A stretch of DNA of 64,000 nt from Taxawa tesnikishii (nom. ined.) (Eukaryota; Ascomycota; Dothideomycetes; Dothideales): assembly GCA_030247885.1 (NCBI GenBank), contig JAPDRO010000001.1, forward strand, positions 248,001-312,000. Reading direction: 5' to 3'. The notes beneath the pieces are model-generated. The model saw only the letters and a program-made list of their open reading frames with translations. It had not been told where the DNA came from and made no database searches. Position 1 is the stretch's first letter. Each line of letters opens with the position of its first letter. This document shows positions 1-64,000 of this stretch, one piece after another. The position numbers and the translations under genes are program-made.

Positions 1-711
1 GCTCAACATATCGTACCATATCTCCGGGACGCCTTACATTGACCGTCCGGCACGGATGTACGCTGAAGCCGCATATCCTTTCTCTTTGCGGTCGCTACAT
101 GGACGGACTTAGAGACCTGCAAAGATGAGCGCGCCCCTCGTCCATCATTCCGGCTGTCCAGGGTCTAGTGTAGGAGATCGAGTAAACACTATCCAACCCC
201 AGACAGGGCACGAATGTGGGTTTTCCAGATCCGGTATAACGACCACTTCACGTCGGATATAGGCATGCGGCCAGCCCAGACTCATATTCACCTTCCTGTC
301 GGTCCCGCTCCGGATTGGTTCAGAATGAACATCACTATCCACCCATACATATCCAATCTATCTGACTTTAGCCAGTAGGATCTAGACCGACACACGTGAG
401 GCAGCTCTTCCTTTGTGATCTCCACGTGCGCATGCATAACAACGCGCTTAGTGCTTATCGTTTGACTTAGGTTGGTTGCATGGCATGGAAAGAATGGCCC
501 CCTCTCGTGAGGGGACAATGCGACTAGGCAATGCCGCACCAGACCAGTAGCCTGCGTCATTCCTGTGACAATAGCAAGCTATCTCGGTATCCGGCCTACA
601 ATAATCAGATCGGATGAGTGCTTCCCATCTTCCACTCCTGTTTAACCACCCAGCTACGTCCTACGCATTCGCCGTCGTTTTCTTCCCTTTCACCCTGAGG
701 ATTCGATCAAG
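1..711. other. intergenic, upstream of permease
   Basis: No coding region, RNA gene or repeat is recognised. Open frames on both strands are short and look random. The last 100 bases are pyrimidine-rich and are presumably the permease promoter and leader. Confidence 0.5.
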
Positions 712-2571
712 ATGACGCTTCCGCACAGCAAAGCCACGCAAGTTTTGTCCATTGAGGAGATTTCTGGTCCAGCTGGCAGTGATAGGGCCCTCGCGGAGGG
801 AACGGATGCAGACGTATGCGATATGCATCGTATGGGTAAGAAACAGGTCTTGCGCGTAAGTACCTCAGATCAGCATCCATTGTACCATTCTGTTGACGAG
901 ACCACCAGAGAGATTTCCGCTTCATATCTATCGTGGGTTTCGTATGTATCCTTCAAAGTACCTGGGAGAGTGCCCTTATGTACGTTCGCATACCGAGTGG
1001 CCGCGACGAATCGAGCATTTACGGCTAGACATAGGGCCAACCAATATGGCTTGCTCAACGGAGGCACGGCCGGAGTCATCTGGGTTACTATTGCCGTCTG
1101 GCTGTGCGCCATGTGTATGATCGCCTCAATAGCCGAGATGGCTTCGATGTGAGGAGGCATACCTGCTTTTACAGCTAGCAAGTCACCGAATGCTGACGTC
1201 GGACAGGGCTCCAACCGCGGGCGGTTCGCTCATACGCATAGATCATTGTCACGTTGCTGCGCTGACGTTCGACAGGGCAATACCATTGGGTATCCGAGTT
1301 TGCACCTACATCTCTCGAGAAACCGCTCAGCTACGTCGTAGGCTGGTGCTGTTGCCTGGGTTGGGTAGCAAGTATCCCGTCCGGTGGCCAATTTTTGGCC
1401 TACCTTGTTGAAGGGCTCGTTCTACTTGTCCACCCTGACGCCAACATAGGAGCACTATGGCAGACGACGTTGATGCTCTTCCTCTTCGTCTGCCTTACCG
1501 TCGCATTCAACATGTTCGCCTCGCATCAGCTTCCACTCGCCGAGGGCATCATATTCGTCCTTCATGTCGTCGGCTTCTTCGTATTCCTTATTGTTTTCTG
1601 GGTCATGGCTGACAAGGCACCGGCGCACGACGTCTTTTTCCAGTTCTCGAATGGTGGAGGATGGCCTAGCATCGGGGTATCCTGCTTGGTTGGGCTCACG
1701 ACGCCACTCTGGATGTTCATCGGACCGGATTGTGGAGCACACATGTCTGAAGAAGTCAAAGATGCTGGACTCGTGCTGCCGAAAGCCATGGTGTGGGCTA
1801 CCTTCATCAACGGTATCATGGGTATCACTATGCTTATCACCTTTTGCTTCTGCGTCGGAGACCTCGACGGAGTGCTGAACAGCCCGACCGGTATTCCCAT
1901 CATCCAACTCACCTACAACGTGACAGGATCTATTCCCGGAACTGTCGTTCTGACGACCCTCTTGATCGTCCTCAGCTTCTTCGGTACGATTACCTGCATC
2001 GCCTCTGCATCACGTCAGGCTTGGGCTTTTGCGCGGGACCAGGGTTTTCCTTTTTCCACCTGGCTAACCTACGTGAGTATCCCCCTCCTACTTCCTCTCA
2101 TCCTCGCTTGATGTCGAGAGCTTACAAGAAACCAAAGGTGCGACCGGGCGTTGACGTTCCCATCAACTCCCTGATCATGTGCCTGGGCGTCTCGCTCGTT
2201 CTGGGCGCCATCAACTTCGGCAGCGACACCGCGCTCAATGCCATCATTGCGGTTTCTAATGCCGCGCTTGTCTTCTCCTACATCATCTCTATCGGATGTC
2301 TTCGCCTGAAGCGGCTACGTGGCGAACCCCTGCTCCCGAGGCGCTGGAGCTTGGGACGATTCGGTGGGCTGGTCAACGATATCGCGCTCGCGTTTCTCCT
2401 CATCAGTTTCGTATTTTCCTTCTTTCCGGAGGAGGTCCACCCAGACGCACCATCCATGAATTGGGCGATTGTCATGTTTGGCGCCACGTGTATCCTGGCA
2501 TTAGGCTATTACGTTGTCGGTGGGGGCAAAAGTATGTGAACCCAGTTATGCTGGTTAGGAAGGAAGAATGA
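712..2571 (+). CDS. APC-family amino acid / GABA / choline-type permease
   Basis: Plasma-membrane or vacuolar amino acid/polyamine/choline transporter of the fungal APC family, about 525 aa with 12 expected membrane spans. Five introns (856-908, 980-1034, 1149-1206, 1224-1275, 2073-2137) restore one continuous frame through hallmark blocks: MGKKQ, RDFRFISIVGF, NGGTAGVIW, MASMAPTAGG, QYHWVSEF and WAFARDQGFPF. As spliced, the frame stops at 2539 after GGGKSM. One base added in the G run at 2522-2526 would instead continue through QKYVNPVMLVRKEE to the stop at 2569-2571, the expected family tail. The substrate cannot be told from sequence. Confidence 0.85.
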
Positions 2572-2672
2572 GAGATGACCGGATTTGCCTGCATGAGTTT
2601 TGAGGGGTTTCTGAATTCACATGTCGATGTGGCTATACGTTTGGGGCATACAGATTCCGCCTGTCAGCCGCA

Positions 2673-4520
2673 TCAATACTCCAATGCATCAGCAAAGGCC
2701 ACAAATCGCCTCCATTGCGTGTCGATTCCCTCCTCCAATCTCTTAATATACCCTTCTCCTCTCATCATTTCGCTCCTGATCTCGTTGTACTTTGCTTCCA
2801 CGCCATCTTTGAACTGGCTCTTGCCGTGACTCTTTGGTACCAAGTCCTTGACTTCGTTGATGAGCCTCCAGATCACGGTAACAAAATCAAAGCCTGCGCC
2901 GAGGAGCTGTACACTGTGAGGATCCTCGTAGTTTTGCAGCATATATACCATCAGCATGAGCAGTGTCCAGGTGTGCACAACACGCACGGGATGAAACCTC
3001 TGCGGGTACAGGACAGGGTCGATTTTGAAGTACGTCTTTGCGGCTTGGAGGAACGCGATGCCGTAGTTGCCCTCCGAGAGCATTCGCACGAAAAGCTCCT
3101 GTCGTAAAGCTGGGTAAGGCTGCCGGGTTATTGCGAACATCTTGCTCTGGTAACACACGCGCATTCCGCTCTCGTACTGTCGGATTGCTTCCTTCACACG
3201 TTCGCAGCTTTTCCCTTTCTCGAGATGGTCGAAGGCCAGGCCTTGGACTGCCGCCAGTCGCCGCTCGTCGACAGAGGGTCCGAGATAATATCTAGGGTCC
3301 TTTGAAAGGGGTGGTCTTCGTAGCATTTGCCGCCGAGCTTGTCCCACTTCTTCTCGAGCTCGTTGGCGGGGCGTAGGAACCGGTCTTCGGGAAGGGTAGG
3401 TCCGAGGCGGCATTTCGAACAGGCGCATGTGAAGTGGAAGCGCTCCTTGAGCTCTACTTGGCGCATAGAGAAGGGGTTGGTTGTGTCGACGTAGGCGATA
3501 AAGACCTCCTCGTCCGGGGCGATAGGGACGAGTGAACGCAGTGATACTCGTGGCCCATCGAATACTACTAGTGCATTCGGTGCACAGGAATGATTTGCGG
3601 CGCAGAGAAGGGGATCAAGCGCGATGCCAAGGGCGTCGAATGTGGAAGTTACGAGCGTTAGTGAATTGTTCACGACCTTATCTATGGTCAGAGCGGTCCT
3701 TGTGAGAGTATACCACACAGTTAGACTGATACGTACCGTACGCCACAGCATTTTCGGAGTGTCTACATCCAGTCCGGCCGCAAAGTACGACGGGGTGGAG
3801 CCGCCAGCAAGTCTCAGAATACCGTTCCACATAAGAAAGTCTGGCATTCCAGAAGTCTTATCGGACATGTCTTTTAGATCGATCTCGTCGTGTCTCTCGA
3901 GCTGCAGCACGGCTTCTTTTTGGGCTTCTGATAGCTGCTTTTCCTTCATGAGGAGAAGCAAGTGCGCAGCGGCTCTCAAGGCGTGTGGAAGGTCTGAAAC
4001 CTTTGACAGATGCTTGCATTCGTACTTGTGTATCAACTTCCAGTGTTTGCTCTGGCATCTCTGGGAGGACAAGGGGTCAAACGATGTGCACAGGCTCGCT
4101 CTTGTCGAGAACCGACGCGGTCAACAAACAAACAGAGAGAAGACGGCTTACCCTGCTGCAGTACTTGACCTTCCTACAACCAGTACATGCCTGCACTGTA
4201 GGTGGAGCGTCTTCAGGCACCACAGCGCTAGGAATGGCTGTCCAAGTGAAGCAATTCGCACATGTATCGGGTATTCTGTCGAGATCTAGTACAGCTACGA
4301 GAGGGCGTGCAAGGGAAAGTATAGTCTCGCCCTCTTTGAAGCTCTCATCTGCAAACAAGCCATTGCCGGAAACAGGAGACGGCCTGACCGAGGCGTGCTT
4401 CTCTCCTGACATGTCGATGGATTGGACGAGCGATGAACGTTGAACGCGCAGCTCTGAAGAATTGAGACGCGTCCAAGGAATGACGTCAACCGCGTTCTTC
4501 ATCCCAACCGTCCTGCACAC
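2673..4520 (-). CDS. SET and MYND domain (SMYD-like) protein, one frameshift
   Basis: Putative protein lysine methyltransferase of about 565 aa. The order is N-terminal SET part (SGNGLFADE), a MYND zinc finger inserted in SET (CANC, CTGCRKVKYCS, then RCQSKHWKLIHKYEC after an intron at 4061-4151), the SET core NHSCAPN with the cofactor-binding asparagine/histidine, a post-SET CxCxKC, and a helical C-terminus. A second intron (3677-3736) is a multiple of three. The reading frame breaks at about 3301-3314: the frame containing LEKKW must shift by one base to reach DPRYYLG and the long C-terminal part, so one base is missing, most simply from a C4 run on the coding strand. The start is uncertain: 4520, 4502 and 4412 (MSGEKH) are all possible. 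The substrate is unknown. Confidence 0.75.
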
Positions 4521-5592
4521 TTCACCACTTCAAAGACCGGCTATGCCGATGCTTCAATGGGGCCAAGACATGGTTGCTGGGTTGTACAGCTGATCCACTT
4601 TACAGGACGGTGTTGTGACAGAGGAAGGAGGCAGAGGAGGGAGGAAGCTGTATATGTAGACTATGGAAATGAGCTAGCGAGGGCGGTGAGAACCAGCGTG
4701 TGCTCAAACATGCACTGAATCCAACCAATGAGACGAACTCTCATCCTGTTAGGGTTATGACTGATGACTACTCGAAGCTCACTATATGGGTCAGGAGAAG
4801 TATGACAAGGCAAGAGGGCCGTGCAAGGGAAACATGCGGAGCTCTGAGGGGGAAAGGCTCAATCAGTGTGGCCACTCTAGACCGCGAGTTGTCAAATGTT
4901 CTCCTGAGACAGCAGTCTCAATAACTTTACGAACTACTGACCTAAGCATGTTGAAAGACAGGCGGGTATTCTTCTATCAATATCCGAGATTTCGACCGGG
5001 TTGACGATCTCCTTCGGGGCCTCTAGCGGGCTCCTGGCCAGAGTGTGTACACTAACGTACCGGACAAGGCATGACAGCACCAGCACCGTACCTCATGAGG
5101 CGCTAGGTTGATATCAATCGTTGGATTTCATATGGCTCGGGAATTGTTTTAACGTCCTTCGTCTCACGCCCGGAACAGACTGACGACCAGCACTACCGGT
5201 TCGGCAGGCGACAAAAGATACAACAACACCATCATGGCATCTCAGTGTGCCTTCTGGCAATAGCAACATGCTGCTCTGTTGCCTATTGAAGCAACTACTG
5301 CGCTTCTCGACAGCGTGGCCAATACTCTGTTTAGGCGATTGTCTGGACTTCGAAGTGAGGGTTAAGTGAAGCTTCAATCCTTCCCTAAACAAGGTCAACT
5401 GAATTCTTTCCTTCACTTCAGATCACCAGCCACCTTCTTCTGCCGCAAAACAATAGCATCTGCACAATAATGATTGTGCTATTCAGCCTTCCAGCCTTCC
5501 AGTTCTTGTAATTAAAACTCCTCCGCCTTCCTTCCACCTTTCTCTTTTTCAACTTTCCTTGCATACAATTCTCGGTCTCCCTTCTTACCAAG
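4521..5592. other. intergenic, 1.07 kb
   Basis: No convincing gene is seen between the divergent SET-MYND gene and the next plus-strand gene. Open frames are under 105 codons without recognisable motifs. The last 150 bases before 5593 are pyrimidine-rich. Confidence 0.4.
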
Positions 5593-6351
5593 ATGAACGC
5601 TACCGAACAGATGCTCCGCGACCGTATCATGAACAGGAACAACAACAAGAAGAAGAAGAAGAAGAAGAAGAAGAAGAAGAAAATGGATATGGATCGCCTT
5701 TACTTTCCTCCCACAATGTCTGAACCGCGCAAGAGACAACGCAGCACCAGCGGAGAACGTCCGCAGTCGAAAAGGCCAATTGTTACAATGTCATCGGCCA
5801 CGTCTTCTCAATCCGCATCTTTTGAATCATCACCACCACAGAGGGCGCTACCGTCAAGCTCAGCCCAACGTCAAGACCGCCCCACCATGAACAGGAGCCT
5901 TCAGGCCACTCTCAATGCCACCTATGACCCTCCACGGACGCCCGCCCAGCAAAAATCAGATGAGCGCTACATCAAGTATGCGCAGCAACGCTTCGACAAT
6001 GAAGCTATGTCCTTCATGATCACCTACTCGTCCATGTGCGATGAGATGGAAGCCAGCAAGGCTGAGCTCAAGGATGTCCTCAATCGCTTCATCCCTGTCA
6101 TGACTGTACTCCACGATGAGGTCGCTAATCTCCGAAGCGAGAACGCGGACCTGAGATGGCGGCTTCAGCAACATGGCGAAAAGCTCGAGAGATATGCTCG
6201 GAGTTTCGACGGCACGATTGAGATGGTGGATGACAGAGTGGATGCCGTTCGTAACAGGATTGAGCAAGTGGCTGGGCGTATGGACGACAGATACGATCAA
6301 GTAGCTCGTCTCCTCGGTCCCTGCCCCTCCTCCAATCCGCAAGACCTGTAG
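5593..6351 (+). CDS. lysine-rich coiled-coil protein, unknown function, in-frame TAG
   Basis: A 252 aa protein that I do not recognise. An N-terminal block of about 12 lysines is encoded by an AAG repeat (5647-5682). Basic, nuclear-localisation-like stretches follow (RKRQR, SKRP), then a Ser-rich linker, and from about residue 130 an alpha-helical region with heptad-like spacing (DEVANLRSENADLRW) suggesting a coiled coil. An alternative start is the ATG of MSEPRKRQR at 5716, which would drop the lysine tract. The frame ends at TAG 6349-6351 but stays open for another 74 codons to TAA 6574-6576, with glutamine- and glutamate-rich, protein-like composition. A CAG-to-TAG change, a readthrough stop, or a C-run contraction near 6322 could explain this. 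Confidence 0.5.
   Translation: MNATEQMLRDRIMNRNNNKKKKKKKKKKKKMDMDRLYFPPTMSEPRKRQRSTSGERPQSKRPIVTMSSATSSQSASFESSPPQRALPSSSAQRQDRPTMNRSLQATLNATYDPPRTPAQQKSDERYIKYAQQRFDNEAMSFMITYSSMCDEMEASKAELKDVLNRFIPVMTVLHDEVANLRSENADLRWRLQQHGEKLERYARSFDGTIEMVDDRVDAVRNRIEQVAGRMDDRYDQVARLLGPCPSSNPQDL
5647..5682 (+). repeat. (AAG)n microsatellite
   Basis: About twelve tandem AAG triplets, coding for a lysine tract if translation starts at 5593. Confidence 0.95.
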
Positions 6352-6576
6352 CAACAAGAGCAGCAGTCTGAGCCGCAACCCGAACAGGAGCTTCGGGAGC
6401 AGATGGAACAATTCCCAACCTACGTCGAACCCGACTTCGCTCAGTTCACCCCAATGAGTCCCGTCCCCAGCTTCAGGCCTTATCGCTCTGCGACATGGCC
6501 CCCGTGCGTCGTAGACATAGACGCCTCTTCGGGCTTGCACCACCGTCGCTGCAGCAAGCGACAAACCAAGCGATAA

Positions 6577-7358
6577 GCCCACTAGCTCAGCAGCAGGTCA
6601 GTCTCAGCAGGCATCACAAACGAAAGGGCAAGCGATGACTCCTTGACCCTCATCGTTACCACTCGGGCACGTTCTGTTTTCCACTTGGCGGCGATGGGAA
6701 GTGATGGATGATCTGCGGTTTAGGGCGAGTGATGACCCCTTGGTCTCTACCAGAAGCACTCTCATGTACTTTCTTCTCTTCCTCGCAAGCGTGGGAGCGA
6801 TGAATCTATCCCGAGCAGACAGCGAACTCAAAGGCATTTTCGTCTCACCTAGCATGATACTGCTACGTTTACCATACAAAACCCACTGCTTTGCAACAGT
6901 TGCTGCCCTCAAAGTTTGGAAGATTCAAGAGTGTCAGGCAAAGAGACCATTCTAGACTCCACTCTTCTGGCGTTGCTGTGTAGACGCAGTGCTTGCCTAC
7001 CCTTGGACAGTGCATTGCTCCAGTTCCCAGTGGTTATACTGAGACCTCAGTGCTATACGTATCTTGGGGATGTTCCAGACGGCCATCCCAGATCCCCGCA
7101 CAGTAACAGCAGTCTTCGTTTTGAACGAGCTCTCATGATATAGGTGCAGTTGACGTGCCGCTTGACTCTGGATACTGTACTGTTTTGAATTCTCAATGCG
7201 CGCAACGAGGTCTTCGTGCCATGGCAACTTTGGCTGTCCTCCATGTAGCAACAATCATCCGACTGAGTCTATCCCCATCATCCCTACCCCTAACGCCATG
7301 CTCCCAAACACAACCCAAACCCGTTTTTTTCAGATAACCCTTCACGCTCTTCCCTCCT
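6577..7358. other. intergenic, 0.78 kb
   Basis: No gene is supported. Small overlapping open frames on both strands lack motifs. Confidence 0.4.
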
Positions 7359-7998
7359 TCACTCAAACCCCTTCCCCTTCCTACTTTCAGCCAACCTTTC
7401 CACCTCATTCACCAAGCCTTGCAACTCCGTCACCCCCTGCTTATCCGGCCCCGCACTCTCAAACTCGACCGCCTCCCTCAACCACTCCCTCGCCTCCTCC
7501 AACCGCCCCATCTCCTTCAAACAAACGCCCCTCCTCCACCACCCCTTCACATTAGCCACCTTCTTCAGCTCAACGCTGCACTCGGCATCCACGGCCGCCT
7601 CCGCCCAGTTCTGCTGCGCCATGTGCGCCTGCGCCCGGTTGCCGTAGAGCATGCTCAGCTCCTCGCGCACCAGGCCCGCGGGCTCCCAGAGCGGTCGCGC
7701 CAGCGCCATGTCCAGCGCTAAGCTGTACATGCGCACCGCGTCGCCGAATTGCGACTTCTTGAACGAGGCGTTGCCGGTTTCCTTGAGCTTGGTGATCTGG
7801 GCCGACCGCTTGGGGTTCACGGGCACGGGCGGTGGGGGGCGGTGTGCGGCGCTTCGATGTCCCGGATGAAGGAGCGGTGGAGGGAGTTTAGAGCGTGGAG
7901 TTCTGCGGTGAGGGCGCTGGTGGGGTGGGATGTCGAGATGGCTTTGGTGCTGGGGTCGATGGTGAGGGGAGTTGGTGGAAGGTGTCGGGGCCTTCCAT
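7359..7998 (-). CDS. SEC72: Sec72-like ER translocation subunit (TPR), two frameshifts
   Basis: Cytosolic TPR component of the Sec62/63 post-translational ER translocation complex, about 213 aa when read through two breaks. It starts MEGPDTFHQLP. A middle frame gives LTIDPSTKAIS to SFIRDIEAP. A third frame gives PPPPVPVNPKRSAQ followed by TPR helices (KLKETGNASFKK, ALDMALARPLWEP, LYGNRAQAHMAQ, GWWRRGVCLKEMGR), which match fungal Sec72 well. Each junction needs one extra base, in G runs of the plus strand at 7966-7969 and 7834-7839 (C runs in the gene). The length and the PVNPKRSAQ block are as expected for filamentous-fungal Sec72. Hri1, whose yeast homologue is reported to contact Sec72, is at 39281-40024. 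Confidence 0.8.
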
Positions 7999-8306
7999 TT
8001 TTGCGGCAGTCGTAGGGTCTTGTTCAGTGTAGTTGTTGTGCGAGGGAATTCTTTTTTGGTCTTTCCTTTCTGTTGCGCCGAGAGTATGGAGTTGTATGGT
8101 CTTGGTAAACCGCACTGAACGAGGGTTCCCGAGGACAGCTGTATGCGAAGCTTGCCGAATATCAGCCGAGTGCGATTCACTCTCAGCCTTCAAGTAAAGA
8201 GTCCCTGGCGAACTGCGGTTGAGGGCGTTACAACGTAGACACAACCGGTTTCCGATACAAGATTCATGTAATGTCACAGTAAACAATTTTATACACAACG
8301 ACTTGA

Positions 8307-10047
8307 CTAGAGCTTCGCCTTCGACTGGCCCGAGACTCTGTTCAGCTCCAGCGGATCCTTCCTCATGACGCCGTACTTCTTGGCCATCTCTGCCGCCTTC
8401 GCTTTCTGCCACTCAATCCTCTCCAGCAGGAACTTGCCGCGCTTGTTCTCGTTCTTTCCCAACTGGACCAAGTGCACCTCATCAGGACCGTCGACGATCC
8501 GCATCGTGCGACCCTGCGCCCACATGTTGGCCAGAGGAGTATCCTGCGAGACACCTGCGCCACCGTAGGCCTGAATGGCACGGTCGATGACAGTAAGTGC
8601 CATGCTTGGGACGAGGACTTTAGCCTCGGCGATCTCCTTGAGCGCGAATTTTGCATCCTACCGGTTGTCAGCGTGAGTGCTACTAAAGGAACGGGTTTCG
8701 GGACTAACTTTGCTGTCGATAGTAATGGCAGCATTGAGCACCGCAAGACGGGCGGCATCGATCTCAATGCGAGAACGCGCGACCCGTTCGAGCATAATGC
8801 TGTGCTCGGAGAGAAATTTGCCGAACGGCTTCTTGCGAGGATCGTTCATGCGAGCAACGAAGAACTCGAGCGCTTTCTCGGCCTGCGATGATCATCAGTG
8901 ATGGGTCAATGACCTAATGGAGGGATGTAAACGCACTGCACCAATACTTCGCATGGCGTGGTGGATTCTTCCTGGTCCGAGTCTGCCCTGAATAACCTCA
9001 AACCCTCTGCCTTCTCCAAGACAGATGTTCTCAACGGGTACCCGCACGTTATTGAAAGTGATGTGACCGTGTCCATGGGGCGCATCGTCGAACCCGAACA
9101 CGCTGAGCATACGGTGGATAGTGATGCCTGGGGTGTCTGCTGGCACAAAGATGACGGATTGCTGCTTGTAGATGCTGGAGTTATTCGGATCCGACTTGCC
9201 CATGACGATGTAGATTTGACACCTCTCGTCACCAGCGCCGGACGACCACCATTTCTAGTGAAGTAAGCAATGGTATCCCGACATAAGATAGTGCTTGAGC
9301 TGCTTACGGAACCATTGAGAACGTATTCATTGCCCTCCCTCCGGATGTTTAATTCGATGTTAGTGGCATCACTCGACGCGACGTCTGGTTCTGTCATCAA
9401 GAATGCCGACCGGATTTTGCCATCGAGGAGTGGCTGCAGCCATCGCTTCTTCTGGGCCTCGGTGCCGTACTTGGCGAACACCTCCATGTTTCCGGTATCA
9501 GGTGCAGCACAGTTGGTGGCCTGAGCACATCTGATCAGCGCCCAGTTCTACCACGTACCCATTCCGCGCCAACTCTTGTCCTTGTTCATCGATCAACGGA
9601 AGGGACATACCTCACTCGCTGTCCTGCTCTTGCCGAGGTACTCTGCCATAAGACCATACTCCAGATTACTGAAACCAGCGCCCTCCTTAAAGTGATTCTT
9701 CGGCAAGAACATGTTCCACAACCCTAACTCTTTCGCCTTCTTCTTCAAGTCTTCAATGACTGGTGGGTGCTGACCGAAACGATGGACGGTGCCCTCTCCG
9801 AGCTGCTGGGCGAATATGCTGTCTGCAGGAATACATTCTTCTTCGACGAATTTCTCGACCTGTTCCCTCTAAGCGAACGTCCAGAGACCTGGAGATCTGG
9901 CAAGCGTACGATGTCCAGTGTCTTCCTTGCTCTCTCGCTCACAAACGGCCTGGCAATAATTGGGATCTTTTCCGATGCTACGGGCTGCTTCCCGTCCGGG
10001 TTGACCATCAGGTTCTCGGAGAACTTGCTCTTCTGTTCCGACGACAT
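8307..10047 (-). CDS. acyl-CoA dehydrogenase (ACAD10/11-like)
   Basis: FAD flavoprotein for alpha,beta-dehydrogenation of acyl-CoA, peroxisomal or mitochondrial, 480 aa. Six exons with introns 8658-8708, 8883-8936, 9255-9307, 9521-9610 and 9860-9909; all exons are whole codons. Recognisable blocks in order are [105 protein letters not shown], and the C-terminal [16 protein letters not shown]. The start chosen is MSSEQ at 10047; an in-frame ATG at 10077 would add ten residues. No N-terminal kinase or cytochrome b5 domain is fused. Confidence 0.9.
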
Positions 10048-10905
10048 TGTTGCAGATGATATATGAGATCTTGACAAACAGAAATAAGAGAGGCAACCAC
10101 AGTATAAGAATCAAAAGGACGTGGGTTAGTAGACAGACGTCTTACCGCATCACCTTACCTCTCCTCACTTACACCCCCGGTTTTCCCCACAGAATCCACA
10201 ACCTCGGCCCCGCGGTACTCGGCTTACATCGACGCATTCACTATGTGAAAGAGGGTTTGGAAACAGCAATGATACGACCGGTAAATGGTAAAGGGATACT
10301 TTGAGAACGATCAGGTCTTTGCTGTTCTGCTCTCAGGTGTCAAGTCAAGAGGTCCTCATAACGCGAAAGACAACGAGATCAGCTATGATACGAGGGGTTT
10401 GTCCTAACCGTAAGAGATGAGAATAGCCATGTGTCTCAAGTCGAAAGCTTTATCTGCATACCGACTCTATAAAACGTGCTCAACCACCAGAGCTATAGTC
10501 ACGGTCTGGAATCCGGTGAGGCCTATTTACGTAGAGCAGTCTCAGTCTCTACTATCCTCGAGCCTTGGCTTTCTCCGCAGTCTTACTACCCGGCTTGAGG
10601 TAGAGGCTTGTATCTACGACCGGACAATCGTTGATCGGGTTCCAAGCATGCATACAAAACTTACCAGTGTCGACACATCCTCCCCAGAGCATGTGAAAAA
10701 CTTGACAACGAGGTTGTTGGAACGGCATCTATCTGGAAGATAGTCCCTGGAATAACTCACGGGAAACCGGGACGGATTACCGAAGAATGCCTCATCGAAC
10801 AAATCCTTCGCGGGGAAGCATAAGTCTTTATTCCATGTTCTCCGAGCATACCTCGTTGAACCCAGTCCTCTGCACGTACGTTTTACAATAACAGTATCTG
10901 ACAAT
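10048..10905. other. divergent promoter region, 0.86 kb
   Basis: Lies between the acyl-CoA dehydrogenase and MFS starts. No motif or gene is supported. Confidence 0.4.
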
Positions 10906-12468
10906 ATGACAACCGTCGTCACCGAGACCTACCACGGAAGAGGGTCGATACCTCGAGCTTACATCTCTGCTCGTCCCTCAGATACAGATATCGAGATGTC
11001 TACCACACGAGAACCAGCCAACTCAGCACGCGCGAGGGATGGGGGAAGACGTGTCGGCGGCGAAGAACCTGTATCGCAATCCCCTGCTCCCACTACCACC
11101 AATGCCCTTTCCACTTCAGCAAAACTGAGATTCGCAAGTTGCGGCTTGTGCTTCTTCGTAGCCGGACTCAACGACGGCTGCATAGGGGCGCTAGTACCGT
11201 ACCTACTGACCGAATATGCCATCACCACAAGCTTTGTGGGAATCGTCTATGGGGTGAACTTCGCCGGTTGGGCAATTGCAGCCTTTTTGATGCCATTGTG
11301 TAAGAACATGGTCGGGCTGAGAGGAACGCTTCTGCTGGGCGCTGCACTTTACGTTGTCGCCCAGACACTGCGTGTGTGGACGCCCCCGTACCCGGTATAC
11401 TGCGTTTCGTATCTCTTCAGCTCTCTCGGTCAAGCTTTCCAAGACGCTCAGGCAAATACGCTTGTTTCTGCCATGTCCGCGTCTCATATATGGCTTGGTA
11501 TGATCCATTCGGCGTACGCCCTGGGGCTGCTGGTAGCCCCATTGATGGCGACGTCGATCGCTTCCGAAGGGCATTGGGCGACCTTCTATGCCATTCCTTT
11601 AGGGATTGGGGTCTTCAACTTTGCTCTGGTCATGCTGGCTTTCTTCTCTATCCGGCAGGTGATCTCTGACGGGGACTCCGAGAACACAGGGAGCGACTCA
11701 CGGAACAACATCAGACTGGACAACCCAGTTGTGAACGTCCAGCATGCTCAATCACAGAACTCTCCTCTGCGAGCCGTGGGGAAGTTCTCAGCCGCGAAAA
11801 AGGAGATGAAGGAGACGCTGCAAGTGCGAGCTGTATGGCTCATAAGCGTTTTCTTCTTCTTTCACCTTGGCGCAATGTTTACCATCACCAGTACGTCCTG
11901 ACCCTTCCACCCATGTCCCTCCATCTGCTTGGCTAACCCGCACACAGACTGGATCGTTGTCTTCCTCTCTACAGTCCGCGGCCTCCCAGTTTCTCGCGCC
12001 GGTTACGTCCCCACCGGCTTTTACGGCGGCATGCTACTTGGCAGGCTTTTGATGCCGCAGCCCACGCATACCTGGCTTGGCGGTGAGCACTACATGTTGA
12101 CTCTCTACTCTATCGCTATGTTCGGCCTCGAACTCATCGTCTGGCGGGTGGATTCCGCAATCGGGGTCTCCGTAGCTTACAGCATCATGGGCTTCTTCTC
12201 TGGGCCATTTTTCGCTGCCGCGATTCAAGTCGCCAGTGAAGTGATCCCCAGGAAAGTGAGCAGCAATGCACTCGGAATCATTTTTGTGGTTGCGCAGTTG
12301 GGTGCGAATGTGTTTCCGGCCATTGCGGGCACGATTGCGGCGAGCGATGGAACTACAGTCATGCAGCCGATTGCGCTGGGTTTGATTGCGGCGATGGGTG
12401 TTGCTTGGTGGGTTGTACCGACCGCTCCGAGGAGCCGTGGTCAGGGAGAAGCAGAGAGTGGTAGATAA
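10906..12468 (+). CDS. MFS transporter (fucose-permease / BSC6-like)
   Basis: Major facilitator of 501 aa, most like the fungal group annotated as bypass-of-stop-codon 6 or fucose permease-like. One intron (11891-11947) joins TIT to NWIVVFLS. A hydrophilic N-terminus of about 70 residues precedes the first span (CGLCFFVAGLNDGCIGALVPYL). A polar central loop (residues about 255-300) separates two six-helix halves, and the second half carries RAGYVPTGFYGGMLLGR. The substrate cannot be assigned. A nearby ATG at 10996 (MSTTREP) could be used instead. Confidence 0.85.
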
Positions 12469-14879
12469 GAGACAGGATATATTGGTACCTGAATTCAAAC
12501 CACTAAAGGTGCGAAATGCTGAAACATCAGTGTGAATGCATCGAAGGATTCGCTCCTACCAGATTTGGGGAGTACAAATGCGACGACAGGACAAGCTCGA
12601 TGCGAGCGAGGCAAGAGACTGGCCCCTGAGCACGGTGTGCAAGGGCCAATGGGGAAATGGCGGGAGAGTGCATATTGCTGAACAACGGACGCATGGGAAT
12701 TGCTGCACTGCGAGCTCTTTCGGTACGAAGGAGCTACTGCGGGAGCGGAAGCTCATTGGTGAGGGGTGGCGTTTCAGAAAGCGGACATGACGATTCTGTG
12801 TAACGGAGCATGTGACCGTCACATTGTCAAATTTCCGAGGAGTCGTTTCTGTCTGTATCCCGAGCAAGACGAGGGTCGAGAGAGGATGTCTGAAGCGGCC
12901 GTCGTCCTGCTACAGCAGCCGGCCAATATGGAAATCGATCGAGTGGGACGAGTCAAAAACAGGCAGTGGTGACGACTCGATGCGCCGTCTCTGGCAGGGC
13001 AAAAGCACCGCTGTACTGTACATGTGCCGCGCGACGCGATGGCTAAGCTGCATGTTCAGCAGTTACATAAGTCCAGTCCACAAGCACAAGCACCGGGGAG
13101 TAGTGTAGATCATCGCGACACGAGCCCGCCGTCAGCCCAACTCTCGCGTTGTTGTTGTTGTTGTTGCCATTCTCGCTCTGATCTACTCTAGTCTACTCTA
13201 CCCTACTCTACCGCTGCGTCTGTTGTACGATAGGACGCAAAACAAACAGCGTTGCCGTGTTGCGTTTCTTTGCAGTAGCAGCAGCAAGTCCGCAAGGCCA
13301 AAGCCAAGGCCAAGGCCAGCCTCTCCGCCGCCCGCTCCGGCCTCGCTAGCCAGCCTCGGGTTTCGCACTTCGCCGCCAAACGTAATCTGCCCATCCAATA
13401 GCTGGCCATTTCTCTCCCTTTTCCCATCGCCTTCTGTTCCTTGACCCAATCACAAACACCACGGCGAACGGTCCAATCCTGAGTCTCCCAAGGAAAGGCA
13501 CTATCCGCGTCGCGCGCGTCATTCGACAAAGCGCGTGTGATTGATAACTGTCCCATTAAGCATCCAAGACACCACCGCGCAGCAACGGTAACGTGATTGA
13601 GAAGTCCTGCGCCCGACGTTCTGGTGAGTCGTCCTGGAACCTCTCTCGTCCTGTCAAACCACGACGCGACTCCCGACGTCACTCTGCTATGACTGCGACA
13701 CAAACATGCCGAATACTGACCGATACAGAACGATATCACGTCCGACCAGGGCGCCTGCGTACCGACACGCCCACTGCTGGCGCCTAGAGTACTGTACGCA
13801 ACCCACAAGTCGCCGATCCTTCAACATCAAAGGCGCGCGACCACGAGCAACATCTATCGCAGATAGAACAGCCACCCGACCTGACACGGCCTTCGTAAAC
13901 ACATCGCCTTGCCATTCCATTGCTACTGTTGTGCCTTGTTGTCGCTGCCGCAACGCAAGCACCCTCGGCTCTCAACGTCATCCTGAGGCGGTGCAGCCAA
14001 CCTCCCTTCGCACTTCGCACTCCCCGGACCTCTCGTTACCGTGAGTCTACCCGTTCGGGCAAAGTCGCGTTTTGGCGTGCATATGCCAACGCATCACCTC
14101 CAATCGACCTTGCGACACCGCATCCGCACCGACCTCTCACCTCCAATTGCTCTTGCGCCTTACTTTTGGGTCCTTTGCTAACATGTTCTCGTCTCAGCGT
14201 CTTTTTAGATCCCGCTGAGCCTTTGCTTTTCAGTGGTACACTACCGACCTGCCCATCTGCAACCCTGCAAGGCCCGCCTATACCCGTTCACCCAGCCATT
14301 GAATCTCGAGCGCGCTTGTAACAAACGCGCAATCCTTGGTAAAAGAGAACAGCTGCTCGGAAGGATTCGCCCGTTCGCGTTACCCGACAGACGACCAGAC
14401 AGGTCGAGGCTGAGATTAAGTTATCCTCCACGCGACCGTATTGCGGACCATCTACGCGCGCTATTCCTGGCCAACACCATCCCGGCTCCTTGTTGACAAC
14501 GCATCACCGTCCCGCCTCAGTTTAGAGTCAGGCCTCATTGCGCAAAGCCCGCGACCCGTCAAGTACACGTCTGGCTCGTCCATCATCCTACTGGCCTTTG
14601 CCCTTCGGACCGTCCCATTATCACCGGTACGTTCTACCTCTGCCTCGTACGTACAGCTGCAGTCGGCATCCGTGTGTAGCTGGTGAAACGAAGCCTAGCT
14701 GAGTCTGGCGCACACATGCTGCTTATGCAGGAGGCAACAAGCTGTGGCGCTGTTCCTGCTAACGTGTCGACCCAGGCTGCAGCTTTCCGCCACTAAAGCG
14801 TGATCCTCTTATTCAAGGGGCGCATTATCTTCAAAGGCCTAACACGCTTTCCCGGTGAGACCTTCGCAAGCTTCTCAAG
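12469..14879. other. long non-coding stretch / probable HAP2 leader, 2.4 kb
   Basis: No protein-coding gene is supported. It holds a (GTT)n run at about 13147-13166, an imperfect TCTACTC-type repeat at about 13183-13212 and GC-rich pyrimidine tracts. The stretch leads directly into the HAP2 start and may include a long, possibly spliced 5' leader with several upstream ATGs. Confidence 0.4.
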
Positions 14880-15938
14880 ATGGAGTACGCACAGCACCAA
14901 CAACCTCATGCGCACACCCAGTATCAACTACCGAGCGCCTACGCGCAGCCCACCCACAATGGCAATCCTCCAGTATCAATAACATCGCCTAGCCAACAGA
15001 CGCAGATGCATCAACCGCACAACCAAGTATCGCCCATCCTATCCTCTCAAGGCCACGCATACAACCAGCAGTCTAACCCTAATGTACTGCCCCAGATGTC
15101 GTATCCTCCGCCAGGTTATCCCGTCCCTGGAATGCACACTTCGTACATCTCACCCTCGCAGGCCGCTGCAATGGCTGCAACAGCTGCTGCATCTGGATAT
15201 CCGAGCTATTCCATGCCCGACAACTCTATGAACACCCTTGCGCAAGATCCCAGAGCTTCTCCACGGATGGGAAATCAACCTGTTAAGAGCGAGTCCAGAC
15301 ATAGGTCCCCTTCGCAAGCACAGATGGGCATGGCCACGACTCTTGCAGGGCAAATGGTCATGCCGCCGGCGCAGTCAATGCCACAATCCATACCGCAGCG
15401 CCGTATGAGCCAGATCACAAGCCCGGCTATGCAAACACAGCAACCCGTCATGAACCCGCCTAGGCCCACAGCGACACCGCAGGTACCTCAGCAACCTCCT
15501 CCCCCACAACAATCTCAGCAATCACCAGAAGCGGGTGCAGGCACTGCCGAGGAGTCACCACTCTACGTCAACGCCAAACAGTTTCATCGAATATTGAAGC
15601 GGAGAATGGCGCGCCAAAAACTCGAAGAAGCTCTGCGGCTCACCTCTAAGGGTAGGAAACCGTACCTGCACGAGTCCAGGCACAACCATGCAATGCGCAG
15701 GCCCAGAGGTCCTGGTGGACGGTTCCTGACCGCAGACGAGGTTGCAGCGATGGAGGCAAAAGAGAACGGAGGGGCAGGTAACACCGAGCCTGCAGCAAAC
15801 TCTGGCAAGAGGAAGGCCGGAGAAATGGGCGGACAAAACAACCCCACACCGACAAAGAGATCCCGGACCAACAACTCCATTGCATCACGCCAGAACCAGT
15901 CAGAGGAAGACGATGACGCCGACGACGACGACGGCTAG
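14880..15938 (+). CDS. hapB: CCAAT-binding factor subunit HapB / HAP2 (NF-YA)
   Basis: DNA-contacting NF-YA subunit of the heterotrimeric CCAAT-binding complex, nuclear, 352 aa, intronless here. A long Gln/Pro/Ser-rich N-terminus (residues 1-225) is followed by the conserved core at about 226-290: [16 protein letters not shown] (subunit-association helix) and [18 protein letters not shown] (DNA-recognition helix), then [10 protein letters not shown]. The C-terminus is basic (GKRKAGE, TKRSR) then acidic ([10 protein letters not shown]). It recruits HapC/HapE and, in Aspergillus, the iron regulator HapX; none of these partners lies in this window. Confidence 0.95.
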
Positions 15939-16763
15939 CTGTGGTTCCTTCCCACCGCTTGTTTTTGTTTTTTCTTTGACGCATCTCAATCTTCGTTTCG
16001 AACTCACGATTTTATGACAGCATGTTGATTTTCGTCAAACGAATGTTCAGACCAAAATTTCGATGTCCACAGCCCGAGCGCTGTAGGTCTAACTATATCC
16101 GGAGCAGCGTCAATAGGACGGCTCCTTGTTTCTGGGTTTGCCCCATGCTTTCGGCGCCTTTTTACTGCAGACAAACCTCACTCCTTCAGCAAGACCCGCT
16201 GCAACCCCGCTCACGTCTAGAGGAAACAGTCCGCCACCGGACAGCATCGGGTTGAAGGACGGGATGGGGCAACGGCATGGATGGACGGTAGGATGATGGT
16301 GTCGGACACTCGTTTTGGGTATACCCTGGGTTGCAGCTGGCTGCTCTCTCCTCTCGTCGGCGCTTTCGGTTTTTGTCCTTTAGAGTGTCGCAGGTCTGAG
16401 CAGCTTCTGTTGGCTGTGCTTTGGGCACGTATGTTGTCTCTAGGGAGGAGTAGGAGTAGGAGTAGATTGGTAGAGTATGATGAATTGGTGCTGTCACAAA
16501 TGTCAAGAGCGTGTCCCTCGTGCCTCTGTGTGAAGCCAGATGCTGCCATACACGTGTCCATGAGTTGAAGGTGCTGGAGTCGTCGTGTGTTCTGTCGCGT
16601 TGTATCACGCGTACATTATGGTACATGAGGAAGCTCTTCCTGATTCGGCCGGACTTCTCCGTTTGGCATCTCGAATCTCTGCTACTCTACAACTTCCAAC
16701 ATCCAACCTCTACACAAGCATTCGACTTCTTCAACCGAGCCAGGACGCTCACACACCATCACA
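15939..16763. other. intergenic, 0.8 kb
   Basis: Probable HAP2 3' end and mL54 promoter. A short AGGAGT repeat lies at about 16446-16463. No gene is supported. Confidence 0.4.
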
Positions 16764-17565
16764 ATGATATGCAGCCGCTGCCTCCGCGCGGCAATGCGCG
16801 AGACTGCCACACGCAAATACCCCTCTACCACCAGCAGACTCCCGCAAATCCGCACCCTCGCAAGCGTCTCTCCCAACAATATCAATTCTGCAGCTCCCAG
16901 GCAGGGCTCTCCTACATCATCGCACAACCCTCCTGCCGCGACCTCGACGTCTGCCGCACAGCCCTTCTCCGCGCCGCTATCGCCATCCGCAGCAAACCAG
17001 GACCTGCCCGTTGCGAAATCGTCTCCGCCGCCGCAGGTTGTCAAGAGCAGCGTACCGGCCGGCACGGTGCTCAAGGGACTGAACTTCACGAAGGGGAAGC
17101 AGGATCCCGTCGCGCTCGAGGACGACCAGTATCCGGCGTGGCTGTGGGGGATCCTGGCCCAGAACGAGGCCAAGGAGGCAGCGGCCGGCGCTGCAGAGGG
17201 AGATCTGTTCTGTACGTTGTATATCACTGGGCGAAGTTCTCCCTTTTGCGACGGGGTTGTTGTTGCGTTTGCGAAGAAAGAAGAAGAAGACGAAGTCAGG
17301 CTGACACTTGTTGTTCTAAACAGCGAAATCCAAGAAGCAGAGGCGGATAGCCGCAAAGGCGTTGAGGAAACAACAGCTCCTGAACCCGGAGGCCCTGGCC
17401 CCGAAGGTCCCACTCTACGAACAGAGTATCGATTTGCCGGGCGGTGACGGTACGTTGGCGGGCGCGCTGGATGCGGGCGAGGCTAGGGCGGAGCTCACGA
17501 GGGCGATGAGGACGAAGAGGAGGAGTGCGATTAAGGAGGACAACTTCTTGAGGGCTATGAGGTAG
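16764..17565 (+). CDS. MRPL37: mitochondrial large-subunit ribosomal protein mL54
   Basis: Mitoribosomal protein of 229 aa (yeast Mrpl37). The N-terminus is basic and Ser/Pro-rich, consistent with a mitochondrial presequence (MICSRCLRAAMRETATRKY). The conserved part is VPAGTVLKGLNFTKGKQDPVAL then EDDQYPAWLWGIL. One intron (17212-17323, 112 nt) joins GDLF to SKSKKQRRIAAKALRKQQ. The end is ELTRAMRTKRRSAIKEDNFL, the usual mL54 tail. The unspliced frame runs past the donor, so an ORF-only annotation would give a wrong C-terminus. Confidence 0.9.
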
Positions 17566-18242
17566 TAAAGGGGCCCATCGGCGAGAAACGGTTTGAGAAG
17601 TGAGGTTGTGCACGTTGGAGATGTTGAAAGAGCTGGGATTGTATTCATACGTGTACGGTAAGAGTTCTGGGAGAGGCTGCAAGCTAGAGGAAAACCTGCG
17701 TTCGGGTGCAGTTGGAATCAAGCAGCTCGTTGGCGGTCTGGCTTGCTGCACCGTTTGTAGTGGTTCTGGGATAAAGGACGAGGTCCACACACACACACCA
17801 GAGACTGAACGCGCAGATTTGGAGATGTAACAACAACCCTATTCTATTCTATCCTAACGCGGATGCGTGTGTTACGCCAATACCGCCGGCGAGCCCAATG
17901 CAGGCCATGCTACAAAAACAAAAAGAAAGCGTTGATTTCCCCGGAGCAAAGGACGCAGCTACACTCGAATGTGTGAGAGGATCAGACGGTTCGGTTTGCC
18001 ATCATGTTCTGTCACTACATGCCCAAAAGTCATGCACACCAACATTTGTAGCAGAAACGTCCATCCATTGTCAACCTCCCTCTAGACAGTCTCTACAATC
18101 TCTACGATCCCAACACGCCGCCCAAACCAAGGTCCCATATAACGCAAAAAGTAAAAGAGAAGAAAAAAAGAAAAAGAAAAAGAAAAAGGCCATCCCCTTC
18201 CAACAACCCACACCAACCCCAACCCAGTCCTCCCCACCTTCC
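17566..18242. other. intergenic, 0.68 kb
   Basis: Contains a short CA repeat (about 17786-17799) and a purine-rich AAAAAG tract (about 18163-18188). No gene is supported. Confidence 0.4.
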
Positions 18243-18755
18243 TCAATCCAACCACCCGTCCACACCACCCTCCCGCCCCTGGTCCTCCGCATAGACCGCC
18301 ATCCCCTCCCGCCCGTCTCAATATCATCGTGCCTGAACTGCGCAGGCGGCAGATCCTCCCTGATCAAACCCTCAGCCGTCCTGCAGAGATCGTCCCACGT
18401 CGCGAGGGCGAAGTCGATGGCCTGGCTCAGCCGCTTGCCCGCCATCATGCTCGAGGGCCGCGAGCGCGGCGCGTTGTCGAAGATGGAGGAGGAGGAGGGC
18501 GAGGGCAGCTCGGAGGTCGAGATCAGGGTTCCGGTGGGCGAGACGAAGATGGGTAGGCCCATTGTTTCTTTGCTGAGCGTGTCGAGATCGCTGGTGCGGC
18601 CTGTTGGGCTGCTGAGGAGGGGGGACTGTTGCTGCTGCTGCTGGTGGGGGTGGTGGTGACGTTGTTGGGGATGTAGAGGCTGGAGCGGTTGGGTTTGGGT
18701 TTGGTGCTGTTGTTGCTGGAGGGGTGGATGATGGGGGCGCGTCTGAGGAGGTCAT
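18243..18755 (-). CDS. small unknown protein, three apparent frameshifts
   Basis: I do not recognise this family. Reading MTSSDAPP from 18755 and allowing one missing base in each of three C/G runs (about 18742, about 18620 and 18303-18306) yields a coherent protein of about 171 aa. It has a Ser/Thr/Pro-rich N-terminus with SSLYIPNN, then RTSDLDTLSKETMGLPIFVSP, a helical stretch KRLSQAIDFALATWDDLCRT, and the ending GMAVYAEDQ..GWLD followed by TGA. Without the corrections the best single frame starts at MGLPIF (18562) and runs into a purine/pyrimidine repeat coding for many Phe, which looks artefactual. It may have an upstream exon. Confidence 0.5.
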
Positions 18756-19712
18756 TCTTTTGTGGCCCCTGATGGTTTGGAGATCCTAGTTGATGTAAAG
18801 GGGTTCGCGGTGAGAGTTTGACGGCAACCGCAGCGCTCGCGAGGAAGGGATGTTTCTTCTTCTTCTTCTTCTTCTTCTTCTTCTTCTTCTTCTTCTTCTT
18901 TCTCCCCGCGTTCGGATCCAAAGTCATGTACAGTAAGTATCTGCTGGGTTCTGGTGAAGGGATTCAGTCGGCCCGGTGAACTTGATGTTGACGCTCGCAA
19001 GCAGATGAAGGGCGTCTGTTCTGTATGTCTTTCATCCAAATGTCGCCCGCATGCGGTTGTCTTCATCGTGACTCACGCAGCTCCAGCAGTGCCCGGCAGA
19101 CAAAGACGACTGCTAGTCAGACAAAGAGTTGGCATAACCGGTAGGCAGTTCTGGCCATGGTCTGCGACGCAGCCGTTTCTTTCGAGCCGCATTGGCGGCG
19201 CCCTGCATTTTGCGTGTCCCTTTCTTTCAACGCTCTTGGACGACACTTACGCCGCCGCATATGGAAGATGTCGTGGAGGGAGGTGGGTGATATGGAAAAA
19301 GAGATTCGAGAGATGTGCGCACGTGCACTGGGGAGGGAGACAAAGGATGTTTGGATTTTCCGCTTACCTCTGTGCATTCCTCGCTTTGGGGCCACCCAAT
19401 ATTCAACAACGATCGTGATTGATGTAGTAGCAAGACATGACTTGAGAGCAGAGTAGAATTCCTGCTATATTGGTACATCGACCATGGTACTTGAGAAAGG
19501 CCTGACGCCATCCATGGAAACCCCCAACCAGATTCGTGAAAAGTAACGTGGGACCATTGTGCGCTCAACTTGGTTGTTCTTCCCGCCATTGGACAAAACT
19601 TACCTAAACGCCGCAGCACCTTGCGGTTTCAAACACGACAAACCCTCATCCCTCCGTACGTATCATCGCTTGATCCCGCGAAGCCATCCATGGCATTCCC
19701 GAGGCCCATATC
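18756..19712. other. intergenic, 0.96 kb, with microsatellite
   Basis: Includes the (TTC)n repeat at 18854-18902. Remaining open frames lack motifs. Confidence 0.4.
18854..18902 (+). repeat. (TTC)n microsatellite
   Basis: About sixteen tandem TTC triplets, a pyrimidine tract outside any supported gene. Confidence 0.95.
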
Positions 19713-22700
19713 TTACATCAGGTTTCCGCCCTGCGGAGTCGTCGCACCCATGAAAACATTGCCCGTATTCATCCCTCCACTGCCGCCACCCTGTTGTTGT
19801 TGTTGTTGTTGTTGTTGTTGCTGCTGGAGCTGCTGTTGCCCTTGCTGCATCTGTCCGTCCATGAGCGAGAAATCGAGGTTCATCCAAGGATTCTGGGTCG
19901 GGTCTGTTACGGTTCCTTGGACATATGAATCCCATGCACTCTGTATTACACCGTTAGCACGTTCAAGCGTGAAGGGTCGTGCAAAGAAACATACCCAGTC
20001 GATATCACCACCGCCGTCCATAAGCCCGCCACCGCCGCTCTGGCCAAATAACTGACTGAATGGACTGCCAGCTCCTCCAACATTCTGTCCTGAACCCATC
20101 TCCGGGCCGGGATACTGCGGTGTCAACCCCGTCTTCTCCGGTAGCGGCTCATTCAGTAAGCCCGCCATGCTCGCCGGATACCCTCTGTTGTCAGCTGTAG
20201 GAATCCCGGAGCCCATTCCCGTCAGGCTCATGCCGAACGCCGTGTTCGGACTCACACCGCCAGACTGCAGCAAACCAAGGGTCATAGCAGCTGAGTGCTC
20301 CGGCGCAACATCGTCGCCCGTCATATCCACCTGCGAAATAGGGAAGATGCCGTAGCCTGGATTGGGTCGAGGATACGTCGAGGGTCCCTGGTTGCGCAGC
20401 GCTTGTTGCGGATTCTGCATCGTCTGATGTGCCAAGAGCTTCTCGAGCATGACCCTGAGAGTGTTGGATGCCTTGTAGGCTTCCATGCTCTGGTCGCGCA
20501 AACTCTCCCAGATGCCGATGCAGTGCCTCAAAGCGTTCATCATCTGTTCCCGCTGGTCCAGGTCACTCAGTCCAGGGGTGACAGGGGAAGATGCCGTTGA
20601 TTTGATACCCGCACACTCGGCTTCAGCGGAGTGGTAGAGGTCTAGGCATACGATCATAGCTGCAAGAAGGAAGTCATGGGTCGTGAGCGAAGAGATGAAC
20701 CACTTGACCGCGCGCAGTCTGCCGCCCGGTTGTGCCTCCTGATGAAGAGTGGACTGATGGGCCAACATTTCCATCGAAGCATCAAGGCAGGCGCGCCGGG
20801 AGTATGCGTATCGCTGTGTGATTCGACCTCGAGCCACGAACTTCCTATGCAACACGACCTGGGATTTGAGGTAAAGAAGCTCAATGGCGTAGCGTTGCAT
20901 GATGAGATTTGCCGGATCGCGTGCGGAGTCTTGCAACGAGCGTAGCTGTAGATGAGGAGGGATCTGTGAGCGTACCTCTCGAAGCTGTCCGTCTAGCTTC
21001 ATAATCTCCTCGTAGGTTGGAGGAAGGGTGACTGACTGCACACGATCAACAACGTTGCCGAAGGCGAAAGCAATCCGCGCTTTCGCGATCATGTATGTCA
21101 TTGGCGTAGCCTCCGTCTCAGGCCGCGACGGTGGAAGGCTTTTCATCTCTTCGTATAGCTCGTCATCATACAGGTTACGTGGAATTTGCGTGTCAGTAAC
21201 ATCCGCCCGGATAGTGCTGGGTAAGCCGAACTGAAACGAAAAGAGTAAATCTGCTTGCTTTATGAAAATCCATACCCGCCTTCGCATCTCTCCTTGGAAC
21301 GGTGTGATTGCTGAATAAGGTGCTGGGTCCCTATGGTAGCCCATCCGCATTGCAAGCCGTGCGCAATGGCTAACAAGTATCATAACGCTTGTCTCCGCGT
21401 CCCTGCTTCTGGCGTGTTCTGCTTGCACGTGGAGTATCATAGCTTCAAGCATTTGTGGTATGGGCTGTGTAATGTCCGCAAGAATCAGGCATTGCGCAGT
21501 AAGCCGCCGAAAGCTGACTGAAAGTTCTTGCGATTTTCCTCGATACTCTGGTGGTTCGTCACCAGCCCGGTGATACGATTGCAGAGAAAGGGTCATAATG
21601 GCATACAACAATCCAAGGAACACCGCAGGCGTTTCGGTTGGATTGAGCCAATGCCTGTCGTACTGTTTCTGGAAAGTCGGTCCGTGTATGATATCTATAC
21701 CCATCAGCAAACGGCCTCTGAGATATGGATTGCGGAAGAACTCACGAACTGCCGGGTCGTAGGAGTTGAAATATCTGGTCACCAATCGATCCGTGGCTGC
21801 TTTCGATGGGAAAGTCGCCAAAATCTCTGACTTGTCATTGAGTCTTGGTGCGTTAAATAGGAAACACGACCCAGGCGGGTCGTCCTCTTTGGTTGCTTGG
21901 ATCTGCCGCCAATGGTCTTGATATTGCTCTTTGTGGTTCGCAAAGTAGTTCTTCACCTCGGCAATCTGGGGACAGTGTCAGTCCGTTTCTTGCGACCCTT
22001 CGCACTCTGAGTGCAGACAAATGTGTGCCGAATGATTCATTCACTTATAACAGACATGTTTTTCCTGCATCGAACCTATGAAACAGGGGTAAAGGTTGAA
22101 GGTAGAAGAGCAGGCTGAATTGCAACAAACAATGCATGAAGGAGCGGTATAGTAATGTACCTACATCTGCTAAAATTGCGTACCAATGCGCATCCGACGC
22201 AAAGATAGCCTTGCCGTTGTCAACCTTCATGACGCCTATGCCGTTCGCGACCTCGTTGATATCGCTGTCGTCACCCTCACCCTCTTCTTTAATCATGTCT
22301 TCTCCATCCACGTCCAATGGCTGATCCATTGAAGCCCCCAGGCTGTTGCTTCTGCTCGATGTGATTGCCGCTTGAGCCGCTGCTGCTCCTGGAGCTTGCG
22401 CGCCATTAGTCATGAGCGACAAGACCAGGCTTTCAAGACGATCTATGCGATTCTGCATATCGTCTGGGGTGCTGTTCGAAGAAGTTGACGAGCTCTTCTT
22501 GCGGCTTCCGGGCATGGCGTATGTACATGATGCGGTATCGCCGCGCTTGGTGCAGTTGTCGCATGGATGACCGCGGTTGCATTTCAACCTAGCATGCCTG
22601 GTCAGCCTCTGTCCATCCGACCGATGCAACACAAGCGACGTTCCCAGCTCCTAACATACTTTCTGTGCCTGCAAGGTGCGCATGATAGAGGGACTCTGTT

Positions 22701-22781
22701 TCTCTTTCGCACTACCCGAAATTGTTGATTGTCCGGCGACGCGCCGCTGGAGGAATTGGTGGAGGGTGGTGTTGGCGTCAT
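19713..22781 (-). CDS. Zn2Cys6 transcription factor with fungal_trans domain
   Basis: Nuclear regulator of 914 aa. Four exons with introns 19941-19994, 21966-22164 and 22589-22659. The binuclear zinc cluster spans the first splice: CAPCRHRK then LKCNRGHPCDNC and CTYA, giving six cysteines at about residues 33-60. Next come a Ser-rich linker and a short coiled-coil-like IDRLESLVLSLM. The fungal_trans middle-homology region covers about residues 200-600 (LLMGIDIIHGPTFQ, QAEHARSRDAETS, ARLAMRMGYHRD, EMRRRVWIFIKQAD). The C-terminus is Gly/Pro/Gln-rich with a poly-Gln run coded at 19792-19820. The exon 3 frame has no frameshift. Target genes cannot be told from sequence. Confidence 0.9.
19792..19820 (-). 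repeat. CAA/CAG repeat (poly-Gln) in Zn2Cys6 factor
   Basis: Tandem TTG on the plus strand, read as CAA on the coding strand; gives about a dozen Gln near the C-terminus and is expected to vary in length. Confidence 0.9.
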
Positions 22782-23426
22782 GTTTGCGACTGACGTCGTC
22801 TCGCGAATGAAGCTGTAGGGTGTTCCAGGCGGCCGCCGAACCGTGTTGTTCGTTCGATTGGGGTTTGTGCCCGGGATGGGATGGGAGCGCTCTCCGTTTG
22901 CACGTTGGTGCTCTCGTCGCGATTAAGGGACCAGGAGGGGTTATCTTTCCGTTACTGCTCTTGTCGCGGCTGGAGCGCGCTCGGGATTCGCGACGCTGAT
23001 GAGATGGTGAAAAGTTTTCGAAAGAGGACTCCCGTTGTGTGGGTAGCTTGGTTTCACTGAGAAGGTAGAACAGAAGAATTCACAACAGCGATCTAGGCAA
23101 CGCAACAGGAACGGTTGTAGATGGAGCGCAGGATGGGCTAGCCTTGAGAGGCGCTGCCAAGAGGGGTATGTGTTTCAGTGATTGGATGGCCGTGGAACAT
23201 GCCACCATGTCCCGCATACAAGACGCATTAGTCCGTTAATTACTAAGACCTAGCATCACACCAGCGACATCATGAACAGCAATTGAAGGAATTGAGTGAC
23301 TGTGAGTCACCAAAGAGGAGGTCGATCGTGCTTTCAGTAGATAGCACTTCGGACTTAAAGCTCCTAACTCCGACATCATATTTCCAAGGGTCCCCTTCCC
23401 ATAGCATGCTGCTCGTCTCGCTCCAT
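22782..23426. other. intergenic, 0.64 kb
   Basis: Promoter side of the Zn2Cys6 gene and 3' side of the AlkB gene. No gene is supported. Confidence 0.4.
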
Positions 23427-24850
23427 TCATACCGTCAACGTACCCAACAGACCAACAAACGTGTTCTGTCCGTGAATATTCTGCGTGCCGTCCACAGGAT
23501 GCCGGGCACCGCAACGATCTAGCAGGAGCAATGCGAAAAGCTGCAGCGGAACGCCAGGCCGGGCATCGATACATTGATACCGTACCGACTGAAGCACCCT
23601 TGGTGGTCTACCGTTACCAGCCGGGCTTATCAGCGGCGCGCGCTGCTTTCCCGCTTCCTCTTGGCTCTGCAAGAGGTGAGACTCAAGGACCATCAGGCCC
23701 ACCTCGGCTGGTACGTGGTAGAGAATTGAAGCTGGTTCGGGGAGTGTCAGCTGCTGGAAAAGGGATTCCACCTGTTGGGCTGGAGGTGATTCTTTGAGTA
23801 TACGAGGTGGGATTCTCATCTCCAGCATCGGCAGGAAAAGGGTGTCTTCACTCGGCTCTCCTTCATTCAGGTACTGGCACCTTATCAGCCGAGGATTTGT
23901 CCTCTTTACCCAAGGTATCATTTTCTGCTTCTTGTCATCCCACTTGAACGGGGTTCCGCTCCCCACGTTGTACTGATTGTAGTTCTCCGTACCGCCTCGA
24001 ACCATAGCCTTGCGAAACGTGATGTTGATACGACCCTTATCGCTCTCGCCACCTTTCCTCTTGGGGATGCTGTGAAGCCAGTTTGATTGGGTCCTGCCAC
24101 GCATCAGGATCATATCACCAGAAGCAAGGGGCAGTTTCAGTGGCTTGGCCTCGGGCAGAGGCTCTTTGTCAGATGGCGGCACGGGTTTATGCTTCATCAG
24201 AAAGTCACGTTTCGCTCCAAGCGAGAAAGATGCAATGGCAGGATTGGTTCCAAGGAAGCGTTCGTCGTCGCTGTGGTACGATATACTGTCATCGCCGGAA
24301 GCGTAGTAGTTCACCAGGCAGAAGTTGTACGTTTCGCTGGTACTACCTTCCGTGATCCTCCTCAGGAAGTCCAGACATTGGGGAATTGGACGCGGCTGGC
24401 ATTTGTATCGGTCCTTGGGTACCGGCTTGCCAGTGTTGGTATCTACCAAAGAGCCGTCATCGGCAAAACGACTCGATTGATCTACTCCGAAGACCGTGGT
24501 GAAGCGCGGTGTATTGATTTGCGTTTCCACAGGCCCACGCTTGATCTTGTACTGAACGCGGTAAAGAAGAGTTCCCGCCGGAGAAAGTGAAAGAGGTCTT
24601 TCTCTATTTCCTTGGGAACATATGGTTGGAAGTACAAAAGATCCAGATCCGGTTGATCATTGATGACACTTGCTTCTGCTGCGGGTGCAAAGCCCAGGGT
24701 GTCGGTAATCTCCGAGGGCAGATGCGGTAGAGGGAAAGGATATGTTGGGTGATTCGAAGAGTTCAGTGGCGAAGAGTAAGCGGTTGTTCGCTGTTTCTTT
24801 GTTTGCGGAGGGCTGAAAAAGTTATCGAGTGTCTGCGGTCTCTTCGACAT
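23427..24850 (-). CDS. AlkB-like 2OG-Fe(II) dioxygenase (ALKBH2/3 type), one frameshift
   Basis: Predicted direct-reversal DNA/RNA dealkylase of about 474 aa. The N-terminus, MSKRPQTLDNFF, resembles a PCNA-binding box (TLxxFF) followed by basic residues. The catalytic core contains the substrate-loop TPRFTTVFG, NYYASGDDSISYHSDDE (iron ligands His and Asp), ASFSLGAKRDF, WLHSIPKR (third His ligand) and RINITFR (2-oxoglutarate arginine). Frames separate at about 24563-24565: the frame ending RRELFF must shift by one base to continue YRVQYKIKRGPVETQ, so one T is missing from the coding strand. The C-terminal 150 residues beyond NQYNVGSG are not recognised and may contain an unmodelled intron. Confidence 0.85.
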
Positions 24851-25733
24851 TGCTGCAAGTCGTGTAACCGGAATGTGGAAATGTATCATGCGAGGTGTTG
24901 ATGTTGATTTGGGCGGAGAGGCGCGAGAATGAATCAGGCGACGCGAAAGACGCGTTCTGCGATGCGTTGCATGACGACATTGGATTAGGTGCAGTGCAGG
25001 CTGCCGAGCCGCGGACGCGGAGATTGCCGGTTGTACTACCTTTTCCAGTCGCTCGTTCCTCTACATTCGTTCACCCTGCAAGATACCGCGAGGTCTGAAG
25101 GGGCCTGAGAGACCGAGCCAGAGCCACAGCCATGGGCTATACTGCTTCGAGGAATTAGATCACTTCATGATATATATGGCTTCCATGTCTCGTTATGCCA
25201 GTCTCGTCCGAAGAGCAGGGGTTAGAACGAGCCGCAGCACTCGCCTTGTGGAAGCCGGCGTTGATAGGCGTTTGCGTTTACGCATGCGGATGTAGTAAAA
25301 GATGTTTGCTGCATCGTTTGTGTCGCGCGATCAATCCCACGATGCCATCATGATGTGCAAAGGACCGCGGATGTAAGCCATGCCCTGCCTTGCTCCCGTT
25401 CAAAACACAAATATAGACAAGTCAAAGGTCCGTCAGCCCCCTTCCCGGCTTCATCCTTCTCATAGCAAGCCAATCCGTGCGGTCGTTTGTGAGTTTCGCC
25501 ACAGACACGCTTCACTTCTGGATTCCATCTTTGTCGCTGCCTGCCCCATCTCCGTCTTCGTCTCCATCTCCAATCACTTTCGTCAACCCCTGATCTTTCA
25601 CTCCTACCTCTACGATGCACTTTCCCTGTCCGATCTTTCCTATCGGACAGCTCCGCCTTCCCTAAGCAGCGAGCGCCAACCTCCTCTCCCATTGAGCATC
25701 GACCTTTCACACTCAAGCACAACCAATACCGAC
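24851..25733. other. intergenic, 0.88 kb
   Basis: Divergent promoter region. The 250 bases before 25734 are strongly pyrimidine-rich, typical of fungal leaders. No gene is supported. Confidence 0.45.
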
Positions 25734-27249
25734 ATGTGGCCATTCGCCCTCCGGCAGAACTGCCCGAGCGGTACTGCCTACCACGTCTGTCAGAATGGCT
25801 TCAAGGGATGCTGCTCTGTCGATCCATGCAACCCGGGGATACTTGCCCAGATGTCTCAGACGATTCTTCTTCTCCTTCTTCCGCTCTAACCTCTGCGCCG
25901 ACGGATTCCTCGCCTAACTCATCCACATCAACTACCCCCGACATCAACACCCCAAATACACCGCTACAAACAGCAACTAGAGCAACCTCGATTGTAACAG
26001 TTACCGGTCCTCTCCCCACCACATCGCAGCAGCCTGCTCCTTCACCCACCACCATCTTCGTCTCTGCGATCAATTCACCATTCACCTCGGCGTCCTCCAG
26101 TAAGTCATCCTCGGCGGGTCTCTCGGCAATTGCTAGCCCAACTGCTTCGTCAACAAACCCCGCGTGTCCCACCGCCAACAACACTGTGGCTGAGAACGAA
26201 GGGACTTCCAATCATGCGAGATACAAGATCCTGTGCGGCATGGACAGTTCGGCTGACTCTTCCGACGCCGTCTCTGTCGTGTCTGGTGGATTCAGTGGAT
26301 GCTTTGCAGCTTGCGACAATGACAGTTCATGCGCCGGCTTCTCATTCGTTGGTTCCGACAATGGGACGTGCCACCTAAAGTCTCAAATTGGAGACTATGT
26401 TAGCAAACCAGACGACAATCTCGTACTCTGTGTCAAGACGAGGAAGGACGCCAGCGAGACTGGCGGAGGCAAGCACACTTCCACCGGCACCATAGTAGGA
26501 GCAGTAGTGGGCAGCGTCGTAGGTGCCCTGCTCCTGCTCCTAATCGCGGCATTCTTTGCCAGGCGAAGGATGCGCAAGAGCAACGAAATGAAGAGAGCAA
26601 CCCTGAAGAACAAGCCTTGGGGAAAGCTGCGTGGAGGCTCAGATAATGAAAGCATGTTCGAACCTGAGAACATGTTTGCGCCTTACGGAGGTAACAACGC
26701 GTGCTTCCTCGCAAGCAGGGGAATGCTGACATCTTCTGCAGGCTATGTTCGCGACAAAGAGCAGCTCCCTAATGGCGACGTGGTGGAAGACATGGTTGCT
26801 CAATTCAAGGCGAGCCCACAATGCAGCGAGCTGGACTCCCAGGAAAAGCAGGTCCCTTGCAGCATGGCTCAGCGGAGAAATCCACAACCGCCTCACTCAA
26901 CAAGCCAAGCGATGGTCGCTCCAGCGCATGGAAACACTTTCGAGATGGAAGACACATCTCCTAAGAACAATACGCCAGAGATGGGAAGCTCGCCTGCAAT
27001 GGGACGGCAATTCGCAGCTTCCGGCAATACTCTGGTACCGGAAGGAAGCGTTGGGGACAGAGGTCGGTTAAGACAGCACGTTATGAGCTGGAACACCTTC
27101 GATCCGAGAAATAGCGGCTCGCAGCCCTCAATCATGTCATCTGGTCTTTCCCTCGCTTTATCTCTCCAGATACTAGCCCGGATTTGCCATCTGGTACCTG
27201 GGCCGGCCAGAACGGCGCTGGGGCGATTAGTGCACAGAACGGCGTCTAG
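25734..27249 (+). CDS. Ser/Thr-rich apple-domain single-pass membrane protein, frameshifted
   Basis: Predicted cell-surface protein of about 505 aa, function unknown. It starts MWPFALRQNCPSGTAYHVC with a cysteine-rich N-terminus ending CCSVDPCNPG. A missing base in the G4 run at 25835-25838 is needed to continue DTCPD into a long Ser/Thr/Pro stalk, probably O-glycosylated. A PAN/apple-like module follows (YKILCGMD to LVLCVK, six cysteines, FSGCFAACDNDSSCAGFSF), then a membrane span (GAVVGSVVGALLLLLIAAFF) with a basic stop-transfer (ARRRMRK) and a cytoplasmic tail. Near 27110-27160 another one-base shift or a short intron leads to SPDTSPDLPSGTW and TAG at 27247. The uncorrected frame would run on to 27673. 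Confidence 0.7.
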
Positions 27250-28519
27250 TCAGTTGCTGCAAAGCGCTGTTCCGCCCTGGTGTGCAGTAGTCGGTTCGGA
27301 TCGTTGTGAGCAGAAAGTAGCTGCCGTATCAGGCAGTCGTACAACCGCAATAGCTGTTTTCCCCGAGGTATTCTTCCGCCTCTCCAATCCCCAAGTGTCG
27401 CACACGTTATTAGACATGATGGCTGTTGCTGTACTTTCTATACTGTCTTCCATTCTTTTTGGTACAAGCATGTATATCAAACCCGCCGTACAAGTATTCA
27501 TAACTCTCCGGCGCCATGCCTGCCTGCACAACGGTTCCCGTGATCCACCACCACCACCCCGTGTGGAGTATCAGTTCGTCCATCCTTCGGGTGCGCTCCG
27601 TGCGCAACTTGGCAAGCCCCTCGTTTTATCGACCACGGACCATCCTTTTATGGGCGGCTACATTCCAGTATAGCCCTCGGTTGCGGTCGTGTGCTCTCAT
27701 TCGCTTAATCTGCTGATACAACAGATACGCAGGGGAAACTCGCGATCGATAGATTAGGCTTCGCACGGCCTGAGATAATTCACATGCCCAGATTAAGCGG
27801 CACTGCGGTCAAAAGCTATAGCAGGAGGCTAAAGATGGTAGGGTAGTATTGCATGCAGTCGTCCCTCTGCCAAGTCGAACAAGTGGATGGACGTGAAGGG
27901 TCCAAGCGTGTCTCGGCCGGTCCCGCAGCAGCCAGGCTAATCGAAACTAGGAAGGCAATCAACAAAGAACGCCATCCTATCTTTACCATGGTGTCATCGA
28001 CTCTGCCAGGTACAGATTAAGCGTGAGAGGTCACTTGAGATGCCTCCACTTTAGCGCGTATATGCTAGAGTTCACATGCAGGCTCTATTGATATTTTGTG
28101 CACGAGCAACGCTAACGATCCTCTTTAGGCCAATAGACGGTCCTTTAACCTGCAACCTCTGGCGGCGACCACATCCCCAAGAACTGATAGAAGGCTTGGG
28201 AGTGCTTCTTCCTGTGTGAGTGCTTAGCGCAGTAGCCGGTTCGTTATCATGCATGGAAACTAACTCCATCCCACCATCAAGGGACCTGGCCAAGATAGGC
28301 TTAAGCATTGCTTGAGCATGCTTGAGTACGTGCGCCTCTGGGGACGAGCAGACTTGACCGGCCTCATCTCGTCCTGTCCTCATTCGGAAGGAGTCAACAT
28401 GTTGCCTCGGGAAGACACTCTTGCACTCGAGTATAAGAAGATGGCAGGATCCCTCGAGATGCGACCAGCAGCGCACCCTTCGCTCGTTGCAGCCTCCTTC
28501 CGTTCGTTCGTCGCTCAAG
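27250..28519. other. intergenic, 1.27 kb
   Basis: No gene is supported. Likely contains the promoter of the secreted peptidase. Confidence 0.4.
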
Positions 28520-30661
28520 ATGCGCTTCTCTGATATTCTCACCGTCGCCGTCCTCGCTGCCTCAGCGGTTGCTTCGCCGACGGGCAACTATGCTCTTCAC
28601 GAGAAGCGCAATACCGCGCCTGAAGGCTGGAAGAAGCTCGACCAGCTCGACCGCCGCGCCGTTCTTCCGATGCGTATCGCCCTTACCCAGAGAAATCTGG
28701 ATAAGGCGTACTCGTACCTGGAGGAGGTCTCCCATCCGACTTCTTCCAAGTATGGCAAGCATTGGACACCTAAGCAGGTGATTGACATGTTCAAGCCAAG
28801 GTACGATCCAACAACGCTACGACTATTGAGCCGATCAGGGCGATTGTGAGACCTCAGAGACAGAACTAATGTCTTCTCAGTGACGAGACTGTATCCGCTG
28901 TTAAGGAGTGGCTCGTGGCTTCTGGTATCCCAGCCGACCGTATCGGCCAAACCGCCGGTCGCGACTGGATCACTTTTGATGCGTCTGTTGATGAGGCGGA
29001 AGCCCTTCTGAAGACCAAGTACCACGTCTACGAGCACGACTACTCCGGACAGCCACACGTAGCCTGTGAGGAGTACAGCCTGCCTAAGCATCTCAAGGAC
29101 CACATCGACTTCGTGACCCCATCTGTGCACTTTGATGCCAAAATCAAAGAGCGCAGCGATGAGAGCATCGAGAAGCGCGATGTTGAACCTGGTGTCGCAA
29201 AGAGCATCGGCCAACCCAGTGGCTGGAACGCCCCAAAGCTCGGTGGATGGTTGAAGAACTGGTGAGTAGCCTGCCCACTCATTGTTGCGCCTTTTGTGAG
29301 ACTGAGACTTGACAAAAGGAAATCCATTATCACGCAGTTGGAAAACTGCGATACGCAGATTGTGCCTAACTGCCTGCGTGCCCTCTACGCGTTTCCACCA
29401 GGCAAATCTGCCAACCCAAAGAACTCTTACGGTATCGTCGAGTACACTCCCCAGGCCTACGTTCCTTCCGACTTGGACATGTTCTTTAGGAACTTCTCCA
29501 GTAAGCAGGTTGGCCAACGCCCAATCACTGACTTGATCGACGGCGGTGTCGTGCAGTCGACTAACCGTTCCTTCAACTTCAACGGCGAATCTAACCTGGA
29601 TCTGGAGTACGCCATGGCCCTGGTGTACCCACAGAAGGTTACTCTCTACCAAGTCGGTGACTTGGTCGAGGGCGCTTCCTTCAACAATTTCCTTGACGCC
29701 ATTGACGGCAGCTACTGCACCTACGAAGGCGGCGATGACCCAACCCAAGACGCCGTCTACCCTGACCCATACGGCGGCTACCAAGGTCCCGAGGACTGCG
29801 GCAAGTTCGCTGCTACTAAGGTCATCTCCACGTCCTACGGCTACAACGAGGCCGACCTGACACCCTTCTACGAGCAACGCCAGTGCAATGAGTACATGAA
29901 GCTCGGCCTGATGGGTGTTTCCGTGCTCTACTCCTCCGGCGACTACGGTGTTGCCGGTAACCGTGGCCAATGCCTTAACCCCAACGGAACGTACAACAAC
30001 GGTAAGTCATGGGTCGATTGTATTCGCTTTCCGAGCTCATCTCGTTTTCGCAGGTGCAAGTGGTATATTCAATCCATCCTTCCCCGCTACCTGCCCCTAC
30101 GTGACCGCCGTCGGTGCCACACAGGTCAAGAACAACACCAACATCGTCAAGGCCCTCGCGACCGGCACTCAGCCCGAGGAGGCCTGCGAGACCGTCATCT
30201 ACTCTGGCGGCGGCTTCTCCAACGTCTTCCCAATCCCCTCCTACCAAGCCAGCGCCGTGCACAACTGGTTCGCAAAGTACCCACCACCGTACGGCGCCGA
30301 CCGCTTCAACAACTCCCAGCAGACCCGCGGATTCCCCGACATCGCCGCCAACGGTGCCAACTACGTCATCGCCATCGACGGACAGTGGGGTCTGGTCTAC
30401 GGCACCTCCGCCTCCTCTCCCACTCTCGGTTCCATCCTCACTCTGATCAACGAGGCGCGCTTCAACGCCGGCAAGAGCTCCATCGGTTTCATCAACCCGA
30501 CAATCTACGCCAACCCAGGCGCTCTCAACGACATCACCCAGGGAGGCAACCAGGGCTGTGGAACTCCTGGTTTCTCTTCAGCGCCTGGTTGGGACCCGGT
30601 GACCGGTCTCGGGACCCCGAACTATCCAAAGCTACTCAAGCTCTTCATGAGCTTGCCATGA
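28520..30661 (+). CDS. secreted tripeptidyl peptidase (sedolisin, S53)
   Basis: Acid serine-carboxyl peptidase releasing tripeptides from protein N-termini outside the cell, 650 aa pre-pro form. The signal peptide is MRFSDILTVAVLAASAVAS. Introns are 28801-28880, 29262-29318 and 30002-30053. The propeptide (residues about 30-200) has the pro-kumamolisin pattern HPTSSKYGKHWT. The mature domain carries the catalytic Glu and Asp in GESNLDLEYA, the oxyanion Asp in SSGDYGV, and the catalytic Ser in YGTSASSP. The end is the calcium-site region DITQGGNQG and GWDPVTGLGTPNY. The family is induced in protein-degrading acidic conditions in Aspergillus; regulation here is not visible. Confidence 0.95.
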
Positions 30662-31544
30662 GAAAGTTTTGGACGAGGAAACGCTTTTACGAAGTATGCC
30701 TTTTTTTCTTTTGAGAGATGTGGATATGGATTCTATACGATGTGCTTGCTGTGGAAGCAATAGACTCGTGAAACTTGTCGTTTTAGAAGACAAGTGCATC
30801 GGGATAAATGAAATCAATGTCCACCTCTCACCTTCGACGCCCACTCGTACAGTCTTCCTCTGTTCTACCTCGGCTTCAATGTTGCTGAGGAGCGTTACTG
30901 CAGCGAGCGACAAGCGTGCGCAAGTGTTTCTGTCGTGACGATGTCGAACTGTCAACGGATGCGCATGCGCATGCGAAACCAAATGGAGCTGGCAGGAGTC
31001 AAATACTGCTCCTTCCCTTCAGGGAACATGGCCAGTGTTACATCAGCCGCTGACCCATTCAGGACGTCCTACCGTTGAACTATAACCCCGGACTCACAGG
31101 CCGGTGGTATGACAATGTTAGATAGACGGCTAACCCTTTACCGAAGATAGGAGGTTTTGGTTAGGAACCGCGACTTGAGCGAAGCCCGAGTAAAGCAGTG
31201 AAGGTATGGATTGAATGTTTGCACACCTGTGCTAATCGTAAAGAGGGTAAGCCCCGCTTAAGAACAGTACTAATCGGGAGTTTTCATCAGTCAGTTTCAA
31301 CTAACTGATCTAACTGGTTGTTGTCGCAAGGCAACAATATAACTGCTTTGTCCGTATACGAAGAACGTATGCGCGTACGGGGTTGTGCTATGCTTTGACC
31401 TCGATGCTCAACCGCAGCTGGACAGGTAGACGAGAACCTAGCATTTAGGCTCCTCAACAACGCCTCTATAGGTACGGCCGTCGTATTGCGATGGCAGTCA
31501 GTCAGGTCAGTCAGTTGGAACTGAGCCGTCGAGATACACGGGAT
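30662..31544. other. intergenic, 0.88 kb, convergent 3' ends
   Basis: Lies between convergent peptidase and GH28 genes. A weak D-arm-like tRNA resemblance at about 31058-31090 (minus) is not supported as a gene. Confidence 0.4.
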
Positions 31545-33177
31545 CTAGTCCGGGTTCTCGCCCGGAATCGGACCGGTGCAACTAAAGCCTGCAGGGTCGA
31601 CCACACTATCACAGAGGTACTGTTTCGGCGTCGTGCCATTGGTCGAGTCGGTCAGATGGACATCTTCGATGGTAATGCCGGTGCACGGAGACGCGGCGCT
31701 ACACTGCAAGCTAGCAACGACGTCGCCCGTTGTGGTGCCGGAGATGTTCCTCACTGTGACATCGTGGATGTTGAAGAGCGACGTGTCGCACTGGCCCGTT
31801 TGCCCGTTGTAGCTGGTGCACTGCGTGATCGTGAAGGCGGTGTTGAAGACGTTCTCGAGGGTGTAGTCTTCGACGAGGAGGCCAGAAACAAAACCTAAGC
31901 CGCCGCCTCCTCCGTTCGGTGGCTGCGCAAGAATCCGTCAGTCTCCGAGTCGCGATTGTTACGTTGGAGTTAAGCTTACGTAGCCTTTTGTGACGCCGGT
32001 CCAGGTCTTGATGTATGCCGCGTATTTCGTGTTGTGGCCACGAATGTTGCGTGCTGTGACATTCTGGATGGTCTCGAATACTCCGTCATACTGACCGATG
32101 GAGCCAATGGCGACACCGAGGCCGTTATAGAAGTCGCAGTCTTCGATCAGGATGTTGGTACTGTTGGCTTTCTGCGAGATGGAATCGTCCCCGTTCTGGA
32201 CGGTCCATCTTCGAAACGTGATGTTGTTCGCATAGATGGTGTCGGCTCCGTCGGTGTTACTTGTTGAGAGCTGACGGGTAATAAGCAAGAGGTTCCAAGG
32301 ACAAGCGTGGTTGGCCGCTTACTCCTGGTCTTGTAGATGTGTTGTTGACGTATATGTCTTGCAGCAGGACGCTGTCTGATGATATGACTGTCATAGTCCT
32401 ATACTAACTCGTCAATTCTGAGATATCTCCAGGGAGAGAGATGAAGAAAGACAAGCCAGTAAAGCACATGTAAAACAGAAGCAGTGTCTCTACACATAGG
32501 ACAGACGTCAAAGACGATACGACACCTACCACATCTGGCTTTGGAGAAAGCGAAGACCTTCAAATACCGAATTGGTAGTATTGCGAATGGTGATTTGATG
32601 AGGCCGTCGTGGGTAATTGGACCTCCCGTTTATAAACTCATACCAGACCTGAAGCCACTTCAGAATTCAATTGACTACAGAGCACCACCAAGTGCACTTA
32701 CCTGTCCATTACCGTTCAGCGTGCCGTAGCCATGCCCGTACCAATGTATGTTATCACCGCCGAACTGCCAAGCCGTAGATTGGTTCTGATAACCCATAGG
32801 CAGGCTGTTATTCAACCAGTAACTGATGTTTGTATCCCACTACCGAACATTGATCGTCAGCCTCGAAGGGAGCAGAAAACGCTCGTTGCACCAACCAGCA
32901 AGGTTCCTCTATGATCAATATCGACATTGGAAAGATCCAGCGTCCTCATCACGCTTTTGATGTTGTATGTTTCGTTCTGGAACACGACCTTGCCACGGCG
33001 ATTGCTCGGATTATGCCCACACTTCTCGAATGCTTCTACGATGGCGGGTGCGGAATCGCCATCGCCGTTTGCGGTCACAACGCACACGTTGTTACCGTGG
33101 GCGTCGTTGTTCTTGATGACCCCAGCAACGACAGCAGCGGGTGCAAGAGCCGCGAAGAAAATAGGGGAGAAACGCAT
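31545..33177 (-). CDS. secreted GH28 exo-polygalacturonase / exo-rhamnogalacturonase-like
   Basis: Pectin-degrading right-handed beta-helix enzyme of 427 aa. The signal peptide is MRFSPIFFAALAPAAVVAG. Six exons with introns 31923-31979, 32271-32322, 32399-32529, 32649-32701 and 32840-32895. GH28 motifs are NTDGADT (first catalytic Asp), NGDDSIS (paired Asp) and YIKTWTG in place of RIK. The usual GHG motif reads GLG in NGLGVAIGSIGQ, so the motif histidine is absent; the GSIGQY and PPNGGGGG blocks point to the exo-acting subgroup. Substrate (polygalacturonate, xylogalacturonan or rhamnogalacturonan) is not decided. Several NxS/T sequons are present. Confidence 0.9.
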
Positions 33178-34154
33178 GTTGGCAAAAAACGTCCGCGCAA
33201 GTCAGACACAAACCAGATGAGGGAAATCCAGTCCAGGCGGCTTCATGAGCATCTCTGTCCGCCTTTTGATTTCCCATCCCCTCAATGGGCTACAGACGTC
33301 ATGTTGTGTATACTAGAGGAGTATGGAGCAACGCATCTGCAGCATACAATGCATTGCATGCGGGGAGTTGCAGCGCGCTAGGTGGATCGACAGGTCCGGT
33401 GATCGGAAGAGGCAAGAACAACTGGATGATTCGCGCTGAGGATGCATCCATTTCAAAGTCTCGGCGTAGGTTGTGCCGAGATGTTGCTCCCGTATTGGTC
33501 GAAAGACCCTCTCCATGTCTGCACATGATGCTGCGAGGCAGTCAGTCGGTGGAACGGATGATGCTGGTGCACCGCTCGATAGTTGAACACGAGCAATAGA
33601 GCTCTGCACCGCTTCTACGCGCATAGCTTGAGAGTAGCTTCATAAGTGTCGTCCGTAGATTGTCAATATGAGGACTGGATGTTGTAGAACTCAGATCTGT
33701 GTGCGCGACTGAAACAACCAGACGTTGGTATAATCGTGGAGGAAGGAGAGAGAGGTCAGCAAATTCGTGGAGAATGCCAAGCCCGTCCCGAGCATGTACC
33801 CGAGTATATTCAACTTGGGAGTGGGTAAAGGCAGACCACGAAAGGCGTCATCCTCGAACAAAGATCAACAAGAGAGAGCGCGTATTAAAGCCGATTAGCG
33901 TGTCTATATACCATGCCTCAACAGGCGGTGTGTCTGGCACCACACATCGCACCGTTCCAACTAAGTCTCATGCACGACAACAAGGAAAGACAACCATCAG
34001 AGGAAAGAAAACAAACTCAACACGTTGGGAATCGAGCAAGGTAAACGACCATCATCTCATGCATCCGTGAATCAGAATCCCCAATCCTGCGCCATGCAGC
34101 CTTGACCTTCGCCAACACTCCATTCGTCCCTTCTGACTTCGGAGGTCGGGCTTT
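33178..34154. other. intergenic, 0.98 kb
   Basis: GH28 promoter and the 3' side of erdS. No gene is supported. Confidence 0.4.
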
Positions 34155-37126
34155 CTAGTCTTCGTCCTCGAAGAAACTCATGATGGCCCTGATACCACCG
34201 GGGCCCAGCCCGTGCGGTGGGTAACAGACATAGATGGGATCCTCCTGAGCACCGAGCTTCTCTCTGAACTCGGATTTGGCGGTCAAGTGCAGCTCACTGG
34301 CGATGGCGTGGTAAGCCTTGCTGAGGACCTTGACCCTGGTGCCCTTGAGGTTGTGGCCAGGGGTGAAGCGGTTGGAAGCACCGCCACCGAAGGTGACGGA
34401 GGTAGCACCCATGGCGGCGCAGGCCTTGAGAGCGTGCATGACAAGGGCCTCGATGGCACCGGATGGTGCGCCGGGGAAATCCAGAGAGAACTTGACTTGC
34501 CAGCCATGGTCGGGGCTCAGCTGGGCAAGGATGACGAGACCGCAGATGGTACCCTCTTTGTCGACGCTGTAGTGGTACTGACGGTGCTCCATGTCTTGCC
34601 ATGGGTGGACATCAGTCAAATGGACCTGCTTGCCCTTGCGGTTTGCCAGCCAATCCTTAACACGCTTGTCGATCTTCTGGCGGACGTCATCTGACACCGG
34701 CTCGCCAATCGGGATGTCGTGGATCTTGACACCCTCCTTCTCCGCGTGGCGGATCTTGCGCTGAATATCATGGTCGTGTTGTGCTGGGTTGTTGCCTGGG
34801 TCAAGACGCTGCTCGGCAGCGACGGAGAAGGTGCGCCAGTTGAATTTGCTCGCGAGTGCTTCCTCGACAGCGTGACCGCAAAGTAACCACAGTGGCTTGA
34901 GGTTACGTTCCTTCTTGATGTAGCGCAAATAGCCGGACATGGTCTTGACGTACTGACTCTGGTGACAGAGCGGGTCGCCGACAGTGATAGCATAGCCCTG
35001 ATGAGGAACGAAACCGACGGCAGCACCAGTGTGCTCATCGCGCCAAATCTCTGTGCGTGGCTCCAACCATGAAGTGTTGGATGCATCACCGTAGTTCGCA
35101 ATAAGCTTCTCGAGGGGTTGAAGCTCCATGTGCGCCAGGGTCCTGTCCTTGCCCTCCCATGGCGGGTGCAATGTGCTAGCTTCCGGATGCCTGAGTTGCT
35201 TGATTGCTGGCTTGGCGGGCAACGACTTGGGGTCGCGAGGGAACAACGTAGCGTGCCTAATGTCGCCCAGCTGGAGCAGAAGCATCAACATACGCTCCAA
35301 GCCAATACCACCACCCCCGTGTGGAGGCGCTCCCCACTCGAAACCTTGCATATAATCCTCCAAATCATCAGGGTTCATCTTCAGCTTCTCCATGTTGTCC
35401 CGAAGCGTCTTCGCATCGTGAATACGCTGACCGCCAGAAAGGATTTCTTGTCCTCTGAGGAAAATATCGAAAGAGTTGGTATATCTAGGGTCGTTGGGGT
35501 CAGGCATGGCGTAAAACGGTCGTGCACCCGTGGGGAACTTGTCCAAGACGTAGTAGTCAGTGTGGTATTTTTCCTTGACCAGTTTACCCAGCGCGATTTC
35601 ATCCCTCGTACCGAGATCCTCATCTTCTGGAAGCGGTTCACCGTTCTCCTTCTTGTGGCCCGCCTCAGTCAGCATCCTGATACCTTGTTTGAAAGGAATG
35701 ACAGGGGTCTTCTCGGTCCAGACGAGGTCTTCGTGGGGAAGTGCTTCTTCAAGGTATCAATCTCGTGGCGGAAGTGCTTGTACACGCCAGCGAAGATGGA
35801 TTTGAATGTGTGATCAAGAACACGAAGAACTTCATGGTAGTGCTCGTCAATGGCCATCTCAAGATCCAGACCGGTGTACTCAGTCATATGCCTGTGGGTG
35901 TTGCTGTTCTCTGCACGAAAGACCGCGCCAATCTCAAAGACCTTGCGGAAGTCTGCCGAGATACACATCTGCTTAGCTAATTGCGGAGACTGAGCCAGAA
36001 ACGCTGGTCTACCGAAGTAATCCAGCTTGAAGACACTGGCACCAGACTCGGTGGCACCACCTTGAAGCTTGGGCGTGTGGATTTCAATGAATCCTTGCTC
36101 AAGGAGGGTTTGACGGAAGAAAGTTGAAACACCAGACTGTATTCGGAAAATGCTCTGCGAGGTGGTCGTCCGCAGGTCGATAATGCGGTTCGCCAGTCTG
36201 GCACGATCCGACACCCGGTGTCGAGGATCATCTTCAGCCTTTGTTTCTTCTTCAGTAACTTCCGCTTCCCCGACGTTGAAAGGTAAAGGCTCTGTAGGCG
36301 CGGCCTCGACATAGAGTTCGTGGATGGAAATTTCGAGGCTGTGAATGGATGTTCCAATAATCTCTCCTTGCTTCGCTTTGGGTTCCTGCACTACACCCTT
36401 GACACAGAGCACAGATTCGAGGTGAAGATGCTCGGCAAAGTAGATCATGCCCGTTCCGACACCCGCATGCTCGTGAATGAGGCCCTGGATGGTGGTCGTC
36501 TGTTGCCGCAGAACCATGAACACGAGGTGTGCACTGATATTGCGCAGGCTGTGCAGTCGGGCTCTGAAGACGACCGACTTGCCGATATGAGAATCGTTGA
36601 GCTCGAGAAGGTCGATGCGCCTATCGCCCGACAGTCCACCGGCGTAGTTGTTGATAGGAAGCACACCGTACTTCTTAGCCATGTCCGGGGTCTCGCCTTC
36701 CTTAGCACGCCGTTCGGCTTCCTCCCTCTTCTTCCTGTCGGCCTCAGCGTGTTGTTCGGCCTCCTTCTGGTGTCTTTCCTTTTCCTGGAGCTTCTCATGC
36801 TTGCGCAGCTGGGCCTTGCTCATGTGCTCGCCGTCTCGGTTCAATGGGCCGCCGTCGGACGAGCTTGAAGAGCTTGAATCCCGCCTGAGTTTATTCCTGA
36901 AAGCGCCAAGAGGGCTGTGTGTGGGACGGTGTTCGGTGGTGGATTGGCGAGGAGTGTGCTCGCCTGATCTTCTTCCGTGCCCTCCGTTGCTGAGCCCGGA
37001 CATGCTCTTGCGAGGGCTGTCGGTACTCCTGCGAGGACTCTCATCTTCACTCTGCACAGCGCTGCTCGAGGCGCTGTCGCGGTCCCTGTGCTTCAGGCTG
37101 TGGAAAGCCTTCTTGAGCGCGGACAT
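34155..37126 (-). CDS. erdS: ergosteryl-3-O-L-aspartate synthase: AspRS fused to DUF2156
   Basis: Bifunctional enzyme of about 990 aa. The class II aspartyl-tRNA synthetase part charges tRNA-Asp; the C-terminal DUF2156 (GNAT-type aminoacyl-tRNA transferase) part moves Asp onto ergosterol in characterised fungal homologues. The order is a disordered, Ser-rich then charged Lys/Glu helical tail (1-148), OB-fold anticodon domain from MAKKYGVLP (149), AspRS core with motif 2 FRAENSNTHRHM (about 400) and motif 3 GGGIGLERM (about 608), then DUF2156 from about 675 (TGAAVGFVPHQGYAITVGDP, FGGGASNRF, CYPPHGLGPGGI) to the end. One base is missing in the C4 run at 35735-35738, shifting KKHFP to HEDLVWTEKTP. 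No intron is seen. A free-standing cytosolic AspRS should exist elsewhere. Confidence 0.92.
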
Positions 37127-39280
37127 GATGGGTGATGTCGCTCGTTGCTCGCTCGCTGCTCAGTGTGAGGAAAGTGCGAGGAAAAGGCGGAATGGTGGAG
37201 GAGAGGAGTCTGAGGGGACAAGTGATGGCAATGTGAGGATTGGGGTGGGGATTGGAAGCAGAGCGGAGCGTGGCAGGGGCGTGGTGTGGTTTGAATCGCT
37301 TACGAGTAACTTGATCAAGTCGTAGCAGTGATGTCAGATAGGTCCAAGCAGAAAAGCGAAAGCCGGCGGGTCCGCTTCAGCCCAGTCTCTCGGGGCCGGC
37401 TGTCCTCCGGCACGCGCCATTTGCAGATCAGACAGGGCAGGAAACGCCTACGTGGACAACGACGGCTGGCAAGCTTCCCCGTTGAGCTTGTTTTTTGCGA
37501 GGCTGGTTCAGGTTCAGGTTCTGGTTCTGGTTCTGGTTCTGTGGAGAGAAAACGCGATTCGAGTCTGTGGGTTGTTCACGCGCGACTGTGTTGCAGCACG
37601 CGAGACCACGTCACTTCTCCGCGGACTGTGGCAGTTGCGACTCCCTTCGTGTACGATTATATAGCATATTGCCGCTCAGATAATGCTATACGAAACGCGC
37701 TCTAAGTTTCACAAAAGCGAACATGTACACATACAATCTGAGGTAAGCCAAGGCCCATGTCCGGCTTCTCCGGGACCTCATCTTTCCCGTGGCGCCCACC
37801 AGTCGCGTGCCCCATTCATCACCTCTACCGCTGTAACATCGACGACAGATTTTATTTGCCTCTTCTGTTTGCCACCTGATTTGTTCTCTGTTGTTCGTGA
37901 AACCCCGGGCGACACTCCGAGGTACATTCTCTCGTCCGAGAAAGGTGAATGAACAGCTCTGACGCCACAAACAGCTGACACAGCAGACTGCGTGCTTAGG
38001 GAGCAGGCTGACTGTTAATTTGTCCGCATGCATGCACGGTACGCGAACGAATCGCTGATTGCACCCTGCCCAGCATCTCATATCCTGACACTTTGCTGCT
38101 TCACAGCAGGTTTCACCAAGCTGCAATGTGTATGTTTGGTAGATCCTTTCATCGGACCCTGATGTCATCTTTTGAACGGAGCATCGAAGCCTGGAATGCT
38201 GGGGTTCGGCTGCAGCGCTGCAGGTACAACATCCGTCCGCTCTCTCCACGTGTATCCCTGGACGCAGCATTTGTGCGGGCGCTTCATGTCCGTGACGGTG
38301 CTGAAACTTGAACGTTCTTTGGTCGACATCACAAGCCTAATCTACACCAGCATGGCATTTGGCTGGTCATGGCACTCCTCAGTTAACCCTGCTAAGTGCT
38401 TGGATACAAAATATACAGGAGTCTGAACGATTAAGTAGAACAGAACAGACTGTACATAGGCCCCCATTGACAAACTTGACCCTTCCTGATGACCTCGATA
38501 GCGCCCTCTTCTCCAAATTTAGCGCTGCCCGTCCCTGTCTCTAAACTCTCGCTCGTCACCGCTTTGGCTTCCGTGTCCGCATGAGAGTTGTCCGTCAAGA
38601 CTCTAGATCTCACTTTCGTATTCGGGATGGTCCTGCTCCAAGTGAGGATCCACGTGCTGGATGCCTCGGAACCCGACAATCTGAAATAAGTCGGAAGGAG
38701 CTAACGTGAACCCCGTCTGCAAGGTACCATCGCGTTCGCTGTAGACACACCTAGAATTAGGTCGCGTCGCATTAGGAAGACCGTCCGGCGGCTGCTAGAA
38801 CATCGGTAGACATAACTCGAGCAAACGTATTCGGCGCTTAGCCTCAGGCTATCGGACAGCTAGCTTTGACAGCGGGGCGGCCTCAGATGGACAATATGCT
38901 TAGGGTCATCTTCCGAGAAAGCGGACGTTCATGGAGAGATATGTTCCTGCATCACGATCAGCATTGAACATTAACATCAACCGAGTGGCGTAGAGTTGAG
39001 TCTCTCAAATACTGTTATGAAAGTCGATATCGTAAATAAGAAGTAAAGAAAAGCGATGTAAAACTATTGTTGATATTGAAGGCTAGTTAGGCGTACTTTT
39101 GATGGCAACTGTCTAATTTGCGTTATAATGTCTCCAATCACGGGGCCGGAAGGCCGCACTACTTCTCAATATGATTGTCGACTGAGTGACAAGGGTTTGC
39201 TCCCCGCACGATGGCAGCGTACTTGGAGTAATCTTGTGGTTGTTCGATAAAGGCCACTCTTGCTCAAGCGACATGCGCCA
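37127..39280. other. intergenic, 2.15 kb
   Basis: No gene is supported. It holds a hexamer repeat (37505-37540), a 14-base perfect palindrome at 38210-38223 (CTGCAGCGCTGCAG), and an AT-richer stretch from about 38950 to 39140. The largest frames (194 aa minus, 37686-38270) have unusual Cys/Arg-rich composition and no motif. Confidence 0.4.
37505..37540 (+). repeat. GGTTCW hexamer tandem repeat
   Basis: Six tandem units, GGTTCA twice then GGTTCT four times. Outside any supported gene, upstream of erdS. Confidence 0.9.
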
Positions 39281-40024
39281 TCACTCTTTGTGAACCTCCA
39301 CCACCCTCCAGGTCCTGCCCTTTGCCTGTGTTTCATCTCCTTCCTTGCGGCTGTCATTAGCAGCCCATACACTCGGCAGGTCCACCTCATCCTGCTCTGC
39401 CGTATTGCTTCTCTTGTCTTTCGTCCACTTCCCCTCAGCACCATCCCTCGTCCACCTCTCCACCCAAAACTGCTTTTTATCCGCAGACTGGTAAAGTCCC
39501 TGGCAGTAATCACCGACTCTGACAATCATGCCCTTGCCGCCATCTTCCGTCTTCGCAACAACCGCGGGCGACGCAGTCCTCGGCTCCGGGGTCGGCGACG
39601 TCCAGTACTCCTTGTACAACTCCACCTTGCCAGTCTTTGGGTTCTCCAGTGTTCCAATCTCAATCGCGTCCCCATTGTCGAGCAGGAACATGTCACCCTC
39701 GTCGACATTATCGAACAGACCCATTGAGTCGATCGGGTGAGACCACTTGCCGTGCGCAGTGCATGCAAGTCCTGGTACGAGGCTCATGTCGCATGTTCCT
39801 GCGAAGGCCCAAAAGTCAGGGTTCTCCGGCGAGGTTGGATCTCCCTCATTGGCAAAGCGGATGTCGACATAGGAAGAGGATTTGGCGGTGAGAACCAGAA
39901 CACTAGATTCTTCTGTGGGCTCTGCGTAGCCCCAGGCGAGACCGCGGCGGGTGAGGATGGAAGGCGTAGCCAGGAGTGCCTTTGCCCAGGTGGGCTGCTC
40001 TGTAGAAGACGTCTGGTCTGTCAT
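39281..40024 (-). CDS. HRI1: Hri1 family protein
   Basis: Single-exon 247 aa protein matching the fungal HRI1 family. Recognisable parts are RRGLAWGYAEPTEESSVLVL, YVDIRFANEG, FAGTCDMSLVP, HPIDSMGLFDNVDEGDMFLL, LYKEYWTSP and a C-terminal WRVVEVHKE. The family forms two lipocalin-like beta-barrels. In yeast it is reported to interact with the kinase Hrr25 and with Sec72; its biochemical role is unresolved. The start MTDQTSS at 40024 is preferred over the upstream in-frame ATG at 40282, which would add 86 low-quality residues. Confidence 0.88.
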   Translation of the reverse strand: MTDQTSSTEQPTWAKALLATPSILTRRGLAWGYAEPTEESSVLVLTAKSSSYVDIRFANEGDPTSPENPDFWAFAGTCDMSLVPGLACTAHGKWSHPIDSMGLFDNVDEGDMFLLDNGDAIEIGTLENPKTGKVELYKEYWTSPTPEPRTASPAVVAKTEDGGKGMIVRVGDYCQGLYQSADKKQFWVERWTRDGAEGKWTKDKRSNTAEQDEVDLPSVWAANDSRKEGDETQAKGRTWRVVEVHKE

Positions 40025-40284
40025 TGTGTCGTGTACTAGGTAGCTGTGTTTACGGCCAGCGTTAAAGTTACGGAGACAGAAGCAAAATAAGAGTAAACAC
40101 AGTAGAATATGAGAAGGTGGGGGCTTCGAAGTGGGGGAAGGGATGAAGAGCTCGGAAATTCGTTTCGCCGTGGTTTTTGGATATGGGCAGTAGAAGATGG
40201 CGTTGTGACGGAGGACTATTGTACTCCACGACATATCAGATTGGGCGAAAACCGTTCTAGCTGGCCTCCATGCGACCAGCACAT

Positions 40285-40430
40285 CTACTTTCCAGTCACA
40301 TACTCAATCTGGACAGTGTCTCCCTTGTACGTGTGTCGGGCCCCCTCACCAACATCTTCGGCATCCCTGAATAGCTCATCCATCCTTTCCAGCGAGGTAC
40401 CCTTTGTCTCCTTCACGGCCAAGGAGGTGG
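40285..40430 (-). pseudogene. C-terminal relic of an MFS sugar transporter
   Basis: Only the cytoplasmic tail of a sugar-porter protein remains: VKETKGTSLERMDELF, equivalent to the PETKG motif after the last membrane span, followed by about 25 residues and a stop at 40285. The bases upstream encode no membrane helix, and only about 250 bases separate it from the Atg22 start, so the other twelve spans are absent. This looks like a deletion relic. Confidence 0.6.
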
Positions 40431-40685
40431 GGTTGTGCGAGCAGATTTGACCCAGATCTGAACCTAGCATGGAGAGTAGAATTACGTCTTCCATGAGGCA
40501 CATCGAATCTCATCAATGGCTGTTATGAAGGCGCATTGTGTTGGAGCATTTCCGTAGTTAACAATGTACTACGCGAACTGCGCACGTTACGTCATATTCC
40601 CGGCCTCCCGGATCGTCCGGAACGTGAAGTTTCAATCCGATAGTTACCTTGTCTGCTGTGTCTTTCTCTTTCGTCCAGACTCGTT

Positions 40686-42479
40686 ATGGCGGATGATGCA
40701 GAGGCGGTGGGCGGTCGTCGCAGGCCGCCGCAGTTCGAAGGTGAGGACACCAGCATGACGACAGACCGGGAGTTGAAGGGATGGTATTCCTACGGTCTTG
40801 CCGCGGAAGTCTTCGCAGTATGCGGTGTTGGTACGTCTTCCTTACACATTAAATCAAGCGAGAGAGAGAGCTTACACGGCCCAGGCTCTTTTCTTCCGAT
40901 CACACTCGAACAGCTCGCCCGCGAGCGCGGCGTTATGAGAACTGATGGCAGCTCCTGCATTGACGCGGAAGACAAAACTCAGTGTGTTGTCCATCCTTTC
41001 GGTAAGGAAGTAAGCACTGCAAGTTTTGCAATGTATACTTTCTCCGTCGCCGTCTTCGTCCAGGCATTGGTGTTGGTATCTTTCAGTGCCGTGGCGGATC
41101 ATGGCACTTATCGTAAAAAGCTCCTCTTAGCATTCGGTTTCACTGGATCAGCGGCCAGCATGCTCTTCATCATCGTCTCTCCAAGTCTATATCTTCTGGG
41201 TTCTATCCTGGTCGTGATTGGCGTTGCATCTCTCGGCTCGTCTTTTGTGCTGCTCAACTCTTTTCTGCCACTCCTAGCAGCGAACCATCCCTCGATCCCT
41301 GCTCCTTACAGCAAAGAGGACCCAGTGGGCGAGTCAAACGACGATCCTGACACTGGCCACGTGACACGTTTCGAAGAAGATACCCATTTTGATTTTGAAA
41401 GCAACCGGTTTGACAAGGACGGCTCACCAGAGCTCGTGCTCTCCACGAAAATCTCAGCGAGGGGTGTAGGCATCGGCTACATCGCAGCGGTTTTGGTACA
41501 GGTCTTGTGCATCCTGCTTCTATTCGGTTTATCCAAGATCCATTTTTCTTCGGCGTCCATCCCATTGCGGCTTGTTCTACTGCTTGTGGGCGTTTGGTGG
41601 GCTGTATTCACTGTGCCTTGCGCTCTCTGGCTTCGCGACCGTCCCGGACCGCCTTTAAGGAGTTCACTTGTTGGGGGTACGAGAATCGGTCAGGTTTTCG
41701 CCTACATTATTTTCGCCTGGAGTTCGGTCTGGAGAACCATCAGGGTTGCTGTGCAGCTACGGCAGAATATCATGTTCCTTGTGGCATGGTTCCTGCTTTC
41801 GGATGCCATCGCCACCGTATCAGGCACTGCCATTCTCTTTGCTCGAACTGAGCTCAAGATGGGCACGGTACCGATCGCCATCCTTTCAATAACCGCGACC
41901 TCCTCAGGCATTGCGGGCGCGTTCGCATGGCCCGCCATTTCACGAAGATACCAACTGCCAAATCACAAGACCATCGTTGCATGCATGCTGCTCATGGAAA
42001 TCATCCCAATCTATGGTCTCATCGGTTATCTACCCTTCATCAGATCATGGGGCGTAGGCGGTCTGCAGAAAGCATGGGAAATCTATCCTCTCGGCGTTGT
42101 TCATGGCTTCGTTATGGGAGGCTTATCGTCCTACTGCAGATCGTTCTACGGCTTACTGATTCCACCCGGAAGTGAAGCAGCGTTCTATGCGCTCTACGCG
42201 ATCACCGACAAGGGCAGTTCTGCAGTCGGCCCCGCTGTCGTCGGCCTCATCGTAGACGCAACGGGTACCATCAGGCCTGCGTTCGGCTTCCTAGCTGTTC
42301 TGATCGCATTGCCTATACCGCTGGTCCTCTCGATTGATGCCGAGAAAGGCAGGGAGAATGCGATACAGATGGCCGGGAATCTCGGTACACGTCCAAATCA
42401 TGAATACCAACAGGCAGCTACAGCGGAGAGCGACGACGAAGACGCCCCAAGGTTGCTGAATAGGCATGATCGAGATTGA
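40686..42479 (+). CDS. atg22: Atg22 vacuolar amino-acid effluxer
   Basis: MFS-related vacuolar membrane protein that exports amino acids released by autophagy, 579 aa. Hallmarks are GWYSYGLAAEVFAVCGV at the first span, then SFLPITLEQLARERG, DHGTYRKKLLLAFGFTGS, the vacuolar-loop region rich in acidic residues (about 200-250), RTELKMGTVPIAILS, and LYAITDKGSSAVGPAVVGLIVDATG. An intron of 54 nt (40831-40884) is in frame without a stop, so a naive ORF would retain 18 extra residues (TSSLHIKSS...). Splicing restores GVGSFLP. About 12 membrane spans are expected; no frameshift is seen. Confidence 0.93.
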   Translation: MADDAEAVGGRRRPPQFEGEDTSMTTDRELKGWYSYGLAAEVFAVCGVGTSSLHIKSSERESLHGPGSFLPITLEQLARERGVMRTDGSSCIDAEDKTQCVVHPFGKEVSTASFAMYTFSVAVFVQALVLVSFSAVADHGTYRKKLLLAFGFTGSAASMLFIIVSPSLYLLGSILVVIGVASLGSSFVLLNSFLPLLAANHPSIPAPYSKEDPVGESNDDPDTGHVTRFEEDTHFDFESNRFDKDGSPELVLSTKISARGVGIGYIAAVLVQVLCILLLFGLSKIHFSSASIPLRLVLLLVGVWWAVFTVPCALWLRDRPGPPLRSSLVGGTRIGQVFAYIIFAWSSVWRTIRVAVQLRQNIMFLVAWFLLSDAIATVSGTAILFARTELKMGTVPIAILSITATSSGIAGAFAWPAISRRYQLPNHKTIVACMLLMEIIPIYGLIGYLPFIRSWGVGGLQKAWEIYPLGVVHGFVMGGLSSYCRSFYGLLIPPGSEAAFYALYAITDKGSSAVGPAVVGLIVDATGTIRPAFGFLAVLIALPIPLVLSIDAEKGRENAIQMAGNLGTRPNHEYQQAATAESDDEDAPRLLNRHDRD

Positions 42480-42721
42480 TGGCGTCGTCATCATTGACTT
42501 TTGCATTGCCTAACAATCATGTTCCGTGGAAACAGTCGTTGTTGGCTCGTTGCGTAAGTTCCCTCACGCTCGGATAAATTCCGCCCATAAGTGGACGTGC
42601 CCCACTGTGGAGAGCTTGAACCAGGTCCATCGCTTGCCGCGGCTACATATACCAGTATCAAGTACACAGACACTCAGTTCTGTGTCTTTTCTCCACATTT
42701 GCGACATAACAAACAATCACA

Positions 42722-43434
42722 ATGGCAACGTCAGACACTGCATCAGAATCGGCATCGCCGTTCGAATATGGAGCCTTTCTGCCCAACGGCCATCACACCG
42801 ATCCTCCGCTTCCCGAAACGGACCCTACTGTGGGTTACAAACTCAATCATCTTATGATCCGGATCCGCGACCCAAAGGCATCATTAAGGTTCTATGTCGA
42901 GCTCATGGGTATGCGGACCGTCTTCACCATGAATGTTGGCCCTTTCACAATCTACTATCTCGGATACCCGCAGACTGCAGCTCATCGCGCGGATTTGAAG
43001 AAATTTGGGGAGGAAACGTGTGGAAGGTTGGCTCAAACTCCAGGTCTTCTAGAGTTGTATCACATACACGGCTCTGAGAAGCAGCCAGACGGTTACTACA
43101 GTACTGGAAATACGCCGCCTCACTTGGGGTTTGGACAGCTTGGTTTCACGGTCCCTGACGTGCCGGCAGCACTGAAGCGGTTGGAAGAAGGAGGCGTACC
43201 GGTGCTAAAGCCACTCAATGTGTCGACGAGGGAGAGTATACCACTTACTCAATGGGAGGAGGACCAAGGCATCGGCCTCGGCACAATACACGAGAACTAC
43301 AAAAAGATTTTTGATCAGATCGCTTTCGTCCAAGATCCGGTACGTCGATGATGGTCTGACTTCATTCAGACGATGCACTAACCGTGAACGAGGATGGTTA
43401 CATTGTAGAAATCGTTCCCCAAAACATGAAGTAG
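42722..43434 (+). CDS. glyoxalase I-like (lactoylglutathione lyase family) with altered metal ligand
   Basis: VOC-fold protein of 219 aa. One intron (43340-43392) joins FVQDP to DGYIVEIVPQNMK; without splicing the frame ends wrongly in VRR. Glyoxalase blocks are LNHLMIRIRDPKASLRFYVELMGM, LLELYHIHGSE, GNTPPHLGFG, LGFTVPDVPAAL and QDPDGYIVEI. Of the four metal positions, His (NHLM), Glu (LELYH) and Glu (VEIV) are seen. The position usually His in GFGH is Gln (GFGQL, codon CAG at about 43135-43137). It may therefore be a changed-specificity member rather than a standard methylglyoxal enzyme. Confidence 0.85.
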
Positions 43435-43823
43435 GCAGGAGGGAGTTTGCAGAGATCACAGTTCGCAACGGATTGTGATGCCGTGGTCAGAAAGGCCTTT
43501 CTCTTACTAAATCTTCAGGGGCAGCAATTTCGGCTATCAACTGGGTCTACCGCGCAGATCTCGGAAGTGTTTGTGGCAGCGGTGCAAGAGACTCTGCCTT
43601 GTCATATATACAGCAAGCTGTTCGGCGCTGTTTTCTCCGACTTGGCATCGCTCTCGGGCAACAGTGCTCCGCACCCCGCCGGGCACCCCACGTACATACA
43701 TACGAAACACGTACTCCCAAGCTCAACAGCGTACTTTCCTCACTCTCTATCTTGTGCTCTAATTCGGACCGAACCGCGTTCGAACTTCCTTCTTGACAGC
43801 GTTTCAACTTAACAACAACGAAG
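43435..43823. other. intergenic, 0.39 kb
   Basis: Promoter of the SDR gene. The last 90 bases are pyrimidine-rich. No gene is supported. Confidence 0.4.
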
Positions 43824-44758
43824 ATGTCCATGTCCGTTGAAGAAGCCGGCGTCGCACGCGAGCCGCGCCCGGTCCCAGACACGCCTGAGAATGTCATGCA
43901 GCAGTTCAATATGAAGGGCAAAGTCGTTGCCATCACCGGTGCTTCTGATGGTATTGGCTTTGCAGTCGCCGAAGCCATCGCTGAGGCTGAAGGAAATCTT
44001 GCGCTCTGGTACAACAGCAACGATGCCGCCGTCTCTAAGGGAGCAGAGTTAGCCAAGAAGCATTCGATCGAAGTGAAGGCGTATCAGGTCGAGGTGTCTG
44101 ACCCAGCAAAGGTCCAGGAAGCTGTGGGCAAGGTGGTTGGTGATTTTGGAAAGCTAGATGTTTTTGTCGCAAATGCAGGCATGGCTATCTCGAAGCCTAT
44201 CACCGAAACTTCGATCGAGGAGTACAGGAAGCAGATGTCTGTCAACGGTAAGTCCCGAGATAGGAAGACCGTGGTCAGTTGTTATGGGCTGACGTTGAGA
44301 TAGTTGACGGTGTGTTCTATTGTGCCAAATATGCCGGTGAGGTGTACAAGAAGCAGGGGTTTGGCAATCTCATCATCACCTCGAGTATATCTGCTCACAT
44401 CGTGAACGTCCCGGTGGATCAGCCCGTGAGTTATCTTGCTACCAGGCCTGCCTCTCCAGGAAACACTGATTCGGCGCAGGTTTACAATGCCACAAAGGCT
44501 GCAGTCACACATTTGGGCAAGTCTCTTGCGCGCGAGTGGCGCGAATTCGCTCGCGTCAATGTCGTCTCTCCCGGTTTCTTCAACACGAAAATGGGTGCGT
44601 CACCGAAGGTTATCAATGAGGCGTACCGCATGACTCCGCTCGGTCGGCAAGGCCACGTCAAAGAGATCAAGGCCCTGTACCTCTATCTCGCTAGTGATGC
44701 GTCCTCGTACCAGACGGGAAGCGATACCGTCATTGATGGCGGCTATATCCTGCCTTAG
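43824..44758 (+). CDS. short-chain dehydrogenase (mannitol dehydrogenase / L-xylulose reductase type)
   Basis: Classical SDR of 274 aa, probably NADP(H)-dependent and acting on sugar alcohols or ketoses. Introns 44248-44303 and 44426-44479. Motifs are TGASDGIG (coenzyme site), NAGM, the active-site Ser in ITSSIS, the catalytic YxxxK in VYNATKAAV, VSPGFFNT and the C-terminal DGGYILP. The second intron is in frame, so an unspliced reading inserts 18 residues between DQP and VYNA. Sequence pattern is closest to fungal mannitol 2-dehydrogenase, sorbose reductase and L-xylulose reductase; the exact substrate is open. Confidence 0.9.
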
Positions 44759-45403
44759 TTCGCTTGATAAATGGAGAACAGAACATCCAATCGAATCGTC
44801 CTCCTCCCGGTCCATGTTCTGAGACTGTTATAGAGTACGTCGGACTGCAGAGTTCAGTGTTCTTTCGGAGAAGCTCTTCAAAAGGAAGCGAACAAGAACG
44901 GGAACTTCTCGGCTCTTTTGACGATCTAGGAACGACCTCCAAGGGTTGAGGACAACAGCGCAGCGCGTGTGTAACCACTCTGTTTTACCACTTGAGCTCA
45001 CTGGGCATGCCAAATCATGTCCTGAATTTTCCACGCCAAATTGCTCGCATGCGGCATTATGGTTGAAGCGCCTCGGCGCTTGTTTCCGTTCTCGTTGTTC
45101 TTCATAGTTGTCAACACAGTGTCAGGTAAGATCAACCATTACCTACTGCATACGATGAGATGTTTTATCGTCAGATCGAAATCGTCATCAGCACCGCTTT
45201 GAAGCGACTGGCACTGGCACAGACACAGGCACTGTTCGCTCCGAATGTTCGGCGTTGTTCCACGATATGGGAACTTGCAACACTACCTTCTCTTCACATC
45301 CTCCACATATCTGATATCAAGAAACGTCACGTGGTAACGTCCTGCAGATAAGCAGTAGACCGCCTGTGTCTTCCGTTGAACTGATCAGCAGGAGAAAGAG
45401 AAT
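44759..45403. other. intergenic, 0.65 kb
   Basis: Searched for the missing N-terminal half of the downstream permease; no membrane-span coding is found in any plus frame. No gene is supported. Confidence 0.4.
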
Positions 45404-46084
45404 GTGTACTGGAGTCCGCCGGACAGCATGGAATCGCGACACACGCCCCCATACTTCAATAGGGGCATTCAGATCAAGGCCAATCACAACTTGGCATGTA
45501 TTACCCTTTTCTGCTCCATCAGTATCACAACCGCTGCGAGCCGTTGCACGTGGGCGTTTGCCAGAGATGACGCGATTCCACTCGCTAGACTGTGGTCGCG
45601 CGTCAACAAGACTTTTGACACGCCCGTCTGGGCACTCATCCTCATTACCCTCGTCCAGCTCCTTCTCGGCCTCATCATCCTTGGCAGCACGAGCGCATTC
45701 AATGCCTTCGTCTCCGTGGGTGTCATCAGTCTTGCCGTCAGTTACGCCATCCCGATCGGTATCAGTATGTGGCACAAGCGCGCAGCAGTCTCACAGGCGC
45801 GTTGGCGTCTTCCTGGTATCGTTGGCCCCAGTGTAAATATTATCGCTCTCTTTTGGGTTGCTTTTGAGGTTGTGCTCTCCAGCATGCCTACAGCGCTTCC
45901 GGTGACCGAGGTCTCGATGAATTACGCTTCGGTCGTCTTCGTTGGGTTTTTGGCGCTGTCTGGAATCTGGTACATCATCTATACGAGGAAAGGTAGGTGT
46001 CATTCCCCATGCCATCACATCTTGTTCGAGCTAATACCGTGCTTTGCAGCTTATATAGGACCAACCGAATCTGATGGCCTTTGA
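45404..46084 (+). pseudogene. 5'-truncated APC-family permease relic
   Basis: The carboxy-terminal half of an amino-acid/choline permease of the same family as the gene at 712. Homology begins at about 45494 (TAASRCTWAFARDDAIPL) and continues through DTPVWALILITLVQLLLG, FVSVGVISLAVSYAIPIG, RWRLPGIVGPSVN and MNYASVVFVGFLALSGIWY. A 57-nt intron (45993-46049) leads to KAYIGPTESDGL and a stop. Roughly the first six to seven spans are absent upstream. The open frame begins with about 30 non-homologous residues. It could still be transcribed, but a working transporter is unlikely. Confidence 0.7.
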
Positions 46085-46395
46085 GTCGGCTGGGATTTCT
46101 GGTTGCCTGCTTGCTGTTGTGAAGTCAACGCTACTTCTTTGTCGGGTCTCGACTTGCACAGCGTTTCATCACAGCCTTGTTCATGTACATAGGCTCACAT
46201 GAGTCCTGAGAAGAAAAGACACCAGGGTGGAGTCTTGCCATCCAGCATGATAGAACCGGTCAATGTAGTGATGTAGGGGATGTGTTGCATGTACTACAAG
46301 GAAACAGCTACGTCTGATTGGAAAGCAGCCTTGCTGCAGAAGGCTCACCTTTATTCTCCTTGTCGTTGTGTTCCTCCCTGGAAGTCTGCGCGCAG

Positions 46396-46719
46396 AAACC
46401 GGAGTGGAAAGACGAGTTCATCGGACGCATCAAGCGCGATGGTATGACGGGCCTGCTGAACTGGTACTGCGCTAACACGGAGAATCACCAAACTGCTGCT
46501 GAGGAGGAGATCCTCAAAGGGAGGTTGAAGACCGAGCTGCCCGTGTTATGCGTGGGATGCACAGAGGATGCGGTATGCCGTATCGATTTTATCGACAGGG
46601 TCAAGCCATTGCTACAGGAATCAACGGTCAAGGTGATCGAGAGCGGTCCTTGGTGTGCCATGGAGAAGCCGGAGGAAGTGGGTACGATCATGGTGGATTT
46701 CCTGAAGGAGCGTTTCTGA
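46396..46719 (+). pseudogene. 3' relic of an epoxide hydrolase (alpha/beta hydrolase)
   Basis: The last exon of an epoxide-hydrolase-like gene: KPEWKDEFIGRIKRDGM, LLNWYCANTENHQTAAEEE, LPVLCVGCTEDAVC and VIESGPWCAMEKPEEVG to a stop. It starts directly after an intron-acceptor-like CGCAG (46391-46395). The lid/cap and nucleophile (Asp) portions are absent. The position normally holding the catalytic His (GHW) is Pro (GPW, CCT at about 46651). Truncation plus loss of the catalytic residue indicate a dead fragment. Confidence 0.7.
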
Positions 46720-47222
46720 GTGTTTGTTGTTTGAGAGGCTATAGTCAAGCTGCGGTACGGCTCCTCGTATGCCACTGCCAGGCAGTGCAGCAGATGTAAG
46801 GCCAGACGGATGGCATAGCCAAGGCCTACTCTCGCAGACCTGAGCCGTCATTGATTTACCTTATGTCTCAGCCTTGTAAACTTGTGTTGTTTTCTGTAAG
46901 GCGAGTGATGACAAAGTGAGTGGTGAGACAGTTGATTGATGCGAAGAAAAGTGGATCTTTCTTGGCGCATCTCAAACCCCACGTTCTTGATCACTTTTGC
47001 GAAGCTCTCCGTCACCGTTCGCGACTTCTTGCAGGAGCACCCAACCAGCCATACCACTACACGTGCCACTGACACTGGGCGCTCCAGGAGTACCTATAAC
47101 AGAGAGAGAAGATAGAGAGCTCCTGGAGACGCCCTCGGAACATCCGTCCTGCCAGCTTCCATCCTAAAGACCTTTCCGACCACATCCCGATCGAGCTACT
47201 CCAGCTGTCTGGAACATTCACC
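46720..47222. other. intergenic, 0.5 kb
   Basis: No gene is supported. An inverted repeat is visible around GCTCCAGGAG and CTCCTGGAG (about 47080-47133) shortly before the next gene; it may be a regulatory palindrome. Confidence 0.4.
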
Positions 47223-49371
47223 ATGGCTCCTCAGAATGGTCAGATCAACCACAAGAAGCACGCATCCGGTCGCGTTGTTCCAGCTATTCCGCTCCAGCTC
47301 ACGCGAAAGCGCTCCGTGAAGCCAACTGTCAACGGCACGCGTCTGGAGCAACAACCACTGGAGGAGAGCAAAGGCTCAGTCTCGGATGCTGTAGCAGAAA
47401 CACCGGTAGAGGAGATCTGGGCCAGAGATGGAATCATCAAGGATTCACAGGCCATCGGTCATAACCTTCCGAAGTCGGACGTCGCGCAGCCCGTGCAAGA
47501 CGTGCAAGATGTGCAGGAAGTGAAAGACGAGAAGCAAGAGGTCGCGGATGTCGCACCTCCACCGGAGGCGCTTGATCGACTTCTCGAGGAAGGCAGAGTA
47601 ACAGTGGACGATTCCATCCAGGCTCAGGCAGGTGCGGCTGATCCGGATGCTGCAGCGGTCATCGAGGACCCAATTCCAGCAAAGCCGGCGTCACCTGAAC
47701 AGTTGATCTCTCCAATGAAGAAGGTGAACCTTAGGAGCGGCAGAACCGAACTTCCGCCAGCTTTCGTCCCATCTTCATTGCGCCATCAGCAGTCGCATTC
47801 AGAGACACTTTCTAAGCTATCTCAGCCAGTCACTCAGGCCATGCATCAGCCTGCTCACCCTAGCGTTGACGGTATCGTCTTTGGTGGATACGCCGACTCA
47901 GCTCAATCCTCGCCCGCTCCTTCACAGTCCGCCAACTCCATGTTCAGCCAGCCTCCTGGACTCGTGAATGGAAACATGAACGGCGCGGTGCCTCCACCAT
48001 TCCCTCATCCAGGACACTCACACTATCCGCCTGTACCTGTTCCTTTTCCACCGCAGCAGCACGGACTTCCGTTGGACGGAAGGGCCGACCTTCCTCCTGC
48101 ACCATCAGCAGCATGGATGCCTACACCTGATGGTATCTCCGCCAATGCACACCCTCACGCCACCAACGGCCCTTATCTGAACGGCTTTGCGCACGGCTCA
48201 CGTCCTGCTTCACAGGCATCATCGGCTCCGCATGAGGCTCGGGAGCCCGTTATACGGACTCCGGACACGTCATTCACTGGCGATGATTCTGTTCAGCGCT
48301 CAGCCGTGCAGCCCCTCCAAATATGCAACCACCGTCAGAGGCATTCCTTTACGCGCAAGATCCCCTGCTTTCGTTGAGAGACTATCTTCTTAGCCAGTTT
48401 GGCAATCCCGAATTCGCAGATTACATTCTGGAGCTTCACGACCACCAGTTTCCGCCACGAAGCATACCGACCCACGGTATGCTGTTGGCACGTAGCCCTG
48501 GCCTCGTAGCCATGATGCGAGCAGCTTCCCCAAATCCGAGCCGCAAATGGTCAAACGCCTGATGCTGCCTCCTCGATTTTATTTCAGATACTTTGACGGT
48601 GCTGTCGAAGCTCTGAGGTACCTATATGGCGCTCCGCCCCTCGACGGCAATCCGTTTTTCGGATCAGCGATGGATCCAACTACCTTGGATGGTCACATGA
48701 AGTACGCTCTGTCATATGCCGCTGCTGGAATAGGCATGCAAATCCCAGTGATTTTCAACCGAGGCCTGGACATTGCAAGCCGCTTACTGAGATGGGAGAA
48801 CGTGGAGACAGCGCTAGCATTTGCACTTGACGGTGGCATCAGTCCGACGTGGGGGACCGGCTTGGAAAACTCCTCCCTGAACGAGTTCCCGGAATTCGCT
48901 AGCCCACCCACCTACGACCCTTTCGCAACTCACTTCCTCCACACCATCCTAGACTTTTTGGTTTTCCATTTCCCGACAAACTTCGTCCTTGAGCGATTCC
49001 CTGCCGGACCCAATCACGCATCTCGCTTATCCATCTCTGACCCCCGTCTTAAGGCTCTCAAGTTTGGTGACTTGGGAGATGGATACAACACCCAGCAGCC
49101 GTTGGCCGCATCCACTCTTTCTACCATACTGCTCGACCTGCCTTTCCCGGTGCTCAAGGCGCTGCTCGAGCATCCGGGCCTTGGTGCTAGGTTGGGCTGG
49201 GACCTCGTCATCCGCAATATGCACGCGGTGGTCGAGGAGCGCAAGTCCAGACGTCAGCGAACCGCTGATGGAGTGGCTCCGCACGGCATCTGGGATGAAA
49301 CGATTCAGTTGTCCTCCCGTCACCGCTCAGGTTACGAGCTCGTGCGCCGACGGGCAGAGACTGATGCTTGA
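47223..49371 (+). CDS. BTB/POZ-like fungal protein, two frameshifts
   Basis: Uncharacterised protein of about 716 aa when two missing bases are allowed. The disordered Pro/Ser/Gln-rich N-terminus (residues 1-363) ends SAVQP. A base missing in the C4 run at 48312-48315 leads into PNMQPPSEAFLYAQDPLL and a BTB-like fold (FADYILELHDHQFPPRSIPTHGMLLARSP). A second missing base in CCCCAAA (48528-48534) leads into EPQMVKRLMLPPRFYFRYF and a helical region (DGAVEALRYLYGAPP). The remaining part, to VRRRAETDA, contains ERFPAGPNHASRLSISDPRL. The family is widespread in Pezizomycotina without a known role; a link to ubiquitin ligases or scaffolding is only inferred from BTB. Confidence 0.7.
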
Positions 49372-50227
49372 GCGTATCGTCGGTATTGAGGGACACGTTC
49401 TTGGGAAGGTTGTTGCATAGCAAGCGTGTTGGCGTTTCGTAATGGCACGAGCACGGCTAGTCGAGGTTTATACCGCTGGGCTATGGCGAAGTGCGGATTT
49501 GTTGATTCTCTTCTGCTTTTATGGCGTGATTACTGTTCTGTTCTGGGGGATCATAGGGCGCTGCAAGGAGGGAATATGGGTAAGTACAAAAAGCGCTGCA
49601 GTTTATATAGCTTACGCGGGCCACGCCTGTTCATGACTGATGCTAATGCCTGGCGGATACCCTCGTCTGGCCTGTAGATAGGGAAGTACAAATGAGTCTT
49701 GCTCAGACCTTAGTTCTTCTTATGCGGACGACCGCTTTTGGCCATCGAGGAACTTTCTGAACGTGACTGCTGGCCAGTAATTTCTCTTGTTTGGCGTGGT
49801 TGGTTCTGGTACTGCACTTGAGAACTGCCGTCTTGCGAAAACCCCTTGATCGTCTGTGTCAAGTGCTCTCTCGCTGACACAGTTGCGCCTTGCTCCTTCG
49901 CATGGGATGGATATCTTCTCTTGCCTCAGCACTCCCCTCAAATGATCCTGTAGGTGTAGTTGCGCTTCGGAACTTGCATCTGCATCCGCGCGACCGGGCT
50001 TCAAAACACCCATCCATCCTTGGAAATACTGTGTTTACGTATGTACCCCGTCTTCATCAGCAGGTGCCATGATGCTTTCTCGAGAAGCTTTGTCAGTCCG
50101 CTGTCTGGCAATGAGCGACAGAATAGAAAGTTCGGCAAAGTCCTGCCGAGGGCTCGATGCCAAGCCCGGTCTCTATTTACTTGTTTACTTCTAGTGTTTG
50201 CGACTGTACACCTCCAAAAGCCATTCT
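49372..50227. other. intergenic, 0.86 kb
   Basis: No gene is supported. Confidence 0.4.
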
Positions 50228-52494
50228 TCTTCCATTCCGATTAATAACATGGCTGGACCTCTATCGCCTCTGTCATCCTCAGCTGTCAATGCTCGTTCGT
50301 CTATGCTTGACCACAGAAACACGCCTCCGCCAAGATCTCCACTGAACAACATGAGCACCGCCTACGCCGACGAATCCGTCATCGATTGGGATGGTCCACC
50401 AAGCTCACCCTTCGTGAGTGAGGTGGCAGACAGCCGTGCCCCCAGCAAATCCTGGGATCAGCAAGCTGCTGACCCGGAAGTTGATGCTATCTTCGAGGAC
50501 CCAGCTAGCCCGGAACTTCCTCGACGCGGCGAGAAGCCAACTACCTACACCTTCAAGCAGGATGGCGACGAGGACAAGGAAAACACACCGGACGAATCGG
50601 AGAACGTCACGATGAAGTTCGCACCAGTACAAGACGTCTCCACTCCTACAAAGCGCTGGGACGCAAGCCCAAGAAAAGAGATGCATAAAGACGCAGATGC
50701 GATTGCGATGCCTCCACCATCTCTGCGTAAGCGCAGCTCTCCCACCAAGTCATCGCCTTTGAAGACGCTCCGAAACGCAGCTGCAACTCCACTTCCGAGA
50801 AGCCAAGACTCGTCGTTCGAGGAGTCGGAGGAGCGGCTTGGTGAATTGACAGCACGTAGCAACCGCTTCGTTGACCAAAACACTACCTTTGCCGACGAGA
50901 CCAGCGTTGATGACACTTGCTTCAGCACCTTCTCTGAGATCCCGGAGATGACCTTGTTTGCCAAGATTGGAGACACAAGGAGCAGTCCACTCAAACAGCA
51001 GACAATGGTACAGTATCTCTTATCTTGCCATACCGAAACTTACTGACCGCCATGTAGACACCACGTGGTGTCGGTCTGACCACTCCGAATGCACTGCGCA
51101 AGCAGACAGCCGATTCGCGCTCTCCCTCACCCACTCCACGCAGGCAGAGGTCGCCCGTAAAAGACGGCAACACCACGAGCCTTCTCCTCGACTTTACCCA
51201 GCAGATTGAGTCTTACTCCAACCCCGCTCAACGCGCCCGGCAGTCGCCCGCAAAGTCCAGCACACAACCAAACCTTCTTTCCTATCTGAATAACCAGCGC
51301 ACACCCGCAAAGAGCCGCGCAAGCATGGCGTCACCTATGAAGTCGAACAGCCTCCTTGACCTCCTCGATTTCGACCTACCTCCACCATCCACACCTCGCT
51401 CCATGCCGACCATTAGTGTCCGTGAAATGGAATCGCTCAAGTCGAACTACCTTTCTCAGCTTTCTTCGCTGCGTGCGACATTGTCCGGTAGAGAGGCGGA
51501 GGTGGAGTCATTGAAGAAGGCAGTCAATGACGCGGAAAGGAGGGTAGGCGAGGCGCAAGAGGCGATGCGCGAAGAGAAATCCGCGCGTGAGCACGCCGAC
51601 TCTGCATGCGCTGGGTGGGAGAAGCGTGGCACGGAGCTCGAGAACGTGCTGAAGAGTGTCAAGGAGGAAGTTATCCGGTCCGAGGACGAGAAGACATCGC
51701 TAGCACAACGCGTCGAGGACGCCGAGCGACGCGCCGAGGAAGCCGAAGCGAGAGCACTGGAGTTGCAGACCAAGCTTGCTGCGATTCCCAAGACGAACGC
51801 GGACGGAAGCGTCGACGAGGCAGAGATACAGAGGCTGGTCCAAGCTCAACTAGACCTCAAGATCGAGACCGTCTCGAGGGAATTGCATGCGGTCTACAAG
51901 AAGAAGCACGAGACCAAAGTCGCGACGCTGAAGAAGTCGTACGAAGCACGCAGCGAGAAGAAGCTAGTGGAGATGCAGGCACGCGTCGACCAACTTAGCG
52001 CTCAGAACGAAGAACTCCAGGCCGTAAAGGAGGACACATTCGCCCTGCTCCCGCCGTCCAAGGCGTCGAGCGATCACCGCCTGGATATGGAGAAGCAAAA
52101 GGCCGAGATCGAGGAGCAGAAGGCGCGACTGGCCGGATACGCCACGGAAATGCGCAGCCTTCAGGACTCGCACGCCGTCATGATGCGCGAGCTGGAGAAG
52201 GAGAGGGTCGAGAAGGGCGATCTCGTCGCCGCCGTGGAGGAGATGCTCAAGATGCAGGCCGAGGTCGGCAACGTCAGCGTCGCCGAGGATCTGAAGAAAA
52301 GCATAGGTGTCGGTATGGGCATTCAGAGGCCCTCAAGGCTTGGTATGGGTGGCGGATTGGGCATGGACAGCGGTTTGAGAGCTCCGGGCAGTGGTCTTAG
52401 GGCACCAGGGAGCGGCATCGGCAGGCCGTCGGTGGGAAAAAGCAAGATGATGAGCAACATTGAGAGGATGGGAGGTGGACGGAGCTTCGAGTAA
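50228..52494 (+). CDS. large coiled-coil protein with CDK-type sites, possible spindle-pole protein
   Basis: A 738 aa protein with one intron (51008-51057). The N-terminal half is disordered and dense in SP/TP sites (SPLKT, TPTKRW, SPRKE, SSPTKSSPLKT, SPTPRRQRSP), typical of mitotically phosphorylated proteins. It holds the short conserved-looking TSLLLDFTQQIESYS. From about residue 390 a long coiled coil runs over about 270 residues (REAEVESLKKAVNDAERR, VARELH-like ETVSRELHAVYKKKHE). A Gly-rich tail contains a repeated LRAPGSG. I infer a cytoskeletal, spindle-pole or septum role from architecture only; no catalytic domain is present. Confidence 0.65.
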
Positions 52495-52836
52495 TGCTGC
52501 TGCCGTGGCAATCAAGTGGTGAAGGGGGAGGGCGACGAGCGTTTGGATGAACAAAAACTGGAATTTCCGTATGCGCAGGCGCACTGGATAGGGATGACGC
52601 CCCGTGTGCTCTCAATGGTTGTAGAAAACTATCCAACGCAGCAATCAATTGCTTTCAAATACCTTCTAAGTTTCATGTTACACATTGCATGCTGGGTGAA
52701 CCGAAGTGAACTGAAATACGGCCAGATGACTAAGCACCGGCGGCTTTCTTGGCACCTCCGAGATCTGAGGCTTGATCCCGAACAATCCAGCTGGAAAACA
52801 GGACAACGCATCTCCGACAATCCATTTTCAACCGCA
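52495..52836. other. intergenic, 0.34 kb
   Basis: Promoter and leader of the mL50 gene; no gene is supported. Confidence 0.4.
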
Positions 52837-54211
52837 ATGCGGCGCATATCTCCCCTCGAGCGGTCGTTAGACCAGCTCCTGGCCCCCAATTCCTCGCGCT
52901 CAGTCTGCCGCTCTTGCCGTCTCCGCGTCATCTCCCAGCGCCGCAATCTCCATACCACACAACCGCAACAGGCCTTCACCGACCGCCTCTTCGGCCGCAA
53001 GGAGAAGGTTCCCGAGGCACAGCAAGGTGGTTCCGTAACGGAAGCGGACAGATATGAGGCCGAAGCAGGCCAGAGGGCGTCGGGAAGCGCAGGGGGCAGG
53101 AGGGGGCGTGTCGCGGAGAGGATCGATCCGACCAAAGAACCCGAGTATATCGTGGCCACGAGCTGGGAGGGCTTGGAGAGGATAGGCGGCGAGAAGTGGA
53201 TTGAGGAATCTCTGGATCAGGGGGATACGTATGTTGGGTGAGTGAGAACAAAGAGTATTTGGATATTTGATGATGTTGGCCGTTATGGCGCACGACAGTA
53301 TGTGGAGGGAATTCCCTATGCTGACGCACGTGGGATCTACAGATGGGGCAAGAAGAAGGAGTCCAACCCCAACCGTAGCTTGTACCAGGAAGCTCAGCTG
53401 AAGCGGATGCTCCGTGACACAGCCGTCGAGGTTTTCGCACTCCGCGATGCAGGTAGAAATATCATGGAGGTTTGCAACCCGCGACAGGTGGAAGGCGACA
53501 ATCCTTTCGCAAATGACGTGGGAGTCAGTGTTGGGAAGGGAGAGTTGAATCTGGCTTTTAAGGACCTGCAACAGAGGGACCTGGTGCTGGAGAACATCAT
53601 GACCAGCGAACAATTGGAAGAGGCGGACCGTCTAGCTGAAGAACAATTGAAGCAGCAAGAGACCGGCGCTGGACAAGAGGCTGTTGCAGCCGTAGGAGAA
53701 GTCTCGTCGGAACCCGTACAGAGCGAGTCCGCCTCTGCGCAAGTCCAGCAGCCAACAGCGGCGACGGCTACGAAAGCCATCGGTGCGGACGACAAATGGC
53801 TGGTCCTCGGGCTCGCCGATCCTGCCATCAAATTCGCCGTAAGTACACGTCTACTTCTTGATACTTTCCTTGCGTTCCTTATTCACATCGTTACAGATCA
53901 CAAAGCGCATGATCCAACTCACCGGCCTGCCCATCTCGGACTTCACTCTTTCGACTACCTCGACGCTCTTCGGCCTCCTGGAAGCGCTTGTCGCCGTCCG
54001 TAGACCGAAGGCCAAGAAGCTCGCCCCGCAACTCAAGGTCTCGGATGCCATCGCGCAGCTGCCGAACGTCAAGGTCGCATCGAGGAGGATCACGCCAATT
54101 GACAAGGAGAAGGAGGTTGGAAGATGGAAGTTGATTCAGCAGGAGTTGCTTGACAGAGGTCTGCCGGTTACGGGGTCGAACAAGGTCCACAAGGCTCTGT
54201 ACAAGCGGTAG
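52837..54211 (+). CDS. MRPL13: mitochondrial large-subunit ribosomal protein mL50
   Basis: Mitoribosomal protein of about 403 aa (yeast Mrpl13). The N-terminus is rich in Arg/Ser without acids, with RRNLHTTQPQQAF fitting a mitochondrial presequence cleavage region. Conserved stretches are EYIVATSWEGLERIG, then LKRMLRDTAVEVFALRDAG, NIMTSEQLEEA, and the C-terminal ITKRMIQLTGLPISDFTLS, FGLLEALVAVRRPK, WKLIQQELLDRGLPVTGSNK. Introns are 53238-53342 and 53839-53896. The first acceptor is inferred from phase (exon 2 begins with WGKKKES) and is less sure. An upstream in-frame start at 52516 is rejected because it would place non-presequence residues first. Confidence 0.85.
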
Positions 54212-55315
54212 ACAGCGACTGCGAGGGTTTGAGGTTAGATGTGCCGCCAAGGGCGAAGAATGCCTTACCAGCTCTTAGACGTACTCGATTCCAGACTTCA
54301 TTCACGCGGGAACGGTTGTGTTCGTCCGCTGCTGGTTAATTAGTGGCCGATCGGTTAGTGAAGCCTGGTATGTAGGCTGAGGAACGCATTGCCGGTGTTT
54401 CTAGGACGGAAATAGTGTAGTATATGTAAAACAACATTGTACAGATACTTGATGCCCGTTCACTCTTTTGCGAGATCAAAAGCTATTAGTCTGCACACAT
54501 TCGTTCCAATTGGAGTTGGTCGTCACCCTCATCATCGCCCGAACCCTCGACATCCTTCTTCACCCGCAGGCATGGTCGACACGATGCAAAGAACAGCATC
54601 TCTTGCTTGCCGAAGTTGGTGTCTACAGACAGAGGGACGGAACAGCAGCAGCGCAAGATGGACTAAGATGCTCGTGACGACAGATTGTTGTACTCTTGCC
54701 GTCCTTATTAGTGCGGGTCTAATATTGATATAGAAGCCCTGCTTCACAGTTCATGTCCTCTACATTGTATGTACGCCGTTCTTTGTGAGCTCAGTCAATG
54801 AGAGTCGTTACATTGACCTTTCCAAGCGGTGGGACGTGATAACTAGGGGTCGAAGGTAGGTGTATACGTATCTCACGATCGATACTACAACGATTCTTCC
54901 TTTACTGTTAACCGAACCACGAGGGCTAATTCCGTAGTCCTCCCTGGCTCGGGGCGATGCAATATCAATCCATGAAGGGAATGCCTTCCCGACCGAATCC
55001 TTTCCCAACTTCGAGAGCCTTTCCGGGAGACGGATCTGCCTCTACTCATAGCTGGAGGGTTCGATATATTAAACAGTGGTATCGAATTCTCAGGGCTTCA
55101 CCTGTTCCGCTGCGGACCAACTGTCCAATCATGGACGTGCTGCCCCTTCGTTCCGGCAGTACCTGAGCCCTGCCTCGCATGTTGGGCATAGTGGCGTTTG
55201 GACAGGCTGGCCACGAATGTTTACTCGCAGCGAGCCATCAATGGCTGCACTTGCACTCTGGACTTTCCGTCCTCAGCATATCGATGAGTCTACATTTTCG
55301 TTCGCCCGCGCAGCT
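54212..55315. other. intergenic, 1.1 kb, convergent 3' ends
   Basis: No gene is supported between mL50 and rtf2. Confidence 0.4.
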
Positions 55316-56263
55316 TTATTTGTGCCTGGCGTCGGCGGGAATTTCGAATCCGCGCGTCATGAAATCGCTGCTCTTTCCCTGCGGCTTTGACTGATCGCGC
55401 GACGAGAACAGCGACCGTACGTTGTCGTTATCCACCTTGCGTTTCTTGGTAGTCTGCTCGGCGAGCACTTTCGCCGTCAGAGATGCCGTGGCCGCATTGT
55501 TGATGCCATTGACAGGTGTTGAGGTGCGCGGTGTTGGCGTGCCTCTGCTGGATGTGGGTTGCTTGGAATCCGTCTTTTCAGTGTAGAGGGTTGCTGTAGT
55601 TGAGGTGCCATCCGCAGTATCGATGGCGTGCTTCTTGCGCTTCTTGCTGCTTTCCTTGGAGGCCTTCTTGAGCGAGTGGGTCAGGTTGTTCTCCTTGAGC
55701 CTCTTCATGCGTAGCGCCAGGCGCGCGACGTCCGTCTCCGCAACCGGAATTATCGGGATTATGTCGTTGGACGCATACGTTTCGTTGCACACCAGACACC
55801 TCTCGCCGGACACTTCTTTAATGGCGCTGCCGGAAAAAGCATGCCCGCACGGCACGAGGTAAACCGCCTTCGAGCCAGGTCCTAGCCTGTCGCCGGTAAC
55901 GGGACACTTCCATTTTTGTTGGTCATTCTTACAGTCGCCACTGGTGTCAGATTCGAACTTGACTTCTATGATATCCTTCAAGCTCTTGACGCTGCCCTGA
56001 AGTATCGCCTCCGCTTCAGTCTTGCTCGCTTCGCCGGCTTCCGAGGGTAACAAGTATTCCAGGATCGTGTCCTTGTTATACAGCTTCCCGTTACAATCCG
56101 AGACAACGGGCGCTGCGAGCGGTTTTCGTGATATGGGGTCCGTCGTCCAGTAGTACGATTGTTGCTCGGCTTGCTTTTCTTTCTGCTGCGTCACGGTGGG
56201 GTTGCGCGCGGCTTCCTTAACGAGTTCGCGACGCGTGGGGATACTGCCACCATCGTTACCCAT
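55316..56263 (-). CDS. rtf2: Rtf2 replication-termination / spliceosome-associated RING-like protein
   Basis: Single-exon 315 aa nuclear protein. The N-terminus MGNDGGSIPTRRELVK is diagnostic. Then come YYWTTDPISRKPLAAPVVSD, LYNKDTILEYLL and a C2HC2-type RING-like finger (WKCPVTG, LVPCGHAFSGSAI, CLVCNETY, DIIPI). The C-terminus is basic (KKRKKHA, TKKRKVD) and ends SSDFMTRGFEIPADARHK. In fission yeast the family stabilises forks at the RTS1 barrier and affects splicing. The start at 56263 is chosen over an in-frame ATG at 56314. It is divergent from the pantothenate kinase, sharing a 0.74 kb promoter. Confidence 0.92.
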   Translation of the reverse strand: MGNDGGSIPTRRELVKEAARNPTVTQQKEKQAEQQSYYWTTDPISRKPLAAPVVSDCNGKLYNKDTILEYLLPSEAGEASKTEAEAILQGSVKSLKDIIEVKFESDTSGDCKNDQQKWKCPVTGDRLGPGSKAVYLVPCGHAFSGSAIKEVSGERCLVCNETYASNDIIPIIPVAETDVARLALRMKRLKENNLTHSLKKASKESSKKRKKHAIDTADGTSTTATLYTEKTDSKQPTSSRGTPTPRTSTPVNGINNAATASLTAKVLAEQTTKKRKVDNDNVRSLFSSRDQSKPQGKSSDFMTRGFEIPADARHK

Positions 56264-56999
56264 GGTGGGAGATGTTGCGGCTGGATGGCGAGGGTGGAGG
56301 GTTTCTGCGCGCAAGCGGTTGCGGTAATAGGCGCTGGTGTTCGGTCGCGCAGGTCGGAGGATGCGAGGCAGGATGCTATCACGCGATACACCAGTATCGC
56401 TCTGATTTTCTTGTTGGCAAGCGTATGACTATATTATAAGAAGAGATCAACCGAAGAGATTACGCATGGAAGCAAGACTGGAGTCAATTAAGATTCCCCA
56501 TCCCGCAATGGCCGCGAGCGCCAGCCCGCTGTCTCTCTCTCCGCACAGGGATTGTCGCGTGCTCTCGATGCAGCGAATTGCCGTGGCTCGATTTCCACTT
56601 ATTCCAGTGTATCCACTAAAAGACGAATAACCCCTCTCCTACTCAACCAGACCGTTTGTCGTCTGAGCGGATAAATGGAAAGACAAGCGGTTCGGTATCT
56701 TTTACTGCTCGGGCTTGGCAATGCTGACCGGGCACCTCGGCCCCAATTCAATGCACTCCGCCGTCATCCCCGGCCGCCCCTCTATCGACACTTATCCCGC
56801 TGACGGAAACTCACTTTTTTATTCGAATTCACAGTCACTCGCGTGTCCTCTGCTTTTGCTTTTCTGAAGTATCTGACTCTGCCATTGGGCTCGAACCACT
56901 ATTGTCGCTGCGATCTTACTGCACTTACCTTGCCAACGGGTCTGAACAGTTAGAAGAGCTACATAGCTCAAGCTAAGAGATCCTCGGACAACAGTCACG
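56264..56999. promoter_or_regulatory. shared divergent promoter (rtf2 / pantothenate kinase)
   Basis: A 736-base region between two divergent starts, both of housekeeping type. No gene is seen inside; individual sites are not assigned. Confidence 0.5.
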
Positions 57000-58441
57000 A
57001 TGGAGAATGGTACAGCACCCCGTCAAAGCGTCGCCGTCTCTCCAGCTCGGCGACCGAAATGCAAACCGCAATCCTCGAACCCGGTACCATCAAGATCAAC
57101 GTCTCGGGCGCCTACATTATCGACCATGAAGACGGGAAACCGGGCAAGGAGCTCTCAGCTGACGGCTCCAGCACCGTGCCCACCGAAGAACGCGCCTACG
57201 AACACGACAGACGGGACATCCGATTGCCTAACCACACCGATATCGTTTCGCACGTGGCAGCAGACATCGGCGGCTCGCTGGCCAAAGTCGTTTACTTCAG
57301 CCGGGAACCTGGTGCAAAGGAGCCTGGCGGACGGTTGCACTTCCTGCGTTTCGAAACGGACAAGATTGATGCCTGCATTGAGTTCATGCGGGAGCTGCAG
57401 TCGAAGCAGCGACGCACGAACGGAGAGTCTACACACGCGAAGCTGTGCGTCATGGCGACGGGCGGCGGGGCTTTCAAATACTACGATCGCATAAAGAAGA
57501 AGTTGGGCGTCGACGTTGTGCGCGAGGACGAGATGGAGTGTTTGATCAAGGGACTGGATTTCTTCATCACCGAGATCCCATACGAGGTCTTTACGTACAA
57601 AGAAGAGGACAAGGAGAACCCGATGCACTACATCGAAGAGCAGGAGGAGGTATATCCTTATCTTTTGGTCAACATTGGCAGTGGTGTGAGCATGCTCAAG
57701 GTCTCGGGGCCGTCCGATTTCACGCGTATTGGGGGTACGAGCTTGGGTGGTGGTACGCTTTGGGGGTTGTTGTCACTCTTAACGGGCGCGCGGACATTCG
57801 ACCAGATGCTCTCCATGGCAGAGAAGGGAGACAACGCCAACGTCGACCTGTTAGTGGGAGATATCTATGGTGAAGGCATGGGCTATGAGAAGATTGGGCT
57901 CAGCGAGAAAACGATAGCGAGCAGTTTCGGCAAGGTGTTCAAGCGGAAACGCGAGGCAGAACGCAGCGCCGAAGATGGACATTACGCGAGCAACGGGGAT
58001 TCTGCAAGCCACGAACGGCACGAACAAGCCGAGAGCGCGAGACGAGCGCAGGTGGGCGATGGCAGGATGTTCAAGCCCGAGGACATCAGCCGGAGTCTCC
58101 TGTACGCCGTGAGGTGAGTTATGAGCATCCCCGCTCTCCCTGTTCTTGAACAACCCCTAGATTGGTACGATACTGACTGCCATGCCAGTAACAACATCGG
58201 CCAAATCGCGTACCTCCAATCCGAAAAACACGATCTCAAGCGCATCTACTTCGGTGGCTCCTTCATTCGCGGCCACCGTCAGACGATTCATACGCTCTCT
58301 TACGCCATCAAGTTCTGGTCTAAGGGCAGCAAACAGGCTTATTTCCTGCGTCACGAGGGGTATTTGGGCGCTGTGGGCGCGTTCTTGAAGCGGCAGCCGG
58401 CGAACTGGGGACGCAGGGGCAGTGTAGATGGCTTCGACTAG
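57000..58441 (+). CDS. CAB1: pantothenate kinase (eukaryotic type II), one frameshift
   Basis: Phosphorylates pantothenate, the first step of coenzyme A synthesis; about 455 aa. The ASKHA/PanK motifs are [17 protein letters not shown] (phosphate-binding start), [40 protein letters not shown] and [11 protein letters not shown]. One intron (58114-58188) joins LLYAVR/S to NNIGQIAYL. Upstream of MQTAILE (57059) a one-base deletion in the C4 run at 57018-57021 separates the ATG at 57000 (MENGTAP) from [13 protein letters not shown], a basic stretch that could act as a nuclear signal. If that reading is wrong, translation starts at 57059. CoA feedback is known for the family but is not inferable here. 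Confidence 0.92.
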
Positions 58442-59136
58442 GGCTCGAGAGAATTGCATCCGATGTGTAGATACCCGACATCATGTCTCGCTTCTGGACG
58501 CTAGACCCCGGACCCAACGCCTTCGTCCTAGAACTGCAAGTATACCCGAGCTTGCTCTGTTCCTGCATCCAAGCGTTGCTGGGGACTGTTAACCCCGCAA
58601 ATCCCGATCCTGGCATATAGCTCGCATTCTCTCTCCGAAGATGTTGAGTGGAACCAGCATGTCAAGACTGTTGGAAACCAGAACGGGACCACTGAAAGGA
58701 TAAGGAGCTTGAGGGTAGGCTAGAGTTATTCTCAATCGACACCCGACGTCTCCCCGACCGTGTCGTGTCAGTAATCGCTCTGCTCAGACGTCATGTTGCG
58801 GGATGATCTGGTTGACGCTCCCTTCCCTTCCCCACCGCATCTAAAGATCTAAAGTTGAACTGTCGCGTGTGTGCATTTCCGTCAGCCCCATGGCATGTAC
58901 TCGGTGATGTGATAATACCCTCATCGGAATCCCAGTCGTTTCTTCCTTCATCTGAACATGATAGTATATATTTTCCTCGCACCCTAGTTCCTCCACCACG
59001 GGCGTACCACTTAGCAGCGTGTTGGACGAGGCTGGAGGCAGCGCAAGTCTAGAACCTCATGTTGCTTGGCTCAACCAATATCCTGACTACATGCCAGTAA
59101 CTACGAGCGCCAGGCACCTTTGGCCCAAGACATCAG
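58442..59136. other. intergenic, 0.69 kb
   Basis: No gene is supported. Confidence 0.4.
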
Positions 59137-60462
59137 ATGTCGAGCCAGGTTCCGCTGCACTCCTACTCTTCTTCCTCTCCTCTCCCAGACTCTACCGTCG
59201 CTGAAGCTACGACGCCCTCTTCCAATCAAGGATCTGTCGCTACCGAACTTACAACACTCCCCTTTCAACCCCTATTGGTAACACTGAGTCCCCTGGCAAG
59301 CCAAGATGGAACTCTGGTCAAAGACACGGACGTATTACTCCAACAATATCAGGCATGGGCAACATGTTCGTTGAACCATCTCAGCATTCGTACTGAATGC
59401 GACTTTGCCGAGCAAATCAAGAAACCCACGCCCCTCTTGGAGAGATTTTCCAAAGCCAGGGAGAGCAAAGAGAGTATAGTGAAAAAGCTCAACAAAGTCC
59501 TAAATCTGCTGGCAGAATTCAAAGAGCTGCACAAAAAAGGAGAAGATTTCAAGCGTGACCTTGAGATTTGTGGCTGGCAAATTCAGGAAATCTACGCGGC
59601 AGCTGTCGAACGCAGCGTCACGTTTTACCGGGTGCAGCGACTCGCGAATGAAGAGGCTCTGAAGAAGTCCACTGTGTCCGCTCGAAACTCAACGTCTGGC
59701 GAGGAGTCAACAGCCCCGTCACGTCCTGCACGGGAAGCCGTTCCGCCCGAGAGGAGCCAGAATGCCAGGGGCGAGTATGGAGCCTACGGACATCCCAAAG
59801 AGACCAGGGGGAACATGCGGCCTGAGGCCATGCAACGCCCAAGGCTCCGGGACACAAGTTCGTCTGACTACTTCAAAGGCGTTGGTTCGGGCGTTGCCAT
59901 TACCCTTCTAATCTTATTGGCATGTCAGCTCTGTCACATGTCGACTGTCTCACTGACTGCACAATGCTTTCAACCTTCGTACCAGCCGTCGCTCCATTGG
60001 AGCGCAGCGCTAGACCCATCAAGTACAGGTTCTTCTTCTTCTTCTGGGTTCTTGACTCGGTCCTGGGGGCTCGAAGGTGACAACAGTGCTGCCAGCGATT
60101 GTCAGAGAAAGAGCGATGACGGTTTTGCTTACAAACAGGACGACTCTCAACTCGGACAAGTCTCAGAGCGTAGCCACGAGCGCAAGTCTGGCAGAAAAGC
60201 CCAGCGAGGAGAAAGCGACAAGGGCGAAATTGGCGACGACGAAGGCGCTGGACCGGGATATGGACAAACTGCTGTGCAAAGCGGCATTGACTCGAATTCC
60301 GGGAAAGACCCTGCCCAGGAAGGAGGCAACGTCTTCTTGGGCCAAGGCGCGCAAGCACACAACATCGTCAACAACGTCACTCAAAGCGCAGTAGCTGAAG
60401 ACCATGACAATGAAAGCGGGTACTGCTTGATGATGCTAGACATGCCTTCGATCGTGAGCTGA
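59137..60462 (+). CDS. orphan protein with coiled coil and one membrane span
   Basis: A 441 aa single-frame protein that I do not recognise. Residues 1-60 are Ser/Thr-rich. Residues about 60-180 are helical with charged heptads (ARESKESIVKKLNKVLNL, LAEFKELHKKGEDFKRDLEI). A disordered region rich in Glu/Arg/Ser follows. Near residue 250 there is one hydrophobic segment (SGVAITLLILLACQLC). The tail is hydrophilic. No signal peptide is seen. Composition suggests a lineage-specific gene; an intron in the second half cannot be excluded. Confidence 0.5.
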   Translation: MSSQVPLHSYSSSSPLPDSTVAEATTPSSNQGSVATELTTLPFQPLLVTLSPLASQDGTLVKDTDVLLQQYQAWATCSLNHLSIRTECDFAEQIKKPTPLLERFSKARESKESIVKKLNKVLNLLAEFKELHKKGEDFKRDLEICGWQIQEIYAAAVERSVTFYRVQRLANEEALKKSTVSARNSTSGEESTAPSRPAREAVPPERSQNARGEYGAYGHPKETRGNMRPEAMQRPRLRDTSSSDYFKGVGSGVAITLLILLACQLCHMSTVSLTAQCFQPSYQPSLHWSAALDPSSTGSSSSSGFLTRSWGLEGDNSAASDCQRKSDDGFAYKQDDSQLGQVSERSHERKSGRKAQRGESDKGEIGDDEGAGPGYGQTAVQSGIDSNSGKDPAQEGGNVFLGQGAQAHNIVNNVTQSAVAEDHDNESGYCLMMLDMPSIVS

Positions 60463-61474
60463 CACGGCTTAGCAACGACGTCAAGCAACCGCACGAGGAA
60501 GAAATTGAGGAGTGAAACGATGTAGAAAAGGACATTTTACGAAGCATGAAGTCACGAATAGAGAGGTGGGAATTTGGCAAAGCATCGGGAGGAAAGGTTA
60601 GGATACCCAACGGGAATGGCGCTCTGCCAATGCGGGAGTCTGTGTTTCATTTGGCGCCATCTAGCGATCCTTGAAAGGGAGGTTGTATGCATTGGTTGGC
60701 TGCATGTGCTAAACATCTTGTGCAGAACGTGGATAGCTTTCAAGACATATCTATATTCGTGTGCGTTTCGTACCGATGCATGGTTCACAGAACCCGATGG
60801 TCCCGTTCGACAATAGCCTTTATTGGACCCATGGACAGCCCTCTATCTGTACCACAACTGCGAGAATTGTTCAGACGTCGTCTCCACACAATGGAAAGAC
60901 TACCACCTTTCAAAAATCTGGACGACTACCGCCAACCCTTCCTTTGTTGTCTCTATCCTACCGCGTCCAACTCACGGCCATCTCTTGTGCAGCACAAACC
61001 ATTTGCACCAGCAGGCCCATGCCTCTTCTGGCCGCGATAGTCGACCACATTGCGGGACTAGCAGTGAATGCCCCCGATGAGCCCGACTGCTTCTTCCTCA
61101 AAATTCGACTCGGGAACCTCATTCAGGTCGAGACCAACCTACCCTACGTAGCCTTCGTTGCTCTGCCTTACGTCCTGTGCATTGGTATCTTCGCCTTCGC
61201 TTACGTAGTCTGGTTCTACGTCTGCGTCAATGTCTTCGGCGTCTCTCTTGAGGTGGCAGAAGCATCGCCAATAGGAGTGAATCATCGATCGCCGAATGCT
61301 CGGAGTACTTGCCCTCGTCGCTGCCGTTTTCGCTTTCGTTTTGCTTGTCGTTGACGTTGTTGAGTTGGATTCGGGTGAGTGAATTGCTTGCAATCGAAGT
61401 GTTTCTTCGAACACACGCCTTTGCTCTGTGAAGGACTAACGAGTCGATAGAGAACAAAAATTGAACGATACAAG
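60463..61474. other. intergenic, 1.0 kb, no clear gene
   Basis: Plus-strand frames up to 197 aa (60761-61354) and a minus frame (61139-61414) overlap the same bases, and neither carries motifs. The minus frame shows an acidic stretch and could be a small unknown protein, but support is too weak to call. Confidence 0.35.
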
Positions 61475-62275
61475 TCAGCTCAGTTTGATCTGTCTCTGCT
61501 TCTTCTCCAGCAGCATGACTTCGATGTCTGGCCTGGCGTCCATGAGGGTGTTGTCCTTGTCTTGGGTGCGTTCGGTGCGCACGACCTGTTGATCGTCGAT
61601 GAGCACAGAGCAGGCGAAGAGTGCGGCGTAGGTCATTGGCCAGCCCATAAGACCTTGGCTGGTGGCAAGGTATTTGAGCAACTTGATGATGCCAAGGAGA
61701 GGTCGCTCGGCGAAGCGCATGAGTGATTCGGAAGGTGAGACAGTCATCATGATGGGGAAGGCGATGTGGTCCATCTGAAACATGAAGCCATGCCAGAAAG
61801 GTGTTTGTTGAAACGAGTGCTGATACTCAGACATACCAGTTGCAAGCCGACGCCTGGCATATCTCGCACAACGGCAATAGCATGCTGTTCCAGGTGTTTA
61901 CGTTCGCCGAGTCCGCTGTGATAACCACTTACTGTCCCTACTTCATAGGGCAAGGAAAAGACAACTCACCTGAACATCAGGAACTGTAGGGACGCGAGCA
62001 TGCCACAGCACACTACTACCTCCCTTCTAGCCCGCGCAAAACAGTCCCTTTACTCGTTGCCCCGCGACAGAGACCTGGAACAAACACCCGCAGCACGAAC
62101 GCCTTCTTTCCCTCTATCACAGTTTCTCTAAAGATCGTGTCATTATCCGGCATCAAAACAGACAGCTCGGGCGGACATGCAACATACCACCAACGATGAT
62201 ATAGTCAAACGACTGACAATCGACTTCACCTGGACCACATTCCGGGTAAGTTTCTCTGAACAACGAGGACCACAT
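61475..62275 (-). pseudogene. GMC-oxidoreductase relic, internally deleted and 3'-truncated
   Basis: Decayed FAD-dependent GMC oxidoreductase (choline dehydrogenase / aryl-alcohol-oxidase-like). From 62275 it reads QSFDYIIVGG, the start of the FAD-binding fold, but the rest of that fold (TAGCVLA.. EAGG) is missing. The next homologous part is VIEGKKAFVLRV, then EVVVCCGMLASLQFLMFSG / LGERKHLEQHAIAVVRDMPG / VGLQLMDHIAFPIMM, which is the GMC signature region, then SESLMRFAERPLLGII and DARPDIEVMLL before an early stop. The catalytic His-containing C-terminus is absent. Two intact-looking introns remain (61775-61836, 61916-61969). One-base shifts are needed near 62022 and 62170. Confidence 0.7.
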
Positions 62276-62752
62276 TTTGTCACCGAGAATAGCCAAGCCC
62301 ACAAGACAGTATTACCATTACAGGTAAGAATGGGTTTGAAGTAAGTACGATCATGTCAGTATATAAATGTCGATCGCACAACTGCGGTGGTCCAGTCTAG
62401 GCGCTGCACATTGGGACGGGCTCATGTGAGACGACTGATGCGAGCTGAGTACATGTATCGGCGTGCGCACCATCCCGCCATTGATGTCTTTCTGAAGGTT
62501 TCCAACACAAGTCACACCAAGTAATTGCTCGTGAGTGGCAAAGGAAAATGATTGGCTGGGACCATTCTCGGAATGTAGCATCTTCGCTAACGACAAGCAA
62601 TAAGGATGAAGCTATGGTGTCCAATGCGTTGTAACGGGAAAGAGATTGATATTTGCCTTTGAGCTTGTATAGCGTTATGAAGTGCTGTGGTGGCTGGTGT
62701 CCATCAAGGTGGTCTGGTTAGTTTGCTCAACATACTCACAATCTCTTCCACT
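62276..62752. other. intergenic, 0.48 kb
   Basis: No gene is supported between the GMC relic and ccs1. I saw no sign of the missing GMC segments here. Confidence 0.4.
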
Positions 62753-63606
62753 TCAAAGCATACCCTTGCCAACCTGCTCCTTCCTTTCTTCCCAAACCGT
62801 CTTGCCAGAGCACGAGCACACTGTCTTGTCATTGTCCCACACGCCTGCGCTTCTCGCGATCACACCAACCAGCGTATCAGGGTCCTCCTTACTGAACTTC
62901 CCGTCTTGCTGCCTCGACACAACAATACTCCTACCAATCATCTCCCAAATCTGGATGGGCTTGTCCAGGAATACAGAGCCTATGCCGCTCTTACTCACTT
63001 CAACGGTGCCAAAGACGCCCTTGGCAGCTGCGGGCGATCCTTCCTTCTTCGCGCGTGCCATGTCCCAGATCCCGCCGGTCAACTCTGCGCCCGAGGAAAT
63101 ATCACCGGATTCTCGAACGGTTGCATAGTAAGAGCCGGGCGAGAGACCGCGGATGGTAAGATCGATAATGGTCATAGTCGGCGCAACCTGAACCATGCGG
63201 ACGAGGCCACGGACGGGATCGCGTACGGATGAAGAATGCGTCTCGAGGATGCAGACGGCGGCGCCTGGTCCGCTTGTGAGCCGAGTTGTCGTGAGTACTA
63301 CAATACCGAGTGCGTTTACGGACTTTCTGCTCTCCCACTACCCCGCAGGATGGCATCGCGGCCGGTTTCTTGTATGGCGGAGACGATGGCGGAGGGTGCT
63401 GCGGTTCCCTCGACGGAGATCAACTGCTGCTGCAGATTGGCTTGGACATTGTGAATGCCTTGCGATACATGAGCTTCCTTCACCCGGTGCTGTCACGCGC
63501 GCTGTATGAGCGTACCCTCGAGCTTGTATAGCGAAGTGGAGACGTCCTTGATGCACGACTCGCAGCTGAGCGGGACGGCAAAGGTGGTCTCGAATGGAGG
63601 TATCAT
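62753..63606 (-). CDS. CCS1: copper chaperone for superoxide dismutase (Ccs1)
   Basis: Delivers copper and forms the disulfide in Cu,Zn superoxide dismutase, in cytosol and mitochondrial intermembrane space; 239 aa. Introns 63265-63341 and 63459-63515 give three exons summing to whole codons. Domain I is an Atx1-like fold with LSCESCIKDVS (CxxC copper site) and GIHNVQANLQQQLISVEG. Domain II is SOD-like (AVCILETHSS, RGLVRMVQV, TIRGLSPGSYYATV, GSVFLDKPIQIWEMIGRSIVV). Domain III ends CSCSGKTVWEER, with the essential CxC. The start MIPPFETTF at 63606 is chosen because it places the CxxC near residue 14; an upstream in-frame ATG at 63717 would add 37 unlike residues. Confidence 0.92.
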
Positions 63607-64000
63607 GGTTGGAGATAGTCTGCTGGCGACCTCAATGATCGTAGTTGTATTTGGCGTGTTGTATGCATTGTTTGGTTGGTTCCTCGCATTAGATGTCATC
63701 CGCCGACGGCATTTCAAAGCAGCCTCGCTCGGCTTGCCCTTGCCCTTTCGGCGCGTTCCGAAGTGCCAAGACTTTTGGATACCATAGACTGAATTGAATC
63801 TCTACGTGCAGCTATACTTTGCATCTATTGATTGAACCTCTGTGTTGCCTTCCGCCGTCTCTTCTCCGGATTTCCGAGCCTTCCATACTCTCTGCTGCTT
63901 CAATATTGTATAGCCTCCCTCGAGCGTCCATACATCGAGGCATTGAACATATACGACCATGTCGCAAGCCGTTGGAAAGGTGCGCCAATCCCACTGTACG
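63607..64000. other. upstream region of ccs1, possible next gene start at edge
   Basis: Divergent promoter. An ATG at 63959 begins MSQAVGK on the plus strand, followed at once by a GTGCGC that could be an intron donor. It may be the first exon of a gene outside the window, but too little is present to name it. Confidence 0.3.

What the first reader, a model, noticed from the sequence alone, without database searches (positions are those of the whole stretch)
2517..57022. At least thirteen same-sign frameshifts at G/C runs in conserved genes
Genes that match well-conserved families are each broken by a one-base loss: permease (2522-2526), SET-MYND (about 3307), Sec72 twice (7834-7839, 7966-7969), the small gene at 18.2-18.8 kb three times, AlkB (24563-24565, an A/T run), apple protein (25835-25838), erdS (35735-35738), BTB gene twice (48312-48315, 48528-48534) and pantothenate kinase (57018-57021). 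Every case needs one base added, never removed, and nearly all fall in C or G runs. For each rebuilt gene, adding the missing bases makes the total length a multiple of three. Single-sign run contraction is the signature of homopolymer under-calling in long-read or pyrosequencing assemblies. A real mutator lineage that contracts G/C runs is the biological alternative. Either way, automated gene calls from this assembly will split or truncate many proteins.
Basis: partly seen in the sequence, partly recalled or inferred. Interest (0 to 1): 0.7.

Follow-up and report, generated by a model that had tools for sequence, protein, structure and literature searches.

The report
Unpolished assembly: missing bases break genes
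Many genes in this fungal sequence look broken because the genome assembly appears to drop single letters, often inside short runs of C or G; this is very probably a sequencing error rather than biology, and it matters mainly because automatic gene lists from this assembly will be wrong.

Summary
The observation largely holds and is not confined to the window. A coding model with introns and both shift signs, run on the window plus 24 sampled loci (304 kb), gave 40 'one base short' against 7 'one base extra' breaks that agree in both orientations (24 to 1 at support 4 or more, 15 to 0 at 6 or more), although spiked gains are found slightly more often than spiked losses (86 of 120 against 73 of 120). 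Losses concentrate at C/G runs (18 of 40 near a run of 4 or more, 4.7 expected), not A/T runs. No in-frame stop accompanies them (0 calls; 53 of 90 spiked stops found). Breaks fall inside ErdS, a CCT chaperonin subunit and Spc7. Best explanation: under-called C/G homopolymers in an insufficiently polished long-read assembly. Single sign alone does not prove this, since mismatch-repair mutators also mostly delete. No reads were available.

The parts
35735..35738 (-). C run (CCCC on the coding strand) where the erdS-like gene (AspRS plus LPG_synthase_C domains) changes frame, one base short
   Evidence: Pieces align to 9w9f up to residue 421 and from 416; tRNA-synt_2 profile 3-159 then 155-307; HMM call (25)
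34155..37159 (-). erdS-like gene spanning the two open frames
7834..7839 (-). C run in Sec72-like gene, frame change, one base short
   Evidence: Sec72 5l0w residues 11-67 in one frame, TPR repeats in the next, local codon test gain 4.0
7966..7969 (-). C run near the Sec72 start, claimed one-base loss (inconclusive)
   Evidence: Local codon test preferred the opposite sign, gain 6.6, on a short upstream stretch; Sec72 alignment starts just downstream
48312..48315 (+).
   Evidence: HMM call 48315; stop-bounded frames. No Pfam match to any of the three pieces, so the name BTB is untested
48528..48534 (+). CCCCAAA in the same gene, second frame change, one base short
   Evidence: HMM call 48514; stop-bounded frames
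24563..24565 (-). TTT run in AlkB-like gene, one base short
   Evidence: Local codon test gain 11.2; forward-pass HMM shift at 24483 only; 2OG-FeII_Oxy_2 in the downstream piece only
18310..18553 (-). Two one-base losses (about 18310 and 18553) in the 18.2-18.8 kb gene
   Evidence: HMM calls in both orientations; no Pfam match
2522..2526 (+). G run near the permease C-terminus, possible one-base loss (weak)
   Evidence: AA_permease_2 profile ends at 426/427 before the run; gain 4.5
25835..25838 (+). G run in apple-type protein, claimed one-base loss (inconclusive)
   Evidence: Local test preferred the opposite sign by 1.0
3303..3311 (-). Claimed SET-MYND break (inconclusive; intron 3099-3199 is a rival)
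   Evidence: SET profile lies upstream of it
57018..57021 (+). Claimed pantothenate kinase break: not supported
   Evidence: Same best frame on both sides; HMM gene starts at 57059 without a shift
8307..9547 (-). Contrast: acyl-CoA dehydrogenase whose frame changes look like ordinary introns
   Evidence: Pfam pieces in order; introns judged by eye from the frames

Best explanation
The breaks are consensus errors of a contiguous long-read assembly that was not sufficiently polished with accurate reads. The base-caller or consensus step reports C/G runs of about five or six one base too short, so reading frames shift by one base while the living genome has intact genes. Shown here: one sign in the sampled loci, C/G-run enrichment rising with run length, no nonsense calls, hits inside conserved domains. 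Inferred: that the real runs are longer, the sequencing platform, and the lack of polishing.
For: 40 one-base-short against 7 one-base-extra calls in 304 kb, 24:1 at support 4 or more and 15:0 at 6 or more; detection is not biased that way (73 of 120 losses and 86 of 120 gains found; 85 of 150 and 91 of 150 at C/G runs). Short calls lie in the window, in 14 of 20 contig 1 loci and in the contig 4 and 6 loci. C/G runs of 4 or more near 18 of 40 losses against 4.7 expected (maximum 12 in 1000 draws); runs of 5 or more 7 against 0.77 (maximum 4); A/T runs of 4 or more 5 against 3.4 (maximum 10). Share of coding C/G runs with a loss within 12 bases: 84 of 15320 at length 2, 22 of 3016 at 3, 12 of 622 at 4, 7 of 103 at 5, 0 of 5 at 6. 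Zero read-through stops, with 53 of 90 spiked stops found. Noncoding C/G runs of exactly 6: 6 seen against about 19 from an order-3 Markov model (16 from order 2), while noncoding A/T runs of 6 or more are 35 against about 38. Contiguous-profile breaks in ErdS, a CCT subunit at C1:528259-528262, Spc7 and an arylsulfotransferase-like gene. Fungal precedent: in nanopore-only Drechmeria assemblies about one sixth of 305 conserved genes at most were full length and most errors were in homopolymers (PMC7500977, passages, the first cut at its start).
Against: No reads, transcripts or second assembly could be examined. Pure G/C tracts of 14-25 survive in the assembly (two in the sample), which a simple run-length ceiling would not predict. 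22 of 40 losses are not within 15 bases of a C/G run of 4 or more, only partly explained by imprecise placement. One 'extra' call has fair support (5.7, L031 about 8220), and the contig 7 and 8 loci have only 'extra' calls, one each. Local tests at two listed sites preferred the opposite sign. CCT/Cpn60 genes show one break in about 13.7 kb of matched DNA, where the sensitivity-corrected HMM rate would give four to five and the high-support rate about two. In the Drechmeria paper polishing gave more insertions than deletions, and its authors hold that PacBio-only fungal assemblies do not share the problem; in the Kastor example A/T runs were hit more than C/G. The coding deficit of A/T runs of 6 (2 against 32) must have another cause, probably selection, which may also explain part of the C/G deficit.
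Confidence: 0.95

Rival explanations
1. A real mutator lineage (for example mismatch-repair deficient) that has recently contracted homopolymer runs, so that the genes are truly broken.
For: Mismatch-repair-deficient yeast gives 2011 deletions against 161 insertions at homopolymers and few substitutions (PMC3755907, passages), so neither the sign nor the lack of nonsense excludes it. A natural msh2 hypermutator fungus with homopolymer shifts exists (PMC5614558, passages).
Against: Losses prefer short C/G runs, and noncoding A/T runs of 6 or more are not depleted. In the yeast data C/G runs are less one-sided (28 deletions, 10 insertions). A CCT subunit and Spc7 are hit (their essentiality is recalled). 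The load, thousands of breaks by extrapolation, is not compatible with growth (inference). MutS_V domains show no break other than two intron-sized gaps in the 8 matches found, but the rest of the repair genes was not examined.
Confidence: 0.025
2. Ordinary introns or misplaced starts misread as frameshifts.
For: Fits pantothenate kinase (no shift needed) and possibly SET-MYND (intron 3099-3199), and the acyl-CoA dehydrogenase gene.
Against: Does not fit erdS or CCT, where both frames abut on the same profile or chain with no gap, nor the HMM, which allows introns and still losses against 7 gains.
Confidence: 0.015
3. Programmed frameshifting, transcriptional slippage or insertional RNA editing restores the frames.
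For: Frames on both sides of the breaks remain under coding constraint, with no nonsense calls.
Against: Several breaks per gene in some genes (four calls each in the L026 and L013 genes), varied sites, and concentration at C/G runs as in base-call error.
Confidence: 0.01

Closest known systems
Homopolymer indel errors in long-read-only assemblies (Drechmeria coniospora, PMC7500977, passages; Kastor, PMC12007338, passages)
   Same: Short indels at homopolymers fragment conserved genes; in the Kastor P. syringae example most indels are false deletions, most often after runs of four to five.
   Different: Here C/G runs dominate and A/T runs show no significant excess; in Kastor's example C/G errors were about half as many as A/T errors; in Drechmeria polishing gave more insertions than deletions.
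Mismatch-repair-deficient fungal hypermutators (PMC5614558, PMC3755907; passages)
   Same: Deletion-biased indels at homopolymers (shown for yeast), few substitutions.
   Different: In the passages seen, longer runs are the least stable and A/T runs are included; here short C/G runs are affected, at a density that a haploid fungus should not survive (inference).

Membership tests
Homopolymer under-calling in a long-read assembly | Indels of one sign across unrelated genes | tested here: met
   40 to 7; 24 to 1; 15 to 0 by support; spike-in controls
Homopolymer under-calling in a long-read assembly | Losses enriched at runs and rising with run length | tested here: met
   for C/G lengths 2 to 5 (0 of 5 at length 6); A/T not significant
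Homopolymer under-calling in a long-read assembly | Spread over the genome, no other decay of the genes | tested here: met
   Short calls in 14 of 20 contig 1 loci, the window and the contig 4 and 6 loci; none in the single loci of contigs 7 and 8; 0 nonsense calls. Other contigs not sampled except by family search
Homopolymer under-calling in a long-read assembly | Long contigs | tested here: met
   34 contigs, 29.37 Mb; contig lengths 0.76-2.83 Mb for five of them
Homopolymer under-calling in a long-read assembly | Reads or short-read data show longer runs | not testable with these tools
   No reads held
Mismatch-repair mutator | Deletion bias at homopolymers | tested here: met
   published bias
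Mismatch-repair mutator | Long A/T runs contracted too | tested here: not met
   Noncoding A/T runs of 6 or more 35 against about 38; the model was fitted to the same sequence
Mismatch-repair mutator | Loss of a mismatch-repair gene | tested here: inconclusive
   MutS_V matches show no break except two intron-sized gaps; other domains and MutL genes not examined

The most novel reading that the evidence does not exclude
A living fungus whose nuclear genes truly lack single bases at C/G runs in thousands of places and whose frames are restored at the RNA level, by insertional editing or slippage. Nothing computed here from DNA alone can exclude it.
Probability: 0.01. Interest if true: 0.97.

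Novelty: not a real feature. Interest (0 to 1): 0.1.

Why it matters
It is a quality warning. In the sample 23 of 109 complete gene segments carry a called loss (segments in the short overlaps between window pieces may be counted twice). With roughly 57-61% of spiked losses found, perhaps a third of genes are affected (inference). Gene calls, pseudogene counts, protein lengths and family gain or loss studies based on this assembly would be wrong until it is polished.

Tried and rejected
The first HMM had a minus-strand fault: it shifted frame inside entry stop codons, and its minus-strand calls did not reproduce on the reverse complement. It was fixed and the earlier counts were discarded; the emission models used from then on are those trained on labels of the faulty version and were not retrained. 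They were trained on the same 304 kb that they score. Spike-ins were scored in one orientation only, whereas the 40 and 7 calls had to agree in both. Large families score only a few members (PF00083: 9 of 323 candidates), so they were useless for break counting; PF00133 was not informative. An Rfam scan of 12 of the 24 loci found nothing and ARAGORN found no tRNA in the window, so RNA genes gave no independent test. Pfam on 30 flanking pieces covered both sides of 17 of the 32 one-base-short calls with support 2 or more: two show the same family continuing contiguously (Spc7, arylsulfotransferase; one piece of each is below the curated cut-off), two show domains in a consistent order on either side (DUF1996 then WSC; DEAD helicase then SPB4 extension), one has beta-propeller matches on both sides, and the other 12 were uninformative. 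The PDB search with the upstream AlkB piece gave only a synthetic protein at E 2.4, and the SET-MYND piece only an unrelated-looking chain at E 0.012. A strict run ceiling at 5-6 bases was considered and rejected because G/C tracts of 14-25 exist. The organism was not identified; one literature search for an assembly with these statistics listed two unrelated papers (listing only).

Full report
What was claimed.

Setting. The window is bases 248001-312000 of contig 1 of a 29.37 Mb genome held in 34 contigs; the five contigs whose length was seen are 0.76 to 2.83 Mb. I sampled 20 loci of 10 kb on contig 1 and one each on contigs 4, 6, 7 and 8: 304 kb with the window, with no N.

Site check. The clearest case is the ErdS-like gene: the upstream frame aligns with solved chain 9w9f up to residue 421, and the downstream frame aligns with the same chain from residue 416 to its end; the Pfam tRNA-synt_2 profile is likewise cut at 159/155. 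There is no room for an intron. Sec72 7834-7839 is supported by the middle piece matching solved Sec72, TPR repeats in the next frame and a local gain of 4.0. Both BTB-gene sites are forced by stop codons in the other frames and called by the HMM. AlkB has a local gain of 11.2 for one base short, while the HMM shifts there only in the forward pass, at 24483. Two of three losses in the 18.2-18.8 kb gene are called. The permease site is weak (gain 4.5). At Sec72 7966-7969 and at apple the local test preferred the opposite sign (gains 6.6 and 1.0); both stretches are short or weak, so I call them inconclusive. SET-MYND is inconclusive: codon statistics favour no shift there and the HMM uses an intron at 3099-3199, although the protein read by eye resembles the family in the shifted reading (recalled). 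Pantothenate kinase is not supported.

Is it more than chance, and is it wider than the window? I built a three-periodic coding HMM with explicit introns of 43-160 bases and equal penalties for one base short and one base extra. After correcting a minus-strand fault, calls agreeing in both orientations were 40 short and 7 extra. Support is the loss in log-likelihood when shifts near the site are barred. By support the ratio is 32 to 3 (2 or more), 24 to 1 (4 or more) and 15 to 0 (6 or more). One 'extra' call (7890, support 2.4) sits between the two Sec72 sites and is what two losses would look like; the strongest 'extra' call (L031, about 8220, support 5.7) is unexplained. Spiked single-base changes are recovered at 73 of 120 (losses) and 86 of 120 (gains), and at C/G runs 85 of 150 and 91 of 150, so the method does not create the bias. 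Short calls fall in the window, in 14 of the 20 contig 1 loci and in the loci of contigs 4 and 6; the contig 7 and 8 loci have no short call and one extra call each.

Run context. 18 of 40 losses lie within 15 bases of a C/G run of 4 or more, against 4.7 expected and at most 12 in 1000 draws; for 5 or more, 7 against 0.77, at most 4; for A/T runs of 4 or more, 5 against 3.4, at most 10. The share of coding C/G runs with a loss within 12 bases climbs with length: 84 of 15320 at 2, 22 of 3016 at 3, 12 of 622 at 4, 7 of 103 at 5, and 0 of 5 at 6. Correcting by hand for detection and placement, this suggests that roughly a fifth of true five-base and most true six-base C/G runs in genes are reported short; this is a rough inference. 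In coding sequence C/G runs of six are 4 against 48 expected by synonymous shuffling, and A/T runs of six 2 against 32; as A/T losses are not in significant excess, the A/T deficit is probably selection, and part of the C/G deficit may be too. In noncoding sequence C/G runs of exactly six are 6 against about 19 (order-3 Markov) or 16 (order 2), while A/T runs of six or more are 35 against about 38; these models were fitted to the same sequence.

Conserved genes elsewhere. A CCT chaperonin subunit on contig 1 has two profile fragments meeting at profile position 376, one base early, at a GGGG run at 528259-528262. Spc7 (L013, about 8426-8440) and an arylsulfotransferase-like gene (L016, about 5736) show the same contiguous one-base step, worked out by hand from the coordinates. 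Across the CCT/Cpn60 matches (23 of 24, leaving out one in a much longer frame on contig 31) I found one such break in about 13.7 kb of matched DNA; other gaps between fragments are intron-sized but were not read. This is somewhat fewer breaks than the sensitivity-corrected rate predicts.

Decay. With in-frame stops allowed at the same penalty as a shift, none was used in either orientation, while 53 of 90 spiked stops were found. Old pseudogenes would be expected to carry nonsense changes as well.

Interpretation. This fits systematic under-calling of C/G homopolymers. It does not rest on sign alone: mismatch-repair-deficient yeast gives 93% deletions at homopolymers (PMC3755907, passages), and a natural fungal msh2 hypermutator is known (PMC5614558, passages). 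What argues against a mutator is the preference for short C/G runs, the undepleted noncoding A/T runs, and the density in conserved genes. Long-read-only fungal assemblies are known to suffer such errors (PMC7500977, passages; indels in nanopore fungal assemblies at low coverage, PMC9453082, passages), and PMC12007338 (passages) reports false deletions as the main indel error of a bacterial long-read assembly. PMC7500977 holds that PacBio-only fungal assemblies do not share the problem, which would point to nanopore data; the platform here is not shown. The survival of pure G/C tracts of 14-25 remains unexplained; PMC7500977 mentions long A and T homopolymers introduced by polishing without read support, a possible parallel.

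Size of the problem. 23 of 109 complete gene segments carry a called loss. Taking the 24 high-support calls as a floor and about 55 after a hand correction for sensitivity and false calls, over about 169 kb of coding sequence (56,405 codons; roughly 54% of the sample), the genome would carry some 2,300 to 5,200 such breaks (extrapolation).

Verdict. Real pattern, artefactual cause; ordinary. Interest is low except as a warning to users of the assembly.

Noticed in passing
L010:8190-8205, L011:9837-9851; genome-wide: Pure G or C tracts of 14-25 bases occur in the genome (25 tracts in the first 100 of 339 listed 14-mer placements), while C/G runs of 7-14 are absent from the 304 kb sample; exact 7-runs do occur elsewhere (136 genome-wide). 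Real microsatellites or consensus artefacts.
   Followed up: partly
L026:5685-9998: One long gene (GEMI5 TPR domain in its first piece) carries four called losses, at about 7145, 8771, 9460 and 9724.
   Followed up: partly
L010:5586-7972: A DUF1996 domain and three WSC domains lie in two frames on either side of a called loss near a C5 run at about 6981; probably one fused protein.
   Followed up: partly
   Followed up: yes
L013:5724-9243: Spc7 kinetochore gene with MELT motifs, with four called losses (about 7714, 7927, 8426, 9243); only the one at 8426 is confirmed by profile continuity.
   Followed up: partly
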